Assembly (NCBI GenBank): GCA_017560125.1
Contig: JAFYOS010000018.1
Location: 186,001 to 250,000 of the forward strand
Source of the DNA: Bacteroidaceae bacterium
GTDB lineage: Bacteria > Bacteroidota > Bacteroidia > Bacteroidales > Bacteroidaceae
DNA: 64,000 bases
Direction: 5' to 3'
Shown here one piece after another: positions 1 to 64,000 of this stretch. The stretch's first letter is position 1; the number at the start of each line of letters is the position of its first letter. The notes under the pieces are model-generated. The model saw only the letters and a program-made list of their open reading frames with translations, had not been told where the DNA came from and ran no database searches. The translations under genes were made by a program, and so were the position numbers.

Positions 1-574
1 AGCCGGTTGATACCAACTGCTTGCCGTTAAGGTAGAGCTCGAAGACATCGTCGTGTGAATATTCGAGGCCAACGATGCCTTTTATCTGGTCTTCGGTGAG
101 CTCAATCTCGCGACGCACCCATATATCATTGCTGTTCCAGGGGGTGGCGATGGCAGCCTGGTCGCGTGTACCGAAGGCGCCTTTACCCTTGTTCCATGCA
201 GCGTCGTTGTAGTCACATGCAGTCCAGTCGCCTTTGGGCTCCTGTTCGGTGTATCGCGCCTCCCAGCGTTTGGTGGTTGCGGGGGGAATCACGAAATTGA
301 GTGGAGCGTTTTCAACGCCCATGAAACGGTAGATTTTGCCATCGACCTTCAGTGCGCCCACCATGGGGTGATCCTTGCCCGTCCAATGGCGAACCGGCGT
401 TTCATTCAACTTGTCACTGAACGACCATGCGCTTGTAAACGGATCGATAGTAACCAATGGGTATGCCGGCGCACGCAGTTCGTTCACGTTGTCGGCAACA
501 AAGACATCGGACTGTCCGCCGCAGGCCGAGAAGAGGGCTGCGAGCAGCAGTGCAAACAAAGAACTCTTTTTCAT
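1..574 (-). CDS. DUF4964/glutaminase-like exported lipoprotein (partial, N-terminal part only)
   Basis: The reading frame runs from an ATG at 574 off the left edge, so about 191 N-terminal residues are present. The N-terminus is a lipoprotein signal (basic MKK, Leu/Ala-rich core, lipobox FSAC with Cys18), which suggests anchoring to the outer membrane. Residues about 32-75 (RAPAYPLVTIDPFTSAWSF and the following VRHWTGKDHPM) match the DUF4964 domain that opens Bacteroidota DUF4965/DUF5127 'glutaminase' proteins. The end of the visible part (SHDDVFELYLNGKQLVSTG) looks like a galactose-binding-like beta-sandwich. In this family the catalytic part is a C-terminal six-hairpin-like domain, which is not visible here. 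The enzymatic role is therefore unproven; exported amidase or glycosidase are both possible. Confidence 0.75.
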   Translation of the reverse strand, partial: MKKSSLFALLLAALFSACGGQSDVFVADNVNELRAPAYPLVTIDPFTSAWSFSDKLNETPVRHWTGKDHPMVGALKVDGKIYRFMGVENAPLNFVIPPATTKRWEARYTEQEPKGDWTACDYNDAAWNKGKGAFGTRDQAAIATPWNSNDIWVRREIELTEDQIKGIVGLEYSHDDVFELYLNGKQLVSTG

Positions 575-602
575 ATTGTAACTGTTTATCTGTTTTATGT
601 TA

Positions 603-610
603 CAAAAGTA
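603..610 (-). promoter_or_regulatory. Bacteroidota -7 promoter element for the DUF4964 gene
   Basis: On the minus strand this reads TACTTTTG, matching TAnnTTTG. It lies about 30 nt upstream of the ATG at 574. I see no clear -33 element. Confidence 0.5.
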
Positions 611-782
611 GTCTATTTTCAAAAACAAGCCACATAAAAGAGCAAATTTGTTGTTCTTGTGAAAAATATGATAAAAATAGTGAAACCGACAACCTTCCGG
701 GCTACGTGGCTGTTCTTAGTGCGAGTGGCTGGTTCGGCACCATGAGAACCGCCGCTGATGTTTAACGTTAGAAATATTTCCT

Positions 783-896
783 ATGGGTACAAAATGTGAA
801 AAAAAGCATGAAGAGGTAAAGGGCACAAAGACAGAGCCCCACACAAAAGAGTGTAAACCTTCGGGCTCGTGCAAAAGCAGCGAGAAAAAACAGTGA
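783..896 (+). CDS. possible 37-residue charged, Cys-containing peptide
   Basis: This is a short ATG-to-TGA frame. The product is very rich in Lys and Glu, has three cysteines (positions 5, 24 and 30), and ends SSEKKQ. It has no signal peptide and no membrane segment. It sits 27 nt upstream of a small lipoprotein gene on the same strand, so the two could be cotranscribed. I do not recognise a family, and the frame may be a chance ORF. Confidence 0.28.
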   Translation: MGTKCEKKHEEVKGTKTEPHTKECKPSGSCKSSEKKQ

Positions 897-923
897 CGAT
901 GTTTTTAGGCTTCAATGCGAGCT

Positions 924-1127
924 ATGAAAAAAATATTGTTGGTACCATTGGCGTTTTTAGTAGCCTTTCTCTCTGTGGTGGGATGTGGCAAGGGCGAGCG
1001 CTCTCGTTCGGGGTGCAAGGTCGAAGGTGTCGGCAAAAAAACAAAACAGGTTGCCGATAGCGCAGTCCTCAACAGCGGCAAGGCCATGGAAGAGGCCGAT
1101 GTAAATGTAGAACAGACAGTCGAGTGA
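924..1127 (+). CDS. small predicted lipoprotein (67 aa)
   Basis: I chose the ATG at 924 (MKKILLVPLAFLVAFLSVVG then Cys21) because it gives a clean signal peptide; an in-frame ATG at 915 only adds MRA. The region before the cysteine (SVVGC) is a plausible lipobox. The mature part is about 46 residues, charged and Lys/Glu/Val rich, with no recognisable domain. It is followed by a rho-independent terminator at 1155-1189, which supports a real transcription unit. Function unknown. Confidence 0.5.
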   Translation: MKKILLVPLAFLVAFLSVVGCGKGERSRSGCKVEGVGKKTKQVADSAVLNSGKAMEEADVNVEQTVE

Positions 1128-1154
1128 CGCGGTTCTCTTAAATTAAATAGATAA

Positions 1155-1189
1155 GGAGTGGTAAAAAAAATGTTACTGCTCCTTTTTTT
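1155..1189 (+). terminator. rho-independent terminator after the small lipoprotein
   Basis: A 10-bp stem (1155-1164 with 1173-1182, two G-T wobbles) is followed by seven T. Confidence 0.7.
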
Positions 1190-1202
1190 CATTTAAAAAA
1201 AC

Positions 1203-1210
1203 TATCTTTG
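1203..1210 (+). promoter_or_regulatory. -7 promoter element of the GH97 operon
   Basis: TATCTTTG is a perfect TAnnTTTG match. It leaves a leader of about 50 nt before the ATG at 1267. The -33 region is a T-rich stretch shared with the preceding terminator. Confidence 0.65.
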
Positions 1211-1266
1211 AAAATTGATATGTTACGGTTATAAAAAACACGACGAAAAACATTACAAAATATACT

Positions 1267-3261
1267 ATGAAGAAAAGAACATTATCCCTGATGCTCATGC
1301 TGATAAGCCTGTTCGCGCTGTCGGCAAAGAGCGCAACCAACGACTACAAAGTAAGCAGCCCCGACGGCAACCTCACAATGACCATCACCGTAGGTGACAA
1401 GGTTACATACACGGTGACAGCCGGCGAGCAGTTGCTCGTTGCTCCCTCGGCAATAGCACTGGTGCTCGAGGATGGCACAACGCTTGGCGAAAAACCTCGC
1501 GTGTCGAGCTCGCGCAAGGGTAGCAAAAGCGAGGTGATAAACTCGCCTTTCTATCGCCAGAGCAGCTTCGAGAGCAGCTACAACAGCCTCACCCTTAAAA
1601 TGAAGGGCAATTGGGGTATCGAGGCTCGCGCCTTTAACGATGGTGTGGCCTATCGCCTGTTCACCACGCTGAAAAAGAATATCAACATCAAGAACGAGGT
1701 AGTTGAATTCAATTTCGACAAGGACTACAATCTGACCATCCCCTTCAGCGACCTCTTCAGCGACAAGTACATTGCCAGCTTCGAGAAACAGTACGACTAC
1801 GAACCCGTTTCCAATTTCAAGAACCACGGTGGTCGCCTCAGCTACATGCCCATTATGGTGCACTACGACAATGGTGCCAAGGTGGTGCTCCTCGAATCGG
1901 ATGTAGAGAACTACCCTGGCATGTTCATCAACTGCAATAACGAGCAGTTGGGCCTCGTAGGCGAGTTTCCTCCCTTCCCCCTGAAGCACAAGGATACATC
2001 GAACGGTGTGCTTCGCGTGTCGGAGCGTGCGCCCTACGTTGCATCGGTCAAGGGCAATCGTACATACCCCTGGCGTATCGTTGCATATGGTGCCGACGAG
2101 AAGCAGATTCCCGTCAACAACATGGTATATGCGCTTGCATCGCCCTGCCGCATCGAGGATACATCGTGGATTAAGCCCGGTCACTCTACATGGGATTGGT
2201 GGAACCACTGCTCAATATACAACGTCGATTTCAAGGTTGGTTTCAACAACGATACATATAAATACTATATCGATTTTGCCGAAAAATACAATTTCGACTA
2301 CGTGCTCATCGACGACGGATGGTACTCGTACCACAACCGCAACGTGATGGACGCCAACCCCGCACTCGACATCCCCATGCTTTGCGAATATGCCAAGAGC
2401 AAGAACATAAAACTGCTCCTGTGGATGGTTGGCGACGCCTTCGACAAGCAGGCCGAGGAGGTGTGCGCACACTATTCGAAAGTGGGCGTTGCCGGTTTCA
2501 AGCTCGACTTCTTCGAACGCCAGGATCAGCACCTCATTGAGCGTACATACAGCATGGCCGCAACAGCAGCAAAATACAACATGCTGCTCAACCTGCACGG
2601 TGTGTATGTGCCTAAAGGCCTTAACCGCACCTATCCCAACGTCATCAATTTCGAGTCGGTATTTGGTCTCGAGCAGCTCAAATGGACCGACAGAAAGGTT
2701 GCCGACATGGCACACAACGACCTGATGATTCCCTTCATGCGACAGACAGCGGGCCCGCACGACTACACCCCCGGCGCCATGCTCAATCGCACACGCGAGA
2801 TGTTCCGTTCAATCGACCATCGTCCCATGAGCCAGGGTACACGCGCCCATCAGGTGGCGACATACATCATGTTCGACATGCCCATAGCCATGCTTTGCGA
2901 CTCGCCCACCAACTACATTCGTGAGGGCGAGACCACATATTTCATCAACAGCATCCCCACTGTGTTCGACAGCACATTCGTCCACATGAGCGAGTTCGGC
3001 AAATATCTTGTAACCGGTCGCAGAAAGGGCGATAAATATTATCTTGGTGCTTTCAACGATTGGACCCCTCGCGATATAACCGTTGACCTTACATTCCTGC
3101 CCGAGGGTACATACACCGCGAAGATTTACAAGGACGGAATGAATGTCGATCGCGTTGCCGAGGACTACAAACTGATGGAGCAGACAGTGACATCGGCCGA
3201 CAAGCTCAATATATCTATGGGTTCGGGCGGCGGCTTTGCAATAATATTCACAAAAAAATAA
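1267..3261 (+). CDS. Glycoside hydrolase family 97, retaining alpha-galactosidase type
   Basis: Exported 664-residue enzyme with a signal peptide (MKKRTLSLMLMLISLFALSA). It has the GH97 layout: N-terminal beta-sandwich (about 25-280), a TIM-barrel catalytic domain (about 290-570) and a small C-terminal beta domain. The barrel carries GFKLDFFERQDQ, with Asp414 at the nucleophile position of retaining GH97 enzymes, and NFESVFGLEQ, with Glu469 (or Glu463) as the likely acid/base. Inverting SusB-like alpha-glucosidases lack the Asp nucleophile, so an alpha-galactosidase-type activity is inferred. It is the first gene of a plus-strand operon with an acetylesterase 6 bp downstream and an SGNH esterase, suggesting removal of alpha-galactosyl groups from acylated glycans in the periplasm. 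Confidence 0.88.
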   Translation: MKKRTLSLMLMLISLFALSAKSATNDYKVSSPDGNLTMTITVGDKVTYTVTAGEQLLVAPSAIALVLEDGTTLGEKPRVSSSRKGSKSEVINSPFYRQSSFESSYNSLTLKMKGNWGIEARAFNDGVAYRLFTTLKKNINIKNEVVEFNFDKDYNLTIPFSDLFSDKYIASFEKQYDYEPVSNFKNHGGRLSYMPIMVHYDNGAKVVLLESDVENYPGMFINCNNEQLGLVGEFPPFPLKHKDTSNGVLRVSERAPYVASVKGNRTYPWRIVAYGADEKQIPVNNMVYALASPCRIEDTSWIKPGHSTWDWWNHCSIYNVDFKVGFNNDTYKYYIDFAEKYNFDYVLIDDGWYSYHNRNVMDANPALDIPMLCEYAKSKNIKLLLWMVGDAFDKQAEEVCAHYSKVGVAGFKLDFFERQDQHLIERTYSMAATAAKYNMLLNLHGVYVPKGLNRTYPNVINFESVFGLEQLKWTDRKVADMAHNDLMIPFMRQTAGPHDYTPGAMLNRTREMFRSIDHRPMSQGTRAHQVATYIMFDMPIAMLCDSPTNYIREGETTYFINSIPTVFDSTFVHMSEFGKYLVTGRRKGDKYYLGAFNDWTPRDITVDLTFLPEGTYTAKIYKDGMNVDRVAEDYKLMEQTVTSADKLNISMGSGGGFAIIFTKK

Positions 3262-3267
3262 TAAAGT

Positions 3268-4752
3268 ATGATACGCAGACTATTTTCATTGGCGCTGGTG
3301 TGCATGATGGCAGCAGTGGCCACCGCAACAATCAAGCTGCCCGCAATTTTGGGCAACGACATGGTGCTTCAGCGCAACAGCGAGGTAAACCTGTGGGGTA
3401 CAGCCACCCCCAACAAAAATGTAACCGTACGCACATCGTGGAACGGTAAAAAGTACAAGACCAAGAGTGACGCCGATGGTAAATGGGCGCTCAAGGTGGC
3501 TACCGGCGAGGCCGGAGGCCCCTACGAGATAGAGCTCTCGGACGGTGATAAAATGTCGCTCACAGGCATCCTTTTGGGTGAGGTGTGGGTGTGCGGAGGT
3601 CAGTCCAACATGGAGATGCCCATCAAGGGCTTCGTGGCACAGCCCGTACAGGGTGCTGCCGAGGCTATCCGCGAGAGCTATGCTCACCCCGATATCCGCA
3701 TCTTCAACGTGGAGCGTAACCAGATTGCTACTCCCCAGGAGGATTGCAACGGCGTGTGGCAGAAACCCACTCCCCAGAATGTGGCCAATTGCAGCGCAAC
3801 AGCATATTTCTTCGGTCGCATGCTCACCGACCTTTTGGGCATGCCCGTCGGCATTGTTACCTCTTATTGGGGTGGCACCAAGGCCGAGGTGTGGATGACA
3901 CGTGAGGCTATCAAGGGCACCGAGGGTATCGACACCGAATTTGCGCTCAAGCCCGATGGCAACGGCTTCGCTCCGCAGGAGATGTACAACGGTATGATAC
4001 ACCCCATCACCCGCTTCACTGCCAAGGGCTTCATCTGGTACCAGGGTTGTTCGAACCGCGACAGAGCCTTCGACTACGGCAAACTGCTCGTTTCGCTCAT
4101 CAAGAACTGGCGTCAGGCGTGGGGCAACGACGAAATGCCTTTCCTCATTGCTCAGCTTGTGCAGTACCGCTACGATGGCGAGAAATATCTTTCATTACCC
4201 GTTGTAATCGAAGGACAGTACTATGCAGCACAGGCACTGAAGAATGTATATGTGGCTCCCACCACCGACCTCTCGTTCGGTTCAATCATCCACCCGCCCT
4301 TCAAGCGCGAGGTAGGCGAGCGTCTTGCAGGAATTGCTCTCGACAAGAGCTACGGAATGCCCGGCTTCGGTTCGGAGTCGCCTCGTTTCAAGAGCATGGA
4401 GGTGCAGGGCAGCAAGGTTGTGCTCCACTTCACAGGCATGGCCGACAGCGACAAGTACAACGCTCAGGGCGACAATTTCTCATGGGTTGACAAGAATATG
4501 AAGATTATCGGCCTTAAGGGCTTCGAGGTTGCAGGTGCCGACCGTAAATTCTACCCCGCAAAGGCTCGCAATTCATGGCCTGTGTCCGACCGCATCACCG
4601 TCGAGAGCGACTCGGTGAAAAATCCTGTTGCAGTGCGCTACGCATTCCGCAACTGCATCGAGGCCAACGTGATTACAGGTATGGGCACTCCGCTTGCTCC
4701 CTTCCGCACCGACAACTGGGAGATTCCTCACAACGAGCTCTTCAAAAGATAA
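3268..4752 (+). CDS. sialate O-acetylesterase-like SGNH esterase
   Basis: A 494-residue exported protein (signal peptide ending near ATA, residue 20). An N-terminal beta-sandwich carries LPAILGNDMVLQRN, typical of the family. The catalytic Ser block GQSNMEMP (Ser113) follows, then FIWYQGCSN and a C-terminal Asp/His region DLSFGSIIHPPF. These are the SASA-family hallmarks (9-O-acetylesterase, SGNH fold). It should remove O-acetyl groups from sialic acid or other sugars; true substrate specificity cannot be read from the sequence. It lies 6 bp after the GH97 gene and before an SGNH hydrolase. Three further members of this family lie at 31-34 kb and 43.8 kb. Confidence 0.88.
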   Translation: MIRRLFSLALVCMMAAVATATIKLPAILGNDMVLQRNSEVNLWGTATPNKNVTVRTSWNGKKYKTKSDADGKWALKVATGEAGGPYEIELSDGDKMSLTGILLGEVWVCGGQSNMEMPIKGFVAQPVQGAAEAIRESYAHPDIRIFNVERNQIATPQEDCNGVWQKPTPQNVANCSATAYFFGRMLTDLLGMPVGIVTSYWGGTKAEVWMTREAIKGTEGIDTEFALKPDGNGFAPQEMYNGMIHPITRFTAKGFIWYQGCSNRDRAFDYGKLLVSLIKNWRQAWGNDEMPFLIAQLVQYRYDGEKYLSLPVVIEGQYYAAQALKNVYVAPTTDLSFGSIIHPPFKREVGERLAGIALDKSYGMPGFGSESPRFKSMEVQGSKVVLHFTGMADSDKYNAQGDNFSWVDKNMKIIGLKGFEVAGADRKFYPAKARNSWPVSDRITVESDSVKNPVAVRYAFRNCIEANVITGMGTPLAPFRTDNWEIPHNELFKR

Positions 4753-4779
4753 TTTACAAACTATACAAAATATACAATT

Positions 4780-5535
4780 ATGACACGTAAACTTTTTTCA
4801 CTGTTCATTGTAACCCTCCTAGCGTTTTCATGTGCATGGGCGGGCGGTAACAAAAAGGATTTTGCCATCATCTACATTGGCAACAGTATCACTTACGGTG
4901 CTATTCACGAGCAGCGCGATGTGACAGCTCCTCCTGTATATACTTCGCAGATACTTGGCAAGAAATTCAATGCCAATGTCATCTGGCGCAACTGCGGTTG
5001 GAGTGGTGCTACCACATACGACTTCCTTCCCTCGCACAAACGCTATTTCCCTCGTGTAGAGAAGGCTATCAAAGAGATTCAGGCACAGACATCGGCTCCC
5101 ATCGTGTTCTCTATCATGCTTGGTACTAACGACAGCGCAAGCACAGGCCCCACAGGCTGCCCCGTTTCGAACGAGAACTACAAGAAGAACCTCATCACCA
5201 TCATGGAGGCGCTCAAGAAGCTTGCTCCCGGTGCGAAATTCGTGTTCCAGCGCCCCATCTGGTACAGCCCCAATACCTACAACGGTGCTGAATATTTGCA
5301 GAAGGGTTTGAACCGTCTTAATGGTTACACTCCCGTTCTCGAGGAGATTGCTGCTGAGCGCGACGACGCTATGATGGGCGACAAGGATGCTTATGCATAC
5401 TTCGAGAAGAACTACGAGAAGTATTGCTACCACGAGCCCGGCTACGCAGGTACATTCTTCCTCCACCCCAATCCCAAGGGCGCAAAGAAGCTCGCTAAAT
5501 ATTGGGCTTCGGGTATCGTTAAGGCACTCGAATAA
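4780..5535 (+). CDS. exported SGNH/GDSL-type hydrolase
   Basis: 251 residues with a signal peptide (MTRKLFSLFIVTLLAFSCAW). Block I is IYIGNSITYG with the nucleophile Ser36. An Asn block (LGTNDS) and a C-terminal HPNPKGAKKL with the catalytic His complete the SGNH set. It is likely a carbohydrate esterase (deacetylase). It is the last gene of the GH97-acetylesterase operon (27 bp gap) and is followed by a bidirectional terminator. The acyl substrate is unknown. Confidence 0.82.
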   Translation: MTRKLFSLFIVTLLAFSCAWAGGNKKDFAIIYIGNSITYGAIHEQRDVTAPPVYTSQILGKKFNANVIWRNCGWSGATTYDFLPSHKRYFPRVEKAIKEIQAQTSAPIVFSIMLGTNDSASTGPTGCPVSNENYKKNLITIMEALKKLAPGAKFVFQRPIWYSPNTYNGAEYLQKGLNRLNGYTPVLEEIAAERDDAMMGDKDAYAYFEKNYEKYCYHEPGYAGTFFLHPNPKGAKKLAKYWASGIVKALE

Positions 5536-5554
5536 TACATTGCCTATATAGCAC

Positions 5555-5588
5555 AAAAAAGCCTGCCCCGTAAAGGGCAGGCTTTTTT
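5555..5588. terminator. bidirectional rho-independent terminator
   Basis: An 8-bp GC-rich stem (5561-5568 with 5575-5582) and 6-nt loop are flanked by A6 on the left and T6 on the right. It can serve both the SGNH gene (plus) and the phosphatase gene (minus), which converge here. Confidence 0.9.
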
Positions 5589-5606
5589 GTGTGTATCTGT
5601 TGTCGA

Positions 5607-6986
5607 TTACTTAGTGTAACGAGCAATTTTCTTTATCATTTTGGGAATATCGGTGTTGTCTATTACTCCGTGGAAGTTCTCGGCACCAGCGCCTACTGCA
5701 AAGAGGGGTACGAAGCTTGCCGAGTGGTTGGGGCCTGCCCACGAGAGAAGTGCCTTGTGGCTGACCATCTGCTTAGCACGTGTAGCGAGCGATGTGAGCT
5801 TGCTCTCGCGCTTAGCGATGTCGGTTGTAGCGTATGCCTGCTCAAAATATGAACGAAGCTCGTGTGTCTCCTCCTTGGTCATTTCGATGTCGCCCCAAAG
5901 GCCGAAGTTCTCCTTCAGCAGCTCCTGTACGCGCTCCCAACGAAGTTCCATGCGTGCGCGGCTTGCGCGACGGAGGATTGATGCCATTCTGTCGGCGCTC
6001 ACCTTCTGTGCATTCAAAATCTTCAGGTTGAGGGCATATGCACCGCTGTAACCGAGTACAAGACCGCCGGTTTCGTGGTCGGCTGTCACTACGATGAGTG
6101 TCTCGTTGGGATACTTCTTGTAGAAATCGTAAGCAACCTTTATGGCGTTGTCGAAATCGATTACCTCGTTCAAGGCTGTTGCGGCGTCGTCCGAGTGCGA
6201 TGCGTAGTCGATCTTACCACCCTCGACCATCAGGAAGAAACCCTTTTTGCTCTTCTTGGAGAGGAACTCGATGCCTGCTTCGGTTATCTGAGCGAGTGTG
6301 AGGTCGCCCTCTTCGCGGTCGATGGCATAGGGGAGGTCGGTTGCAATGTCCTTCTGGTAGAGCATAAGCTTCTTGGCGTTCTTGCCGTTTGCTTTATAGT
6401 CGTCGTAACCGCGTGCGATGGTATATCCCTGCGCCTTGGCCTTTTCGTATATTTCGTCGCGCTGTTCGCTGCTGTTCATGATGAGGTCGCCACCTGCATA
6501 GTAGTCGTAGTCGGCTGTGAGCATGTCCTGACCAATCTCGTAGTAGCGTGAACGGCCGGGCTGGTGGGCATAGAATGCTCCGGGTGTCGCGTGGTTGATG
6601 CCTACTGTGGTCGATACACCCACTGCGTAGCCTGCCTGCTTGGCTGCGTATGCCACGCTGTAAACGGGGGTTGTGTCCATCTCGACGCCAAGGAAACCGT
6701 TCTTTGTCTTCGAACCGGTTGCAAGGGCTGTTCCCGATGCTGCCGAGTCGGTTACACCGTTGCTCTTCGAGAATGTGCTAATGAAGGCACTGTTGGGGAA
6801 CTGTGTGAAGCCGAGCTTCTTGGGGCGTCCGATGACTCCTTCGAGCTCGCCTAAATAATACTCTGTTCCAAGAACGTGCGAGGGGCCCATGCCGTCGCCA
6901 ATGAAGTAGAATACATACTTCGGGGTTTTTGCGAAGCTTGCCAATACTATAAGCAGCAGCAAGCATGTTCCTAATAATCTTTTCAT
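5607..6986 (-). CDS. alkaline phosphatase (PhoA family)
   Basis: 459-residue exported metallophosphatase with a signal peptide (MKRLLGTCLLLLIVLASFAK). Metal-binding FIGDGMG (Asp31), the nucleophile block VTDSAASGTALATG (Ser81), HSDDAA and TADHETGG are all present, the standard two-zinc alkaline phosphatase set. It hydrolyses phosphomonoesters in the periplasm. It is the last gene of the minus-strand run that starts at tsaB, 22 bp after the serpin gene, and ends at the bidirectional terminator. Length is normal for the family. I see no dedicated promoter or Pho-type operator upstream. Confidence 0.92.
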   Translation of the reverse strand: MKRLLGTCLLLLIVLASFAKTPKYVFYFIGDGMGPSHVLGTEYYLGELEGVIGRPKKLGFTQFPNSAFISTFSKSNGVTDSAASGTALATGSKTKNGFLGVEMDTTPVYSVAYAAKQAGYAVGVSTTVGINHATPGAFYAHQPGRSRYYEIGQDMLTADYDYYAGGDLIMNSSEQRDEIYEKAKAQGYTIARGYDDYKANGKNAKKLMLYQKDIATDLPYAIDREEGDLTLAQITEAGIEFLSKKSKKGFFLMVEGGKIDYASHSDDAATALNEVIDFDNAIKVAYDFYKKYPNETLIVVTADHETGGLVLGYSGAYALNLKILNAQKVSADRMASILRRASRARMELRWERVQELLKENFGLWGDIEMTKEETHELRSYFEQAYATTDIAKRESKLTSLATRAKQMVSHKALLSWAGPNHSASFVPLFAVGAGAENFHGVIDNTDIPKMIKKIARYTK

Positions 6987-7008
6987 TTTATTATTGTTTT
7001 ATGGTTTG

Positions 7009-8217
7009 TTACTCTTTGGGGTGGCCGCACTTGCCTATGAACAGTATGCTGCCGGTCTCTCGTGCGCATATTGCATAGAAGAAGGGGCGGTCGAGTGTGA
7101 GGTTTTTTATTACAGGAGGGCCGGCGGATGTTGCTTCGAGCATCACCGAGGTGACGGCAGCGGCCTCTGCTCCCTCTTCATATACCTTTATAAATGTCTT
7201 TTGCAGCACATCGCCTATGCACAGTCCCTCGTCCGATATTCCCGAGAAATTGGCGGCGCCGGTGAACGCCTCTTCGATGCCAAGTGCTCGCAATGCATCC
7301 TTCAGGCTTGTGCTGTAATCGGCGCTGAAGCGTGGTAGGGCCAGATTGACGTCGCATCGGGTGAAGCTGTCGCGCCATGTATAGAAATTACGGGCAAGTT
7401 CGTTTGCTGCTTCGTCCATGGTGACACCCTTTTGCGGCAGTATGAAGTACATGCTGAACGCCCCTTTGTCGAAGGGCTTTTCGCTCATCTGCACCTTGTC
7501 GTTTTCGAAATATCCTGCGCGCGAACCGCAGTGCATCATCTGCACCTTTATCTGCTCGCCGTTCTCCTTGGTGAAGGGCTGCTCTTTTGTGCGTTTTTTC
7601 AGGAATACATCCTTCCAGCGCGAATTGAAGTAGAGCGCATTTATAAGGTACATCTGCGCGTTGGGGTTAATCTCCTTTACAATCTCGCTTATTCGTCCTG
7701 ATGTATTTTCGCTGCACCAACGGTTTATAGCTGTGGCTGCATCGGCGTCGAAGGTGCAGTTTCTGATTGCTGCATTGTAAAATTTTTCGTTCTCCTTCAC
7801 ATAGGCCTTCTTTGCCTTGAAGCCGCTGTTTATCCACATCGAATTGGCGATGGCTATCGTAGTCTTTTCGTCGTTGTGCATTGCAAGGCGGGCAATGGCC
7901 TTCTGCTGGTAGCTGTTGATGGCTTCGGCGTCGGGGCTGTCGAAGCCCAATGCCTTGTAAAGCTGTGTGGCTGTGGTCGAGCGTGCGCCGGTGGCTGCCA
8001 TCGAGAGTGCCCACGATGCGCTTGCCGGCGAAACGCACATGTTGTCGTTCTTCCCTACTGTTTTATATACTTCGTGGAAGAAGCTCAGCGACGCCTCGTT
8101 CACTTTGTTTGCAGTGGCATACTCCTGCTCGACAAACGGTGTCTGTCCAACCGGTGTCGATGTGCCACATCCGCATATCGTTGCCGCTGCCATTATTGTA
8201 TATAATGCTTTTTTCAT
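7009..8217 (-). CDS. serpin-family protease inhibitor, predicted lipoprotein
   Basis: 402 residues. The N-terminus MKKALYTIMAAATICGCG has a plausible lipobox with Cys17, suggesting an envelope-anchored protein. The serpin fold is recognisable throughout: NMCVSPASASWALSMAATGA near the start, YLINALYFNSRWKDVF, then the hinge EEGAEAAAVTSVM and the C-terminal DRPFFYAICARETGSILFIG. The hinge is rich in small residues as in inhibitory serpins. Counting from the hinge Gly as P15 places P1-P1' near Thr-Ser (region EATSAG), which would fit an elastase-like target; this is inference and the loop seems slightly long. It lies 3 bp downstream of rseP and 22 bp upstream of the phosphatase. Likely role: protecting the cell from host or bacterial serine or cysteine proteases. 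Confidence 0.9.
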   Translation of the reverse strand: MKKALYTIMAAATICGCGTSTPVGQTPFVEQEYATANKVNEASLSFFHEVYKTVGKNDNMCVSPASASWALSMAATGARSTTATQLYKALGFDSPDAEAINSYQQKAIARLAMHNDEKTTIAIANSMWINSGFKAKKAYVKENEKFYNAAIRNCTFDADAATAINRWCSENTSGRISEIVKEINPNAQMYLINALYFNSRWKDVFLKKRTKEQPFTKENGEQIKVQMMHCGSRAGYFENDKVQMSEKPFDKGAFSMYFILPQKGVTMDEAANELARNFYTWRDSFTRCDVNLALPRFSADYSTSLKDALRALGIEEAFTGAANFSGISDEGLCIGDVLQKTFIKVYEEGAEAAAVTSVMLEATSAGPPVIKNLTLDRPFFYAICARETGSILFIGKCGHPKE

Positions 8218-8220
8218 ATA

Positions 8221-9543
8221 TTAAAATACGAATCGACTGAGGTCGTTGTATGTAGCCAGGATAAATAGTCCCAACAGGATTATCATTCCCACCATCTGGG
8301 CATATTCAAGGAATTTGTCGCTGGGCTTGCGGCCTGTTATCACCTCCACAAGCAGGAACAGCACGTGTCCGCCGTCGAGTGCGGGGATGGGAAGGATGTT
8401 CATCACTGCGAGCACTATCGACAGGAAGGCTGTCATGAGCCAGAATTTATGCCAATCCCACATAGGGGGGAACATGCTGCCTATGGTGCCGAACATGCCT
8501 ACCGATTTTGCACCCTCGCTCGAGAACAGATATTTGAAGTCGCTTACATAGCCTTTGAGCACGTTGATGCCATATTTTATGCCGGCGGGGAACGATTCGA
8601 AGAAGCTGTATTCGTGGGTTATGGTCTTGTATTCCATGCTGCAGGGGAGTACGCCCAGTTTGTATGTGGAATCGACGGCGGCGGTCAGTGTCACCTCGTT
8701 GCCGCCGCGTATGGCCTTAACCTCAATGGCGTTGTTGCCGGCCTCCTTGGCGCTTTCCATTGCACCCATCAGCTGATACCACGATGCAATCTGCTTGCCG
8801 GCTATAGATGTGATGCTGTCGCCGCGCTCAATGCCTGCAATGGCTGCGGGGCTGTTGGGCAATATGCTGTCGATGACTGCCGGTATTCTGTACTGCATGA
8901 AGGGTGTCTCCTTGCCCAGGTCGAGCAGGCCGAATTCCTGCGGTATTTCTATAGTAACCTCGTTGCCGGCGCGAAGCACGGTGACGCTCTTTTCGTCCAC
9001 AATCTTGCGGAGCAGATCCATGTCGTATTTCTGCAGGTTGTCATCGCCGGCTTTCAGCAGAATGTCGCCATCTACAAATCCGAGCTTCTTGGCGTTCTCG
9101 TTGAATTCCATGCCGTATGTTGCCGACTGTATATCGGTGTAGCTCTCTCCCCATGTGAACAGCACCATCGAGTAGATGAACAGGGCCAGAATGAAATTGA
9201 ACAGCACGCCGCCTATCATAATAAGCAATCGCTGATATGCGGGCTTGGCGCGGAATTCATAGGGCTGGGCAGGCTGTTTCATCTGTTCCACATCCATCGA
9301 TTCGTCTATCATACCCGATATCTTGCAGTAACCTCCGAGGGGTATCCATCCAATGCCATATTCAGTGTCGCTGTTCTTGGGCTTCCATTTGAACAGCGAG
9401 AATTTCCAATCGAAGAAGAGGTAGAATTTTTCGACCCTCACCTTGAAGAGCCTTGCAAATATGAAGTGTCCGTACTCATGTATAAGCACCAAGATGCTAA
9501 GTGCCATAATCAGCTGTAGGGCACGAATAAGATATATTTCCAT
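8221..9543 (-). CDS. rseP: RseP-type site-2 metalloprotease (M50)
   Basis: 440-residue multi-pass membrane protease. The zinc motif LIHEYGHF (His22, Glu23, His26) is in the first transmembrane segment. A PDZ-like region lies in the middle (AAIAGIERGDSITSIAG), and the C-terminal membrane segment has LPIPALDGGHVLFLLVE with the third metal ligand Asp. The family cleaves anti-sigma factors and signal-peptide remnants inside the membrane. It lies 40 bp downstream of dxr, the usual Bacteroidota order. Confidence 0.92.
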   Translation of the reverse strand: MEIYLIRALQLIMALSILVLIHEYGHFIFARLFKVRVEKFYLFFDWKFSLFKWKPKNSDTEYGIGWIPLGGYCKISGMIDESMDVEQMKQPAQPYEFRAKPAYQRLLIMIGGVLFNFILALFIYSMVLFTWGESYTDIQSATYGMEFNENAKKLGFVDGDILLKAGDDNLQKYDMDLLRKIVDEKSVTVLRAGNEVTIEIPQEFGLLDLGKETPFMQYRIPAVIDSILPNSPAAIAGIERGDSITSIAGKQIASWYQLMGAMESAKEAGNNAIEVKAIRGGNEVTLTAAVDSTYKLGVLPCSMEYKTITHEYSFFESFPAGIKYGINVLKGYVSDFKYLFSSEGAKSVGMFGTIGSMFPPMWDWHKFWLMTAFLSIVLAVMNILPIPALDGGHVLFLLVEVITGRKPSDKFLEYAQMVGMIILLGLFILATYNDLSRFVF

Positions 9544-9583
9544 ATATGTGTCTAGATAATTTTATTTGTCAGTATAGTTATTC

Positions 9584-10744
9584 CTAAATCCAGCCTTCTA
9601 CCATGCGGCGTGTGTTGCGGTCGGTCTCCAACAGATTGTCGAGTGTGGGCTTCAGCTGGTAGTCGATGCTCTGCATGGCACGCTCAATGAGACGGCTCAT
9701 TTCGGTAAATTTAATCTTCTCTTTCAGGAATGCGGCAACGCACACTTCGTTGGCTGCGTTCAGCACACAGGGCATGTTGCCCCCCATTGTAAGCGCCTGA
9801 TAGGCCAACTGCAGGTTGGGGAAGCGCTCCATGTCGGGCTGTTCGAATGTGAGCTCTGTGGTTTTTGTGAAATCGAGGCGCTCAAATGTCGAAGGCAGTC
9901 GCACGGGGTACGAAAGGGCGTACATTATGGGCAGTCGCATGTCGGGGGTGCCCAATTGGGCTTTCACCGTTCCGTCGGCAAACTGCACCATCGAATGTAT
10001 CACCGACTGGGGGTGTACAATCACATCGATGCTTTTTGCGTCCATGCCGAAGAGCCATTTGGCCTCAATCACCTCGAAGCCCTTGTTCATCATCGATGCC
10101 GAATCGATGGTTATCTTAGCGCCCATGCTCCAGTTGGGGTGTTTGAGCGCCTGCTCCTTTGTGACGGTTTCGAGCTGCTCTTTGCTGAATGTGCGGAAGG
10201 GGCCTCCCGATGCGGTCAGTATCAGTTTCTCGACCTTGTTGTCGGCCTCGCCGGCCAGGCACTGGAATATTGCCGAGTGCTCGGAATCGACGGGGAGGAT
10301 GGGCACCTCGTGCTTTATTGCAAGTTCGTTGATGAGCTCGCCGGCAACCACCATGGTCTCTTTGTTGGCAAGGGCTATCGCTTTGCCGGCCTTGATGGCT
10401 TCGATGGTGGGGCGCAAGCCCGAGAAGCCTACAAGCGCGGTCACCACCACGTCGATGGGGCCCGACTGCACTATCTGGCAGATGGCCTCGTAGCCTCCAT
10501 ATACCTTGATGGGCATATCCTGCAAAGCCTCTTTAAGATACTCGTATTTTGCTTCGTTGGCAATAACCACCGCTTCGGGCTGATATTTGCGGGCTTGCTC
10601 TATGAGCTCGTCAACCCTGTCGTTTGCGGTGAGTGCATACACTTCGAAGCATTCGGGATGCTCGTCAACTACCTGCAGTGTCTGTGTACCTATCGAACCG
10701 GTAGAGCCGAGTATGGCTATTGTTCTTTTTTTGCTCTCTGTCAT
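9584..10744 (-). CDS. dxr: 1-deoxy-D-xylulose 5-phosphate reductoisomerase
   Basis: 386 residues, the normal length. The NADPH-binding N-terminus is TIAILGSTGSIGTQTLQVVD. The metal/substrate region contains PVDSEHSAIFQCL and LTASGGPF, and the catalytic loop is HPNWSMGAKITIDSASMMNK. It catalyses the committed step of the MEP isoprenoid pathway (DXP to MEP) in the cytoplasm. It sits between the LytM-like gene and rseP in the same operon. Confidence 0.95.
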   Translation of the reverse strand: MTESKKRTIAILGSTGSIGTQTLQVVDEHPECFEVYALTANDRVDELIEQARKYQPEAVVIANEAKYEYLKEALQDMPIKVYGGYEAICQIVQSGPIDVVVTALVGFSGLRPTIEAIKAGKAIALANKETMVVAGELINELAIKHEVPILPVDSEHSAIFQCLAGEADNKVEKLILTASGGPFRTFSKEQLETVTKEQALKHPNWSMGAKITIDSASMMNKGFEVIEAKWLFGMDAKSIDVIVHPQSVIHSMVQFADGTVKAQLGTPDMRLPIMYALSYPVRLPSTFERLDFTKTTELTFEQPDMERFPNLQLAYQALTMGGNMPCVLNAANEVCVAAFLKEKIKFTEMSRLIERAMQSIDYQLKPTLDNLLETDRNTRRMVEGWI

Positions 10745-10757
10745 AATGTTTTATATG

Positions 10758-11621
10758 TTAGAAGGCGATGTAAATCTCGGGATTGAGCGGCTCGCCTCTG
10801 TGCCACAGCTCGAAATGGAGATATGGCTTTTTATTGTTACTATCCTGGTTTTCGTTGTCTTCTTTTCCCATTGATGCGATGACCTCGCCACCTGTCACTC
10901 TGTCGCCCACCTTCTTGAGCACGTTGCGGCAGTTGCGATAGATGGATGTGAGGTTCTGCTTGTGCTGCACTACAAGCATGTAGCCGTCGTTGGCTGTGTA
11001 GTCGCTCATGATTACTGTTCCGTCGAGTGTGGCAAGCACGCTCTCGCCGGGGTTCTCGGCGATATCTACTCCGTAGTGGCGCAGGCTGGCGTCGAATTTG
11101 CGGGTTATCAAGCCTCGGGTGGGGCTGAACAGGTGAAGTTCCTGCAGGGCGCCTACTGAAGAGGCTTGCGATGTGAGGTTGTATTTCTCTTTCTTCTCGA
11201 ATTCATCGACAAATTTGGCCTCGAGCTCGGTGGTTGCTATCGGGTAGCCCTCTTTTGTGGTCAGGGTGTCGGGGGGCAGTATGCTGTCTATCTCGATGCC
11301 CGACATGATGGCTCTGATATTGGCGATGTACTGGTCCTGACGCTCAATCTTGTTCTTGAGCGAATCTATTCTGAGCACTTCGCTTATGAGCTTCTCGCGT
11401 GCCTTCTCGTTTACATGGCCGGGTAGGTATTCACCCACTGGTGTGAATACGATAATCAGGTATATGATGCCAATGACGGCAAGCAACGAGAATATGAGCG
11501 ATACAATGACTGTGAAGGGCGATATATTGAAGCCCATGGCCTTGTCGAGCTTGTTCTCGTCGTGGATGGTGAGCCTGTATTTCTGCATCAACCCTTTTTT
11601 AATTTTATTCTTTTTTCCCAT
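10758..11621 (-). CDS. membrane-anchored LytM/M23-domain protein, probably catalytically inactive
   Basis: 287 residues: a cytoplasmic N-terminus, one transmembrane helix (about 37-60), a coiled region (about 70-100) and a C-terminal M23 domain. The zinc HxxxD motif is present (RHYGVDIAE). However, the first His of the usual HxH motif is Tyr (YLHFELW), and the catalytic-loop His of active enzymes (YxH) is replaced (SIYRNCRN). This suggests a non-hydrolytic LytM domain that binds or activates cell-wall enzymes, as EnvC and NlpD do. It lies between rimM (3 bp gap) and dxr. Confidence 0.82.
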   Translation of the reverse strand: MGKKNKIKKGLMQKYRLTIHDENKLDKAMGFNISPFTVIVSLIFSLLAVIGIIYLIIVFTPVGEYLPGHVNEKAREKLISEVLRIDSLKNKIERQDQYIANIRAIMSGIEIDSILPPDTLTTKEGYPIATTELEAKFVDEFEKKEKYNLTSQASSVGALQELHLFSPTRGLITRKFDASLRHYGVDIAENPGESVLATLDGTVIMSDYTANDGYMLVVQHKQNLTSIYRNCRNVLKKVGDRVTGGEVIASMGKEDNENQDSNNKKPYLHFELWHRGEPLNPEIYIAF

Positions 11622-11624
11622 GTG

Positions 11625-12134
11625 CTATAATTCTATAAGACCTTCGGGTAGTTCGAGTGTTATTGTTCTGTTCTCGTGGTCTATGTTCTTAATGAAATCC
11701 TCGTTTATCGGCACCAATCTTTCTTCGCCGCCATCCTCGATGACGAACAGGGTGTTTATGGTGCTGTCGTCAATGTCGATAATCTCTCCGAGTGGGCCGG
11801 CTGTGACGTCTGTGGCTTTGAAGCCTATGAAGTAGTTCCATGTGAAGTTCTCCTCGTCATCAACCCATTCGCGCGGGATGTATGCGGCGCAGTTGGTGAG
11901 GAAACGTACGCTTTCGGCGCTGTGCAGACGCTCGAATTTCACTATTATGGTGTCGTTGTTCTTGCTTCTTGAGCCCTCGATGAAGAAGGGCACCAGTATG
12001 CCGTCGATCTCACATGCGACAAAGTCGCAATCCTCGCCCAGCACGAAGCCGTCGCCGGCGATTCCTATCTCGCCTCGCGTTCCGTGGGGCTTTGTGAATT
12101 TACCTAAATATACGAAATCTTCTTTTCTCAGCAT
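11625..12134 (-). CDS. rimM: ribosome maturation factor RimM
   Basis: 169 residues, normal length. The N-terminal RimM domain begins YLGKFTKPHGTRGEI, and the linker and PRC-barrel domain follow (YFIGFKATDVTAGPLGEIID, then ERLVPINEDFI). RimM helps assemble the head of the 30S subunit. It is encoded between murA (11 bp gap) and the LytM-like gene (3 bp). Confidence 0.93.
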   Translation of the reverse strand: MLRKEDFVYLGKFTKPHGTRGEIGIAGDGFVLGEDCDFVACEIDGILVPFFIEGSRSKNNDTIIVKFERLHSAESVRFLTNCAAYIPREWVDDEENFTWNYFIGFKATDVTAGPLGEIIDIDDSTINTLFVIEDGGEERLVPINEDFIKNIDHENRTITLELPEGLIEL

Positions 12135-12145
12135 GGTGTAATTTG

Positions 12146-13450
12146 TTACGAACGGGTTATCTTGGCGCCGATATTTATCAGGCGCTGTTCAAGGTTCTGA
12201 TAGCCGCGGTCTATCTGCTCTATGTTGTCGATGCGGCTGGTGCCTTCGGCGCTCAGCGCGGCTATGAGCAGAGCTATTCCGGCGCGTATATCGGGCGAGC
12301 TCATTGTGCGTGCCTTCAACTGGTGCTGCTGGTTGTGTCCCACCACCACGGCTCTGTGCGGGTCGCACAGGATAATCTGCGCTCCCATGTCAATTAGGTT
12401 ATCGACGAAGAACAGGCGGCTTTCGAACATCTTCTGGTGTATGAGCACACTGCCCTTGGCCTGTATGGCTGTCACCAGCATCACGCTCAACAGGTCGGGG
12501 GTGAGTCCGGGCCACGGCGCGTCGCTTATGGTCATGATTGAGCCGTCGATGAACGATTCAATTTCGTAGTTCTCCTGCGATGGGATGTAGAGGTCGTCGC
12601 CTCTCTGCTCGAATTTTATTCCAAGGCGCTTGAAGCTGTCGGGGATGATGCCAAGGTTGTTGAACGATACATCCTTGATGGTCAGCTCGCTCTTGGTCAT
12701 TGCCGCCATGCCTATGAAACTGCCGACCTCAATCATGTCGGGCAATATGCGGTGGCTGCATCCGCCGAGCGAGGGCACGCCCTCTATGGTGAGCAGATTG
12801 CTGGCTATGCCGCTTATCTTGGCACCCATGGCGGTGAGCATTTTGCACAATTGCTGCAGGTAGGGCTCGCATGCGGCGTTGTATATGGTTGTTTTTCCTT
12901 CGGCAAGCACTGCCGCCATTATGATGTTCGCCGTACCTGTAACCGAAGCCTCGTCGAGCAGCATGTCGGTGCCCACCAGCTTGTCGGCAGTGAGGCTGTA
13001 GCGAAGACGCGCCATGTCGAGGTCGAAGGTGGCGCCCAATTTCTGCAAACCAAGGAAGTGGGTGTCCAATCTTCTGCGACCTATCTTGTCGCCGCCGGGC
13101 TTTGCTATCACTGTCTTGCCGAAACGGGCCAACAGTGGGCCCATGAGCATCACCGAACCTCGGAGGCTTGAGCAGCTTTTTAGGAATTCGTCGCTCTCGA
13201 GGTACTCGAGGTTTATGTCGGCAGCCTGGAATGTGAAGCGTCCTTCGCCGGTCTGGCTGACGGAAACGCCCATTCTTATGAGCAGTGATATCAGGTTGTT
13301 CACATCCAAAATGTCGGGTACGTTCTCGATGGTTACCTTCTCGGATGTGAGCAGTGTGGCGCAAATTATTTGCAATGCTTCGTTCTTGGCGCCTTGTGGA
13401 ACGATGGTTCCGTTCAGTCGCTGACCGCCTTCTATAATGAATGATGCCAT
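12146..13450 (-). CDS. murA: UDP-N-acetylglucosamine 1-carboxyvinyltransferase (MurA) with Asp at the fosfomycin-binding position
   Basis: 434 residues. This is the first committed enzyme of peptidoglycan synthesis, adding enolpyruvate from PEP to UDP-GlcNAc. Family signatures are GGQRLNGTIVPQGAKNEALQ, LRGSVMLMGPLLARFG and PGGDKIGRRRLDTH. The residue aligned with the catalytic Cys115 of E. coli MurA (PGGCxIG) is Asp121 here. Cys-to-Asp MurA enzymes are known to be active but insensitive to fosfomycin. It lies 79 bp after the DUF4290 gene and 11 bp before rimM. Confidence 0.95.
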   Translation of the reverse strand: MASFIIEGGQRLNGTIVPQGAKNEALQIICATLLTSEKVTIENVPDILDVNNLISLLIRMGVSVSQTGEGRFTFQAADINLEYLESDEFLKSCSSLRGSVMLMGPLLARFGKTVIAKPGGDKIGRRRLDTHFLGLQKLGATFDLDMARLRYSLTADKLVGTDMLLDEASVTGTANIIMAAVLAEGKTTIYNAACEPYLQQLCKMLTAMGAKISGIASNLLTIEGVPSLGGCSHRILPDMIEVGSFIGMAAMTKSELTIKDVSFNNLGIIPDSFKRLGIKFEQRGDDLYIPSQENYEIESFIDGSIMTISDAPWPGLTPDLLSVMLVTAIQAKGSVLIHQKMFESRLFFVDNLIDMGAQIILCDPHRAVVVGHNQQHQLKARTMSSPDIRAGIALLIAALSAEGTSRIDNIEQIDRGYQNLEQRLINIGAKITRS

Positions 13451-13529
13451 AGTCTTTGGGTGTTTAGGGTTTGTTTGTCGTTTGTTGCTCTTGCAGGTTG
13501 GGGCTGCATGCCTATGCGCGGGTGGCCTA

Positions 13530-14123
13530 TCAATATTTCTTTTTGAATATTTTCTTCCTCTTGGCGTTGTTGTTGCGTGTTGCGGCCTGTGTGGGGCGCA
13601 TCATTTTTATCTCGCCTTCGCGTATATCTATCTTCCCGTTGCTCAATTCGCGCAGGTCGTCGTAGATGTGCTTGTCGTCAACCGTGTCCTTGTTCCATGC
13701 AAGATAGTCTTTCTTCATCTGCACGGTTATTATCTCTATCAGTCGGTCGCGCTCCTCGCCCTCTTCCATTTCGCTGGCATGCTCAATCATGCGCTCAACG
13801 TATCGGCCGTAGTGCTTGTATTTCACTTCGCCCTTCAGGTAGGGTATGCGGGTGGGTGGCTCGGTGAACTCCTCCTTGCGTATTATTTCGCAGGGGTAGT
13901 CGATGTCGAGCTGGAAATCGGACATTATGGCTATGTGGTCCCACAGCTTGCGGCTGTCCTTGTTGTTGGGGAACATTCCTCCCATTATGCTCACGATTGT
14001 CTCGGCGCACTGCTGTCGCTCGCTGCGGTCCTCTATCGTCAATGCGTGATCGACCATCTTCTGCACGGCGCGACCATATTCGGGCAGCGGCAATCTCTTC
14101 TTTTTGGTATTGTATTCCATCAT
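13530..14123 (-). CDS. DUF4290 family protein
   Basis: 197-residue soluble, highly charged protein with no signal peptide. Its features (MEYNTKKKRLPLPEYGR, then NNKDSRKLWDHIAIMSDFQL) match DUF4290, a Bacteroidota-specific family usually encoded next to murA, as here. The C-terminus is a basic tail (NAKRKKIFKKKY). Biochemical function is unknown; the context suggests a role linked to cell envelope synthesis or growth. It lies 12 bp after tsaB. Confidence 0.85.
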   Translation of the reverse strand: MMEYNTKKKRLPLPEYGRAVQKMVDHALTIEDRSERQQCAETIVSIMGGMFPNNKDSRKLWDHIAIMSDFQLDIDYPCEIIRKEEFTEPPTRIPYLKGEVKYKHYGRYVERMIEHASEMEEGEERDRLIEIITVQMKKDYLAWNKDTVDDKHIYDDLRELSNGKIDIREGEIKMMRPTQAATRNNNAKRKKIFKKKY

Positions 14124-14135
14124 GGGCTTTAGGGG

Positions 14136-14837
14136 TTAGGGCGTTTTAAGCAGGTCTTTGGATTTTGTGGCTACAAAATTTTTCAGGTAGAAGGGCTCGA
14201 AGTAGGCAATGTCTTCGAAATTGCCGTCGAGCCATGCGCGTTCGGCGAGCGGCATCATCCATTTTGCCAACGGGTTTTTGTGCTTGTCCAAAAAGTGGGC
14301 ATTCTTGTGGGTGATGATTGAGGCGCACTTTTCGGCACCGTTGCCGAAGAAGTATATCGGCTGCTCGTCGAGCAACTGGGCGAAGCTGTCGGGGGTGACA
14401 ACCTCGGCGCGGGTTTCCATTTTCACGTTCAATGCGCGGTCGTATATGGTTGCATAGACCTCGTTTCTGCGTGCATCTATCATGGGGCAGAGCAGCGCAT
14501 CCTCGGGCAGGTCGTCGCGGAACAGCACCGGCACGGCCATAATCTTTGTGGTGGGGATGGCTATCAACGGTATCTCGCGTCCGTAGCAGACGCCTTTGGC
14601 TGTCGATGAGGCTATTCTGAGGCTGGTATATGAGCCAGGGCCGCAGCTTAGGGCTACGGCGTCTATCTTCATTGCTCTACTGTCTGCGGTTGCTATTGCC
14701 TCTTCCACGAAGGGGGCAAGCACTTCGGCATGTGAAAGTGCTTTTTCGCTTGTGCGGTTGAAGAATACCTCTCCACATTCGCAAAGCGATACCGAGCATA
14801 TCTCGGTGGATGCTTCTATATTTAATATTACGGCCAT
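14136..14837 (-). CDS. tsaB: tRNA threonylcarbamoyladenosine biosynthesis protein TsaB
   Basis: 233 residues of the ASKHA fold. It has ILNIEASTEICSVSL, SCGPGSYTSLRIASSTAKG and IPTTKIMAV, as in TsaB. The protein is a non-catalytic scaffold partner of TsaD in making t6A37 in ANN-decoding tRNAs. It is the first gene of the minus-strand run ending at the phosphatase, and a good promoter lies upstream at 14912-14930. Confidence 0.92.
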   Translation of the reverse strand: MAVILNIEASTEICSVSLCECGEVFFNRTSEKALSHAEVLAPFVEEAIATADSRAMKIDAVALSCGPGSYTSLRIASSTAKGVCYGREIPLIAIPTTKIMAVPVLFRDDLPEDALLCPMIDARRNEVYATIYDRALNVKMETRAEVVTPDSFAQLLDEQPIYFFGNGAEKCASIITHKNAHFLDKHKNPLAKWMMPLAERAWLDGNFEDIAYFEPFYLKNFVATKSKDLLKTP

Positions 14838-14911
14838 TGTAATTTTTTGTTTTTCAATATATTTGGTCTTGGCTGTCCGCGACGTTCTGTTTGCGCGGAT
14901 TTCTATTCCTA

Positions 14912-14930
14912 CAAAGATAACGCAAATATA
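14912..14930 (-). promoter_or_regulatory. promoter of the tsaB-murA-dxr-rseP run
   Basis: The minus strand reads TATATTTG (14930-14923) and TATCTTTG (14919-14912), two overlapping-class TAnnTTTG boxes. The second is about 75 nt upstream of tsaB. Confidence 0.6.
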
Positions 14931-15019
14931 ATAATTAAATGCTTTTTATTTAAATAAAAAAAGCGAAAAAACATTATATCTCCTTTAGGAGAGACGCTCC
15001 GAATTTATCGGTGGCGGGC

Positions 15020-15050
15020 TTGGTTTTGCCGTTCAGTTGTAGTATATTTG
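15020..15050 (+). promoter_or_regulatory. promoter of yicC-gmk-nadD
   Basis: TTG at 15020-15022, a 20-nt spacer, then TATATTTG at 15043-15050. The leader before the ATG at 15138 is about 80 nt. The rest of 14838-15137 is the divergent promoter region; a short inverted repeat (TCTCCTTTAGGAGA) at about 14979-14992 is its only other feature. Confidence 0.55.
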
Positions 15051-15137
15051 CGCGGAATAGTGAACATTGTGCTTGCGCCGTTGCTTCCGAACTGACGCCA
15101 TTTAGTGTGCAATGTGTGATTTTTTAATGAAAACAGT

Positions 15138-16016
15138 ATGATTTATTCAATGACTGGTTACGGAAAGGCCGTAACATTGTACCAAAATAGAAAAATATGT
15201 GCCGAGGTGCGTTCGCTTAACGGCAAGTCCATGGACCTCTCTACCCGCATGGCTTCGCAGTATCGCGAAAAGGAGATGGAAATACGTACCCTGCTCACCA
15301 GCCGCCTTGAGCGCGGAAAAGTGGATTTTTCGCTCTGGGTGGAGCAGAATGAGAATGTTGCTGTCATGCCGTCGATAAATGTGGCGGTGTTGCAGAATTA
15401 CATGGAGCAGATGAAGGCTGTATCCGCTACGACCGGGGTTGAGCTTCCGCAGAACCTTATGGAGATTCTTGTCAGAATGCCCGAGGTGATTTCGCACAAA
15501 GAGGTCTATGAGCTCACCGATGAGGAGTGGGAGGTTACATTGGCTACAATAAAAAAAGCTATCGATGAAATGGTCGATTTTCGTCGCCAAGAGGGCGAGG
15601 CGCTTGCCATGAAATTTCGCGAGAAGATTGGCAATATCGCCGCTCTGCTTGCATCGGTCGAGCCCTACGAAAAGGAGCGTGTAGAGAAAATCCGCGGTCG
15701 CATACTCGATGCGCTCGAGAATAAGCTCGGTGCGGAGTACGACAACAACCGTTTCGAACAAGAACTCATTTACTATATCGAAAAGCTGGATATAAACGAA
15801 GAAAAACAGCGCCTTGCCAACCACCTCGACTACTTTATAAAGACCATGGAAGGCGAGTATGGCCAGGGTAAAAAGCTCGGCTTCATTGCTCAGGAGATGG
15901 GCCGCGAAATAAACACCCTTGGCAGCAAGAGCAATCATGCCGAAATGCAGAATATCGTCGTGAAAATGAAGGACGAGCTTGAGCAGATTAAAGAACAGGT
16001 ATTGAATGTAATGTAA
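15138..16016 (+). CDS. yicC: YicC/YloC family endoribonuclease
   Basis: 292 residues, normal length. It begins MIYSMTGYGKAV as this family does, with the conserved VRSLNGKSMDLSTRM, and ends in the DUF1732 region (LGFIAQEMGREINTLGSKSN). YicC proteins are metal-dependent RNases acting on small RNAs in the cytoplasm. It is first in the operon with gmk (5 bp gap) and nadD, a common pairing. Confidence 0.92.
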   Translation: MIYSMTGYGKAVTLYQNRKICAEVRSLNGKSMDLSTRMASQYREKEMEIRTLLTSRLERGKVDFSLWVEQNENVAVMPSINVAVLQNYMEQMKAVSATTGVELPQNLMEILVRMPEVISHKEVYELTDEEWEVTLATIKKAIDEMVDFRRQEGEALAMKFREKIGNIAALLASVEPYEKERVEKIRGRILDALENKLGAEYDNNRFEQELIYYIEKLDINEEKQRLANHLDYFIKTMEGEYGQGKKLGFIAQEMGREINTLGSKSNHAEMQNIVVKMKDELEQIKEQVLNVM

Positions 16017-16021
16017 AGAAT

Positions 16022-16588
16022 ATGGAAAAAGGAAAAGTGATAATATTTTCGGCGCCCTCGGGCTCGGGCAAATCGACCTTGGTGCGCTATCTGATGTCAA
16101 CCAGCGACTCGTATGCTTTTTCCATTTCGGCAACAAGCCGTGCTCCGCGAGGCGAGGAAAAACATGGCGTGGAGTATTTCTTTTTCACTCCCGAGGAGTT
16201 TCGTGCGAAGATAGCTGCCGATGAATTCGTGGAGTACGAAGAGGTCTATGCCGACCGCTTCTATGGAACGCTCAAATCGCAGGTGGAAACGCAGTTGCAG
16301 ACACATAATATTATTTTCGATGTGGATGTGAAGGGCGGTTGCAATCTGAAGAAATATTATGGCGACAGAGCACTTTTTGTCTTCGTGCAGGCGCCTTCGG
16401 TCGAGGAGCTTCGCAAGCGTTTGGCAGGCCGTGGCGACACCTCGCCCGAGGAGATGGAAAAGCGTCTTGCCAAGGCTGAATATGAGATGGGATTTGCGTC
16501 GCGCGCCGATGTGGTTGTTGTGAACGATGTACTGGAGCGTGCGCTGCAGGAATTGTTGGAGATTGTAAATAAATTTCTAAGTGAATAA
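16022..16588 (+). CDS. gmk: guanylate kinase
   Basis: 188 residues. The P-loop is FSAPSGSGKST, followed by SRAPRGEEKHGVEYFF for GMP binding and an LID region. It phosphorylates GMP to GDP. It overlaps the GTG start of nadD by 8 bp, indicating translational coupling. Confidence 0.95.
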   Translation: MEKGKVIIFSAPSGSGKSTLVRYLMSTSDSYAFSISATSRAPRGEEKHGVEYFFFTPEEFRAKIAADEFVEYEEVYADRFYGTLKSQVETQLQTHNIIFDVDVKGGCNLKKYYGDRALFVFVQAPSVEELRKRLAGRGDTSPEEMEKRLAKAEYEMGFASRADVVVVNDVLERALQELLEIVNKFLSE

Positions 16589-17156
16589 GACGAGGACGGC
16601 TCTTTTCGGCGGCAGTTTCGATCCTGTTCATTTAGGTCATGTGTCGCTTGGTCGCGCCGTGCTCGAAAACGGCTTGGCCGACGAGGTGTGGTTTCTTGTT
16701 ACCCCGCAAAATCCTCACAAGCAGGCTATGTCGTTGACCGATGAAAATGAGCGCCTTCGTATGGTCGAGCTTGCATTGGCCGGCGAGGCCGGGCTATCGG
16801 CAAGCGATTTCGAATTTACTTTGCCGCGCCCATCATATACGATAAACACCCTCGATGCGCTCGAAAAAGCATTTCCCGACAGGGGTTTTGTGCTGCTTAT
16901 GGGTGCCGACAATTGGCGCAAGATAGATAAATGGTACAAATCGGACGAGATACTGGCGCGTTTCGGAGTGGTGGTCTATCCGCGTGGCGACGAGCAGATA
17001 CCGCAGTTGCCGGCAAATGTAAAATGGCTCGCCTCGAAGCTCTACGATATCAGTTCTACCGAGATAAGAGAGGCGCTTGCCTGTGGCGGCGATATGTCGC
17101 AATGGCTCCATCCCGATGTGTGTGCCTACATAAAAGATAAAGGGTTATATAAATAA
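16581..17156 (+). CDS. nadD: nicotinate-nucleotide adenylyltransferase
   Basis: 191 residues, starting at a GTG codon inside the end of gmk (MNKTRTALFGGSFDPVHLGH). The GGSFDPVHxGH and ISSTEIRE motifs are those of the nucleotidyltransferase superfamily, and the central LLMGADNW is typical of NadD. It converts nicotinate mononucleotide to deamido-NAD. No ATG gives the conserved N-terminus, which decides for the GTG start. Confidence 0.93.
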   Translation: MNKTRTALFGGSFDPVHLGHVSLGRAVLENGLADEVWFLVTPQNPHKQAMSLTDENERLRMVELALAGEAGLSASDFEFTLPRPSYTINTLDALEKAFPDRGFVLLMGADNWRKIDKWYKSDEILARFGVVVYPRGDEQIPQLPANVKWLASKLYDISSTEIREALACGGDMSQWLHPDVCAYIKDKGLYK

Positions 17157-17164
17157 AAAATACG

Positions 17165-17785
17165 ATGAAAAGACTGATTTTTTTCTTTTTTGTGCTGTTG
17201 CCTATGATGGTGATGTCACAGAACGATATAAAACTATACGACGAATTGTGCGAGCCCTTGCAGGCGGTCTTCTGCGATTATGTGAAGGAGGGCGAAGTGA
17301 AATATATATCAACCTCGGACGGTCAGTATGTGGGTCATCTTATCGATAATGTCATTTATGGCTGGGGGCGTTTTCTTGCCAACAACGGTACACAGGTCTA
17401 TGGACAATACAGCCGCGGCAAATTGATGTTCGGAATAATCATGAACGGCACCACTGCGCGCGTGGGTGGCGATGTAAATTATGTGGAGTACGACCTCTCT
17501 ACCGGCAACGCCTTGCGTGTGCACACCATCGAGGGTGATGCGGAGTATTCGGCCGAGCAGCTTGCGCTATACACTTTCAACAAGGTTACATATGCCAATG
17601 GCGACGCCTATTTCGGTGAATTGTACGACGGTCGCCGTCACGGATATGGCATCTATTACTGGAGCAATGGCGATTTTTGGTATGGTCGCTACATAAACGG
17701 CTATCGCCAGGGCTACGGAGCGCTTTTCAAGGTGAACCGTAAGATATTCTGCGGCAGATGGTTCGGCGACAAAAAAATGGAATAA
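17165..17785 (+). CDS. exported MORN-repeat protein
   Basis: 206 residues with a hydrophobic signal peptide (MKRLIFFFFVLLPMMVMS). The C-terminal half contains MORN-type units (YANGDAYFGELYDGRRHGYG and WSNGDFWYGRYINGYRQGYG), with weaker ones earlier. MORN repeats form beta-hairpin ladders, often in membrane- or envelope-associated proteins. It is 8 bp after nadD, so probably cotranscribed. Specific role unknown. Confidence 0.72.
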   Translation: MKRLIFFFFVLLPMMVMSQNDIKLYDELCEPLQAVFCDYVKEGEVKYISTSDGQYVGHLIDNVIYGWGRFLANNGTQVYGQYSRGKLMFGIIMNGTTARVGGDVNYVEYDLSTGNALRVHTIEGDAEYSAEQLALYTFNKVTYANGDAYFGELYDGRRHGYGIYYWSNGDFWYGRYINGYRQGYGALFKVNRKIFCGRWFGDKKME

Positions 17786-17824
17786 TATGTATGCTTTTTT
17801 AACATATTAAAAGCGTTTGACGTC

Positions 17825-17855
17825 TTTCGGCGTTGCGTAAAAAAATGTATCTTTG
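17825..17855 (+). promoter_or_regulatory. promoter of the TonB-dependent receptor
   Basis: TTTC at 17825-17828, a 19-nt spacer, then TATCTTTG at 17848-17855. The -7 box includes the upstream in-frame TTG at 17853, so that TTG cannot be the translation start. Confidence 0.7.
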
Positions 17856-17879
17856 CACTTTGAAACAAACGAAAACATA

Positions 17880-20117
17880 GTGCAATATCTACTTATATCA
17901 TTTTTGATGCTTTTTATGCCCGGTGGCGAGGAGTACGGCGACAGCGTCACGCTTCAGGGTATAGACATAGTTGCTTCGCTGAAAAACGACGACGAGAAGA
18001 GCGAAAAGTCCTTTTCATCGACAATATTCGACCGTACGGATATAGAAAACCGTCATATCAGTTCCGTTAAGGAATTATCTTCTTTTGCCCCCAATTTCTA
18101 TCAACCCGACTATGGTTCGCGCATGACATCTTCTGTCTATGTGCGCGGCTTCGGTTCGCGCATAGACCAGCCTGTGATAGGTATGAATATCGATGGCGCC
18201 CCGGTGATGAATAAGAATAATTACGATTTCGAATTGTTCGATGTTTCGAAGATAGAGATAATACGCGGTGCCCAAAGCACTCTTTACGGGCGCAACACGG
18301 CTGCCGGCACGATAAATATACAGACCTTGTCGCCGTTGAATTTTCAGGGAAAAAGATTTACCGTCGAGTATGGTACGGCCAACACCGTCAGGGTGAAGGC
18401 GTCGCACTATGCCGCCCCCACCGATTGCTTCGGATGGTCGGCAAGCGTCCACTACAATCACACCGATGGTTTTTATAAAAATGCCTACAACGGCAGGAAC
18501 TGCGACGGTGGCGACAATTTCTCGACACGTCTGCGAGCCCAGTATAAATGGGGCGATGGCTGGAGCGCCGATAATAGCTTTACGTTGGGCTACACCGACG
18601 AGGGTGGATATGCTTATCGCTACTACGATAAAGAGAATTCAAAGCTGTGGCCGGTCAATTACAACGATGCATGTAGCTACCGCCGTTTCAATGTGACCGA
18701 TGCACTCACCGTTAAGCGTGTATGGCAGGATGTAGCTCTCTCATCTACAGCGGGGTATAGTTACACCGACGACCGTATGCGCCTCGACAACGATTTCCTG
18801 CCCGAAAGCTATTTTACGCTCGGACAGTATCAGCGCGAGCACTCCATCACACAGGAATTTATTGCGAAATCGATGAACGACGGCGCCTTCAATTGGTTGG
18901 GCGGGCTTTTTGCTTTCTACAAGCATCAGCAGTTGAGCGCTCCGGTGTTGTTCAAGGAGCAGGGTATAAAATCGCTCATTCTCGATAACGCCAACAGCGG
19001 ATTGCAGAATGCCTTCCCTGGCTCCGAACTGCAGTTCGACCGTGACGAATTTCTTATAAACGACGATTTTACCATCCCTACATATGGCGTGGCTCTCTAT
19101 GGGCAGGCCGAATATAGCGTTGAGCATTGGACGGTTACGGCTGGCCTTCGTGTCGATTACGAGAGCTCGTCGATGGACTACAACAGCCATTCGCATGTGA
19201 ATTTCCGTCTTCATCCCAATATGAGCAACTATGTGCCGCTCACGACTGTGTTCGAGGGTAGTAATTCCATCGATGCAACCGAGGTAATGCCCAAGCTCGC
19301 CGTCACCTACAAGCATGGCAAAGGCAACATCTATGCTTCGGTGGCCAAGGGCTACAAGGCGGGTGGTTTCAATACCCAGCTTTTTTCCGATATACTGCAA
19401 AGCCGCATGAGGAGCGATCTTATGGGTAAATTCGGCGTTCATCTCGAAAATGCAGCGGTTTACGACGATGCATCTGCTACCACCTATCGCCCCGAAGAGA
19501 GCTGGAACTACGAAGTGGGTGCCAATCTCTCGCTGCTCGACGACGGTTCGTTGAAATTGTCGGGCACGCTGTTCCTTATCGAGTGCGAAAACCAACAGCT
19601 TACCGTTTTTCCCCAGGGTATGACCACAGGACGCATGATGTCCAATGCCGGCGAGTCGCGCAGCTATGGCGGCGAGCTTGGGGTGAACTATACGGCAGGT
19701 CGCTTTGTGCTTGATTGCTCCTATGGATATGCCCACGCCACATTCCGCAAATATAAGAGTGGCGCCAACAACTACGCGGGCAATTATCTGCCACTCGCGC
19801 CCCGACAGACCGTTTCGGCAAATCTTAGCTACAGGATACCTGTGGCCGAGCGCTATGCCAAGCATCTGATATTCAATGCCGGTTGGAGTGGCACAGGTCG
19901 CATATACTGGGACGAGGGTAACGAATTTTCGCAGACCTTCTATGGCCTTGCTTCGGCCTCGCTCACATGGGAGAAAGGGCACTTTGGAGCTTCGCTGTGG
20001 GGTAAAAATCTCTTCGATGAAGAGTATAAAGCCTTCTATTTCGTATCCATGCAGCATCCCTTCTTTTCGCTCGGTAAGCCCAGGCAGATAGGCGTTTCAT
20101 TGTATTTCAATCTATAA
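17880..20117 (+). CDS. TonB-dependent outer membrane receptor (non-SusC type)
   Basis: I place the start at GTG 17880, because the promoter -7 box covers the earlier TTG. This gives 745 residues and a signal peptide beginning VQYLLISFLMLFMPGG (initiator Met in vivo). The plug domain has VYVRGFGSRIDQPVIGMNID and RGAQSTLYGRNTAAGTINI. The rest is a 22-strand-type beta-barrel ending PRQIGVSLYFNL with a terminal hydrophobic residue. There is no N-terminal carboxypeptidase-like domain and no SusD partner, so it is more like a siderophore, heme or cofactor receptor than a SusC. A small lipoprotein gene follows after 18 bp and may be its partner. Confidence 0.88.
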   Translation: MQYLLISFLMLFMPGGEEYGDSVTLQGIDIVASLKNDDEKSEKSFSSTIFDRTDIENRHISSVKELSSFAPNFYQPDYGSRMTSSVYVRGFGSRIDQPVIGMNIDGAPVMNKNNYDFELFDVSKIEIIRGAQSTLYGRNTAAGTINIQTLSPLNFQGKRFTVEYGTANTVRVKASHYAAPTDCFGWSASVHYNHTDGFYKNAYNGRNCDGGDNFSTRLRAQYKWGDGWSADNSFTLGYTDEGGYAYRYYDKENSKLWPVNYNDACSYRRFNVTDALTVKRVWQDVALSSTAGYSYTDDRMRLDNDFLPESYFTLGQYQREHSITQEFIAKSMNDGAFNWLGGLFAFYKHQQLSAPVLFKEQGIKSLILDNANSGLQNAFPGSELQFDRDEFLINDDFTIPTYGVALYGQAEYSVEHWTVTAGLRVDYESSSMDYNSHSHVNFRLHPNMSNYVPLTTVFEGSNSIDATEVMPKLAVTYKHGKGNIYASVAKGYKAGGFNTQLFSDILQSRMRSDLMGKFGVHLENAAVYDDASATTYRPEESWNYEVGANLSLLDDGSLKLSGTLFLIECENQQLTVFPQGMTTGRMMSNAGESRSYGGELGVNYTAGRFVLDCSYGYAHATFRKYKSGANNYAGNYLPLAPRQTVSANLSYRIPVAERYAKHLIFNAGWSGTGRIYWDEGNEFSQTFYGLASASLTWEKGHFGASLWGKNLFDEEYKAFYFVSMQHPFFSLGKPRQIGVSLYFNL

Positions 20118-20135
20118 TAACTAAATATCAATATT

Positions 20136-20609
20136 ATGAAAAAACTTTTTTTATTGCCCCTTTTTGCGTTTATGGCGTTAGCTATGCCTTCGTGCTCGGA
20201 CGACGATAACAACGGCGGCGGAAACAACGGCGGTGGCGATGTTATCGAAGCAAGCACCACCTACAACGGCAAGCTGATTGTAAACGGTACATTTGTGAAG
20301 GACAGCACCGATTGCGAAGTGCTTTTCGACGAAAATATGGAGTCGTTCACACTGAAAATGAATGGTGTGAAATTTGCTGCAGCGATGCCTATGGCTATCG
20401 ATATTGCATTGCCCGGAGTACCTTGCGAGGTTGGTGGCAGCAATGTGACATTCGACGGCGACACCATAGTGCCTTTGATGGGTGTGGCGCCTGCTCCCGA
20501 TTTCACATTCTACGATATTGCCGGCGAAATTGCAGATGGCGAGCTCCAGTTCTCGGCTGTGTGCACAAGAGGCCTTTTTACATTCAGCGGAAGCGAGGTT
20601 CTCGAGTAA
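20136..20609 (+). CDS. small lipoprotein, calycin-like domain (tentative)
   Basis: 157 residues. Signal and lipobox MKKLFLLPLFAFMALAMPSC (Cys20) are followed by SDDDNN and a Gly/Asn-rich linker, typical of surface-exposed Bacteroidales lipoproteins. The mature domain is a run of short beta-strands (TTYNGKLIVNGTFVKDSTDC, FTLKMNGVKFAAAMPMAID), resembling calycin-like barrel lipoproteins. It lies 18 bp downstream of the TonB receptor and could pass ligand to it. This partnership is inferred from position only. Confidence 0.65.
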   Translation: MKKLFLLPLFAFMALAMPSCSDDDNNGGGNNGGGDVIEASTTYNGKLIVNGTFVKDSTDCEVLFDENMESFTLKMNGVKFAAAMPMAIDIALPGVPCEVGGSNVTFDGDTIVPLMGVAPAPDFTFYDIAGEIADGELQFSAVCTRGLFTFSGSEVLE

Positions 20610-20663
20610 TAATCGCTCTGTAGTATGCAAATTCCGCGCGGCGTAACAAAAACAAATAAATAA

Positions 20664-20694
20664 TTTGTCTAGCCGAGCGGATTTTGTATCTTTG
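20664..20694 (+). promoter_or_regulatory. consensus promoter of the antiporter-parE-coaD operon
   Basis: TTTG at 20664-20667, exactly 19 nt, then TATCTTTG at 20687-20694, a full consensus. The leader to the ATG at 20729 is about 28 nt. Confidence 0.8.
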
Positions 20695-20728
20695 CTATTT
20701 AGAATATTCTTTATTGACCAATAACGCA

Positions 20729-21688
20729 ATGATATTATCCGTTCTACTTTTTATCGCGGGGCTTGCCCTGATATTGTGGGGTGCCAATCTGCTCACCGAC
20801 GGCGCGTCGGCTCTTGCAAGACGCTTCAATATCAGCGAGCTTGTGATAGGTCTTACCATAGTGGCTTTGGGCACATCCTTGCCCGAGCTTGTTATCAGTC
20901 TGGGCTCGGCGCTCGAGGGCAGTCCCGGCATTTCGCTTGGTAATGTAGTAGGCAGCAATGTGTTCAATTCGCTGTTGATACTTGGAGTGACGGCGCTCAT
21001 ATGTCCCGTTACGTTCAGCGCGAAGATGTTGTCGCGCGAAATACCGTTCAATCTGCTTTCTGCAATAGCGCTCACCCTGCTTGCGGGCAACATGCTCTAT
21101 GCCGGCAGTGGCGCGGGTGAGTATATCACCCGCAATGGTGGAATGATTCTGTTGTGCTTCCTGGCTATATTCATTCGATACACATTCTCCATTGCCAAGG
21201 ACGACAGCGCAACCGAGGAGGTTGCCGAGCAGATGGGTACAGGCAAAATAGCCCTCTGCATTGTGGGTGGTCTTGTGTGCCTTATCGGAGGTGGAAAGCT
21301 GTTCGTGGGCGCGGCAACGGATATGGCAACCGCCATAGGGCTCTCCGAGGCGGTTATCGGAATAACCATTGTGTCGGCAGGTAGTTCGCTGCCCGAACTT
21401 GCCGTTTCGATAAGTGCGGCACGCAAAAAGAGCGTAGGCATTGCTCTTGGCAATATCCTCGGCAGTAACATCCTGAACATATTTCTCATTTTGGGATGTA
21501 CAGCCACAATATGCCCGATAGAACTGTCGCAGTTTAACTATATAGATTTCTATACCCTCATAGGCTCTGCCATGTTAATATATCTGGTGGGCAAATTTGG
21601 TGGCAAGGCCACAATAACCCGCGCCGAGGGAGCGGTGCTTGTATGCTGCTACATTGCATACACAGTATATCTTGTTATGAACAATTAA
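20729..21688 (+). CDS. calcium/sodium antiporter (CaCA family, YrbG-like)
   Basis: 319 residues. The ATG at 20729 is chosen because the promoter -7 box lies within the upstream in-frame extension (TTG 20684). It has about ten membrane segments. The two family alpha-repeats are visible: GTSLPELVISLGSALEGSPG with GNVVGSNVFN, and AGSSLPELAVSISAARKKSV with GNILGSNILN. It exports cations in exchange for Na+ or H+ in the inner membrane. First gene of a long plus-strand run. Confidence 0.9.
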   Translation: MILSVLLFIAGLALILWGANLLTDGASALARRFNISELVIGLTIVALGTSLPELVISLGSALEGSPGISLGNVVGSNVFNSLLILGVTALICPVTFSAKMLSREIPFNLLSAIALTLLAGNMLYAGSGAGEYITRNGGMILLCFLAIFIRYTFSIAKDDSATEEVAEQMGTGKIALCIVGGLVCLIGGGKLFVGAATDMATAIGLSEAVIGITIVSAGSSLPELAVSISAARKKSVGIALGNILGSNILNIFLILGCTATICPIELSQFNYIDFYTLIGSAMLIYLVGKFGGKATITRAEGAVLVCCYIAYTVYLVMNN

Positions 21689-21696
21689 AGCAATTG

Positions 21697-22830
21697 ATGA
21701 TGGCGGTTAATGTAATATCTGTAACTACGCGCAAGCAGTTGAAACAGTTCATTCGTTTCAACTACGAACTGTACAAGAACAACGAGTATTCGGTCCCCGA
21801 CCTATACGAGGATATGCTCAATACGCTCGACGCCAAGCGCAATGCGGCGTTCGAATTCTGCGAAGCGGAATATTTCCTTGCCGAGCGCGACGGCAAAATA
21901 GTGGGACGCGTGGCAGCCATCATCAACAACAAGGCAAACGCCAAATGGAATATCAAAGCCGTGCGTTTCGGTTGGATAGATTTCATCGACGACGCCGAGG
22001 TGTCCAAGGCGCTGCTCGACAAGGTGGAGCAGTGGGGACGCGAGCGCGGAATGACCGAAATACAGGGCCCGTTGGGATTTACCGACCTCGACCCCGAAGG
22101 CATGCTCATCGAGGGCTTCGACCGCATAGGTACCATGGCGACCATATACAACTATCCCTACTATCCTGTGCACATGGAGAAACTGGGATATGTAAAGGAC
22201 ACCGACTGGATAGAGCTCCTGCTGAAGGTGCCCGAGAAGGTGCCCGAGAAATTTGAGCGCATAGCAGCCATGGTTGCAAAGCGCTTCGACCTCAGAATAG
22301 CGCGAAGCAAGTCCAACCGCGAGCTTGAGCGTCGTTACGGCAAGGCCATCTTCGACCTTGTGAACCGATGCTATTCGCCCCTCTACGGCTACTCGCCGCT
22401 GAGCGAAGGACAGATTGCCCAATACATTAAAATGTACCTTCCCTTGGTCGATAGACGCATGATAGCCCTTATCGTGAACAAAGAGGACGAGCTGGTGGGT
22501 GTGGGAATATCCATCACCTCGCTTGCCGAGGCGTTGCAGAAGGCCAAGGGCAAGCTGTTCCCCTTCGGATGGTACCACCTGCTGAAGGCGCTCTTCTTCA
22601 AGCGCTCAACCCGCCTCGATTTTCTTATCGTGGCCATAGCGCCCGAATATCAGGGCAAGGGCGTCAATGCAATGATAATAAACGAGATTCTGCCCAACTA
22701 CGCAAAAATGGGCTTCAAGGATGTAGAGAGCAACCCCGAGCTCGAGGACAACACCAAGGTGCAGGCGCAGTGGGAAACCTTCGAAAAGGAACAGCACAAG
22801 CGTCGCCGCGCATATAAAAAAGAATTATAG
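21697..22830 (+). CDS. GNAT-family N-acetyltransferase-like protein
   Basis: 377 residues from ATG 21697 (MMAVNVISVTTRKQLKQFIR); a TTG upstream at 21643 lies inside the antiporter gene and is rejected. The N-terminal GNAT-like part has YFLAERDGKIVGRVAAIIN. The C-terminal part has LDFLIVAIAPEYQGKGVNAM, resembling the acetyl-CoA pyrophosphate-binding loop. The acceptor is unknown. It starts 8 bp after the antiporter and precedes parE by 18 bp. Confidence 0.75.
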   Translation: MMAVNVISVTTRKQLKQFIRFNYELYKNNEYSVPDLYEDMLNTLDAKRNAAFEFCEAEYFLAERDGKIVGRVAAIINNKANAKWNIKAVRFGWIDFIDDAEVSKALLDKVEQWGRERGMTEIQGPLGFTDLDPEGMLIEGFDRIGTMATIYNYPYYPVHMEKLGYVKDTDWIELLLKVPEKVPEKFERIAAMVAKRFDLRIARSKSNRELERRYGKAIFDLVNRCYSPLYGYSPLSEGQIAQYIKMYLPLVDRRMIALIVNKEDELVGVGISITSLAEALQKAKGKLFPFGWYHLLKALFFKRSTRLDFLIVAIAPEYQGKGVNAMIINEILPNYAKMGFKDVESNPELEDNTKVQAQWETFEKEQHKRRRAYKKEL

Positions 22831-22848
22831 AACGATAATATATAACCG

Positions 22849-24789
22849 ATGGAAGAAAATATATTTCTCGACAACAATATTCCTGCTCCGGTAGAATATA
22901 CCGAGGACAACATTCGTCACCTGAACGACATGGAGCACATACGTACCCGTCCGGGTATGTACATAGGCAAGTTGGGCGACGGCTCGCAGAACGACGATGG
23001 TATTTATGTGTTGCTGAAAGAGGTTATAGACAACAGCATCGACGAATTCAAGATGAATTCGGGCAAACGCATAGAGATAGACATCGTTGACAACAAGAGC
23101 GTTACCGTGCGCGACTATGGACGAGGAATTCCCCAGGGCAAGCTGATTGAGGCGGTGAGCATGCTCAATACCGGTGGAAAATACGACAGCAAGGCGTTCA
23201 AGAAATCTGTCGGATTGAATGGTGTGGGCCTAAAGGCGGTGAATGCCACCAGCAGCCGTTTCGAAGCACGCAGCTACCGCGAGGGCGTTGTGCGTATAGC
23301 CACATTCGAGAAGGGCATACTCACCAGCGACCGCACCGAAAAGAGCAACGACGAGAATGGAACATATATATCCTTCACTCCCGACAACGAGCTCTTTGTG
23401 AACTACGAGTTCCGTGCGGCCTTCATCGAGAACATGTTGCGCAACTATACATATCTGAACACAGGCCTTACCATACTCTACAATGGCAAGCGCATCCTGT
23501 CGCGCAACGGTCTTGCCGACCTCCTCACCGATAACATGACAAGCGAGGGGCTCTATCCCATCATCCACCTTAGGGGCGAGGATATAGAAATAGCAATAAC
23601 CCACGCCGAGCAGTATGGCGAGGAGTATTATTCCTTTGTGAACGGACAGCACACCCCGCAGGGTGGTACTCACCAGAGCGCCTTCAAAGAGCTAGTGGCT
23701 GCAACCATACACGATTTCTTCACAGCAAAGAATTTCGAGTACAGCGACATACGTAACGGCATCGTTGCGGCCATCGCAGTGAACGTCGAGGAGCCTGTCT
23801 TCGAAAGCCAGACCAAGGTGAAGCTGGGCTCGCTCTACATGTCGCCCGGCGGCGTCAGTGTGAAGAAGTTCATAGGCGATTTCATAAAAGTGGAGCTCGA
23901 TAATTTCTTGCACAAGAACCCCGACATCAGCGAGGAGATGCTACGTAAGATTACCGCCTCGGAAAAGGAGCGCAAAGAGTTGTCGGGCCTCGCCAAACAG
24001 GCACGCGAGAAGGCCAAGAAGGTCAATCTTCACAACCGTAAGCTGCGCGACTGCCGCATACACCTGAACGATCCCAAGGGCGACCGTCAGGAAGAGAGCT
24101 GCATCTTCATCACCGAGGGTGATTCTGCAAGCGGTTCAATAACAAAGAGCCGCGACACAAATACACAGGCCGTATTTAGCCTGCGCGGTAAGCCGCTCAA
24201 TACCTACGGCCTGAGCCGCGCGGTTGTATATCAGAACGAGGAATTCAACCTGTTGCAGGCTGCTCTGAACATAGAGGAGGGCCTCGATGGACTGCGATAC
24301 AACAAGGTGATTGTGGCAACCGATGCCGACGTCGATGGTATGCACATCCGTCTGCTGTTGATAACCTTCTTCCTGCAGTTTTTCCCCGAACTGATAAAGA
24401 AAGGGCATGTTTACATATTGCAAACCCCGCTTTTCCGCGTGCGCAACAAGCGCAAGGCGCAGCGTGGCAAGAAGAGCGCCGACGGCGAGAAGCAGAAGGG
24501 CGACTTCGAGACCATTTACTGCTACAGCGAGGAGGAACGCATAAAGGCAATAGAAAAACTGTCGCCTAACCCCGAGATTACACGATTCAAAGGTCTTGGT
24601 GAGATTTCGCCCGATGAATTCCGCAATTTCATCGGCCCCGACATCCGCCTCGAACGCGTGAGCATGCACAAGGACGACAAGGTCGATGACCTGCTCTGCT
24701 ACTACATGGGCAAGAACAGCATGGAGCGTCAGAACTTCATCATTGACAACCTTGTGGTCGAGGAGGACAAGACCGACGAAGAAAACTGA
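22849..24789 (+). CDS. parE: DNA topoisomerase IV subunit B
   Basis: 646 residues. The GHKL ATPase has [24 protein letters not shown] and [13 protein letters not shown]. The transducer follows, then the Toprim domain with [11 protein letters not shown] and [15 protein letters not shown]. It decatenates daughter chromosomes with ParC, which is not in this window. GyrB and ParE are similar; the DNYGRGIP-like ATP lid and local context favour ParE as in other Bacteroidales. Confidence 0.9.
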
Positions 24790-24802
24790 TACATTTTTTG
24801 CC

Positions 24803-25243
24803 ATGGAGAAGAAAGCACTGTTTGCCGGCACATTCGACCCCTATACACGCGGTCACCACTCGATAGTGACACGCGCGCTTGCCATGTTCGACAAGGTGGT
24901 GGTGGCTATCGGGCGCAACGCAGCGAAGAGCACCACCTGTTCCATAGACGAGCGAATGGAAAGTATCGCCCGTCTTTATGCCAATGAGCCTCGCGTCGAG
25001 GTGGTTACCTACGAAGGGCTCACCACCGACTATGCCCGTGAGGTCGGCGCCTGCTGTCTGTTGCGCGGCGTGCGCAGCGTGAAGGATTTTGAATATGAAC
25101 GCGACCTTGCCGATGTCAATCGCGCCATCAGCGGCATCGAGACAGTCATCATGGTGAGCGAGCCGCAGTATGCGGCCATCAGCAGCAGCGTGGTGCGCGA
25201 GCTGATGAGCTATGGCAAGGATGTAACCGAATTTTTACCATAA
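24803..25243 (+). CDS. coaD: phosphopantetheine adenylyltransferase
   Basis: 146 residues from ATG 24803; upstream in-frame codons overlap parE and do not fit the family. The N-terminus ALFAGTFDPYTRGHHSI carries the GxFDPxTxGH motif, and AISSSVVREL carries the second nucleotide-binding motif. It makes dephospho-CoA from 4'-phosphopantetheine. It lies 13 bp after parE and 11 bp before the S41 protease. Confidence 0.93.
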   Translation: MEKKALFAGTFDPYTRGHHSIVTRALAMFDKVVVAIGRNAAKSTTCSIDERMESIARLYANEPRVEVVTYEGLTTDYAREVGACCLLRGVRSVKDFEYERDLADVNRAISGIETVIMVSEPQYAAISSSVVRELMSYGKDVTEFLP

Positions 25244-25254
25244 ACACAAACATA

Positions 25255-26868
25255 ATGAACCTGAATAAAATAGCATTTGCAATAATATTGATGTTGATGC
25301 CTTTGGCCATTTTCTCGCAAGGCTCGACCAAGCGCTCGGTACTCCCCGAGCAGCTCAATAAGCTCATGATTACCGAGAGCATGATTACTCGTTTTTATGT
25401 CGATTCGGTCAACGAGGTGAAGGTTGTCGAGGAGGGCGTGAAGGCCATGCTCAAACAACTCGATCCCCATTCTACATATGCCGACCCCAAGGAGGTGAAG
25501 AGCCTCATGGAGTCGATGCAGGGCAATTTCGACGGCATCGGCGTGCAGTTCAATATGGTCGAGGATACATTGGTGGTCATACAGCCCACCATGAACGGCC
25601 CCTCCGAGAAGGCGGGTATCGTTGCCGGCGACCGCATAATTTCGGTCGATGACACCATCATCGCCGGTGTGAAAATGGATCGCTACAACATCATGCGCCG
25701 TCTGCGTGGCAAGAAGGGCACCAAGGTGCACCTCGAGGTCATGCGTCGCGGTGTGAGCAGTCTGCTGCCCTTCGATATCGTGCGCGACAAAATCGCTACT
25801 ACCACCATCGACGCGGCCTATATGTTCGACAAGAGCACCGGCTACATACGCATCTCGAGCTTCGGACAGAAAACCCACAAGGAATTCCTCACCAAGCTCG
25901 ATTCGTTGCAGAAGCAGGGTATGAAAAACCTTGTGCTCGACCTTCAGAGCAACGGCGGCGGTCTGCTTCAGGCGTCGGTTGATATAGCCAACGAGTTCCT
26001 GAACAAGAACGAACTGGTGGTATATACCCAGGGACGCGTATTTCCCCGTTACGACTATCTTGCCAAGGGTGGCGGCCTCTTCACCAAGGGCCGCGTAGTG
26101 GTGCTCATCGACGAGAGCACAGCCTCGGCAGCCGAAATCCTTTCGGGAGCCATACAGGACTGGGATCGCGGTGTGGTTGTTGGTCGTCGCAGCTTCGGCA
26201 AGGGCTTGGTTCAGCGTCCTATAGACCTGCCCGACGGCTCGATGATACGATTGACGGTGGCTCGCTATTACACCCCCTCGGGACGTAACATACAGAAACC
26301 TTACGGCGACTCCATACGCTACCGCGACGATATAGTGGAGCGTTACAACCGCGGCGAGCTCACAAGCGAGGACAGCATACATTTCCCCGACTCGTTGATG
26401 GTATTTACCAAGCGCCTTAACCGTCCGGTGTATGGTGGCGGTGGCATCATGCCCGACTATTTTGTGTCGCTCGACACCACACGATATACCGATTACCATC
26501 GCAATCTCGTGCGCAAGGGTACAATCATACAGACCACCCTGCGTTATCTCGATGACAAGCGCTCCGAGATGAAGCAGAAATATCCTACATTTGCCGACTA
26601 CAAGAAGAAATTCGATGTCGATGAGGAGCTGCTCGGTCGCCTTCGCAGCCAGGCCGAACGCGACAGCGTGAAACTGAAGGACGAGGAGGAATACAAGAAA
26701 TCTATCCCCTATGTGAGCCGCCAGATGAAGGCATTGCTTGCACGCGACCTTTGGGATATGAATGAATATTTCGAGATAATGAACGAGGAGAGCGACATTG
26801 TGCAGAAGGCGCTCGAGCTTATCAAGGAGCGCAATGTGGATGCTCTGCTGACAAAGAAGAAAAAGTAG
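25255..26868 (+). CDS. C-terminal processing protease (S41)
   Basis: 537 residues with a signal peptide (MNLNKIAFAIILMLMPLAIFS). A PDZ domain (about 85-165, IQPTMNGPSEKAGIVAGDRI) precedes the protease core. The catalytic dyad is Ser291 in DESTASAAEIL and Lys316 in GRRSFGKGLVQ. S41 CTPs act in the periplasm on protein C-termini or cell-wall enzymes. It is in an operon with coaD and the downstream transporter. Confidence 0.9.
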   Translation: MNLNKIAFAIILMLMPLAIFSQGSTKRSVLPEQLNKLMITESMITRFYVDSVNEVKVVEEGVKAMLKQLDPHSTYADPKEVKSLMESMQGNFDGIGVQFNMVEDTLVVIQPTMNGPSEKAGIVAGDRIISVDDTIIAGVKMDRYNIMRRLRGKKGTKVHLEVMRRGVSSLLPFDIVRDKIATTTIDAAYMFDKSTGYIRISSFGQKTHKEFLTKLDSLQKQGMKNLVLDLQSNGGGLLQASVDIANEFLNKNELVVYTQGRVFPRYDYLAKGGGLFTKGRVVVLIDESTASAAEILSGAIQDWDRGVVVGRRSFGKGLVQRPIDLPDGSMIRLTVARYYTPSGRNIQKPYGDSIRYRDDIVERYNRGELTSEDSIHFPDSLMVFTKRLNRPVYGGGGIMPDYFVSLDTTRYTDYHRNLVRKGTIIQTTLRYLDDKRSEMKQKYPTFADYKKKFDVDEELLGRLRSQAERDSVKLKDEEEYKKSIPYVSRQMKALLARDLWDMNEYFEIMNEESDIVQKALELIKERNVDALLTKKKK

Positions 26869-26871
26869 CGT

Positions 26872-27831
26872 ATGACATTTTTCGGTTTCCTGAAGGATTG
26901 GTCGTTGCCTATAGCCATGCTTAGTGGCGTTGCGGCCTATTTCATATATGTGAACGTGCCCTTCTTCGACGACACGCATGCCTTTGTGAACGAGCTCATA
27001 AGCTACATGCAGCCGACGCTCATTTTCTCTATGCTGTTCGTTACGTTCTGCAAAATACGCTTCAGCGACCTTGAGCTCAAACGGTGGCACTTCATATTGC
27101 TGGGCTTCCAGTTGCTCACGTTCATTTTGTTCTCGCTGGTTGCGGCCTACGCGCCATTGAGCCCGTCGGTGCGCGTGCTTGTGGAGTCGTTCATGCTCTG
27201 CCTTATATGCCCCACGGCGACAGCTGCGGCTGTCATCACAGCGCGCTTGGGCGGTAGCGCGGCCTCGCTGCTCACATATACCATTACCATGAATTTTGCG
27301 GTGGCCATTGTGGCACCCTTCTTCCTGACCTTGGCCCACCCTGTGGAGGGTAACGATTTTGTATCCTCGTTCATGCTCATCATGGGCAGGGTATTCCCTC
27401 TGTTGCTTACACCGTTGCTGGCAGCATCCATCGTGCGCCGTTTTTTCCCGTCGGTGCAGGAATTTTTCGTAAAGCAGTGCCGCAATCTGCCCTTCTATCT
27501 GTGGCTGGTGGCGCTGTCGCTTGCTATCGGCGTTACGGTGAAATCCATCGTTCACAGCAACCTGTCGTTCTTTGTGCAGATGGGTATAGCCATTGTGTCG
27601 CTCATCTGCTGCGTAGTGCAGTTTGCCTTCGGACGATTCATTGGCCGTCGCTATGGTGACGACGCTGTTACAGGCGGTCAGTCGCTGGGACAGAAAAACA
27701 CCGTTTTTGCAATATGGTTGGCCTATACATTCCTTACGCCGGTGACATCTATTGCCGGCGGTTTCTACAGCCTGTGGCACAATAGTGTGAATACATGGCA
27801 GTTGTATCGCAAGAACCATCCTAAAGAATAA
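26872..27831 (+). CDS. BASS-like membrane transporter (bile acid:Na+ symporter superfamily)
   Basis: 319 residues with about ten hydrophobic segments. LCLICPTATAAAVITARLGG and the late GQSLGQKNTVFAIWLAYTF fit the SBF/BASS fold. The substrate could be an organic anion; bile acids are not implied by the sequence. It starts 3 bp after the S41 protease gene and ends 2 bp before the methyltransferase. Confidence 0.72.
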   Translation: MTFFGFLKDWSLPIAMLSGVAAYFIYVNVPFFDDTHAFVNELISYMQPTLIFSMLFVTFCKIRFSDLELKRWHFILLGFQLLTFILFSLVAAYAPLSPSVRVLVESFMLCLICPTATAAAVITARLGGSAASLLTYTITMNFAVAIVAPFFLTLAHPVEGNDFVSSFMLIMGRVFPLLLTPLLAASIVRRFFPSVQEFFVKQCRNLPFYLWLVALSLAIGVTVKSIVHSNLSFFVQMGIAIVSLICCVVQFAFGRFIGRRYGDDAVTGGQSLGQKNTVFAIWLAYTFLTPVTSIAGGFYSLWHNSVNTWQLYRKNHPKE

Positions 27832-27833
27832 TT

Positions 27834-29009
27834 ATGTTCATCGCCCAGGCTACATTGCAATTTGTTAAGGAGCATCGCAACGACGATGTAAAGGCCCTGT
27901 TGTTGCAGGCGTCGCGCTATCCCGATGTGGATATGCGTAGTGCAGTGCAGCAGATTGAGGGGTGGCAGCATGCCGTTGCCAAGCTACCCGAGTGGGCTGC
28001 AACCGAGGGGATACTCTATCCGCCACGCCTCTCCATGGAGCAGTGCTCTTCGGAGCCTACGGCGCTCTACAAGGCCTCTATAATGGCCGGTGGCTCCTTC
28101 GCCGATATGACCGGTGGTTTCGGCATCGATTGCAGCTATATTTCGCGTAATTTCCTGCGTGGCTTTTTCATTGAGCGCAGCGAGGAGCTGTGCAAAATAG
28201 CGGCTCACAATTTTTCGCTCCTGGGGTTGCACCACATAGAGGTGCTCAATGGTAACAGCGAGGAAAAGCTGCCGACGCTCCCTTCGCTCGATTGGATATA
28301 TATTGACCCCGCCCGCAGGGATATCGTGGGCAAAAAAGTGGTTGCCCTGAGCGACTGCGAGCCCGATGTGGTGGCTATCAAAGAGCAACTGCTTGCCAAG
28401 GCCGGCAAAGTGATGATAAAATGCTCGCCCATGCTCGATATTACCGCGGCATGCAGGCAACTGGGCTGCGTGGGCGATGTTCACATTGTTTCGGTGAACA
28501 ACGAATGCAAGGAGCTGCTGTTTATCCTCTCTGCCGAGCAGTCGGTTGAGCGTCGCGTACATTGTGTGAATATACATGGTGGTGATGTGAACAGCTTCTC
28601 GTTCTCGCCCACCGACGATGCGGTGTGCTGCTATTCGGCGGCTGTGGGACGCTATCTTTTCGAGCCCAACGCCTCTATACAGAAGGCCGGATGCCCTGCG
28701 GCTCTTGCTGCGGAGTATGGCCTGAAGAAATTGCACAACAACAGCAATCTATATACATCGGACGAGCCGGTGAGCAGTTTTCCCGGCAGGGCATTCGAGG
28801 TGGTCGAGGTTTGCGGTTTCTCGAAAGCGGAACTGAAGGCATTCGTCGGCGACCTGAAGAAGGCCAATATCGCGGTACGCAATTTTCCCGAATCGGTTCA
28901 GCAGTTGCGCAAGCGACTGAAACTGGGCGAGGGTGGCGATGCCTATATATTTGCTACCACGCTTGCCAACGATAAGCGTGTCTTGGTTCGCTGTCGCAAA
29001 TTATATTAG
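27834..29009 (+). CDS. class I SAM-dependent methyltransferase with THUMP-like C-terminus
   Basis: 391 residues, cytoplasmic. The SAM-binding region is ASIMAGGSFADMTGGFGID, with an acidic turn at FFIERSEELCKIAAHN. The motif LDWIYIDPARRD resembles the (D/N)PPx catalytic site of nucleic-acid methyltransferases. The C-terminal 80 residues (SSFPGRAFEVVEVCGFSKAE) look like the THUMP-like domain found with this family. RNA is the likely substrate. Last gene of the run, followed by a terminator. Confidence 0.78.
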   Translation: MFIAQATLQFVKEHRNDDVKALLLQASRYPDVDMRSAVQQIEGWQHAVAKLPEWAATEGILYPPRLSMEQCSSEPTALYKASIMAGGSFADMTGGFGIDCSYISRNFLRGFFIERSEELCKIAAHNFSLLGLHHIEVLNGNSEEKLPTLPSLDWIYIDPARRDIVGKKVVALSDCEPDVVAIKEQLLAKAGKVMIKCSPMLDITAACRQLGCVGDVHIVSVNNECKELLFILSAEQSVERRVHCVNIHGGDVNSFSFSPTDDAVCCYSAAVGRYLFEPNASIQKAGCPAALAAEYGLKKLHNNSNLYTSDEPVSSFPGRAFEVVEVCGFSKAELKAFVGDLKKANIAVRNFPESVQQLRKRLKLGEGGDAYIFATTLANDKRVLVRCRKLY

Positions 29010-29067
29010 CCTACGTGGCGTTGCCGTGCGGCAGTTCGTCGGGCAGATGGAATATCCTATAAAAATA

Positions 29068-29095
29068 CATGGCCGGAGCATTCGCTCCGGCCATG
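29068..29095. terminator. terminator between convergent methyltransferase and GH123 genes
   Basis: A perfect 12-bp stem (29068-29079 with 29084-29095) with a 4-nt loop. The T-tract is good on the minus strand (five T) and weak on the plus strand. Confidence 0.85.
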
Positions 29096-29117
29096 CTTTG
29101 TGATGTCATTATACGTG

Positions 29118-30881
29118 CTACTCGGCCAGCTTCTTCGAAATGGAATTGAGCATGGTTGCCACCTCTTCCATCATTGCATGCCAAGGAAGGTTAGTGTCTG
29201 TGAGGCGCATTGTCGCCATCTTTTCGAGCTTCTCCTCGAGCGGTGCAAGCACATCGCTCTTGTCGCCGTACTTCGCACGCAAAATCTTTATCTTCTCGTA
29301 GGCCTCGATACCATCCCTTAGGCGCTCGAAACGCATGGTGGTACGTGCATAGGGATATACCTGATATGTGTCGCCCGATGCCATTGTCCTGAAGCGCGAG
29401 TCGTACTCGGGGCGTGCCGGCCACGAATTGTAGGCCCAGCGCAACTGACCGTCGTAGTCCTTGGAAATGGCGTGCCAGCTAAGCAGCTCCGATTCCCACG
29501 GCTGTGAATAGGTGAAGCTGTTGGGGAAATATGTGCTGCAGCACACATAGAATGTGGTTACATAGCCCTTGGAGCGACGCTCGTTTATCTCGTCGCGGGT
29601 GAGGAAGCCCTGTCGCTGTGCCACGCAGCAGTCCCTTACATTGGGTATGCGGCGGAACGACGCCTTGTTGTCGGCCATGGCAAATCCCAGTTCGGGGGCA
29701 TACTTCTTGATGAGGTTCACCACTATCTCCATCTCTTCGGGCGAGCGTTCATCGGTGGCAATGTTGGTTATCTCGAGCCATCCTTTCGCTCTCAAGTGCT
29801 TCACGAAGTCCTGCAGGAAGGCGCTCCACATCTCCTCGTAGCGCTCGCTCTTGGGGTTTACCGATGATACCTTGAAGCCGTTGTTCTCGTACCAATTGAG
29901 GCGGTTGTTCCACGGAAGCATTGAGTAGCAGTTTATCTGCTTCTTTATGCCAAGCTCCATCATCATTTCCACGTAGCGGTCGAATATGGTGTAATCGAAG
30001 CTCCAGTTGCCCTGCTTGTCCTTTGTCCATATAATCATGTCCTCGTAGTCGTCGAAGGTCTGCGAGCCCCACGGATCGCGGTTCAGCGTGGTGGTAATTA
30101 CCTTCTGTCCTGCTTCGGCAAGGAGCTTCATCTGCTGCCTGAGGGCTTCGAAGTGCTCGTCGCTCCACATCTCGAGGTCAAGGGCGCGTGCCACTGCCGA
30201 CGGGTGCTGCCACAGGTCGAGGTGGTAGCTCCACTGCTCATATCCGGGAAGCGTCTGGTCTATCACCTCCACTTCGAACGGAAGAATGGTCTTGCCGGCT
30301 CCCTTGGCGGTAACGACAATCTCCGATGTGTATCGGCCGGGCTTGGCATCGCTCGGAATATCCACGGTAACCCACACGGGGCGCACGGTCTGCGGCTCCA
30401 TATTGAAGACCTCGAGCGTGTCTATCATGTCGGGCGCAAGGATGGGCTTGTGCTTGGGGCCTCTCTCGCAACGGCAATCGTAACCACCCTCGTCGGCTAT
30501 GGTGTATCTTACGAAACGTGCCTTTGCAATGTCGGCGGGCATCTTGGCGTCGGGCGATACAAAATCCTTGACCTTGCATTTTATGCCATCAATGCCCTTG
30601 CCGCTCCACAGCAGCAGCTGCGCCGATACGCGTTCGCCTTTCCATCCTTCGAGCACGCGCACTGCGACGCTGCTCTTCACGGGTACTTCGCTGCGCGAAT
30701 AGAGCGAGTCGGCAGATACCCATTGTGCTTCCATCTTCTTCGTCGTTTGCCATGCAGCCTTGCTTCTCTCCGATACCTTCACGGGGTCTTTCGCCTCCTT
30801 ATATGTGACGAACTCCTGTGCGTTGACCATTGCAGCCGATGCAAGCAGCATGGTGCATATAAAAATCAGCCTCTTTTTCAT
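29118..30881 (-). CDS. GH123-family exported glycosidase (beta-N-acetylgalactosaminidase type)
   Basis: 587 residues from the ATG at 30881, which gives the signal peptide MKKRLIFICTMLLASAAMVN; the 11-residue upstream extension is rejected. An N-terminal beta-sandwich (about 30-210) precedes the barrel with HLDLWQHPSAVARAL. The adjacent acid pair TNIATDERS (Asp377-Glu378) is the GH123 substrate-assisted catalytic pair (DUF4091/Glyco_hydro_123). GH123 enzymes release terminal GalNAc from glycolipids or mucin-type glycans. Related to the gene at 42120-43811 but clearly diverged. A terminator separates it from the genes upstream, and I see no clear promoter. Confidence 0.82.
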   Translation of the reverse strand: MKKRLIFICTMLLASAAMVNAQEFVTYKEAKDPVKVSERSKAAWQTTKKMEAQWVSADSLYSRSEVPVKSSVAVRVLEGWKGERVSAQLLLWSGKGIDGIKCKVKDFVSPDAKMPADIAKARFVRYTIADEGGYDCRCERGPKHKPILAPDMIDTLEVFNMEPQTVRPVWVTVDIPSDAKPGRYTSEIVVTAKGAGKTILPFEVEVIDQTLPGYEQWSYHLDLWQHPSAVARALDLEMWSDEHFEALRQQMKLLAEAGQKVITTTLNRDPWGSQTFDDYEDMIIWTKDKQGNWSFDYTIFDRYVEMMMELGIKKQINCYSMLPWNNRLNWYENNGFKVSSVNPKSERYEEMWSAFLQDFVKHLRAKGWLEITNIATDERSPEEMEIVVNLIKKYAPELGFAMADNKASFRRIPNVRDCCVAQRQGFLTRDEINERRSKGYVTTFYVCCSTYFPNSFTYSQPWESELLSWHAISKDYDGQLRWAYNSWPARPEYDSRFRTMASGDTYQVYPYARTTMRFERLRDGIEAYEKIKILRAKYGDKSDVLAPLEEKLEKMATMRLTDTNLPWHAMMEEVATMLNSISKKLAE

Positions 30882-30958
30882 GTCGTTATATTTAGTTGTC
30901 GTTAGCAGCCGCAATTTAATGATATATTTTCATACCCTAAAGCAGTTGCATAAAAAAC

Positions 30959-30992
30959 ATACGGCGGTAAGATGTGAAATCTACCGCCGTAT
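30959..30992 (-). terminator. terminator after the sialate O-acetylesterase pair
   Basis: An 11-bp inverted repeat (30959-30969 with 30982-30992), followed on the minus strand by a run of six T. It ends the operon that includes 31013-32482. Confidence 0.8.
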
Positions 30993-31012
30993 ATATAGTT
31001 ATAGGGTGTTGC

Positions 31013-32482
31013 TTATTTGATACCCATATCCTCAATCTCCCAGTCGTCGCTGCGGAACGAGGGGAGGGGAAGACCGAGCAGTGTCATCACATTAGCATCG
31101 AACGAGTAGTTCTGGTATGCGTAACGTACTGCAACGGGGTCGGCTACCGAGTCCGACCACACCTCGATGGTGTTCTTGCACCACATGTGGTTGGCCTTTG
31201 CGGGGTAGAACTTCTTGTCGGCACCTGCAACCTCGAAGCCCTTGGCGCTCTCGCGTGCGTTGAAGCAATCCTGCTGTGTGGGGTCGGCTACATCGAAGTT
31301 GTTGGCGCGTGTCATGTTCGCAAAGCTGAGCTCGAGCTTGTTACCCTTCTTCTCGAACGACTTGAAGCGGGGGTATTTTGCGGGCAAGCCCTCTACACCG
31401 TAGTCGTTGGTGAGTGCAAGGTTGGCAAGACGCTCACCTACCTTGTCCTTTGCTGCGGGGTGGATGAGTGCGAAGTCGCCAATGTCGGTTGTGCAGACGA
31501 TGTCGCAGTTCTCAACCTGGTCGGCAATCTTCCACTGCTCGTCAACGAACACGGCTGTACCGCGCAGTTTGTGACCTTCGTAGCAGTAGGGAGCAATCTG
31601 TGTGAAGTAGAAAGGCATCTTGTCGTTGCCCCAGTCCTTACGCCACGATTTAATCATAGCTGTCTGCAGTTTTGCATAGTCGAACCAGTTGTAACGGTTA
31701 GCGCAGCCCTGATACCAGATGAAACCCTTAGCAGTGAATTTGTTGATGGGGCTTATCATACCGTTGTAGAGCACGCTGTTGGTGTTGGGACCGCGGTATT
31801 TCTTGTCGTAATCGACGTTGCGACCCTCTACGCCGTCGAGGCTCTCCTTGCTCATCCATGCCTCGATGCGTGTACCTCCCCAGTTGGCTGTGATAAGACC
31901 TACGGGTACATTAAGAATCTTCTGAAGCTGCTTACCGAAGAAGTAAGCAGCTGCACTGAAGGTGCGTACTGTCATGGGGTTCGATGTGCGCCACATTGTG
32001 TCGCAATCTTCCACAGGGGTTTCCGATGTGCAACGGGGTACGGTGAACATACGAATATCTGAATATTTGTATGCCTCCTTTATGTGATCCATTGCGTTAT
32101 CAACGGGCTGATACATGTATCCGCCTACGGGCATCTCCATGTTAGACTGGCCGCTGCATACCCACACCTCGCCCAAGAGGATGTTTGTGAGCTCGGTTTT
32201 TTCGCCATCGTTGAATGTGAGTGTGTAGGGACCACCTGCATCCACTGTGGGGATTGTAGTTGCCCATTTACCATCTTTATCGGCTTTTACACTGAATTTT
32301 TCTTTTGTCCACGATGCTGTGATTTTCACAGTTTTATTGGCCTCGGCTGTTCCCCACAGATTAACATCGGCATTGCGCTGAAGCACCATGTTGCTACCAA
32401 TTACCGAGGGAAGAGTAACCTTTGCCTGTGCCACGCCAAATACGCAGGCGAGCATTGCTGCAAGAATTGATATTTTTTTCAT
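31013..32482 (-). CDS. sialate O-acetylesterase-like esterase, tandem copy 2
   Basis: 489 residues with signal peptide MKKISILAAMLACVFGVAQA. It shares the SASA layout: LPSVIGSNMVLQRN, SGQSNMEMPVGG (catalytic Ser113), FIWYQGCANRYNW, and TTDIGDFALIHPAA with the catalytic Asp/His. It has exactly the same length as the next gene upstream and aligns with it end to end without visible gaps, so the two are tandem paralogues. It lies 18 bp after that gene and ends at a terminator. Likely removes O-acetyl groups from sialic acid or other glycan sugars. Confidence 0.88.
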   Translation of the reverse strand: MKKISILAAMLACVFGVAQAKVTLPSVIGSNMVLQRNADVNLWGTAEANKTVKITASWTKEKFSVKADKDGKWATTIPTVDAGGPYTLTFNDGEKTELTNILLGEVWVCSGQSNMEMPVGGYMYQPVDNAMDHIKEAYKYSDIRMFTVPRCTSETPVEDCDTMWRTSNPMTVRTFSAAAYFFGKQLQKILNVPVGLITANWGGTRIEAWMSKESLDGVEGRNVDYDKKYRGPNTNSVLYNGMISPINKFTAKGFIWYQGCANRYNWFDYAKLQTAMIKSWRKDWGNDKMPFYFTQIAPYCYEGHKLRGTAVFVDEQWKIADQVENCDIVCTTDIGDFALIHPAAKDKVGERLANLALTNDYGVEGLPAKYPRFKSFEKKGNKLELSFANMTRANNFDVADPTQQDCFNARESAKGFEVAGADKKFYPAKANHMWCKNTIEVWSDSVADPVAVRYAYQNYSFDANVMTLLGLPLPSFRSDDWEIEDMGIK

Positions 32483-32500
32483 GACTTGTTACCTTATTGG

Positions 32501-33970
32501 TTATTTTATTTCTTCGTCTTTAATCTCCCAGTCGTCGCTGCGGAACGAGGGCAATGCTTGGCCCAGCTGTGTGCGTACATTTGCATCGAACGAGTAGTTG
32601 CAGTAGGCATAACGAACTGCTACGGGATTGGGAACCGAGTCCGACCATACTTCTATGATATTGGTCCACCAGCGGTGGTTACCCTTTGCGGGATAGAATT
32701 TTCCATCCTCACCGGCAACCTCGAAGCCCTTGGCCTCTTCGCGGCCATAGAAACAGCTCGACATTCTGTAGTCGAGGGGGTCGGTGGTGTAGGGAGGTGC
32801 AATATTCTTGAAGTGAAGCTCGAGCTTGTTGCCCTGCACTACAAAGTAGTTGAAGCGGGGTGCCTTTGCGGGCAAGCCCTCTATTCCATAGTCGTTGCTA
32901 AGCGCAAGCATGGCAAGGCGCTCCGATACTCTCTTTTTCTTCAGCGGGTGTATGTGGCTGTAGTCGCCGGCGTCCTGTGTGCAGGCTACATCGCAGTTCT
33001 CGATGATGTCGGCAGCCTTGTACTGCTGGTCGATGAAGAGGGCGTTCAAGCGTTTTCTGGGGCCTTCGTAGCAGTAGGGTGCAATCTGTGTGATGTAGAA
33101 AGGCATCTTGTCGTTGCCCCATATCTGGCGCCACAGTTTCACTTGGGCCTGCTGCAGTTTTACGTAGTCGTACCAGTTGTGACGGTTCGATTCGCCCTGA
33201 TACCAGATGAAGCCCTTGGCTGTGAAATTGCAGATGGGGAGTATCATGCCGTTGTAGAGCGCAGCGTGTGCGTTCTCGTTCTTGCGGCGTGCGTCGTAGG
33301 CTGCGTTGCGGCCTTCGATGGCTGTGATGCTCTCTTTGCTCATCCATGCCTCGATGATGGTACCACCCCAGTTTGCTGTTACGATACCTACGGGCACGTC
33401 GAGCATTTTGTTGAGCTCCTTGGCGAAGAGGTAGGCAATAGCACTGAATGTGCGTACGGTCATGGGGTTCGATGTGCGCCATATGGTGTCGCAATCCTCT
33501 TTCGGGGTGTCCGAAATGCAACGGGGTACGGTGAACATGCGGATGTTGGGGTACTCGTATGCCTCGGCAATGTCTTTCTCCACGCCGTCGATGGGCTGGT
33601 ACATGTATCCACCTACGGGCATCTCCATATTGGATTGTCCGCCGGCTATCCACACCTCGCCCAGAAGGATATTGGTCAGTTCGGTCTTGTCGCCATCGCT
33701 GAAGGTCATTGTGTAGGGGCCTCCTGCATCGCCGGTGGTGATTTTTGTAGCCCACTTGCCATCCTTGTCGGCCTTGGCGCTGAACTTCTCCTTTGTCCAC
33801 GATGCGGTGATGGTTACTTTCTTGTTGGGTTCTGCCTTGCCCCACATGTTCACTTCGGCGTTGCGCTGAAGCACCATGTCGTTGCCGAGGATTGAGGGCA
33901 GAACGACTTTAGCCTGCGCTGCGGTCAGCAGGCAGGCTAAAGCGATTAAAAGAAATGATATTCTTTTCAT
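32501..33970 (-). CDS. sialate O-acetylesterase-like esterase, tandem copy 1
   Basis: 489 residues with signal peptide MKRISFLLIALACLLTAAQA. It contains LPSILGNDMVLQRN, AGGQSNMEMPVGG (Ser113), FIWYQGESNRHNW and TQDAGDYSHIHPLK. Copy 2 has CAN where this copy has the ESN block typical of the family, so their active sites differ slightly. It is 24 bp downstream of the GH110 gene, a natural pairing if O-acetyl groups block exoglycosidases. Confidence 0.88.
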   Translation of the reverse strand: MKRISFLLIALACLLTAAQAKVVLPSILGNDMVLQRNAEVNMWGKAEPNKKVTITASWTKEKFSAKADKDGKWATKITTGDAGGPYTMTFSDGDKTELTNILLGEVWIAGGQSNMEMPVGGYMYQPIDGVEKDIAEAYEYPNIRMFTVPRCISDTPKEDCDTIWRTSNPMTVRTFSAIAYLFAKELNKMLDVPVGIVTANWGGTIIEAWMSKESITAIEGRNAAYDARRKNENAHAALYNGMILPICNFTAKGFIWYQGESNRHNWYDYVKLQQAQVKLWRQIWGNDKMPFYITQIAPYCYEGPRKRLNALFIDQQYKAADIIENCDVACTQDAGDYSHIHPLKKKRVSERLAMLALSNDYGIEGLPAKAPRFNYFVVQGNKLELHFKNIAPPYTTDPLDYRMSSCFYGREEAKGFEVAGEDGKFYPAKGNHRWWTNIIEVWSDSVPNPVAVRYAYCNYSFDANVRTQLGQALPSFRSDDWEIKDEEIK

Positions 33971-33994
33971 ATTGGTTTTTCAATTTCGAATTTT

Positions 33995-35698
33995 TTATTC
34001 GATGCTTACGTTGTCGCAGTGTTTGATGACGAAGGGGTTCTTCTCCTCGCGTGCATAAACATAGTCGGTGCTCTCCTCAATCTTGTTGTTGCGGAATGTG
34101 ATGCCGTCGAAGCAACAGAGGTAGAGGATACGGGGGTCGAATGTACGGAAGGTGTTGTTCTCCACTACGATGTTCTTGTGGTAGCGGCTGTTCTCCTGCT
34201 CGCTGATGCGGCTGTTGTATGCGATGTGTGCATCACCCCATGTCTTGCAACCATAGAGGCAGTTGTCGAATACGTTGTTGCGCACCTGTACGTTGCGTAC
34301 ACCCGACTGCTCGTACCAGTAGCTGCCGTCGCCCTCGAAGAGGATAGAGGCACCGGGAACGTGGAAGTAGTTGTCCTCGATGATGACCTCGCCACGTGAA
34401 CCGATGAGAAGACCGCGTGCACGGTTGTTGGCAAAGTGACAGCCCTTGATGAGTACATCGGGGTACTGATCCTCGCATGCGATGGGGTCCTTAATCTGGA
34501 TCTGCTCGGGGAGGGGCTCGGTGAATGTGATCTCGGCAAGCTCGCTGTTGATCTTTCTGATTGATTTCACAATGCGGTGAGCATAGGTCATCATGGTCTT
34601 GTGGTTGGCAATCTCCATGTTCATGCCGGGACGAACGAAGTCCTTACCGTAGTTGTACCATACGAGGATTGTGTTCTCGTTTACAATCTCGCGTGTCATA
34701 GCATACCAGCCGTGGATGTTGGTTGCATCGTCCTTCTGGTTGGTGAATTTACAGTCGATCATGCGCAAGTAACCACCGCAGTTGATGAAGTGTGTAGCGT
34801 CGGCTGTTGCACTGATGATGCGGTTGCTGCCGGGTGTGGGAACCACCTGCACCTTGTTGAGCTCGATGTCGCGTACGCGCTGTACGATGAAGCCCATACC
34901 GCCGCAGTGATAGAGGTTTACATTCTCGATGAGCACAGTGTTACACTCGTCGAATGTGAAACCGGGGTTCGAACGGCGTGCAGCACCGAAGGCCATGATG
35001 TTACCTACTGTACCAGTGAGATCCTTGAGGAAAATCTTGAAGTTGCCGTTGGGAAGAGCCTCGGCCTGCAAACCGCTCCACAACCAATAGTCGTGAACGT
35101 AGTATGCTACCTCCTTCTTCTGACCGTCGAACTCGAGAAGGCTGCCGTAGGGGTAAGTGATGTTGTTCTTGTCGCGTATGCGCAGAATGCCGCTCTGGAT
35201 GTCCACCTTGTAGCTCTCGGGGAACTTGAGCTCCAGCCAACCGTCACCCACTGCCATAATCTCACCCTGTGAATTGAAGGTGTGTGTGAAGTCGATGTTC
35301 AGGTCCTTGATAGTGATGTTGTTAGAATTCTCTACGTTGAAGGGCGATACAAAGCCTGTGAAGAGAAGTGTGGTACCGTTACCCTCGATTGTGAGGCCGT
35401 CGGTGTTCTCGATGTTGATGGCGATGCGTTTTTTGCCCTCCGAGTTGTTGCTGATGTACTGATATCTTTCGAAGCAGTACTTGTCCTTGATGCACAATGT
35501 GTCGCCGGGGAACACCAATGTACTGTTCTTGTACTTGAGGCACTCCTCAAGAGCAAGACGGATGCCGGGATATGCGTCATCCTTCATGTCCTCTGTAATG
35601 TAATCCTTTACATATACAGTCTTTCCTTCGGGAGCAGAAGAGCAGGCTGCCATTGCCATCATTGCCGCGAAGGCAAACATTTTGAATATTTTCTTCAT
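33995..35698 (-). CDS. GH110-family alpha-1,3-galactosidase-like lipoprotein
   Basis: 567 residues. The N-terminus MKKIFKMFAFAAMMAMAAC has a plausible lipobox (Cys19). The rest is a right-handed parallel beta-helix with repeated short strands. Three conserved Asp are visible: Asp300 in SATADATHFINCGG, and Asp323-Asp324 in TNQKDDATNIHGWY. This matches GH110 enzymes, which remove alpha-1,3-linked galactose from blood group B or linear alpha-Gal epitopes. Other polysaccharide-cleaving beta-helix families lack this Asp pattern. It lies between a six-hairpin glycosidase (90 bp, with a hairpin in the gap) and a sialate O-acetylesterase gene. Confidence 0.85.
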   Translation of the reverse strand: MKKIFKMFAFAAMMAMAACSSAPEGKTVYVKDYITEDMKDDAYPGIRLALEECLKYKNSTLVFPGDTLCIKDKYCFERYQYISNNSEGKKRIAINIENTDGLTIEGNGTTLLFTGFVSPFNVENSNNITIKDLNIDFTHTFNSQGEIMAVGDGWLELKFPESYKVDIQSGILRIRDKNNITYPYGSLLEFDGQKKEVAYYVHDYWLWSGLQAEALPNGNFKIFLKDLTGTVGNIMAFGAARRSNPGFTFDECNTVLIENVNLYHCGGMGFIVQRVRDIELNKVQVVPTPGSNRIISATADATHFINCGGYLRMIDCKFTNQKDDATNIHGWYAMTREIVNENTILVWYNYGKDFVRPGMNMEIANHKTMMTYAHRIVKSIRKINSELAEITFTEPLPEQIQIKDPIACEDQYPDVLIKGCHFANNRARGLLIGSRGEVIIEDNYFHVPGASILFEGDGSYWYEQSGVRNVQVRNNVFDNCLYGCKTWGDAHIAYNSRISEQENSRYHKNIVVENNTFRTFDPRILYLCCFDGITFRNNKIEESTDYVYAREEKNPFVIKHCDNVSIE

Positions 35699-35733
35699 AT
35701 TATCGTCGATTATATTATTCTTATATAGTTATA

Positions 35734-35770
35734 ATCTCCCACTCTGTCGCATGTGGCAGAGTGGGAGATT
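35734..35770. terminator. strong hairpin between glycosidase genes (terminator or mRNA processing site)
   Basis: A 13-bp inverted repeat (about 35734-35746 with 35757-35770) lies in the 89-bp gap of the minus-strand operon. It has no good T-tract on the minus strand, so it may attenuate or stabilise mRNA rather than terminate. Confidence 0.6.
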
Positions 35771-35787
35771 TAATGTGTGTGGCGATA

Positions 35788-37830
35788 TTAGATTTTGATG
35801 TTCTTAATCTCCTCACCGATGCGTACAGTGTACTTCTTCTCTTTCTTACCATTCTTGATGGTTACCTGTGCGCGTGTCTCAGACTTGCGTTTAACCTCGA
35901 TGTCGAAGTCGCCGCCGAATGCCTTGATGTGGCGCAGAGCCATCTCGTTCCATTCAGAGGGCAACTGGATTGTGAGGTTGAAGCTGTTGAAGCCTGCGGG
36001 CTGGATACCGAAGAGACCTTCGGTGATGATACGGCAGTAGAGACCGCTCTCGGCCGAGAGGTGACGCTGTGAACCCTCGGGCCATGCCTCGATGGGGTAG
36101 GGAACGTGTGTGCCGAGGAGACGGCGGTTAGAGTAGTCGATGAGCTGCTTTGTAGCCTTGTCTGCTGCACCTACAACATATACGCCGCGGAGTGCATAGA
36201 GGGTTGAGCGATCCCAGAATGTAGCATCGCCCTCGGCTGTGAGAAGACCGTCGATTGTACACAATTTGTCTGAATAGAGAGCGTCGATTGTGCCCTGTGC
36301 GCGCTCTTTGAAACCGAATACCAAGGGCATGCAGATCCATGAACGGAGCACTGTGTTGCCATCGTAGTAGCGATATGTCTCGTAACCGCTTACGTTAGCC
36401 GAGAAGTAGTTGTTGATAGCCTTCTTCAGAGCAGCAGCCTGCTTTCTGTATGTTGCAGCAAGCTTGGGCTCGCCTACAAGGGGAGCAAGGTAAGCTGCCA
36501 TTACAAGACCGTCGTAGTAGAGAGTAGCTGTACAGAGGTTAGCCTCACCCGAGGGGAAACGACCTTCGAGCTCGTCTCTGTCTGAACGGGGAACACCTGC
36601 GTCGTTCAACTGGCGGCGTGTGTATTCAAGACACCATTTGATGAAAGGCCAAATCTCCTTAGCCTCTTCTTTGTCGGCACGTGCGAGGAGGTAACGTGTA
36701 GCTCCGTGAGCGTTCATAGCAGCGTCACCACGGTCGCCAGCACCACCCCAAGTGTCGATGCCCTCGGCGATGATTGAGCTGGGGATTTTGTTGTACTCGT
36801 CGTTCATGTAGCGAGCGAAGAGCTTGTAGCAGTTGAGCGCCGACTCGTTACCTACCTGGTAGCCCATGAAGGGGAACAAGGGGCTTACATACTCCGACTG
36901 GTCGTTACACCAGATAGCAGCGTAGTAAGACTCGCCGCCGGGGCCGTGCATCAAACCACCCTTGGTGCGGTAAATACTCTCGGAAGCACGAATCTTAGAG
37001 AAACGGAACTCGGTGTCGATAACCTTCTCGGGTGTTTCGAGAACGAGTGCGCCGTCGATGCTGTTCTTGATGTAGTCCATACGTTTAGCGTACTCAGCCT
37101 TCACGTCGGGCTGGAGAGCCTTCTCGGTCTTCTCGCGGTAAGCCTGGAAAGCAGCGCCGAACTCGATGGTCTGACCGGGCTCAATCTTGTATGTGCCTGC
37201 GCCGTAAACCTCAGACTGGATGATGTATGTACCATCAACGCCCTTAGCGGGGTCTGTCTTCAGCTTCTGAACGAACTCGGGAACAGCCACTGTGAGTGCG
37301 CGGCCTGTGATGTTCTTCACCTCGTATGTCTCACACATCATGGGAAGTGTGGTGCTGGGGAAGATAGTTGTTGTAATCTCGACAACGGGAGAGGGAGCTC
37401 TTTTGCGGGCTGCACCTGTGTTTACGATGCCGATACCATACTGGCTAACAACCTGAAGAGCACCGTTGATAGATACCTTCTTCACGCCCAACTGCACGGG
37501 AGCGAGGTTGTTGATACCGAGCATAGAGATAACGTCGGTCTGTACGCGGTACATGAGTGAACCGTGTGTGTTGTTGGGGATTGTGCGCAACATGGGGAAT
37601 ACCAATGAACGCTCCTGTGAGAAGTTCTTGTTGGCATCCACGTTCCAACGTGTTACGAACGATACCATCTCGCCACTCATCTCCATGTGGTCGCTGTAGG
37701 GGAGAGTCTCGTCGTTGAGAATCATCTCGATGGCATTAGTTTCGGGATTGATTGTCCAGCACTGTTTCTGTGCGCTTACCGTTACCACTGACATGAGCAG
37801 CAACGCAATTAACAATTGAATTTTTCTCAT
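35788..37830 (-). CDS. six-hairpin glycosidase-like exported enzyme
   Basis: 680 residues with a signal peptide (MRKIQLLIALLLMSVVTVSA). An N-terminal beta-sandwich (about 20-270) is followed by an (alpha/alpha)6-like region. Candidate catalytic acids lie in AEGIDTWGGAGDRGDA, RSDRDELEGRFPSGEANL and EAWPEGSQRHLSAESGL. The C-terminus is a beta domain as in GH65/GH95-like enzymes. I cannot assign a GH family. Context (GH110, sialate esterases, M60-like protease) suggests exo-action on host glycans. It lies 27 bp after the M60-like gene. Confidence 0.65.
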   Translation of the reverse strand: MRKIQLLIALLLMSVVTVSAQKQCWTINPETNAIEMILNDETLPYSDHMEMSGEMVSFVTRWNVDANKNFSQERSLVFPMLRTIPNNTHGSLMYRVQTDVISMLGINNLAPVQLGVKKVSINGALQVVSQYGIGIVNTGAARKRAPSPVVEITTTIFPSTTLPMMCETYEVKNITGRALTVAVPEFVQKLKTDPAKGVDGTYIIQSEVYGAGTYKIEPGQTIEFGAAFQAYREKTEKALQPDVKAEYAKRMDYIKNSIDGALVLETPEKVIDTEFRFSKIRASESIYRTKGGLMHGPGGESYYAAIWCNDQSEYVSPLFPFMGYQVGNESALNCYKLFARYMNDEYNKIPSSIIAEGIDTWGGAGDRGDAAMNAHGATRYLLARADKEEAKEIWPFIKWCLEYTRRQLNDAGVPRSDRDELEGRFPSGEANLCTATLYYDGLVMAAYLAPLVGEPKLAATYRKQAAALKKAINNYFSANVSGYETYRYYDGNTVLRSWICMPLVFGFKERAQGTIDALYSDKLCTIDGLLTAEGDATFWDRSTLYALRGVYVVGAADKATKQLIDYSNRRLLGTHVPYPIEAWPEGSQRHLSAESGLYCRIITEGLFGIQPAGFNSFNLTIQLPSEWNEMALRHIKAFGGDFDIEVKRKSETRAQVTIKNGKKEKKYTVRIGEEIKNIKI

Positions 37831-37857
37831 TACTAAAATGTTTAATATTTTGTTTTA

Positions 37858-39219
37858 TTATTTTGTCAATGCAGCCTTAATCATTTCGAGCTCCTTAGGA
37901 GTGTAGCATGTGCGTGTAACATCTACCGAGTAGCCTGCTATTTCGCTTGCAGCTTTCGAAACGTATTTCATGAAACAGAGGAATTTCTCGTAGTTGTTTT
38001 TGAAACGTCCGAGCTCGCTGTCGGGGGTAGCGTAGAGCTCGCGGAAAGCCTTCTTATATACATCCCAGCCATAGATTTCTGCTATGCGCATGAGGGTGTA
38101 GTGGATAGCGTCGCCCGAGTCGAGGTTGCCCTTAGCGATGCAGTTTTTGTATGCACGCTTGTAGTAACCGATGTTGTCGCCCATGTAGAATGTGTTCTGT
38201 GACATCACAGCCTCGTACTTGTCGAGCGCGTATGACATGCGGAAATTGGCGAAGATTTCGTCGTTCCAGTTCCATGAACCGTAGCCGTCACCAATTGCAG
38301 TGCCTGCCGAGAATACGTGTCCAATCTCGTGGAGGATACCGAAGCCCCAGTCCTTGTTGCTCTTGAATTTTTCGAGAACGCTCTTTACGTTTACGTTGTC
38401 GTTCCAGAGGATGGGGTTACCTGCGAGTGCCCAGTAACCTGCCTCCATACCGGGAGTGGTGAGGATGCTTATCTTGCGGCCACCGTAGGGAACGCAACCG
38501 AGGAGCTCCTCGTATGCATCGTATGCCTTGTCGAGGCTTTTGAGCCACTCATCAACGGTCTTGTCATCTACTGTTACGTGTTTGGGGTCGATGGCAAGGA
38601 TTGTGTGCTTGCTCTCGCGGATGTAGAGCGCGCTTTTGGGTGTCTCGGTGATTTTTACATCGTCGTACCATACAGTACCCTTGGATTTACCACCGTTGTA
38701 TGTGCCGCCGGGGAAGCCCAAACCGCAGCTTACGTAGGTTTCACCCTTCTCGTCGCTCACGAAGTCCATATATACCTCCTGCCAGTCGTTTGTGCCATAG
38801 AGGAACTTGGATGCATTCCAGGGCTGGTCCGAATTTTTGTCGAATACATCGAGGTAGAGCACAGCTCCGCGTCCCTCCATGTAGCGACCATGAACTGAAT
38901 CGCCCTTTACATCCTGTGTCTTCACTTTGGCCGATACACGGTAGAATGTGTTGGGGTTGAGGCCGGTGATGTGTTTGGTGATTTTGAGTGCAGCACGCTC
39001 GTTGCTTGTGATTTTTATACAGCGCGATTTGTCGGGACCTTCGTTTACGAATTTAATCGATGCGCCTTTGGGGCACTTGTCGAGGGTCCAGTTTTTAAGC
39101 GATGCCGACTTGCTGTTGAAGTTGTCGCTGAAAATCTCTTTGGCGTCGTTGTTGGCGAACGCGCAGGCAGATGCGGCAACAAGTGCGGCAAGTGCCAAGG
39201 GACGGAAAATGTTCTTCAT
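37858..39219 (-). CDS. exported gluzincin protease, M60-like, with N-terminal carbohydrate-binding-like domain
   Basis: 453 residues with a signal peptide (MKNIFRPLALAALVAASACA; a lipoprotein form is possible). Residues about 28-195 form a beta-sandwich like carbohydrate-binding modules (FSDNFNSKSASLKNWTLDK, GTVWYDDVKITET). The protease part has ILHEIGHVFSAG (His297, Glu298, His301) with Glu321 in WNDEIFANF as third zinc ligand, similar to M60/enhancin-type enzymes that cut O-glycosylated proteins. It is the promoter-proximal gene of the glycosidase operon 39219-31013. Confidence 0.7.
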   Translation of the reverse strand: MKNIFRPLALAALVAASACAFANNDAKEIFSDNFNSKSASLKNWTLDKCPKGASIKFVNEGPDKSRCIKITSNERAALKITKHITGLNPNTFYRVSAKVKTQDVKGDSVHGRYMEGRGAVLYLDVFDKNSDQPWNASKFLYGTNDWQEVYMDFVSDEKGETYVSCGLGFPGGTYNGGKSKGTVWYDDVKITETPKSALYIRESKHTILAIDPKHVTVDDKTVDEWLKSLDKAYDAYEELLGCVPYGGRKISILTTPGMEAGYWALAGNPILWNDNVNVKSVLEKFKSNKDWGFGILHEIGHVFSAGTAIGDGYGSWNWNDEIFANFRMSYALDKYEAVMSQNTFYMGDNIGYYKRAYKNCIAKGNLDSGDAIHYTLMRIAEIYGWDVYKKAFRELYATPDSELGRFKNNYEKFLCFMKYVSKAASEIAGYSVDVTRTCYTPKELEMIKAALTK

Positions 39220-39336
39220 GTTTTTTATAAAAAAATTGTTGTATGTTATGTCCTAAACAGGCCTTCCGACAGTGCGATTTTTGCGATGTCGGTCGAAAAA
39301 TCGTTACTATTCTTCAGGGTGTAATATTTCAAAGAG

Positions 39337-39367
39337 CAAAAATAAACAAAATTTCGCAATACTCAAC
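39337..39367 (-). promoter_or_regulatory. promoter of the minus-strand glycosidase operon
   Basis: The minus strand reads GTTG at 39367-39364, 19 nt, then TATTTTTG at 39344-39337. The leader before the ATG at 39219 is about 110 nt. The remaining divergent gap 39220-39611 is AT-rich with no other clear feature. Confidence 0.65.
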
Positions 39368-39479
39368 CATTTAGCGCGAAAACTTTGCTGTTGGTGGGGC
39401 GTAATGGCCTGCAAAGGTTGGTGATTTTTATAATAAATGTTATTTTGAAATATTTTTGGCGATATATTTGAAAAATATA

Positions 39480-39509
39480 TTGTGGTTTTATATAAAAATA
39501 TTACATTTG
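39480..39509 (+). promoter_or_regulatory. promoter of the fasciclin lipoprotein gene
   Basis: TTG at 39480-39482, 19 nt, then TACATTTG at 39502-39509. An alternative TATATTTG lies at 39463-39470. Confidence 0.6.
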
Positions 39510-39611
39510 CAGTTAGCGATGGCGTAATGTAGCGTGTTGCGTCGTGGTAGCCCATGTCGCACATGTTGTGGCGTCGGCGCAATTTTGTCAAAAAATAAAA
39601 AACATATAACT

Positions 39612-41651
39612 ATGATGCGTATCTTTAAATTCATTGGCGCCTTTATTGTAGCGCTTACAATTGGGGCGAGCTTCACCGCTTGTAGCGACGACATCGACAA
39701 GTCCAACCGATACACATTTACCGGTGAAACTATTGCCGACTTCATCCTCAATCGCGAGGACAGATTCAGTAAGATGATTACCATCTTGAAACAGGCCGAT
39801 ATGTTGGGACTCCTCTCTACATACGGAACCTATACATTCTTCCTGCCCGGCGACGAGGCTATAGACACCTATCTGCGCGAGCAGTTCGAGGCGTGGGATT
39901 CTACCAAGAACGACCCCAACCCTTCGTGGACAGGTATCACATCGCCCTTCCTCGAGGATCTCTCCGACTCGATGGCTGTTGTCATTGCCAAGACACATAT
40001 CGTGCCCTACGGTTACGAGATGGCCGAAATGAGCGAGGGTGTAATCGATACACGTAACTACAACGACCGCTACCTAAGCGTCAGCTTCGTTACCGTTGAC
40101 GAAAATTTCCGCATCATGATTAACAATCAGGCGGGAATCATCGAGGGCGACAACCTTGTGGAGAACGGCGTGGTACACATTGTAGATGAGGCGGTTACCC
40201 CCTCTACGAACTCCGTTCCCAAGCTCATCGCCGACCAGCCCTACTTCAGCCTTATGTCGGCTGCGTTGCAGGAAACCGGTTTCGACAAGAAATTGCAGAA
40301 CTACATCCTTCAGCTCAACGGCGAGGACTACAAGCTCGGTTCCGAGCCCGCCAACTGCTTCCAGTGCGGTAAGGGCATGGCTCGCTACCCCCACAGCTAC
40401 TACATAAAATACACCGGTTTCATCGAGACCGACGATGTGTACGCTTCCGAGGGTATCTACAACCTTGACGACCTGAAGGCTTATGCCGAGAAGTATTATG
40501 GCACCGAGGATAGAGATAATCCCCAGAGTGAAAAGAATGCTCTCTATAAATTCGTTGCCTACCACTTCCTCGAACGAGAGCTCAACTACAACCTCATGAT
40601 TCAGCACAATCTCGAGCACAGCAGCTACAAGAGCGAGGGTACAACCGGTCTTCTTCCCGACGTCGATCGTTCGGACTATTTCGAGACAATGCTCGGAACT
40701 CTTATAAAGGTGACCAAACCCCTTGGTTCGCTCGATGCCAACGAGGTGCAGAATTTATACCTGAACTATTCGCATAACCCTGCCCGCCAGTCGAATATGC
40801 GCAAGAACATAAATATATGCATCTACGACATCACCACATTCACATCATTGGACGAGAAGTATGCCAATTTCTCGGCAAACGGTATGAACGGTATCATCCA
40901 CCCCATTGACAAGATACTTATCTATAACGAGGACGAGATGAAGGGTAATGTGCTCAACGAGCGCATGCGTTTCGATATTGCATCGTTGCTCCCCGAGCTC
41001 ACCAACAACGGTGTGCGCTACGGTCGCTGGAGCCAGACAGGCGGTGCATGTTCGCATGGCGACTACAACGTGCCCAACGGCTATTGCAAGAACATCAAGA
41101 TAAACGAGCCCACTACAGAGTGGCACTATTTCTGTCCTCACTCTTGGGGTGCCAACTACTTGGGCGACGAGATTATCGTTGTGGGACAGTACGATTTCGA
41201 ATACCGTCTGCCGCCCGTACCCGAGGGCACATATGAGCTCCGTCTGGGTTACACCGCGACAAGCATCCGTGCTATCACACAGTTCTATGTAGATGGCAAG
41301 GTTACCGGTATCCCTGTCGATCTTCGTATCTTCTTCAACGACGAGCGCATCGGATGGATTGAGGACAAGAAGACCGACGACGACGGTGTGGAGAACGACA
41401 AGACCATGCGTAACCACGGTTACATGAAGGCTCCTGCTTCGTACTACTGCCAGCATTCGGGTGGAACACTCGCACGTAACTACAACGGTGCCGGTCGTAT
41501 CATCATTACACAGAAGACCTTCGGTGGCGCCAACCACTGGATGCGTATGAAGAAGGTGGATGAGCCTCTCGACCGCGAGTTCAACCACGACTACATTGAG
41601 CTTGTTCCCAAATCGGTTGTAACAAGCCACATCCCCGAGGATAGATACTAA
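39612..41651 (+). CDS. large fasciclin-domain surface lipoprotein
   Basis: 679 residues from ATG 39612 (or 39615). The signal ends in SFTACSDD with a typical lipobox. Residues about 40-215 form a fasciclin domain (ADMLGLLSTYGTYTFFLPGD, NGVVHIVDEAV). A second fasciclin-like half appears about 230-470 (NGMNGIIHPIDKILIYNED). The C-terminal 200 residues are a beta-rich domain (YELRLGYTATSIRAITQFYV). Such proteins often sit in polysaccharide loci as surface glycan-binding lipoproteins. It is divergently transcribed from the glycosidase operon and is monocistronic, ending at a strong terminator. Confidence 0.78.
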   Translation: MMRIFKFIGAFIVALTIGASFTACSDDIDKSNRYTFTGETIADFILNREDRFSKMITILKQADMLGLLSTYGTYTFFLPGDEAIDTYLREQFEAWDSTKNDPNPSWTGITSPFLEDLSDSMAVVIAKTHIVPYGYEMAEMSEGVIDTRNYNDRYLSVSFVTVDENFRIMINNQAGIIEGDNLVENGVVHIVDEAVTPSTNSVPKLIADQPYFSLMSAALQETGFDKKLQNYILQLNGEDYKLGSEPANCFQCGKGMARYPHSYYIKYTGFIETDDVYASEGIYNLDDLKAYAEKYYGTEDRDNPQSEKNALYKFVAYHFLERELNYNLMIQHNLEHSSYKSEGTTGLLPDVDRSDYFETMLGTLIKVTKPLGSLDANEVQNLYLNYSHNPARQSNMRKNINICIYDITTFTSLDEKYANFSANGMNGIIHPIDKILIYNEDEMKGNVLNERMRFDIASLLPELTNNGVRYGRWSQTGGACSHGDYNVPNGYCKNIKINEPTTEWHYFCPHSWGANYLGDEIIVVGQYDFEYRLPPVPEGTYELRLGYTATSIRAITQFYVDGKVTGIPVDLRIFFNDERIGWIEDKKTDDDGVENDKTMRNHGYMKAPASYYCQHSGGTLARNYNGAGRIIITQKTFGGANHWMRMKKVDEPLDREFNHDYIELVPKSVVTSHIPEDRY

Positions 41652-41670
41652 TCGACTATTCGTTATACAG

Positions 41671-41709
41671 CATCAGCCACGCTTCGCAGGCGTGGCTGAT
41701 GTTTTTTTT
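41671..41709 (+). terminator. terminator of the fasciclin lipoprotein gene
   Basis: A 12-bp stem (41671-41682 with 41690-41701) is followed by eight T. Confidence 0.9.
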
Positions 41710-41770
41710 GCACCCTTGTGTGGCGCGGTGAGTGCTTCCCGGCGTCGTGCAGTCGTACTATGGGATAAAA

Positions 41771-41800
41771 AAGGCAGCCATGCGTCTGCATGGCTGCCTT
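41771..41800 (-). terminator. terminator of the ABM-GH123-esterase operon
   Basis: A perfect 13-bp inverted repeat (41771-41783 with 41788-41800), followed on the minus strand by T-rich sequence. Confidence 0.85.
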
Positions 41801-41820
41801 AACAATTATTCAGAGGGTTC

Positions 41821-42096
41821 TTAGAATTCGAAACGCTCTATCTTCATTTTGCCGAGCTCGGTAAGCTTGGGAACAAGGGTGGTGAAGTGGGGCGCTGCCT
41901 CGTGTGCGGCAAGCGCGGCTGCGTCGGTCCATGTTTCGCAGAACATAAGCACTTCGGGGCGTGTGCCGCTCTCGAATATGTCGTATGCAATGCATCCTGC
42001 ATCCTTCTGCGATGCAGCCACCAGTTCTTTTGCAATCTCGAGGTATGCAGCGCGGTTTTCGCTGCTCACTGTGATGAATACGTTTAATCTGATCAT
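41821..42096 (-). CDS. antibiotic biosynthesis monooxygenase (ABM/YgiN-like) domain protein
   Basis: 91 residues. One ABM ferredoxin-like domain: IRLNVFITVSSENRAAYLEI, then GCIAYDIFESGTRPEVLMFC and ETWTDAAALAAHEAAPHF. There is no signal peptide. Members act as quinol or heme monooxygenases, or have unknown roles. It is the last gene of a minus-strand operon after GH123 (23 bp gap), an unusual cytoplasmic companion for exported enzymes. Confidence 0.82.
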   Translation of the reverse strand: MIRLNVFITVSSENRAAYLEIAKELVAASQKDAGCIAYDIFESGTRPEVLMFCETWTDAAALAAHEAAPHFTTLVPKLTELGKMKIERFEF

Positions 42097-42119
42097 AGTT
42101 GTAGTAATATATTGGGTTG

Positions 42120-43811
42120 TTAGTATTTCTTCGATGCCGAAAGCGCGTTGAGGCCGTCGCGGAATTCCTTGGCCATTCTTTCGCTCTCGTTCGCAATCTT
42201 ATTTATATCGAGTATTTCGAGCAGTTTGTTCAGGCGACGCTGCATGTTCTTGTCGTTCTTCGCTTTTGCATCCTCCATCATTATGTGCCATTTCTCGAAC
42301 GATTCGATGCCCTGTACCAGGCGCTCCCAACGTATCGAGCTGGTGTTGCCGGGGTAGATGATGTATGTGTCGCCCGAGGGCCATGAACGGAAACGGCTGT
42401 CCTTTTCGGGGTCGATTGTCCAGCTGTTGTATGCCCAGCGCAGATAGCCGTCAACGTCTATCTTCAGGCTGTGAAGGGCTACATATTCGCAATCGGCGGG
42501 GTCGGTGAATGTGAATACATTGGGATATTCGGCCGAGCAGCATGTGTAGTAGGTCGATTTTTTGCCCTCGCTGCGACGACGCTCAACCACGCCTTCGGGG
42601 AACTCCTTGCCACCGTTGTTGTTTACGCTGTAGTCCGAAAGGTCTTTTTCAATCTCGGGGTGGTAGTAGCCCGCAAGCGATATTTTCAGGCCGGGGGCGT
42701 AGTCGTGTATCACCTTAATGGCAGCCTGCATCTGTTTCACGCTGCGCTCGTCCATGGAAATGAATGTGCGGTCGAGCCATCCTTTTTCCACAAGGTGGGC
42801 GCGGAATGCCTTCAGCATGCCACCCCAGTACTCGGTGTATTCCTTCTGTCCGGGAGCACATTTAATCTCCTGATGGCTGTCGGTAGCCTGGTCGTAGTAG
42901 CGGAACGAGAGGCGCCAGGGTATCATCGAGAAGCATGTAATCTCCTTGGTGATGCCACAGCCGTCCATGAATTCCACCCAACGGTCGAATATGGTGAAAT
43001 CGTATATCCAACGACCGTCGGCCAACTTAATCCATGTTACCATGCTGCCGAAGGGGTCTTCTGTCTGTCCGTTCCAGGGCTTGTTTATCAGTGTGGCGGT
43101 GATGGCCTTCTGACCGGCCGAGGCGAGCTTCTCCATATAGGGGCGCAACACTTCGAAATGCTCCTTGGACCAAGGGGTTACGTTGTGGTAGCGCGCAACG
43201 GCATATGGGTTCTGCCACAGGTCGAGGTGGAAACGCCAGTCCTTGGGTTCGGGGAGTACCGACTCCAATACCTTCACCTTGTACTCGCGTACGCTCTTCT
43301 TCTCGCCCGCCGCAACGGTTACCTTGCCGCTGTAGGTTCCCGCCTTGATGCCGCGTGGCACCTGCACTGTCATCCACAAGCCGCGCATTCCCTTCTCGGG
43401 TATTTTGGTGGTGCTCTCCATTGTTATGCGGTCGGCGGTGGGGTATGTGCCGTGGGCGTCTATCGCGTGGTTGCCGCAACCGCTGAATGTATCGGCGATG
43501 ACAGGCTCCACAATGCCACCCTTAATGTACTCGGCGCTGATGATATTGCCTTTGCTATCGACCAGGTCGCCGAAATCTATTGATATCTCCTGCTCGCCAC
43601 CGCTGTTGGCTACAACCATCTGCATGTTCACTCTCTCGCCCTGCCATGCGGTGAGCGAGGGGTTCTTCACCGGCTTTATTTCGGCCTTCATCTCTATGGG
43701 GTAGCGCTTGTCGATGGTTCCCCACGATACTGTTACCTGTGCTATGGCCGATGCTCCCATGAGTAGCATGGCCAAAAGAATGCTTGTTCTGTTCTTCTTC
43801 ATGTTGTTCAT
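42120..43811 (-). CDS. second GH123-family exported glycosidase
   Basis: 563 residues; signal peptide within MNNMKKNRTSILLAMLLMGA (a start at the second Met is also possible). An N-terminal beta-sandwich and the barrel share blocks with the gene at 29118-30881: FHLDLWQNPYAVARY, YDFTIFDRWVEFM and RTFISMDERSV (Asp354-Glu355, catalytic pair). Inferred activity is terminal beta-GalNAc release; actual specificity may differ from the first copy because the two are widely diverged. It lies 8 bp downstream of the two-domain esterase gene. Confidence 0.82.
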   Translation of the reverse strand: MNNMKKNRTSILLAMLLMGASAIAQVTVSWGTIDKRYPIEMKAEIKPVKNPSLTAWQGERVNMQMVVANSGGEQEISIDFGDLVDSKGNIISAEYIKGGIVEPVIADTFSGCGNHAIDAHGTYPTADRITMESTTKIPEKGMRGLWMTVQVPRGIKAGTYSGKVTVAAGEKKSVREYKVKVLESVLPEPKDWRFHLDLWQNPYAVARYHNVTPWSKEHFEVLRPYMEKLASAGQKAITATLINKPWNGQTEDPFGSMVTWIKLADGRWIYDFTIFDRWVEFMDGCGITKEITCFSMIPWRLSFRYYDQATDSHQEIKCAPGQKEYTEYWGGMLKAFRAHLVEKGWLDRTFISMDERSVKQMQAAIKVIHDYAPGLKISLAGYYHPEIEKDLSDYSVNNNGGKEFPEGVVERRRSEGKKSTYYTCCSAEYPNVFTFTDPADCEYVALHSLKIDVDGYLRWAYNSWTIDPEKDSRFRSWPSGDTYIIYPGNTSSIRWERLVQGIESFEKWHIMMEDAKAKNDKNMQRRLNKLLEILDINKIANESERMAKEFRDGLNALSASKKY

Positions 43812-43818
43812 ATTTTAT

Positions 43819-45906
43819 TTATTTAATCTCCATTTGGAATGTGCTTGCGGGCAGCGAGTCGCCGTTGATGAGGTTGGCGGTGGTGTAGGGTTGCCAACCG
43901 TAGCGTATGCGGGCCGGCGCTTTCACCTGTTTACATTTTATATATATGCAACCATCCTTTATTTCGGCAGTAGCGGGGTGGTAGAGCCCCTGTGCCTCGG
44001 CGAGCTCGAATGTGCGGGGCGCCTCACCGTCGCTTGTGGTGAGCCCCTGCGCGTTGTCCAGCTTCAGACACACCGTGCCACGTGCGTCGCACTGTGCAGC
44101 TTTTGCCGTTGGCCCTTCGGGGACGATATTTTTGTAGCCATATGTGCCGTAAAGTGCCTGTCGGGCAAGGCGTTGGCCTATGGGCTGCTTCTCCTTGGGG
44201 TGAACATCGTATGGGTTGCCGTGGTCGGACGATACGGCCATGGCGCATTTTTCGTGGGCGAGCGCCAGGCGCCTTTGTGCATCGCGGAAATGGGGCCACG
44301 ATGGGCGGTTAAGGCTCGACAACTGAACGAAATAGAAGGGCAACTCGTCGTTCCACGCCTCGCGCCAGCTTTGCAGCATGGCGCCAAAGAGTGCTTCGTA
44401 GGCCTCTACGTTGTGCGCGTTCGATTCGCCCTGATACCATATGGCGCCACGCACAGGGTAGCCGGCGATGGGGGCAATGCCCGTTTCGAACAGGTAGCAC
44501 GGCTCGTAGGGGTGGCGTTGCAGGCGGTTCTTGCTGTTGGCAATGTTTTGCGAGGCGCGTTGCCTTACCCATGGCTGTATGAAATCGTTCGCACGCCAAT
44601 TGTATAGGATATCAACAAGGTAGGGGTGGTGCTCGAGCGTGCGGCGGTCGATGAACGACTCGGCAGGGGCGCCGCCAACGGCATTGCATATAAGGCCTAT
44701 GGGCACCTGTAGCGAATCGGCGAGCATGGCGCCAAAGTGATAGGCCACAGCCGAAAAATCGGCGGCGTTCTCGGGTGTCAGCTCTTGCCATGCGGTGGGC
44801 TTGTAGTAGTCGTGACGGTTGAGCTTTACGAGGTCGATGGAATCCCATGCAACGGGGTTGGTTATTACGCGGGGCTTCATGTCGTATATGCGTATGCCGC
44901 GCCCTTTGGTCGATGCTATATGCTTTTGTGCTGCTGTGCCCTCCTTCAGCATGAAGGCCATGTTCGATTGTCCCGAGCAGAGCCACACCTCGCCCACGGC
45001 TATATTTTCGAATGTAACGACTTTGCCCTCGCTCTTCACTTCGAGCACCAATCCTTCGCCGCGGCTCAGTGGGGCGAATTCCATCTGCCATTTGCCGTCG
45101 GGCAGGGCTCGTGTGCTCCTTTTCTCTTTCCCGAGGCGGGCGGTGACCTTTGCGCCGGCGTTGGCTGTTCCTTTGAGCAGGAACGGCTTGTCGCGCTGTA
45201 TTATCATGTTGTTGCCATAGATGGCCGGCAGCGACAGGCCGCCGTATTCTCCGGTAATGGCGCTGTAAACGGTCTTTGCAATTATTCCCGCGCCCTCCTC
45301 GTTGGGGTGAAGCGCATCGGCAAAAAGGTCGGGGCGGTCGTACAGCGGGCTGTGAAGGTCAATGAGCCCTGTGCCGGCAATGGCTGCCGTTTCTTCTATG
45401 GCTTGCTGAATCTGTGCGTGCCAGTCGCGTGTGCCCGATTTGAAGCGCGGGTGGGCGTTGAAGATGGGTGTCATGCGGCATATCCATATTTCGACCTTGG
45501 GGCTTACGGCGCGCAGGGTATCTATCAGTGCCAGGTAGTCGGGGATGAATTCGTCGCGATAGTCGGGCCAGTTGCGTGGGTCGGTGTCGTTGAGCCCCAA
45601 GTGTATTATCGCAAGGTCGGGAGCAAATTCGAGCGCCGCCTCATATTCGGCCTGCTTGTTATAGGGGCGATGTCCCTTGCGCAGCAGCGTGGCACCCGAT
45701 TTTCCAAAATTCCTTACATCGTATTTTTCGCCAAGCATTGTGCCTAGTTGTGCGGGGTACGAGGTGGCTGCCGCGTTAGCATGTCCGTAGCCGTAGGTCA
45801 CGCTGTTGCCTATGCACGCGACCTTTTTCCTCTGCTCGCCGGCAAACGTAGCTGCGACGGTGAATAGCAGTAATATGCCGAGCATTACAATCTTTTTATA
45901 TATCAT
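43819..45906 (-). CDS. two-domain esterase: SGNH hydrolase fused to sialate O-acetylesterase-like domain
   Basis: 695 residues with signal peptide MIYKKIVMLGILLLFTVAAT. Domain 1 (about 25-215) is SGNH/GDSL: ACIGNSVTYGYGH, HLGLNDTD and FADALHPNEEGAG. Domain 2 (about 220-695) is SASA-like: LPAIYGNNMIIQRD, CSGQSNMAFML, IWYQGESNAHN and VSSDHGNPYDVHP. Both domains keep a Ser nucleophile and a His. Two esterase activities on one chain may strip different acetyl positions. It is the first gene of the operon with GH123 and ABM. Confidence 0.85.
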   Translation of the reverse strand: MIYKKIVMLGILLLFTVAATFAGEQRKKVACIGNSVTYGYGHANAAATSYPAQLGTMLGEKYDVRNFGKSGATLLRKGHRPYNKQAEYEAALEFAPDLAIIHLGLNDTDPRNWPDYRDEFIPDYLALIDTLRAVSPKVEIWICRMTPIFNAHPRFKSGTRDWHAQIQQAIEETAAIAGTGLIDLHSPLYDRPDLFADALHPNEEGAGIIAKTVYSAITGEYGGLSLPAIYGNNMIIQRDKPFLLKGTANAGAKVTARLGKEKRSTRALPDGKWQMEFAPLSRGEGLVLEVKSEGKVVTFENIAVGEVWLCSGQSNMAFMLKEGTAAQKHIASTKGRGIRIYDMKPRVITNPVAWDSIDLVKLNRHDYYKPTAWQELTPENAADFSAVAYHFGAMLADSLQVPIGLICNAVGGAPAESFIDRRTLEHHPYLVDILYNWRANDFIQPWVRQRASQNIANSKNRLQRHPYEPCYLFETGIAPIAGYPVRGAIWYQGESNAHNVEAYEALFGAMLQSWREAWNDELPFYFVQLSSLNRPSWPHFRDAQRRLALAHEKCAMAVSSDHGNPYDVHPKEKQPIGQRLARQALYGTYGYKNIVPEGPTAKAAQCDARGTVCLKLDNAQGLTTSDGEAPRTFELAEAQGLYHPATAEIKDGCIYIKCKQVKAPARIRYGWQPYTTANLINGDSLPASTFQMEIK

Positions 45907-45931
45907 ACTTGGGCCTTTAGGATTGATTTTC

Positions 45932-45939
45932 CAAAAGTA
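45932..45939 (-). promoter_or_regulatory. -7 promoter element of the two-domain esterase operon
   Basis: The minus strand reads TACTTTTG about 27 nt before the ATG at 45906. The upstream sequence is T/A-rich without a clear -33. Confidence 0.5.
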
Positions 45940-46010
45940 GCAATTTTTTTAATAAGATACCATATGTGGCGAAATATTTTCGGGGCGATGTCCGTGCGGG
46001 CTCCATAACA

Positions 46011-46046
46011 AAAAAACTCCTGCCACCCGAAATGGGGCGGCAGGAG
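46011..46046 (-). terminator. terminator of the LRR protein gene
   Basis: A GC-rich stem (about 46017-46028 with 46034-46046) is followed on the minus strand by seven T. Confidence 0.85.
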
Positions 46047-46068
46047 CCTATGGTGTGTGTATCAATGG

Positions 46069-48057
46069 TTACATTCTTATTTTCATAGCCTTGTTGCCGA
46101 TGCGAACGATGTAGATACCCTTGTCGAGCGCTATCTTCTCTCCGTCGTAGTTGGCCACATTCTCTACCGGCAGGCCGGTGATGTCGTAAACGGTTATTGT
46201 GGCACCCTGTGCGTTGGTGAACTGTATGCCGTCGGCTGCAATCTCTATGGCGGGGCTCTCAGCCTCTATGTCGTTGATGGCTGTAAGCTCGTGCTCCTCT
46301 ATCTTGGTGAATTTGCCCCATATCGGGTGGGCCTTGTAGGCGTCGATGGTTCCCTTGGGCACGTAGAGGGTAGAGATGCTGTAGTGCGAGCTGCTTGAAT
46401 GGAGTCCGCTGGTCGCTGTGGGAGGTGTCTCGCACAGCATGTATATGCCGGTTATTGCGGTGCAGTTGTAGAATGCTAGGTCGCCAACGCTTTTGGTCTT
46501 GCTGCCTATGGTTACATCCTTCAGCTTGGTGCAGCCTTGCACTACATAGGCGCTTATGGCGGTAAGGCTCTCGGGGAAGACGATGCTTGTTATGTTTTTG
46601 CAATCTTTGAAAGCGTAGTTTCCTATCGATTCCAAACCTTCGGGCAACGATGGGTTGTTCAGCACCGAACAACCGCTGAATACATAGTCGCCAATGCTTT
46701 TGATGTTTTTGCCTATTGCTACGTTCTCGAGTGCGGTGCAGTTCTGGAATGCGTTTTTGCCGATATGCTCAAGGCTTTCGGGCAGTGTAATGTTTTTCAT
46801 TTCCTTGCATCCTCTGAAGGCGTAGATGCCTATATTCTCGAGCCCCTCGGGCAGGGTAATCGATTTCAGGTTGGTGAAACCGTCGAATGCATAGCCGGCA
46901 ATGGCCTTGGTGCCCTCTTTCACGCTTATCTGCTCGTTTGCGGGCATGGTGCCTTTGTAGCCATATAACAGCTCGTTCATGTAGAGCACTCCTGCGGGCT
47001 GGCAATCGTACCATGCGGTGTTGTGGAATGCTTCATCGCCCATGGCTACATCGTTGCTCAGCATGGTGATGTACTCCAGGCAATAGCACTCGTAAAAGGC
47101 CTGCTTGCCAATGCTTTTTACGCCGGCGCCTATTGTCAGCTCACCCAGGCTGCTGCACTGCTTGAATGCGCCGTCGCCAATGCTCTCCAAACCATCGGGG
47201 AAGACGATGTCCTCTACGCTGCTGCACTCCTGGAAGGCATACTTGCCGATGCTTTTAAGGCCGGCGCCCAATGTAAGTTCCTCCATGCTGAAGCAGTACT
47301 GGAATGCGTAATTGCCTATGGTTGTCACAGCGTCGGGGATGACGATGCTCTCGAGGTTGCTGCAATCCTTGAATGCGTTGTCGCCAATGGCGGTTACGCT
47401 CTCGGGGATGGTGACCCCAAGGATATATTCCGAATTTGTGTTCGTTTTCGAAAATGCACCACCGCTGATGCTTGTTGTACCTTCGGCAATCACAAATGTG
47501 GTGTCTTTCTCCAGTTGGCCTTTGTAGCGATAGAGGATGCTGCCCATATAGAGCAATCCATCGGGCTGGCCCTTGTACCACTCGGTGTAGTCGAATGCGC
47601 CGTTGCCAAGGTATGTGACGTTGGCAAACGAGCAATTTATGGTGCTGAGCGCGGTGCAGCCGTTGAAGGCATTCTCGCTGATGGTTGTTACGCTCTCGGG
47701 GATTGTAATAGAGGTAATCTTTGTTGCGTTCAGGAATGCTGTGCTACCAATAGTGGTGACAGTATTGGGGATGGTGACGCTGGTCAGGTCGGTACATGCG
47801 TTGAAGGCTGCACCACCTATTCCGGTTACGGTGTATGTTATTCCATCGTAGGTTACGGTCGATGGGATGACAATGTCACCCGAATATCTTTGTCCTGTAC
47901 CGAAAAGGATGTTTAGGTCGTAGCCGACATCAACGGTAGCTTCGCTCTCCGAGGTGATGTTATAGAATATTCCATCCACATTGAAGCTTTGTGCATTTGT
48001 GGTTGCATGGCACAATAGCAGTGCTGTCACAACCAATAGTTTTCTAAGGTTTTTCAT
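46069..48057 (-). CDS. BspA-like leucine-rich repeat surface protein with C-terminal sorting-type tail
   Basis: 662 residues from the ATG at 48057 (MKNLRKLLVVTALLLCHATT). An upstream in-frame extension is rejected because the promoter lies inside it. More than a dozen 23-residue LRR_5 units follow the pattern LTSVTIPNTVTTIGSTAFLN. The repeats run to about residue 560. The C-terminus (TVYDITGLPVENV and GIYIVRIGNKAMKIRM) resembles the T9SS-type C-terminal sorting domain. BspA-like proteins bind host matrix proteins or other cells. Confidence 0.85.
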   Translation of the reverse strand: MKNLRKLLVVTALLLCHATTNAQSFNVDGIFYNITSESEATVDVGYDLNILFGTGQRYSGDIVIPSTVTYDGITYTVTGIGGAAFNACTDLTSVTIPNTVTTIGSTAFLNATKITSITIPESVTTISENAFNGCTALSTINCSFANVTYLGNGAFDYTEWYKGQPDGLLYMGSILYRYKGQLEKDTTFVIAEGTTSISGGAFSKTNTNSEYILGVTIPESVTAIGDNAFKDCSNLESIVIPDAVTTIGNYAFQYCFSMEELTLGAGLKSIGKYAFQECSSVEDIVFPDGLESIGDGAFKQCSSLGELTIGAGVKSIGKQAFYECYCLEYITMLSNDVAMGDEAFHNTAWYDCQPAGVLYMNELLYGYKGTMPANEQISVKEGTKAIAGYAFDGFTNLKSITLPEGLENIGIYAFRGCKEMKNITLPESLEHIGKNAFQNCTALENVAIGKNIKSIGDYVFSGCSVLNNPSLPEGLESIGNYAFKDCKNITSIVFPESLTAISAYVVQGCTKLKDVTIGSKTKSVGDLAFYNCTAITGIYMLCETPPTATSGLHSSSSHYSISTLYVPKGTIDAYKAHPIWGKFTKIEEHELTAINDIEAESPAIEIAADGIQFTNAQGATITVYDITGLPVENVANYDGEKIALDKGIYIVRIGNKAMKIRM

Positions 48058-48095
48058 ATATGTCTGTTGTTTTTTTTGAATAATTAAGAATATCG

Positions 48096-48127
48096 CGAAG
48101 GTAAACGAAATATTTATACAAAGCAAA
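48096..48127 (-). promoter_or_regulatory. promoter of the LRR protein gene
   Basis: The minus strand reads TTTG at 48127-48124, 20 nt, then TACCTTCG at 48103-48096 (one deviation from TAnnTTTG). Confidence 0.6.
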
Positions 48128-48309
48128 CCTGTCGCCGGAAATATGTGTCATTGACGGCGTATATCGGTGGCGCTATGTGACCTATGCTCTTATTTTTACA
48201 GCTTTTTATCCGTAGCCACAAATTTAAGGGTTTTTATCTTTCGTTTTCGGATATAAATGCTTATCTTTCACAATTTTTCCATCATAGGAATTACTTAAAC
48301 AATATAAAT

Positions 48310-51300
48310 ATGAAAAAACAATTACTATTTACACTTGCAACGTTGCTGTGTTGTACCCTTGCGTGGGGACAGTATGTTGCACCCGAAGTAGGGAAGGTCT
48401 ATCGCATTCTCAACGCCGGTAGAAGCTATCACTGCATGGCTGCCAACTACAAGGCGAACATCATCGAGACCATGGCAAAGAGCGACAACGCCTACGACCA
48501 GATGTGGATTCTCGAAAAGGCCGGCAGCAACAGCGTGTACATTAAGAACGGACTTACCGGAAAATATGTGCAGCATGCCTCTTCTATGTCCGAGCTGTTC
48601 AGAATGGCCGACACGCCCAAAGAGTTCTTCATCAAGAACCATGCGAAGGACAAGAATTTCTACAACATTTTTACATCGTCCAGCGGAACACGATGCTTCC
48701 ATGCGAGCCCCTCGAGCCAGTTGGTGGTATGGACTCCCTCTACAACAGAGCCCGAATCTTCGGAATGGGTATTCGAGGATGCAGGCGTGAGCATCGATGT
48801 ACTTACCGAGCAGCAGGAAATCTTCTATGGCAAGCAGCAGGTTATAAACAACACCGACAAGTACAATGCCGTACTTGCCACCATTTTCACCGACCGTTCG
48901 TGCAGTGAGCTCAAGGCTGAGTATGCAGCCATGAGCGACAGTGAGCTTCTTGAGGCCACAAAAGAGCTGCCCGAAGATATGCAAAACATGGCGCTGAAGA
49001 TAAAGAACAGCACATGGGGCAAGCGCGAGAAGGAATTCCGCATCCGCGACTACAAGCCCTATTCCAATGCCGACAAGTGGTATAAAATTCTCCAGACCAA
49101 CCAGTACTCAAGGCTTAATAACCCCACTGGTATCTATGGCAACGGACACGAGCTGTTGTATGTGTTCGTAGAGGGCGAAATTAAAGATGGTGCCTTCCTT
49201 GGCCTCGAGGAGGTGCTCAGCACAAACACAAGCGGCACGCTCGATACACTTAAAGTGGGCCTTAACATCATCCCCGTAAGTTTCAATCTCTCGAGCCTCT
49301 TCGTTCGTTACGATGTGAACACACACGACAGCGGCAAGGTGCTCGCCGACTACCCCGATATCAAGATTCACATCGAGAATGGAGTGGTTAACGGCTACTG
49401 GGACAAGAGCCGTCACACCGACGAGGACTGGCGCGACATTACACGCAACCTTGCCACTCACCCTGTTATTCAGGTGAAGGGCGACCGCAACATCTATCAC
49501 ATGGAGAAGAAGTGGATAACCGCAAGCAACTGCTGCCCCGAAACCATCACCGACGCCATCAACTGGTGGGACGACATGCTCCGCTGGGACCACGAGCTCA
49601 TGGGCTGGGACAAAGGCATATACGGAGTGAAGTTCAACAACCTCCACTGTGCCATCACCCTCGACGACAACAAGACCTACATGGCATCTACGGCCTACCG
49701 CACACAGTACCATGTGAAGCAGATATACAAGATACTCAACTACAACAACCTGATGTCGAACCACGACAACGTGTGGGGCCCCGGACACGAGGTTGGCCAC
49801 TTCAACCAGGCTTCGATAGAGGTTATGGGTACAAGCGAAATTAGCGCCAATTTCTATGCTAACTACACAATGTATAAGATGGGTCGATATATGTCGCGTG
49901 GCGACACCCTTGGCATTCTGTTCAAGGACTACGCCGAGGAGAAGGCATGGCCCACCATCCTGGGCGAGGTGAGAATGAGAATGTGGTGGCAGCTTTACCT
50001 CTACTTCCACATGGCCGGCAACGACACCGAGTTCTATCCCAAATTGTTCACTCTGCTGCGCGCTGACGGCATCGATTCCTCACCCACTCATGTGCAGGGC
50101 AGCAAGGACATCCTTCTCTTTGCCGAAAAATGTTGCGAGGCAGCCAATATGGACCTCACCGATTTCTTCAAGGTGTGGGGATTCTTCCATCCTATGCAGC
50201 AATTGGTAGGTAAGGAGTATACAAACCAGGATCTCACCATCACACAGGCGATGCTCGACAAGACGCTCAAGAAGATGGCTTCGTATAGCCGCAAGGCACC
50301 CGCCATCGAGTTCATTGAGGACCGCATCGAGCCCATCGCACGAACAGACGGTGGCAGTGGCTACAAAACCAAGAGCGTCTATTCGGTAGGTCAGTGTGGC
50401 GACGTGGGTCAATATACATACTACAACCATGAAACCGCGCCCGAAGCCATCGGATACAGCTACACCAAGATTGGTAAAACCATCATCATCGAAAAGGGTA
50501 CCGGTGCAGTGGGCTTCAAGGTATATAACGGCAAAGGCGAGTACAAGGCCCTGTCGAACAAGTACAAATTCACCATCCCCGAGGCGCTTGCTGCCGACCC
50601 CGGCATGAAGATTGTTGCTGCCGAAGGCGATGGCGACGAGGTGGTGCTGAAGCCCTATGCCGAGACAGGAGACGCGGCAGCACTCCAGGCGCTCAAGAAT
50701 GCTCTCACCACCATTGAGTACTACACCAAGCTGATCGATAAGAACGGCGTGAAGGTAGGTTATTACTATGCCGACAAGACTGCCCGCCTTGTGGAACTGA
50801 AGGCCGAGGCACAGGCAGCGGTCGATAACGCCGACCAGAGCGCTCACACCTATGCCGAGTACCTTACACTCATCGACAGCGAGCTGTGCAAGATATACAC
50901 ATCGAATTCGATGGTGAAGATACAGCCTTTGAACTATTACAACCTTACCGTTAAGACCACTTCGCAGAACATGCTCAGCGCCACTGCAACCGCCTTCAAT
51001 GTATCGAAGAGCGGAAGCACAAACAAAAGCAAAAAGTGGATGTTCGAGACCAGCGACGACAGCCTCTATTACATAAAGAACGAGAATGGCTTCTATATAG
51101 AGACCATGCCCAAGGGCGGCACTGCCACTGTAACCACAAACAAGGGTGGCGCCATCAAATTCCGCGTAGTGCCCGTGGAGAACGGCTACTGGTACATGGA
51201 GCAGGATAATGTTCATGGCGCTTGCTTGGCCATTAAGAGCGACAACACCATACAGGGCGATGACTACAGAGAGCAGGAAAGCTGGTGGGGTATAAAGCTC

Positions 51301-52890
51301 GTCGAGGACAACCAGACACCATACGATACCGAGCTGCTGAATGCCACTATTGCGACAGCCGACAGCGTTGTGGCCGATCTGCTCGACGCCTCTGCGCTCG
51401 CCGGTGGCAACTACGTTGTCAACGATGGCATTTATGCCAAAAACCCCGACCTTGTGGCCCTTGCGAAGGTGCTCGTAGCCGAAAACGGCAATGCCAAGAG
51501 TGTGCTCTCGTCGGGAACTACTCAGGACTACGCTTCGGCTGCCAAGACACTTCAGGCAGCGATAGACGCGGTGGTTGCGGCCTACGAAATCATTCCTCAG
51601 TATCCCTCGGCCGACCTCGACAACGGCATCACATGGTACTACATACAGTACAGCGAAAATAATAAGTACGTGGGCGTTGAGCGCAGCACCAAGCGCTATC
51701 TCAACTATCTGATGCACACCGACACCCCGAAAGAGAGTGCCGACGACTACATGCTGTGGGCATTCATCCCCACCGGCAATGCAAACGAGTATTACATATT
51801 CAATGCCGGCAGCGGTTGCGCGGTGTTCGGCGCAAGCAACCTCGAAGCAATGGGTGGCGGCGAGGCGCAGCCCTACACACTGTCGCTCGACACCGCCAAA
51901 TTGGCCTTTACCATCGGCAACGGTGGCAGCTACATCTATGGTTCGGGCAGCTATCCCAAGCTGAGCGCCAAGGCCAACTACTATCGACTGGAGAAGGCAT
52001 TCGTCAGCGACAACGCCATGTTGGCAGCCACAAGCGGCGAGCCCTATGGCCGTAAAATATATGGCAAGCCTGTGACCGACGAGAGCTATGTATATGTGGG
52101 TGGTGCTGCATCGGCGGCATATGTCGATGTTCGCGATAACAGCAACGCTGCGCTCATCGTTGATAAGTGCAAACAGATGTTGTCGGCAACCAACACCATA
52201 TATTACACAAGCCTCGATGCTGCGGCGGCTACAGCCAGCAACGTGGTTGATAAGGATGGCAACTGCAAGCAGTTCGATATGTACTATGGTTCAATATACT
52301 ACGTGCCCGAGCAGTTTACAGCCGCAACGGTGACCTACACCGATGTGAATGCCGAGGCCGACAATGTTCGCCCCATGGCACTTCCCTTCATCCCCACCAA
52401 CGATATCACCGTTGCCCAGCCCAGCCAGTTCGGCAAGATTGATGGCGTGAGCACCCTCACACTCGCCAAGGCCGAATTTGCAGTGAACACACCTATGTTT
52501 GCGGTAGCCAACGGCGGAGCCATCAATGCCACAGCCTCTAACGTCACCATGGCTGTAAGCACCACAGAGGATATGGCAACCGACTACCTGTTGATGTCCT
52601 ACGTGGGCACAAGCTACAAGATTAATACCTACATAAAGGGTGTTAATAAGTATCTGAAGGCTACACAGGCCGGTACATTGGCACCCTTCGAGGTGAACAT
52701 CAAGGCGTTGCCCGGAGCATCTATCAGCGCTACATCCATCGAGCTCTACTACGATGTATCGACAGGCATCGAAGGCATCGAGGCCGAGGATGGCGAAAAA
52801 ATTATCTACGACCTCACTGGCCGCAGAATAGAGAAGATAACCGCTCCCGGTGTATATATCGTTAACAAGAAAAAGGTAATAGTAAAATAG
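48310..52890 (+). CDS. giant M60-family (enhancin-like) mucin-type glycoprotein protease
   Basis: 1526 residues from ATG 48310 (MKKQLLFTLATLLCCTLAWG); two TATCTTTC boxes upstream (48234-48241 and 48262-48269) may be its promoter, which rules out the longer frame. Order: signal peptide, a ricin-like beta-trefoil region (about 28-190), the M60 protease with GPGHEVGHFNQ (His493, Glu494, His497) and Glu510 as probable third ligand, then long beta-rich regions that look like further trefoil units (about 880-1040 and 1095-1280), and a C-terminal tail (YDLTGRRIEK, GVYIVNKKKVIVK) of sorting-domain type. M60 enzymes cleave O-glycosylated mucin backbones. Divergent from the LRR gene. Confidence 0.85.
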   Translation: MKKQLLFTLATLLCCTLAWGQYVAPEVGKVYRILNAGRSYHCMAANYKANIIETMAKSDNAYDQMWILEKAGSNSVYIKNGLTGKYVQHASSMSELFRMADTPKEFFIKNHAKDKNFYNIFTSSSGTRCFHASPSSQLVVWTPSTTEPESSEWVFEDAGVSIDVLTEQQEIFYGKQQVINNTDKYNAVLATIFTDRSCSELKAEYAAMSDSELLEATKELPEDMQNMALKIKNSTWGKREKEFRIRDYKPYSNADKWYKILQTNQYSRLNNPTGIYGNGHELLYVFVEGEIKDGAFLGLEEVLSTNTSGTLDTLKVGLNIIPVSFNLSSLFVRYDVNTHDSGKVLADYPDIKIHIENGVVNGYWDKSRHTDEDWRDITRNLATHPVIQVKGDRNIYHMEKKWITASNCCPETITDAINWWDDMLRWDHELMGWDKGIYGVKFNNLHCAITLDDNKTYMASTAYRTQYHVKQIYKILNYNNLMSNHDNVWGPGHEVGHFNQASIEVMGTSEISANFYANYTMYKMGRYMSRGDTLGILFKDYAEEKAWPTILGEVRMRMWWQLYLYFHMAGNDTEFYPKLFTLLRADGIDSSPTHVQGSKDILLFAEKCCEAANMDLTDFFKVWGFFHPMQQLVGKEYTNQDLTITQAMLDKTLKKMASYSRKAPAIEFIEDRIEPIARTDGGSGYKTKSVYSVGQCGDVGQYTYYNHETAPEAIGYSYTKIGKTIIIEKGTGAVGFKVYNGKGEYKALSNKYKFTIPEALAADPGMKIVAAEGDGDEVVLKPYAETGDAAALQALKNALTTIEYYTKLIDKNGVKVGYYYADKTARLVELKAEAQAAVDNADQSAHTYAEYLTLIDSELCKIYTSNSMVKIQPLNYYNLTVKTTSQNMLSATATAFNVSKSGSTNKSKKWMFETSDDSLYYIKNENGFYIETMPKGGTATVTTNKGGAIKFRVVPVENGYWYMEQDNVHGACLAIKSDNTIQGDDYREQESWWGIKLVEDNQTPYDTELLNATIATADSVVADLLDASALAGGNYVVNDGIYAKNPDLVALAKVLVAENGNAKSVLSSGTTQDYASAAKTLQAAIDAVVAAYEIIPQYPSADLDNGITWYYIQYSENNKYVGVERSTKRYLNYLMHTDTPKESADDYMLWAFIPTGNANEYYIFNAGSGCAVFGASNLEAMGGGEAQPYTLSLDTAKLAFTIGNGGSYIYGSGSYPKLSAKANYYRLEKAFVSDNAMLAATSGEPYGRKIYGKPVTDESYVYVGGAASAAYVDVRDNSNAALIVDKCKQMLSATNTIYYTSLDAAAATASNVVDKDGNCKQFDMYYGSIYYVPEQFTAATVTYTDVNAEADNVRPMALPFIPTNDITVAQPSQFGKIDGVSTLTLAKAEFAVNTPMFAVANGGAINATASNVTMAVSTTEDMATDYLLMSYVGTSYKINTYIKGVNKYLKATQAGTLAPFEVNIKALPGASISATSIELYYDVSTGIEGIEAEDGEKIIYDLTGRRIEKITAPGVYIVNKKKVIVK

Positions 52891-52913
52891 GCCTTTGCCC
52901 CCTCTTGAATATC

Positions 52914-52951
52914 GCTCTCGGTTGCACTTGTGCAGCCGAGAGCTTTTTTTT
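52914..52951 (+). terminator. terminator of the M60 protease gene
   Basis: An 8-bp stem (52914-52921 with 52936-52943) with an inner TGCA pairing is followed by eight T. Confidence 0.88.
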
Positions 52952-53015
52952 GTGCAATCGAGGGATGTTGCGATATATTACTATATGCAATTATTATATT
53001 TTATTCACCGTTCGG

Positions 53016-53044
53016 TTTGTTTGTGAAAAATAATATTATATTTG
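53016..53044 (+). promoter_or_regulatory. promoter of the TRL-like gene
   Basis: TTTG at 53016-53019, 17 nt, then TATATTTG at 53037-53044, about 30 nt before the ATG. Confidence 0.6.
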
Positions 53045-53074
53045 CACCATTAAACCACTATAACGAAAAATACT

Positions 53075-53368
53075 ATGAAAAAGACATTGAAAACATTGGC
53101 GGTGGTTGCTGCATGTGCATTGGCAACCAGTTGCGCAACAGTTGTAACACCCATATCAGCTACATCTAACCCCGTAGGCTCAAAGCGTGGCGTTTCTAAG
53201 AGCACCCTTTACTTGGGTGGTCTTTGGAGCTCACAGGGTGAAACAAACGGCATCGACGCTGCTGCCAAGCAGGCAGGTATCACCAAGATTTCTCACGTAG
53301 ATTCATACATGAAGCACTACTTCCTTGGTGTTATCATCAAGCAGACAATAAAGGTTTACGGTGAATAA
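53075..53368 (+). CDS. TRL-like small lipoprotein
   Basis: 97 residues. The signal peptide and lipobox MKKTLKTLAVVAACALATSC lead to ATVVTPISATSNPVGSKRGV, then GIDAAAKQAGITKISHVDSY. This matches the TRL family of small envelope proteins, named for association with a tRNA locus. It is monocistronic with its own promoter. Function is unknown. Confidence 0.8.
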   Translation: MKKTLKTLAVVAACALATSCATVVTPISATSNPVGSKRGVSKSTLYLGGLWSSQGETNGIDAAAKQAGITKISHVDSYMKHYFLGVIIKQTIKVYGE

Positions 53369-53493
53369 TTGCCCTCCCCCCTGTTGATTTCTTACAGATG
53401 TGAAAGAGACGGTCGTAACAGAAAATCTCTACCAACCTATTCCTGTAAGTATTCTAAAGTATTATATGCCTAATGGCATGATATGATTTAACG

Positions 53494-53532
53494 AAAAAAG
53501 CCTGTCTATCCGTAATGGGTAGGCAGGCTTTT
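53494..53532. terminator. bidirectional terminator between TRL-like and DUF4838 genes
   Basis: A 12-bp stem with wobble pairs (53500-53511 with 53517-53528) has A6 on its left and T4 on its right. The rest of 53369-53554 shows nothing else recognisable. Confidence 0.7.
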
Positions 53533-53554
53533 GTTAGTTGTATTAGCTATATGT

Positions 53555-53623
53555 TTACAGCTTTATTTTTATTGTCTTATTTCCTACGCAAACAACATAA
53601 ACACCCTTGTCAAGCACAATTTT
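53555..53623 (-). pseudogene. remnant of a C-terminal sorting tail (decayed surface protein)
   Basis: On the minus strand 22 codons before a TAA read KIVLDKGVYVVCVGNKTIKI and then KL. This is almost the same as the tail of the LRR protein (KIALDKGIYIVRIGNKAMKI). Directly upstream in frame is a TAG stop and no recognisable protein, so this is the last piece of a lost gene. Confidence 0.7.
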
Positions 53624-53680
53624 CCACTAATGGATAATATCTTTTTGGTAGTTTTTACAACTCTCGCCCACTAAAAATAT

Positions 53681-55504
53681 TCATCCGGCCTGTTCTATCC
53701 AACGTTTGGTTATAAAATCCGTAATTTGTTCGATGGTTATTTCACCGTTCATCAGTTTGTTGTAAAGGGCTATAAATTCCTCGACAGTAGTCCATTCATT
53801 CAGGCGGATATTATGCTGACGCGCAAAAGAGCACACTCTGTCATAAGTACCATCCTCTTTCGCCTCTTTAGGGTAACGCATCATTCGCATATAGTCAATT
53901 TGCAGACACAATTGCTCGACACGGAAACGAATTTCTTCGCTGGCAGATGCCGATGCCTGTTTAGCTTGGTCTAATATGATTTTTCCTTGCGCAATAAACT
54001 CATCTGTGAAGAGAGGGTTAGTATCACCGTCGTATATTCCCAGCATCGTACTATCATTGATTAGGGAATGACAAAGGTCGAAGTACTGCTGTACGTATGG
54101 GGCTGTCGTGCCGTAGTATGCATTGATAAATTCAGCAGCTAAAGCCATAGCATCTTGGCTGGGGTTCCACAATAGTTTGCTGATAACCCAAGTTCTTAAA
54201 TCATGAAACTCGGTGCCATACGAATTGTACACACCCAATTCCTGGATTCCCATAGCGTTGTATTTCTTGAATGCCTTTATATTCCGGGCCAGCACACCGA
54301 AGTTGGGAAACGGAGCTACATATTGACGAAAGTTTACAACATAGTCCCACACGAATAAATTGGATGCTATCTTGGACCAATCCTCCATATCTTTTATAAA
54401 GGATTGGTTGTGTTCACACTCTTCCAAAGGATGGGCGAAACAGCACTCAATGCTACACAAACGTATGAGTACATTGTCACGCGGAGAGATGTTTGTGGGA
54501 GCCTGACGCGTGTATTGATAAGCAAAAGTACCAATATATTTGTCAGGATGCTGTGGCTTAATGGCATCTGCAACCTGATTGACAAACCACACCATCAGGC
54601 CCGAATGACCACCGTATTTCTCTTCTATGGCACGACATTCATCGCACTCGCATGGAAAATGATTATCATTCTGCGACAAGTCGTACACCCAATATTGCGG
54701 GTTATCGGCAATCACCTGTTTCATCTTCTCAGTACATATCCGCAACACATCGGGGTTTGACAGGCATAGCTGCGTGTAGGGAGTGCGTTTGCCGTCTCTC
54801 ATTGAAAAGTATTCAGGATGCTCTTCGAAATATTCTCCTGTGGAGATAAAGTAACTGAATGTGTGGCAGCCCCAATATCCTGTAAGTCCACCATATTCAT
54901 TATCATGCACACTCCACCCCATGTTACACTTATTATGCGCCAACCAATCAGCGTTAGAATTCGCCATGCAATAATTCAAGTGGCGGTACTCTACAAACGG
55001 TTTTTCGCTATGCATCAAGCCTTTGAAACCCCACTTTTCAATGGTTGGAATCTTTGTGCAATCGGCACTGTACCACCTGACACCTAATTCGTTCTCAAGA
55101 AACGAAAAGACACCATAAATAGTTCCGCGCTGCTTACCACCATAAATCCAAATATTCTCACCAACAGAACAATATGTGTACCCCTCATCATCATTTTTCG
55201 GACATTTCACATTGAACTTTTCTGCATATTCCTTATTGAAGCCTATAAAGATGTGTTTCTGTCCATCTTCTAATTGATTCTCATCTACAATAGGTAGCGT
55301 AACACCACCGATTTTCTCCAAATATATTTGTAGCTCCTTAGCTGATGTCTGCTCAGACGTAGAAGCATCGGCACATAACACAATTACATAGTCACTCTTT
55401 CCGTCATGAAACAATACGGAATGGCGGAACGCCATAATAAATGTCCCTACAGCAACAAATAGCACTGCTACTGCAAGGAAAATGAATAATCTTGTAGCTC
55501 TCAT
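53681..55504 (-). CDS. DUF4838 family exported protein (glycosidase-like)
   Basis: 607 residues from ATG 55504 (MRATRLFIFLAVAVLFVAVG), with one N-terminal membrane anchor or signal. A glucuronidase-like N-terminal domain (about 25-150, SAKELQIYLEKIGGVTLPIV) precedes the DUF4838 barrel (YWVYDLSQNDNHFPCECDEC). The family is glycosidase-like but mostly uncharacterised. Base composition is clearly more AT-rich than the neighbouring operons, and it lies in the tRNA-linked island, so acquisition by transfer is likely. Its -7 box is only 4 nt from the ATG. Confidence 0.8.
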   Translation of the reverse strand: MRATRLFIFLAVAVLFVAVGTFIMAFRHSVLFHDGKSDYVIVLCADASTSEQTSAKELQIYLEKIGGVTLPIVDENQLEDGQKHIFIGFNKEYAEKFNVKCPKNDDEGYTYCSVGENIWIYGGKQRGTIYGVFSFLENELGVRWYSADCTKIPTIEKWGFKGLMHSEKPFVEYRHLNYCMANSNADWLAHNKCNMGWSVHDNEYGGLTGYWGCHTFSYFISTGEYFEEHPEYFSMRDGKRTPYTQLCLSNPDVLRICTEKMKQVIADNPQYWVYDLSQNDNHFPCECDECRAIEEKYGGHSGLMVWFVNQVADAIKPQHPDKYIGTFAYQYTRQAPTNISPRDNVLIRLCSIECCFAHPLEECEHNQSFIKDMEDWSKIASNLFVWDYVVNFRQYVAPFPNFGVLARNIKAFKKYNAMGIQELGVYNSYGTEFHDLRTWVISKLLWNPSQDAMALAAEFINAYYGTTAPYVQQYFDLCHSLINDSTMLGIYDGDTNPLFTDEFIAQGKIILDQAKQASASASEEIRFRVEQLCLQIDYMRMMRYPKEAKEDGTYDRVCSFARQHNIRLNEWTTVEEFIALYNKLMNGEITIEQITDFITKRWIEQAG

Positions 55505-55508
55505 ATCG

Positions 55509-55516
55509 CAAAAGTA
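55509..55516 (-). promoter_or_regulatory. -7 promoter element of the DUF4838 gene (near-leaderless)
   Basis: The minus strand reads TACTTTTG, 4 nt before the ATG at 55504, so transcription would start at or very near the start codon. Confidence 0.5.
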
Positions 55517-55634
55517 CACAATTTTTTTAGATTATAAAAAACTTCAAAAATTCACCCCTAGCGTTCCGCATCGACTATATAAGTTATATGTTTAAGGTGG
55601 CTATTCCCGTTTAGAGAAAAACCACCTTGTAAAA

Positions 55635-55730
55635 TTAGAAACTCAGACAATCATAAGTCTGTCCCATCTCCTCCTGTCTCAATCCTAAATATCTTTCGGC
55701 TATGGTTACAGAACTATAATTGAATAGCGA
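55635..55730 (-). pseudogene. C-terminal remnant of a tyrosine recombinase (integrase)
   Basis: The minus strand encodes 31 codons before a stop: SLFNYSSVTIAERYLGL and then RQEEMGQTYDCLSF. This matches the end of Bacteroidota phage/ICE integrases, including the catalytic Tyr region (NHSSxxxTxRYLG). The frame is closed by a TGA just upstream, so only the tail survives. The surrounding non-coding gap 55517-55851 also has two inverted repeats (55594-55631 and 55783-55828) with GGTGG/CCACC arms, possibly terminators. Confidence 0.72.
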
Positions 55731-55851
55731 AGTTCAAGTAGTCATCGCGGCTCAGTCCCTATGATGAAGGTGCTGAAACTATTAAACCACCAAACCCATA
55801 GCGAAGAGTTATGAGTAAGGTGGTTCATTTTTTTCTTTGTTTTACCGTAGG

Positions 55852-57279
55852 TCAGGACTTGAAAAGGTCGTCCATATCAACCTTTGCAATAATCTGGTCG
55901 CTGTACATTCCGTCTTTCATACCAAAAGTGGTAATCATTGTTGGTATTATACTGCTGCGTGTACCCGTAACCTCCTTGAACGCTTTTATACGATTCTGTA
56001 TCTTTATATACTCCTCTTTGTTTAAACTGTACAGATTCTCACTATATTTGACTTCACATATATTGATGGTGTTATCTGCTCTATCGATGACGATGTCAAT
56101 CTGTGCTCCATCCTCAACTTGTTTACTTTTCCAAGTGTAGAATTTCGTTGATACACTGGCAAAGCCAAGTGCAGCCTTTATTTGTTGCATATGCGCTTTA
56201 CAGACTCTTTCAAATGCGAGTCCATGCCAAGTGTTTATCTCTGGTGTATTTACATTGCGACTCCAAAAATGTTCTTCTACGATATTCTTTGAAGCAAAGA
56301 AGTTGTAAAAGATTGTATAGAAATCAACAAGTTGGTAGATACCGGAAACCGCTTTTATTTTCTTCTCCCTGACATTGTACTTACGTAAGAAGTCACAATA
56401 TATCAAGTCGGTCAGCATATCCCCCAGCCTTCCATTATTACTAATCTTCAATCCTGCGCTTATTTCCTCTCTTGTCATTCCTTCCGGATGTTTGGCTAGT
56501 AATGAAATAATCTCAAGATATGGTTGAGAATTCTTGAACAAAGAAGAAAAGAGTCTGCGATATTCTTTCTTTAACTCTGCATTCTCGCCGAAGAACAATC
56601 TATCCAATCCTGTAGCCGGGCTATCCTTTCTATCGAACAGGCTCATGTAGTAAGGAACACCACCTATCGCCATATAAGTTTGAATAATGCTCAAACGGTT
56701 CCATACAAAACCATTCTTGGCAAAAAACTCTTCGGCCTCGCTCAGAGTGAAGGGGTGTAGGTGAATCTCGTGAGTTATACGGTCGTGAAGACCACCATGA
56801 TTGTCAATGATGTTTCTTACCATCCAAGAGGTTGCAGAACCACAAACAATCAGCATTATCTCTGACTGCCAATTGGCCCAGTTGTTCCAGAAATGACCGA
56901 GAGCATTAACAAATCCTGCTTTTTGGGTGTCAAGACAAGGTAGCTCATCTATGAACACCACACAGCGTTTACCTTCAGTTATTTTTGATTCCAACAACTG
57001 CCTCAATGCAAAGAATGCATCAATCCAATTTTGGTTCTTTTTACCTTTATATCCGTATGTTTTGAGGGCTGCATGGAAAGCCGTCATCTGTTCAGATTTG
57101 CTTCCTTCCATAACGCCTGTCATATCAAACGCGAATTGATTCTTGAAATACTGGCGTATAAGGAATGTCTTTCCTACACGCCTTCTTCCATAAACAGCAA
57201 TAAATTCAGCCTTACCTGACTTGTAGTACTGATCTATCTGTGCTATTTCCTTCTTTCTTCCAACTATAACTTGTCTCAT
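55852..57279 (-). CDS. AAA+ ATPase with DUF234 nuclease-like C-terminus
   Basis: 475 residues, cytoplasmic. Walker A is VYGRRRVGKTFLI, Walker B is RCVVFIDELPCLD, and sensor region is MLIVCGSATSWM. A winged-helix part follows (GMTREEISAGLKISNNGRLG). The C-terminus has a PD-(D/E)xK-like pattern (DGAQIDIVIDR and ICEVKYSENLY), typical of the DUF234 family. Such ATPases are common solitary cargo of mobile islands; their role is unknown, with defence or toxin-like functions proposed by inference only. AT-rich like the DUF4838 gene. A palindrome lies in its promoter region. Confidence 0.85.
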   Translation of the reverse strand: MRQVIVGRKKEIAQIDQYYKSGKAEFIAVYGRRRVGKTFLIRQYFKNQFAFDMTGVMEGSKSEQMTAFHAALKTYGYKGKKNQNWIDAFFALRQLLESKITEGKRCVVFIDELPCLDTQKAGFVNALGHFWNNWANWQSEIMLIVCGSATSWMVRNIIDNHGGLHDRITHEIHLHPFTLSEAEEFFAKNGFVWNRLSIIQTYMAIGGVPYYMSLFDRKDSPATGLDRLFFGENAELKKEYRRLFSSLFKNSQPYLEIISLLAKHPEGMTREEISAGLKISNNGRLGDMLTDLIYCDFLRKYNVREKKIKAVSGIYQLVDFYTIFYNFFASKNIVEEHFWSRNVNTPEINTWHGLAFERVCKAHMQQIKAALGFASVSTKFYTWKSKQVEDGAQIDIVIDRADNTINICEVKYSENLYSLNKEEYIKIQNRIKAFKEVTGTRSSIIPTMITTFGMKDGMYSDQIIAKVDMDDLFKS

Positions 57280-57301
57280 AGTTTCTACTTTTTATTCACT
57301 G

Positions 57302-57309
57302 CAAAAATA
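57302..57309 (-). promoter_or_regulatory. -7 promoter element of the ATPase gene
   Basis: The minus strand reads TATTTTTG, about 22 nt before the ATG at 57279. Confidence 0.55.
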
Positions 57310-57334
57310 GAATATTTTCTCTAAAAACACGTCT

Positions 57335-57379
57335 ATACTCTGCGAAATTTGAAAAATAAATGCAGTTTTCGCAGAGTAT
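57335..57379. promoter_or_regulatory. inverted repeat, candidate operator for the ATPase gene
   Basis: A perfect 13-bp inverted repeat, ATACTCTGCGAAA at 57335-57347 and its complement at 57367-57379, separated by 19 nt. It sits just upstream of the -33 region. No T-tract follows either arm, so it is more like a protein-binding site than a terminator. The remaining stretch 57380-57543 is AT-rich with no gene that I can support. Confidence 0.45.
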
Positions 57380-57543
57380 CGCCATCTTTTTCTCTCCGTT
57401 CAGTACTCCTTGAAAGCCTTATATGTGTAATAATCAATAAAGTATATAGAAAGCAAAACAGAATAGAGAAAAAACAACAATATTAACAATAAAAGAACAA
57501 TCAAATGAGCAAATTTTCAAATGTAATGAGGTAAGCATTGACT

Positions 57544-57605
57544 CCCGAACAACAAAAAAGCGGATAACTTTTGTTATCCGCTTCGTGGGCCATCTAGGGC
57601 TTGAG
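57544..57605. repeat. direct repeat copy 1 (duplicated tRNA-Met 3' end plus terminator; att-like scar)
   Basis: About 61 bp nearly identical to 57698-57759. It contains the terminator hairpin (57560-57582) and the last 18-19 nt of the tRNA (57586-57604). Differences are about four positions including one indel. No tRNA body is attached to it. Confidence 0.8.
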
Positions 57606-57697
57606 ATTTGTCTTGTAAAGACCCATTGACTTCGTTGTTTGCTGTCGGCGTAGCCGGTGCAAACGTATGAAACGAAGCCGATAACCGCAGGTGAAAG

Positions 57698-57759
57698 CCC
57701 AAACAACAAAAAAGCGGATAACTTTCGTTATCCGCCTCGGTGGGCCATCTAGGGCTTGA
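57698..57759. repeat. direct repeat copy 2 (true tRNA-Met 3' end plus terminator)
   Basis: The partner of copy 1, 154 bp away. It covers the tRNA 3' part and its terminator. The 92 bp between the copies match nothing I recognise. Confidence 0.8.
57702..57737 (-). terminator. terminator of tRNA-Met
   Basis: The minus-strand stem GCGGATAAC/GTTATCCGC with a short loop is followed by TTTTTTGTTG. Confidence 0.85.
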
Positions 57760-57814
57760 ACCTAGGACCTCCAGATTATGAGTCTGTTGCTCTAACCAAC
57801 TGAGCTAAAAGCCC
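57741..57814 (-). tRNA. tRNA-Met (anticodon CAT), elongator type
   Basis: A 74-nt cloverleaf on the minus strand. The D arm GCTCAGTTGGTTAGAGC, the anticodon loop CTCATAA and the T arm CTAGGTTCAAGCCCTAG are intact; the acceptor stem has one U-U mismatch. CCA is not encoded (ACCG follows). A CAT anticodon could also be lysidine-modified Ile2, but the arm sequences favour elongator Met. Its 3' end is duplicated 154 bp downstream. Confidence 0.92.
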
Positions 57815-57837
57815 GAGTATTTCTCAGAAATACGGTG

Positions 57838-57868
57838 CAAAGGTAATATAAATTAGCTAACAAAACAA
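57838..57868 (-). promoter_or_regulatory. promoter of tRNA-Met
   Basis: The minus strand reads TTG at 57868-57866, 20 nt, then TACCTTTG at 57845-57838. Confidence 0.65.
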
Positions 57869-57887
57869 GAGTTTGGTACAAAAATTG

Positions 57888-57895
57888 TATCTTCG
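57888..57895 (+). promoter_or_regulatory. -7 promoter element of the HAD-ribF-CPBP operon
   Basis: TATCTTCG, one deviation from TAnnTTTG, about 55 nt upstream of ATG 57950. Divergent to the tRNA promoter. Confidence 0.5.
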
Positions 57896-57949
57896 CGTCT
57901 GAATTAACTGTTGTTGGCATTTGCTGGCAATGTAAGATTTTGTGTAGTA

Positions 57950-58579
57950 ATGCTTGATGGAAAATGTCTTATATTTGATCTTGGCGGGGTGCTGTTGAAT
58001 ATCAATCCGCGTGCTACTGCCGATGCGCTCACTGCTCTTGGAGTGGGTAGCTCGCTTGTTACCGACGGGTTGAACCTTGTGAACCCGTTGTTGCGTGGCT
58101 TGGAGTGTGGCACAATTGCCCCCGACGATCTGTTTGCGGCTGTGGCCGAGTCGATGGGATGCGAGCTCACGCCCTCGTTGCAGCAGAGGCTCGAGCGGGC
58201 GTGGCAGGCTATGCTGTGCGATGCTCCCGTCGAGAAATTTCGCCGTTTGCGTAGCTTGCGCGAGATGGGCTACCGCGTTCTTCTGTTGAGCAATACGAAT
58301 ATCATTCATTGGGGCCGCATAGAGGAGATTGTTGCTGCTCTCGAGGGGCTTCCCTTGCGGGAGTACTTCGACGGGGTGTACTTGTCGTTCGAAATGCACT
58401 GCTGCAAGCCCGATGTGGCTATCTTCGAGCAGTTGTTGTCGAGCGAGGGGCTCGCTGCCGGCGAGTGTATGTTCTTCGACGATTCGCGCGAGAACTGCGA
58501 TGCAGCCGCTTCGTTGGGCATCGATGCTCGTCTGATGTCGCGCAATGCCGCTTGGCCCGAATGGTTAATGGAGGGATAG
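57950..58579 (+). CDS. HAD-superfamily phosphatase (subfamily IA)
   Basis: 209 residues from ATG 57950 (MLDGKCLIFDLGGVLLNINP); the 13-residue upstream extension lacks family similarity. Motif I is DLGGVL, motif II LLLSNTN, motif III a Lys in CCKPDVAIFEQLL and motif IV FFDDSREN. It is a cytoplasmic phosphatase of small phosphorylated metabolites. It lies directly before ribF (1 bp gap), so a role in flavin metabolism (dephosphorylating a pyrimidine intermediate) is possible but not shown. Confidence 0.85.
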   Translation: MLDGKCLIFDLGGVLLNINPRATADALTALGVGSSLVTDGLNLVNPLLRGLECGTIAPDDLFAAVAESMGCELTPSLQQRLERAWQAMLCDAPVEKFRRLRSLREMGYRVLLLSNTNIIHWGRIEEIVAALEGLPLREYFDGVYLSFEMHCCKPDVAIFEQLLSSEGLAAGECMFFDDSRENCDAAASLGIDARLMSRNAAWPEWLMEG

Positions 58580-58580
58580 C

Positions 58581-59510
58581 ATGGAGATTATACGCGATAT
58601 AAACAGTGTGGATAAATATCCGGTGGCGGCTACCATCGGTTCGTTCGATGGTGTGCATTGTGGCCACAAGGCCATGATTGAAGAGACGCGCCGTCGCGCG
58701 GCTGCTTTGGGCCTGCCCGTTACGTTGGTTACCTTCTCCATGCATCCGCGCATGCTTTTCGACTGCGATCCGCAGCCCTTCCTGTTGTCGAACGGCGAGA
58801 TGCGCTTGCAGAGGCTTGCCGACACTGGTGTTGAGCGCTGTGTGGTGCTCGATTTCGACCGCAATATGGCTGCAATGACTGCGCGCGAGTTCATGGGCAA
58901 GGTGCTTGTCGAACGCCTTGGCGTGAAATTGCTGGTGCTCGGCTACGACCATCGTTTCGGACGCCCCGAGCCGGGTGTCGATGCCGATGCCTATGTGGCG
59001 ATTGGTCGCGAACTGGGCATCGAGGTGGTGCGTGCGTCGCGTTACAATGTGGGTGGCGACAAGGTCAGTTCGTCGCAGATTCGCAGGGCGCTTACTGCCG
59101 GCGATGTGCAGTGTGCCGCCAAGCTGTTGGGCTACAATTATTCCATTAGCGGGGTGGTGGTGCATGGTGCCGCGTTGGGACGCGAGCTGGGCTTCCCGAC
59201 GGCAAATATCGAGATTGACGAACCTATGCAGTTGCTGCCGGCCAACGGTGTGTACGAGGTGATGGCGTCGGTGAACGGCGCTCGCTTCCGCGGTGTTATT
59301 AACGTGGGTGTGAAGCCCACGATTAGCGGTTGCGGCCGTCGCACGGTGGAGCTTTTTATAATAGATTTCAGCGGTGATATTTACGGATGCAATGTCGAGG
59401 TGGCTTTTCTGCGCCGTTTGCGCGAGGAGCGTCGTTTCGCTTCGCTCGACGAACTGAAGGCACAGATAGTGAAGGATGTGGCCTCCGTTGCTTCGAATAT
59501 GAATAAATGA
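58581..59510 (+). CDS. ribF: bifunctional riboflavin kinase/FMN adenylyltransferase
   Basis: 309 residues. The N-terminal FAD synthetase domain has TIGSFDGVHCGHKAMIE, and the C-terminal riboflavin kinase domain has GRELGFPTANIEIDE and GVINVGVKPTI. It converts riboflavin to FMN and FAD. It overlaps the next gene by 4 bp (ATGA). Confidence 0.94.
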   Translation: MEIIRDINSVDKYPVAATIGSFDGVHCGHKAMIEETRRRAAALGLPVTLVTFSMHPRMLFDCDPQPFLLSNGEMRLQRLADTGVERCVVLDFDRNMAAMTAREFMGKVLVERLGVKLLVLGYDHRFGRPEPGVDADAYVAIGRELGIEVVRASRYNVGGDKVSSSQIRRALTAGDVQCAAKLLGYNYSISGVVVHGAALGRELGFPTANIEIDEPMQLLPANGVYEVMASVNGARFRGVINVGVKPTISGCGRRTVELFIIDFSGDIYGCNVEVAFLRRLREERRFASLDELKAQIVKDVASVASNMNK

Positions 59511-60337
59511 ACGACGATATGGACGAGATAAAAAGAAGAGCGTGGTTTATAATCAAGCTGTTGCTGTGGTATTTCTTCTACCAGTTGGTGTGTACCTTCG
59601 GTTTCGGGCTGCTCGACGACGTGGCAAGCCTTGTTACCGGTAGCGATATATACTTCGGCGAGAATGCCACACTGGCTGCTTCGCTCTTCCTGTCGGCGTT
59701 GCTCATGATATGGCATCTGGTGACATTTGGATATGTGCGCTTTTCGCCGCGCTTCTTCAGCGAGGTGTCGTTCGGCGTGCTTGTGCGTACTGCCGTGCTT
59801 ATTTTCGGCTCCATGTATGTGTTCAATGTAACGCTCGATTGGTTGCCGCTCCCAGATCTGATGGAGGACACCTTTATGGATATGGGTAACGAGCCGTTGG
59901 GTGTGTTGTCTATGGCGTTGGTGGCTCCGCTTGTCGAGGAGATGATGTTCCGCGGTGCCATACAGGGCTACCTTATGCGTCGATGCAGTAATCCGTGGAC
60001 AGCCATCGTGGTGTCGGCGCTCGTCTTTGGTGTCATACACATGAACCCCGTGCAGGTGGTCTATGCAACGCTGTTGGGCCTGGTGCTCGGCTGGATATAT
60101 TACAGAACGCGCTCGCTGTTGCCGGTGATTGCCGGTCATGTGCTCAATAACAGTGTGGCTGTGGCAAGCATGAAGATGTGGGGCTCCGAGGATATTGAGG
60201 CCATAACCGTTGACGACAAGGCGGTGATGTTGCCTGTGCTGCTGTTGATAGTGGCGCTGCTTGTTCCAGTGGTGCTCAAGCTCAATAGAGAGCTGCCGTC
60301 AGTGCCTCGTCCGTGGCGTGGCAAGGACGAGGAGTAG
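59507..60337 (+). CDS. CPBP-family intramembrane glutamic protease
   Basis: 276 residues with about seven hydrophobic segments. The signature EEMMFRG (Glu144, Glu145, Arg149) and the later FGVIHMNPVQ with its His are the Abi/CAAX protease core. Its substrate is unknown. It starts inside the stop of ribF. Confidence 0.85.
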   Translation: MNDDMDEIKRRAWFIIKLLLWYFFYQLVCTFGFGLLDDVASLVTGSDIYFGENATLAASLFLSALLMIWHLVTFGYVRFSPRFFSEVSFGVLVRTAVLIFGSMYVFNVTLDWLPLPDLMEDTFMDMGNEPLGVLSMALVAPLVEEMMFRGAIQGYLMRRCSNPWTAIVVSALVFGVIHMNPVQVVYATLLGLVLGWIYYRTRSLLPVIAGHVLNNSVAVASMKMWGSEDIEAITVDDKAVMLPVLLLIVALLVPVVLKLNRELPSVPRPWRGKDEE

Positions 60338-60357
60338 TCGCGCCCCTTCGTGTGCCG

Positions 60358-61065
60358 TTAGAAATCGGTCTTGTAACCCTTTAATTCCTTTCTCAGTTGC
60401 TTGGCCTTGCCGTTGGTGAGGCTGTCGAGCAGTTTCCAAAATCGCTCGCCGTGGTTCATCTCCACGGTGTGGCACAGCTCGTGTAGCATAACGTAGTCGG
60501 CAAGGTGCGGCGGAAGCAATTGCAGATAGATGCTCAGGCTTATTGTCCTGTGGCTGCTGCAACTGCCCCAACGGCTGTGGCTGTCGCGCAGTGTGACGCT
60601 GCTGAAGGTCAGCCCGTGCTGTGTGGCAAGTTGTGCGAGGCGCTGCGGCAGGTGCTTTTGTGCTATCTTTCGCAGGGCTGTTGTGCGCACGCGTCGCAGC
60701 CATTCCTGCATTGCCGGCTCGTTGAACGTGGTGCTTGCGGGGTAGTAGAGGGTGGACTCGCAGCTATTGTAGCCTATGTGGAACTCGCCCCTGTCGGTGG
60801 GTTGCAGGCCGAATGCGAAGCCTTCGCGCTCTATGCGGTAGTCGGGCCCTATCGTTTGCGGGCTGTTGGCCCTGCACTGCGTGAGCAATTTGTCGCCATG
60901 CTTCACAAGGGCGTCGTTAAGGGCTTTTCGGGTGGTGTAGGGCGGAATGGTTACCTCTATAAAGCCGGCACGGGCACGGAGTATTATGCGCCGTGCCCGT
61001 GGGTTTGTTGTTATGTGTACCTCGCCGTAGCAAGGATGTTGTTCTACTCTTTTTTTCTCCGTCAT
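60358..61065 (-). CDS. YgjP-like metallopeptidase (DUF45/WLM-type)
   Basis: 235 residues, cytoplasmic. The zinc site is HELCHTVEMNHGERFW, with the third His in MNHGERFW. Preceding blocks are RDSHSRWGSCSSHRTISLS. These match the YgjP/DUF45 family of predicted SprT-like peptidases, of unknown function. It faces the CPBP gene (convergent, 20 bp apart) and lies 7 bp after argB on the minus strand. Confidence 0.83.
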   Translation of the reverse strand: MTEKKRVEQHPCYGEVHITTNPRARRIILRARAGFIEVTIPPYTTRKALNDALVKHGDKLLTQCRANSPQTIGPDYRIEREGFAFGLQPTDRGEFHIGYNSCESTLYYPASTTFNEPAMQEWLRRVRTTALRKIAQKHLPQRLAQLATQHGLTFSSVTLRDSHSRWGSCSSHRTISLSIYLQLLPPHLADYVMLHELCHTVEMNHGERFWKLLDSLTNGKAKQLRKELKGYKTDF

Positions 61066-61072
61066 TGGGGTG

Positions 61073-61846
61073 TTAGAGCATGATGTGGGTGCCCTGCTTG
61101 CCGTCGATGGCGTCGGCGCGGGTGATGATTACTTTTGCCACTCCGCCGTCGAGTGCATTGAAGGCGTTGTCTATCTTGGGTATCATGCCGCCGCTTACCA
61201 CGCCCTCCTCTTTAAGCTGGCGATAGTCGTCGGTTCTAATTTCGGCAATTACGCTTGTGGCATCCTCGGGGTTACGCATCACGCCGGGGAATTCGAAGCA
61301 GTAGGTGAGTGTGACGTCGAAATAGGGTGCGAGGGCTTTCGCTGTCTCGGCTGCCATGGTGTCGGCGTTTATGTTCAGCATGTTGCCCTTGCCATCGTGT
61401 GTGAGGGGAGCAACAACGGGTACTATGCCCTGTGCTATCAGGGCTGCAAGCATCTTGCCATCGGCTCCATCCACGTCGCCTACGAAGCCCCAGTCAATCT
61501 CCTTTACGGGGCGCTTGTGGGCGCGTACTATGTTGCAGTCGGCGCCGGTGAGTCCCAAGGCGTTCACACCACGTGCCTGAAGGCCTGCAACGATGTTTTT
61601 GTTCACAAGGCCGCCATAGACCATTGTCACCACCTTCAGCGTTTCCTCGTCGGTGACACGGCGACCGTCAATCATGCGGCTCTCTATGCCCAGCTTCTCG
61701 GCTATCTTGGTTGCCGAGCGGCCACCACCGTGAATGAGCACTTTGTTTCCTTCTATTGCGGCGAAGCGGTCGAGCAACTGCAACAGTGTCTCGCGCTCTT
61801 CTACTATTTTTCCGCCTACCTTTATGATGGTTATCTTTTCTTTCAT
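61073..61846 (-). CDS. argB: acetylglutamate kinase (arginine biosynthesis)
   Basis: 257 residues from ATG 61846 (MKEKITIIKVGGKIVEE). Substrate and ATP motifs are LIHGGGRSATKIAEKLG, GLTGADCNIV and VVSGGMIPKIDNAFNAL. It phosphorylates N-acetylglutamate. Bacteroidota are known to use N-succinyl intermediates in this pathway, so the true substrate may be N-succinylglutamate. The upstream Met at 61885 gives a non-conserved extension and is rejected. Confidence 0.92.
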   Translation of the reverse strand: MKEKITIIKVGGKIVEERETLLQLLDRFAAIEGNKVLIHGGGRSATKIAEKLGIESRMIDGRRVTDEETLKVVTMVYGGLVNKNIVAGLQARGVNALGLTGADCNIVRAHKRPVKEIDWGFVGDVDGADGKMLAALIAQGIVPVVAPLTHDGKGNMLNINADTMAAETAKALAPYFDVTLTYCFEFPGVMRNPEDATSVIAEIRTDDYRQLKEEGVVSGGMIPKIDNAFNALDGGVAKVIITRADAIDGKQGTHIML

Positions 61847-61910
61847 TTTTTTTGCTGTTTTTATGGAATACCTTACCCCCTGCAATGGCGGGCGATGGTT
61901 AATGTGTCGT

Positions 61911-62438
61911 TTATAATCCGAATTGCTCTCGGAATCTCTCTACCGACTCCTTTATCTGCTCTCTGTTCTCGAGGCGGTCGGCTTCGAATGTGTAATTGGC
62001 CTGCGAATAGAAGGGCTCGCGTTTTTTTATCTGCTCCTCTATGAAGGCCACTATCTCTTCGTCGTTCTTGTCCTTGAGCAACGGGCGTTTGCTTTTTGCT
62101 ATCGACAGTCGTTCGAACAGGCGGCTGTTGGGCACATGCAAGTATATGGTTGTGCCCTGGCGGTTCATGTACTCCATGTTGTCGAAGAAACAGGGGGTGC
62201 CTCCGCCCGACGATATTATTACATTCTCGAATTCGCACACTTCGTGCAACAGGTTCTGTTCTATCTTGCGGAATCCGTCTTCGCCACGTTCGGCAAACAG
62301 CTGGTTGATACTTTTGCAGTGGCGTGTCTCGATGTAGTTGTCGAGGTCTATGAATTCCATGCCGAGCGCCTTCGATAGCGCGCGTCCGAGCGTGGTTTTG
62401 CCCGAACCCATGAAGCCTATGAGTATTAGACGTGTCAT
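61911..62438 (-). CDS. aroK: shikimate kinase
   Basis: 175 residues. P-loop GFMGSGKTTLGRAL, shikimate-binding DLDNYIE and IISSGGGTPCF, and an LID with KRPLLKD. It makes shikimate 3-phosphate. It lies 9 bp after topA and 64 bp upstream of argB on the same strand. Confidence 0.94.
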   Translation of the reverse strand: MTRLILIGFMGSGKTTLGRALSKALGMEFIDLDNYIETRHCKSINQLFAERGEDGFRKIEQNLLHEVCEFENVIISSGGGTPCFFDNMEYMNRQGTTIYLHVPNSRLFERLSIAKSKRPLLKDKNDEEIVAFIEEQIKKREPFYSQANYTFEADRLENREQIKESVERFREQFGL

Positions 62439-62447
62439 AGCTTTATG

Positions 62448-64000
62448 TTATTTCTTTTTTGTGTATTTGCGACCACCTTTGGCGGGTGCCTTTTCGCGGT
62501 CGGGCTGTTTATTCACAATCTCCATGCACGCCTCTACGGTGAGGTCGGCGGGAACGCTGTTCTTGGGTATCTTGTAGTTGCTACCCTTGTAGGCTATGTA
62601 GGGGCCGAAACGACCGTTGAGCACCTGAAGCTCGGGCTCCTCGTCGAAGGTCTTTATTATGCGCTCGGCCTCGGCTTTGCGCTTGGCGAGTATGAGCTCC
62701 ACTGCCTCGTCGTAGGTTACGGTGAGGGGGTCGTATGTCTTGGGTAACGATACGTATATGTTATTGTGTCGCACGTAGGGACCGAAGCGTCCTGCTCCGA
62801 TGGTTATGCTCTTCTCCTCGAAGTCGCCCAGGTTGCGGGGTAGTCCGAAGAGGTCGAGTGCCTCCTCTAGTGTGATGGTTTCGAGCGTCTGTCCCGGTTT
62901 CATCTGTGCGAAACGGGGCTTCTCTTCGTCGGTCGATGCGCCTATCTGCACAATGGGGCCGAAGCGACCTATCTTCACCGATACGGGTTTGCCGCTTGCG
63001 GGGTCTGTTCCCAACAGGCGTTCACCCACCTTGTACTCGCTCTTTACCTGAAGTATGTTGCTCACCTGTGTGTCGAAGCCGCTGTAGAATGTGCTGATGG
63101 GCTCCACCCACTGCTTTTCGCCCTCGGCAATGGCGTCGAAGTCCTTCTCCACTGTAGCGGTGAAGTTGTAGTCCATTATCTCGGGGAAATTGGCGAGCAG
63201 GAAGTCGTTAACCACGATGCCTATGTCGGTGGGCATCAGTTTCGATTTCTCGGCGCCTATCTTTTCGCTCTCTACGTATTCCTTCACCTCGCCGTCGATG
63301 AGCGCGTATCGGTTGTAGCGGCGCTCGGTGCCGGGCTTGTCGCCACGGAGCACATATTCGCGCTGCTGTATGGTGCTGATGGTGGGTGCGTAGGTTGAAG
63401 GACGGCCTATGCCCAGTTCCTCGAGCTTGCGCACGAGGCTTGCCTCGGTGTAGCGGGGAGGATGCTGTGTGAAACGCTCGGTGGCGGTTATCTCGTGTGT
63501 GTTGAGTTCCTCGCCTATGTGTACGGCGGGCAGCGATTTTGCCTCGGCGAGTGTTTCGTCGTCGGTTGATTCGCGATATACATGCAGGAAACCGTCGAAG
63601 AGGGTTACTTCGCCGGTTGCTACAAAGCTTTCGCTATGGTCGCTGATTGCTATGTTTACTGTGGTCTTTTCTACCTGCGCGTCGGCCATCTGCGATGCGA
63701 TGGTGCGCTTCCAGATGAGCTCGTACAGGCGTTTCTCCGATGTGGTGCCCTCGATGGTTCTGTTGTCCATGTAGGTGGGGCGTATTGCCTCGTGAGCCTC
63801 CTGTGCGCCTTTCGAATTCGTTGCATATTGGCGTGTCTTCAGGTATTCCTCGCCCATGCTGTCGGTGATTACCTTTTTGCACGAGTTCAGGCAAAGCGAC
63901 GACAGGTTTACCGAGTCGGTACGCATGTATGTGATGTGTCCCGATTCGTAGAGGCTCTGTGCTATTCTCATGGTCTGCATTACCGACAGGCCCAGCTTGC
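62448..64000 (-). CDS. topA: DNA topoisomerase I (C-terminal part; N-terminus beyond the right edge)
   Basis: The frame is open to position 64000, so the start lies outside the window; 516 residues are visible. It begins KLGLSVMQTMRIAQSLYE and has the catalytic Tyr block SGHITYMRTDSVNLS, HEAIRPT and RYTEASLVRKLEELGIGRPS. The C-terminus has repeated GRFGPYV/IA units (TopI C-terminal repeats), ending in a basic tail (KKK). It relaxes negative supercoils. It is the furthest upstream gene of a minus-strand group with aroK and argB. Confidence 0.93.
   Translation of the reverse strand, partial: KLGLSVMQTMRIAQSLYESGHITYMRTDSVNLSSLCLNSCKKVITDSMGEEYLKTRQYATNSKGAQEAHEAIRPTYMDNRTIEGTTSEKRLYELIWKRTIASQMADAQVEKTTVNIAISDHSESFVATGEVTLFDGFLHVYRESTDDETLAEAKSLPAVHIGEELNTHEITATERFTQHPPRYTEASLVRKLEELGIGRPSTYAPTISTIQQREYVLRGDKPGTERRYNRYALIDGEVKEYVESEKIGAEKSKLMPTDIGIVVNDFLLANFPEIMDYNFTATVEKDFDAIAEGEKQWVEPISTFYSGFDTQVSNILQVKSEYKVGERLLGTDPASGKPVSVKIGRFGPIVQIGASTDEEKPRFAQMKPGQTLETITLEEALDLFGLPRNLGDFEEKSITIGAGRFGPYVRHNNIYVSLPKTYDPLTVTYDEAVELILAKRKAEAERIIKTFDEEPELQVLNGRFGPYIAYKGSNYKIPKNSVPADLTVEACMEIVNKQPDREKAPAKGGRKYTKKK

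Follow-up and report, generated by a model that had tools for sequence, protein, structure and literature searches.

How do secreted enzymes for host glycoproteins serve a Bacteroidales cell when their genes lie without a SusC/SusD pair? The question is raised by a 64,000-nucleotide stretch of DNA from a Bacteroidaceae bacterium (the window), in which the original prediction placed one compact neighbourhood for mucin-type host O-glycoprotein degradation at 29118..52890. That function is still the best reading of the genes, although the neighbourhood itself is smaller than proposed. With a probability of roughly 0.6, an operon of five genes, H-G-F-E-D (39219 to 31013), to which GH123a is optionally joined as a sixth, dismantles alpha-galactose-capped host O-glycoproteins and represents the enzyme part of a PUL-type locus that here lacks SusC/SusD and has no regulator among the proteins scanned; M60 proteases would cut outside the cell, and the glycopeptides would be trimmed in the periplasm. 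The evidence consists of the gene content, the modelled fold of G, a conserved gene block, a version of the cassette linked to SusC/SusD, and a GH110-G fusion.

Predicted transcription units of the window

Intrinsic terminators are predicted (terminator scan) at 29096-29067, 41669-41703 (after I), 41800-41771, 46049-46014 (after L) and 52914-52943 (after M), and they set apart five predicted units, C-H, I, K-J, L and M; the one 3' of C (29067..29096, minus strand), recognized by consensus match only, has a 13-bp stem and a T-rich tail. In the gene order check, D to H stay together in relatives, and matches to J/K and M are found on other contigs. Because only D-H are linked in relatives and terminators separate the remaining parts, a single 24-kb locus is rejected, within the span of the relatives' cassette contigs, which measure 38-72 kb and leave linkage over a greater distance invisible. 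Only the H-G-F-E-D block (31013-39219) recurs as a unit.

The GC content of C-H (0.52 vs 0.51) gave no signal of horizontal transfer. The Bacteroides-type promoter pattern was matched three times in the window against 0.8 expected, never before H, and the sigma-70 scan (9 found vs 17 expected) was uninformative. Several gene starts fall inside the listed open reading frames, and the start of C was corrected relative to its listed frame. Signal peptides of the window proteins were assessed by eye, without a predictor.

Enzymes of the operon

The first operon gene encodes H (37858..39219, minus strand), a small gluzincin that is M60-like by HMM, scores just over the M60 threshold (28.9 vs 25.8 bits) and carries a HEIGH...E motif; its model combines an N-terminal CBM-like domain with a part matching M1 aminopeptidases. 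No relative of H was returned by the PDB sequence search, and its two relatives in locus L086 lie under the M60 cut-off (24.3 and 22.7 bits). Further along the operon, D (31013..32482, minus strand; Pfam SASA, 64.6 bits), with a signal peptide and a GQSN motif, and its relative E (32501..33970, minus strand; Pfam SASA, 48.3 bits) are SASA-domain carbohydrate esterases. The optional last gene, C (29118..30881, minus strand), begins 131 bp past D and encodes GH123a, which has a signal peptide and matches Pfam GH123_cat (317 bits) and PDB 5l7r (E 9e-130).

Some GH110 members have been used for removing the blood-group B antigen. The single GH110 alpha-1,3-galactosidase expected in this region is F (33995..35698, minus strand), a lipobox-bearing protein that matches the GLAA-B domains (barrels I and II and the beta helix) and PDB 7jw4 (E 4e-113) and has the catalytic Asp triad (D321, D344 and D345 in PdGH110B). 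In comparison with the residues given in the PdGH110B report (PDB 7jw4; PMC7939477), F keeps all the listed catalytic and -1 residues as well as Arg-451 of subsite +1, whereas at +1' Lys-195 corresponds to a gap, Lys-207 is replaced by Gly and Arg-208 by Ser. F should thus have a +1' pocket that is open and less basic, a prediction, and its active site suggests that the fucose of a blood-group-B-type end is tolerated. PdGH110B, the nearest solved enzyme, is a marine, linear-specific GH110 and is described there as inactive on blood group B antigen (PMC7939477).

Protein G, a glycosidase-like enzyme of six-hairpin fold

The six-hairpin fold attributed to G (35788..37830, minus strand) is supported by its model, which shows, with moderate confidence, an (alpha/alpha)6 barrel preceded by an N-terminal beta-supersandwich, but the protein reaches no Pfam or NCBIfam cut-off (best Pfam match 15.2 bits vs 24.5) and belongs to no family of either collection. 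Its overall fold is common to the six-hairpin families GH78, GH65, GH94 and GH95, from which it differs in sequence, with 9-16% identity in the structure-alignment rows listed and no HMM of these families over the cut-off; the PDB sequence search found no relative of G. Acidic residues that are invariant in G are E284, D310, E313, E356, D366, D369, E402, D419, E420, E422, D540, E581, E585 and E594. An attractive idea, in which G would be a GH95-type alpha-1,2-fucosidase acting on the B antigen after GH110, is unsupported. GH95 comes at rank 49 in Foldseek and is absent among the best 50 rows of a second structure comparison, and in genome G366 the gene run that contains G also has a true GH95 gene.

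Among 207 Bacteroidales genera sampled, 30 contain G. It co-occurs with GH110 in 16 of 393 genomes, where 4.2 would be expected (p 1e-7, without correction for phylogeny or genome size), and of 25 distant genomes at least 8 have an alpha-galactosidase family (GH27, GH36, GH97 or GH110) in its gene run, a count with no background rate. In the congener G068, a single 1631-aa open frame joins GH110, a beta-lactamase-like domain and G, and this fusion gene is preceded by a hybrid regulator and followed by SusC/SusD. G stands for a widespread glycosidase-like family that has no Pfam or NCBIfam model over the cut-off and is linked to GH110 by fusion and operon.

The cassette in related genomes

D is part of the cassette in seven of the eight cassette-bearing relatives, and in the remaining one, L027, the contig stops inside G; E is present in five. 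C adjoins D in one of the eight (L026), the contigs of L023 and L027 ending before that place, and a GH123 gene adjoins D both in the genome of the window (G000) and in G020. L024 retains H-G-D only, L023 has one SASA gene followed by the contig end, and G020 (L057) has a sulfatase gene upstream of H. The source hosts are water buffalo, cattle and deer for six of these relatives; the titles of the other two name no host.

In G425, from another Bacteroidales family, the locus (L086/L107) comprises a hybrid regulator, SusC, SusD, a BT_3987-like protein, H', H, G, GH97, F and D. It has the order H', H, G, F, D in common with the cassette of the window, at 37-53% identity, and differs from it by the hybrid regulator, SusC, SusD, the BT_3987-like protein and GH97, and by the lack of E and C. 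Given this version with SusC/SusD and the GH110-G fusion of G068, what the window carries is a mucin-type locus that lacks SusC/SusD. The two versions form a natural pair, with which the reliance of Bacteroidales on a dedicated importer can be probed.

Neighbouring units

Divergent from H, as a unit of its own, lies the gene of the fasciclin-domain lipoprotein I (39612..41651, plus strand; Pfam Fasciclin, 51.8 bits), followed by the operon K-J. J (42120..43811, minus strand) is GH123b, a beta-N-acetylgalactosaminidase (Pfam, 363.9 bits; PDB 5l7v, E 1e-154), and with C it provides the two GH123 enzymes claimed for the region, both having the catalytic domain by HMM and a DER motif that is presumably the GH123 catalytic Asp-Glu pair. 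K (43819..45906, minus strand) is a double esterase (Lipase_GDSL_2, 107 bits; SASA, 57.8 bits), which together with D and E brings the sialate O-acetylesterase-domain proteins to the predicted three. L (46069..48057, minus strand; LRR_5, 472 bits), also a separate unit, has a T9SS-like tail that scores 21.7 bits against the T9SS sorting domain TIGR04183 (cut-off 23); the fasciclin and LRR genes of the prediction are borne out by HMM matches.

The large M60 O-glycopeptidase M (48310..52890, plus strand), again its own unit, matches M60 (81 bits), M60_C (43 bits) and PDB 5kd2 (E 1e-73), the BT4244 structure, and it carries a ricin-B-like lectin match and the motif HEVGH...E. M and H, both over the M60 cut-off and both with HExxH...E, are the two zinc gluzincins that had been foreseen. 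The tail of M resembles a T9SS tail by eye, without a match to the type A sorting-domain HMM. No sialidase, fucosidase or hexosaminidase scored over the cut-off among the cluster proteins (HMM).

Import, regulation and the probable carrier clade

Whole-genome profile searches agree with the earlier observation that the window has no SusC/SusD over the cut-off. No SusD match falls in the window, and a sub-threshold SusC fragment match at 19464-19697 (TIGR04056, E 2e-4) lies inside a non-SusC TonB-dependent receptor (17853..20117, plus strand; Plug, 59.3 bits), which is a candidate outer-membrane importer. Neither a hybrid two-component nor a sigma/anti-sigma regulator was detected by HMM among the window proteins scanned. 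The SusC/SusD pair by which a PUL is recognized, lacking in the window cassette, is present in the G425 version. The sole SusC/SusD locus over the cut-off in the genome is at C13:374.6-391.1 kb, about 136 kb from the cassette. The prediction had allowed for transport encoded elsewhere or for products that act only outside the cell; the former is possible, any service of the distant locus to the cassette being conjectural, but the latter is unlikely for the operon, because by eye its proteins have plain signal peptides, F has a lipobox whose cysteine is followed by no acidic run, and T9SS-like C-terminal tails, seen on M and L, are borne by none of them.

Six carriers of the cassette belong to the same genus, and when they are compared with 38 non-carrier congeners the median number of SusD matches is 2 vs 6 and that of M60 matches, which include H and possibly fragments, is 8 vs 2 (Mann-Whitney p about 1e-4 each, with 44 related genomes treated as independent; G035, with a weak G match of 38% over 101 residues, was counted as a non-carrier). 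SusC over the cut-off, counted in the six carriers and six comparators out of the 44 genomes, gave 2, 2, 1, 2, 0 and 2 vs 8, 7, 7, 4, 6 and 7, a contrast favoured by the choice of comparators for completeness (92-98%, against 82-87% for five of the six carriers). Among the non-carriers SusD and M60 counts are uncorrelated (rho 0.09), so there is no general trade-off. GH123b is 77-95% identical in the five other carriers (the G020 match being partial), and no other congener exceeds 63%, which suggests that the six carriers probably form one clade; the SusD/M60 contrast may therefore be a single event.

Proposed mode of action and alternatives

In the mechanism proposed, long C-tailed M60 proteases (M and its paralogues) would cleave mucin extracellularly, and the glycopeptides would be imported through a TonB-dependent route. 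In the periplasm, D and E would strip O-acetyl groups, F would release terminal alpha-1,3-Gal, probably from fucosylated B-type ends as well, G would take off a sugar of the epitope of F, GH123 would release GalNAc, and the small gluzincin H would trim the glycopeptide. The compartments, on which the argument leans through signal sequences read by eye, are deduced, as are the order of action, the substrate and the import route.

An unlikely alternative is that the cassette targets a non-mucin alpha-galactoside, such as a dietary galactolipid, a galactan- or carrageenan-like glycan or a plant arabinogalactan, the proteases being nearby by chance. The closest GH110 structure is indeed that of a linear-specific marine enzyme (PMC7939477), and there is the sulfatase gene in G020; moreover, G adjoins GH28, GH95 and GH36 genes in G366 and GH78 and GH27 genes in G358, which means that G may act on something other than a host glycan. 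Against this, F lacks the Lys and Arg residues that close the +1' pocket of PdGH110B, H gluzincins are in the operon even in the distant G425 locus, GH123 adjoins D in two genomes, and the named hosts are land mammals. It is quite improbable that all parts are extracellular, as a public or pre-digestive system from which the cell takes monosaccharides and peptides, with SusC/SusD unneeded. The importer-free cluster, the T9SS-like tails of M and L, and a carrier (G028, 85% complete) without SusC over the cut-off and without any SusD match agree with such a system, but the tail-less operon proteins and the lipobox of F, with no acidic run behind it, suggest the periplasm, and in G425 the cassette genes sit with SusC/SusD.

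Import or binding of glycopeptides in trans, by the SusC-SusD-fasciclin locus at C13 or by lipoprotein I, is conceivable but rather doubtful. I shares 40% identity with two proteins encoded in that locus between SusD and the SusC that follows, and on one contig of G041 K and J are accompanied by a TonB receptor and two fasciclin genes; however, the SusC scores of the C13 locus are matched closely in cassette-free congeners, and the locus is therefore probably ordinary genus equipment, while the G028 assembly has no locus of this type. As a tentative extension of the preferred reading, host O-glycoprotein degradation with periplasmic trimming, G might be the founder of an uncharacterized glycosidase family working in tandem with GH110 and other alpha-galactosidases on alpha-Gal or B-type host glycans. 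One ruminant-gut clade might then have made of the locus a cassette that has no importer; with most of its SusC/SusD pairs lost and its secreted M60 O-glycopeptidases increased in number, this clade would have moved from importing glycans to feeding on mucin mainly through proteases.

Known systems and a flanking gene

The Bacteroides thetaiotaomicron PUL BT4240-50 (PMC11992087) has in common with the genes here an M60 glycopeptidase, exo-glycosidases and a host mucin target, and its scheme of a surface protease with periplasmic trimming is like that proposed above. It differs in having SusC/SusD, a binding protein and sigma/anti-sigma factors in the locus and GH2 and GH109 as glycosidases, whereas the cassette here has GH110, GH123, esterases and G, and neither SusC/SusD nor a regulator was found. 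Sixteen M60 genes are given for one Bacteroides caccae genome (PMC13355702), vs eight matches here; the expansion here accompanies few SusC/SusD genes, B. caccae being compared for M60 number alone. Pseudoprevotella muciniphila, considered as a named relative, is reported with 2.92 Mb, 46.4% GC and SusC and SusD homologues (PMC8136628). Among the open-licence PMC entries listed, there was no mucin PUL without SusC/SusD and no PUL with both GH110 and M60.

Beyond M lies N (53681..55519, minus strand), whose membership is doubtful. The only PDB sequence matches of N were antibody chains, none better than E 0.014, and they are attributed to chance. It is a putative glycosidase with DUF4838 (347 bits) and Glyco_hydro_67N (27 bits) matches, and its GC content is low, at 0.43.

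Gene families

Nearly all the gene names of the original prediction were borne out by Pfam scans. In sequence searches of the PDB, the GH110 gene F finds GH110 structures (best 7jw4, E 4e-113), the GH123 genes J and C find the GH123 structures 5l7v and 5l7r, respectively, and the large M60 protease M finds the B. caccae O-glycopeptidases and 5kd2, which we take to be BT4244. The exception among these otherwise known kinds of enzyme is G, whose predicted structure has a six-hairpin fold and which matches no Pfam or NCBIfam model over the cut-off. Bacteroidaceae have been reported with mucin-metabolism genes in sheep and goat MAGs, in an article whose main text does not contain GH110 and GH123 (PMC11155115), and M60 expansion is already described for B. 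caccae (PMC13355702).

An operon and its neighbours

The 24 kb predicted as one compact neighbourhood is a rearranging operon, H-G-F-E-D, with thematically similar neighbours, as follows from its gaps, its predicted terminators and the placement of the genes in relatives. The genes of the operon (H, a small gluzincin; G; F; E and D, SASA esterases) are separated by 18-89 bp, with 131 bp between D and an optional sixth member, C, and strong predicted terminators lie 3' of C, the fasciclin lipoprotein gene I, J, the LRR gene L, and M. In a scan of genome contigs, eight of the ten loci matched by G were from close relatives (85-95% identity), five of them taken as those of the same-genus genomes G011, G020, G024, G028 and G041, which together with the window's own genome, G000, are termed carriers. 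H lies beside G in all eight, followed by D in seven, F in six, E in five and C in one, in a set where one contig ends inside G (L027), another stops soon past its single SASA gene (L023), and L024 is genuinely without F and E.

By blastn, the block in G041 and G024 adjoins relatives of window genes 15137-17775. In the window itself these genes and C are some 11 kb apart, and the block has the opposite orientation. The cassette contigs of G011, G020 and G028 matched no further window DNA, except C in G020. J/K (K being a GDSL+SASA gene) and M of the five carriers other than G000 are on contigs other than the cassette's. LRR genes recur near the cassette, since in G011 two large LRR proteins (L067:13368-18478), 37% and 45% identical to L, come directly after it. 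A tandem pair of long M60 proteases with T9SS-like tails (L085:3261-10163) has close to it an LRR protein and the terminal part of a further M60 (L085:18564-19997, 66% to M), a layout resembling that of L and M in the window.

Distribution and company of G and H

G was found in 41 of 393 genomes of the order (30 of 207 genera) and GH110 in 40 (38 over cut-off), and both occur together in 16 of 393, against 4.2 expected. The H profile matched in five of the 393, among which G was also matched in G000 and G425 only; H-type gluzincins were seen at G079:C55, G066:C42 and G221:C174, three genomes with no G match. G425, from another family of the order, presents a divergent hybrid two-component regulator, SusC, SusD, a BT_3987-like protein, H', H, G, GH97, F and D, in that order, its cassette proteins being 37-53% identical to those of the window. 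In G068, a congener of G425, a single 1631-aa open frame (L075:7597-12489), located between a hybrid regulator and SusC/SusD, joins GH110, a beta-lactamase-like (serine hydrolase) domain and G.

GH27, GH36, GH97 or GH110 lies within the gene run of G in at least eight of 25 distant genomes (G056, G068, G425, G326, G152, G358, G366 and G265), a lower bound over the scanned neighbours, and in the same-genus G011 a GH97 immediately precedes H. Because these families share its gene runs, G is tied to alpha-galactoside breakdown and not to a single linkage.

Importers and M60 proteases

In the G000 assembly (6.4% contamination), the two SusC over cut-off and the two SusD share a single locus, C13:374.6-391.1 kb, which is some 136 kb away from M. 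A non-SusC TonB receptor lies within the window (17853-20117). Between the two SusC/SusD pairs (L083:82-16256, about C13:375.1-391.3 kb) are three fasciclin-type proteins, two by Pfam and two 40% identical to I, one of the latter outside the Pfam scan.

Among 44 same-genus genomes, M60 matches (counts including H) number 8, 5, 8, 8, 8 and 10 in carriers G000, G011, G020, G024, G028 and G041, against 0-5 (median 2) in the 38 non-carriers, and SusD 2, 3, 1, 2, 0 and 2, against 2-9 (median 6). SusC over cut-off numbers 2, 2, 1, 2, 0 and 2 in the same carriers, and 8, 7, 7, 4, 6 and 7 in G001, G003, G006, G022, G029 and G038, chosen for completeness. The carriers are 82-98% complete, inside the 55-98% of the non-carriers, so the differences in SusD and M60 counts are not accounted for by incompleteness alone. 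The contrast may represent one clade event; M60 and SusD counts show no correlation among the 38 non-carriers.

Working model

In PUL BT4240-50, a surface M60 is described as cleaving mucin, after which glycopeptides are imported and periplasmic glycosidases complete the breakdown (PMC11992087). By analogy, an M60 protease here would cut mucin at the surface, glycopeptides would be imported, and the glycosidases would finish in the periplasm. In contrast to that PUL, the cassette has no SusC/SusD importer beside it and no regulator among the window proteins scanned. T9SS-like tails were recognized by eye at the ends of M and three other long M60 proteins, out of seven long ones in G000 (one known from its C-terminal part only); C-H, J and K carry plain signal peptides, also by eye, except F, which has a lipobox instead.

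Predicted specificity of F

The residues of PdGH110B named in PMC7939477 were placed on a sequence alignment of F with 7jw4. F retains every one of Asp-321/344/345, Asn-85/348, Arg-265/451/453, Glu-480/488 and Trp-486. By contrast, Lys-195 is opposite an alignment gap, and Gly185 and Ser186 of F stand in place of Lys-207 and Arg-208. These last three PdGH110B residues have been linked to a closed, basic +1' pocket that shuts out the fucose of the B antigen (PMC7939477). Because F lacks them, it is predicted from the alignment to tolerate fucose, though its nearest structure is linear-specific.

Other features of the window

The DUF4838 gene N (53681-55519), which has no relative in the PDB by sequence, has a GC content of 0.43, compared with 0.51 in its surroundings, and is possibly a recent arrival. 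A tRNA-Met lies at 57739-57814, accompanied by an almost identical pair of predicted terminator hairpins (57738-57711, 57584-57557).
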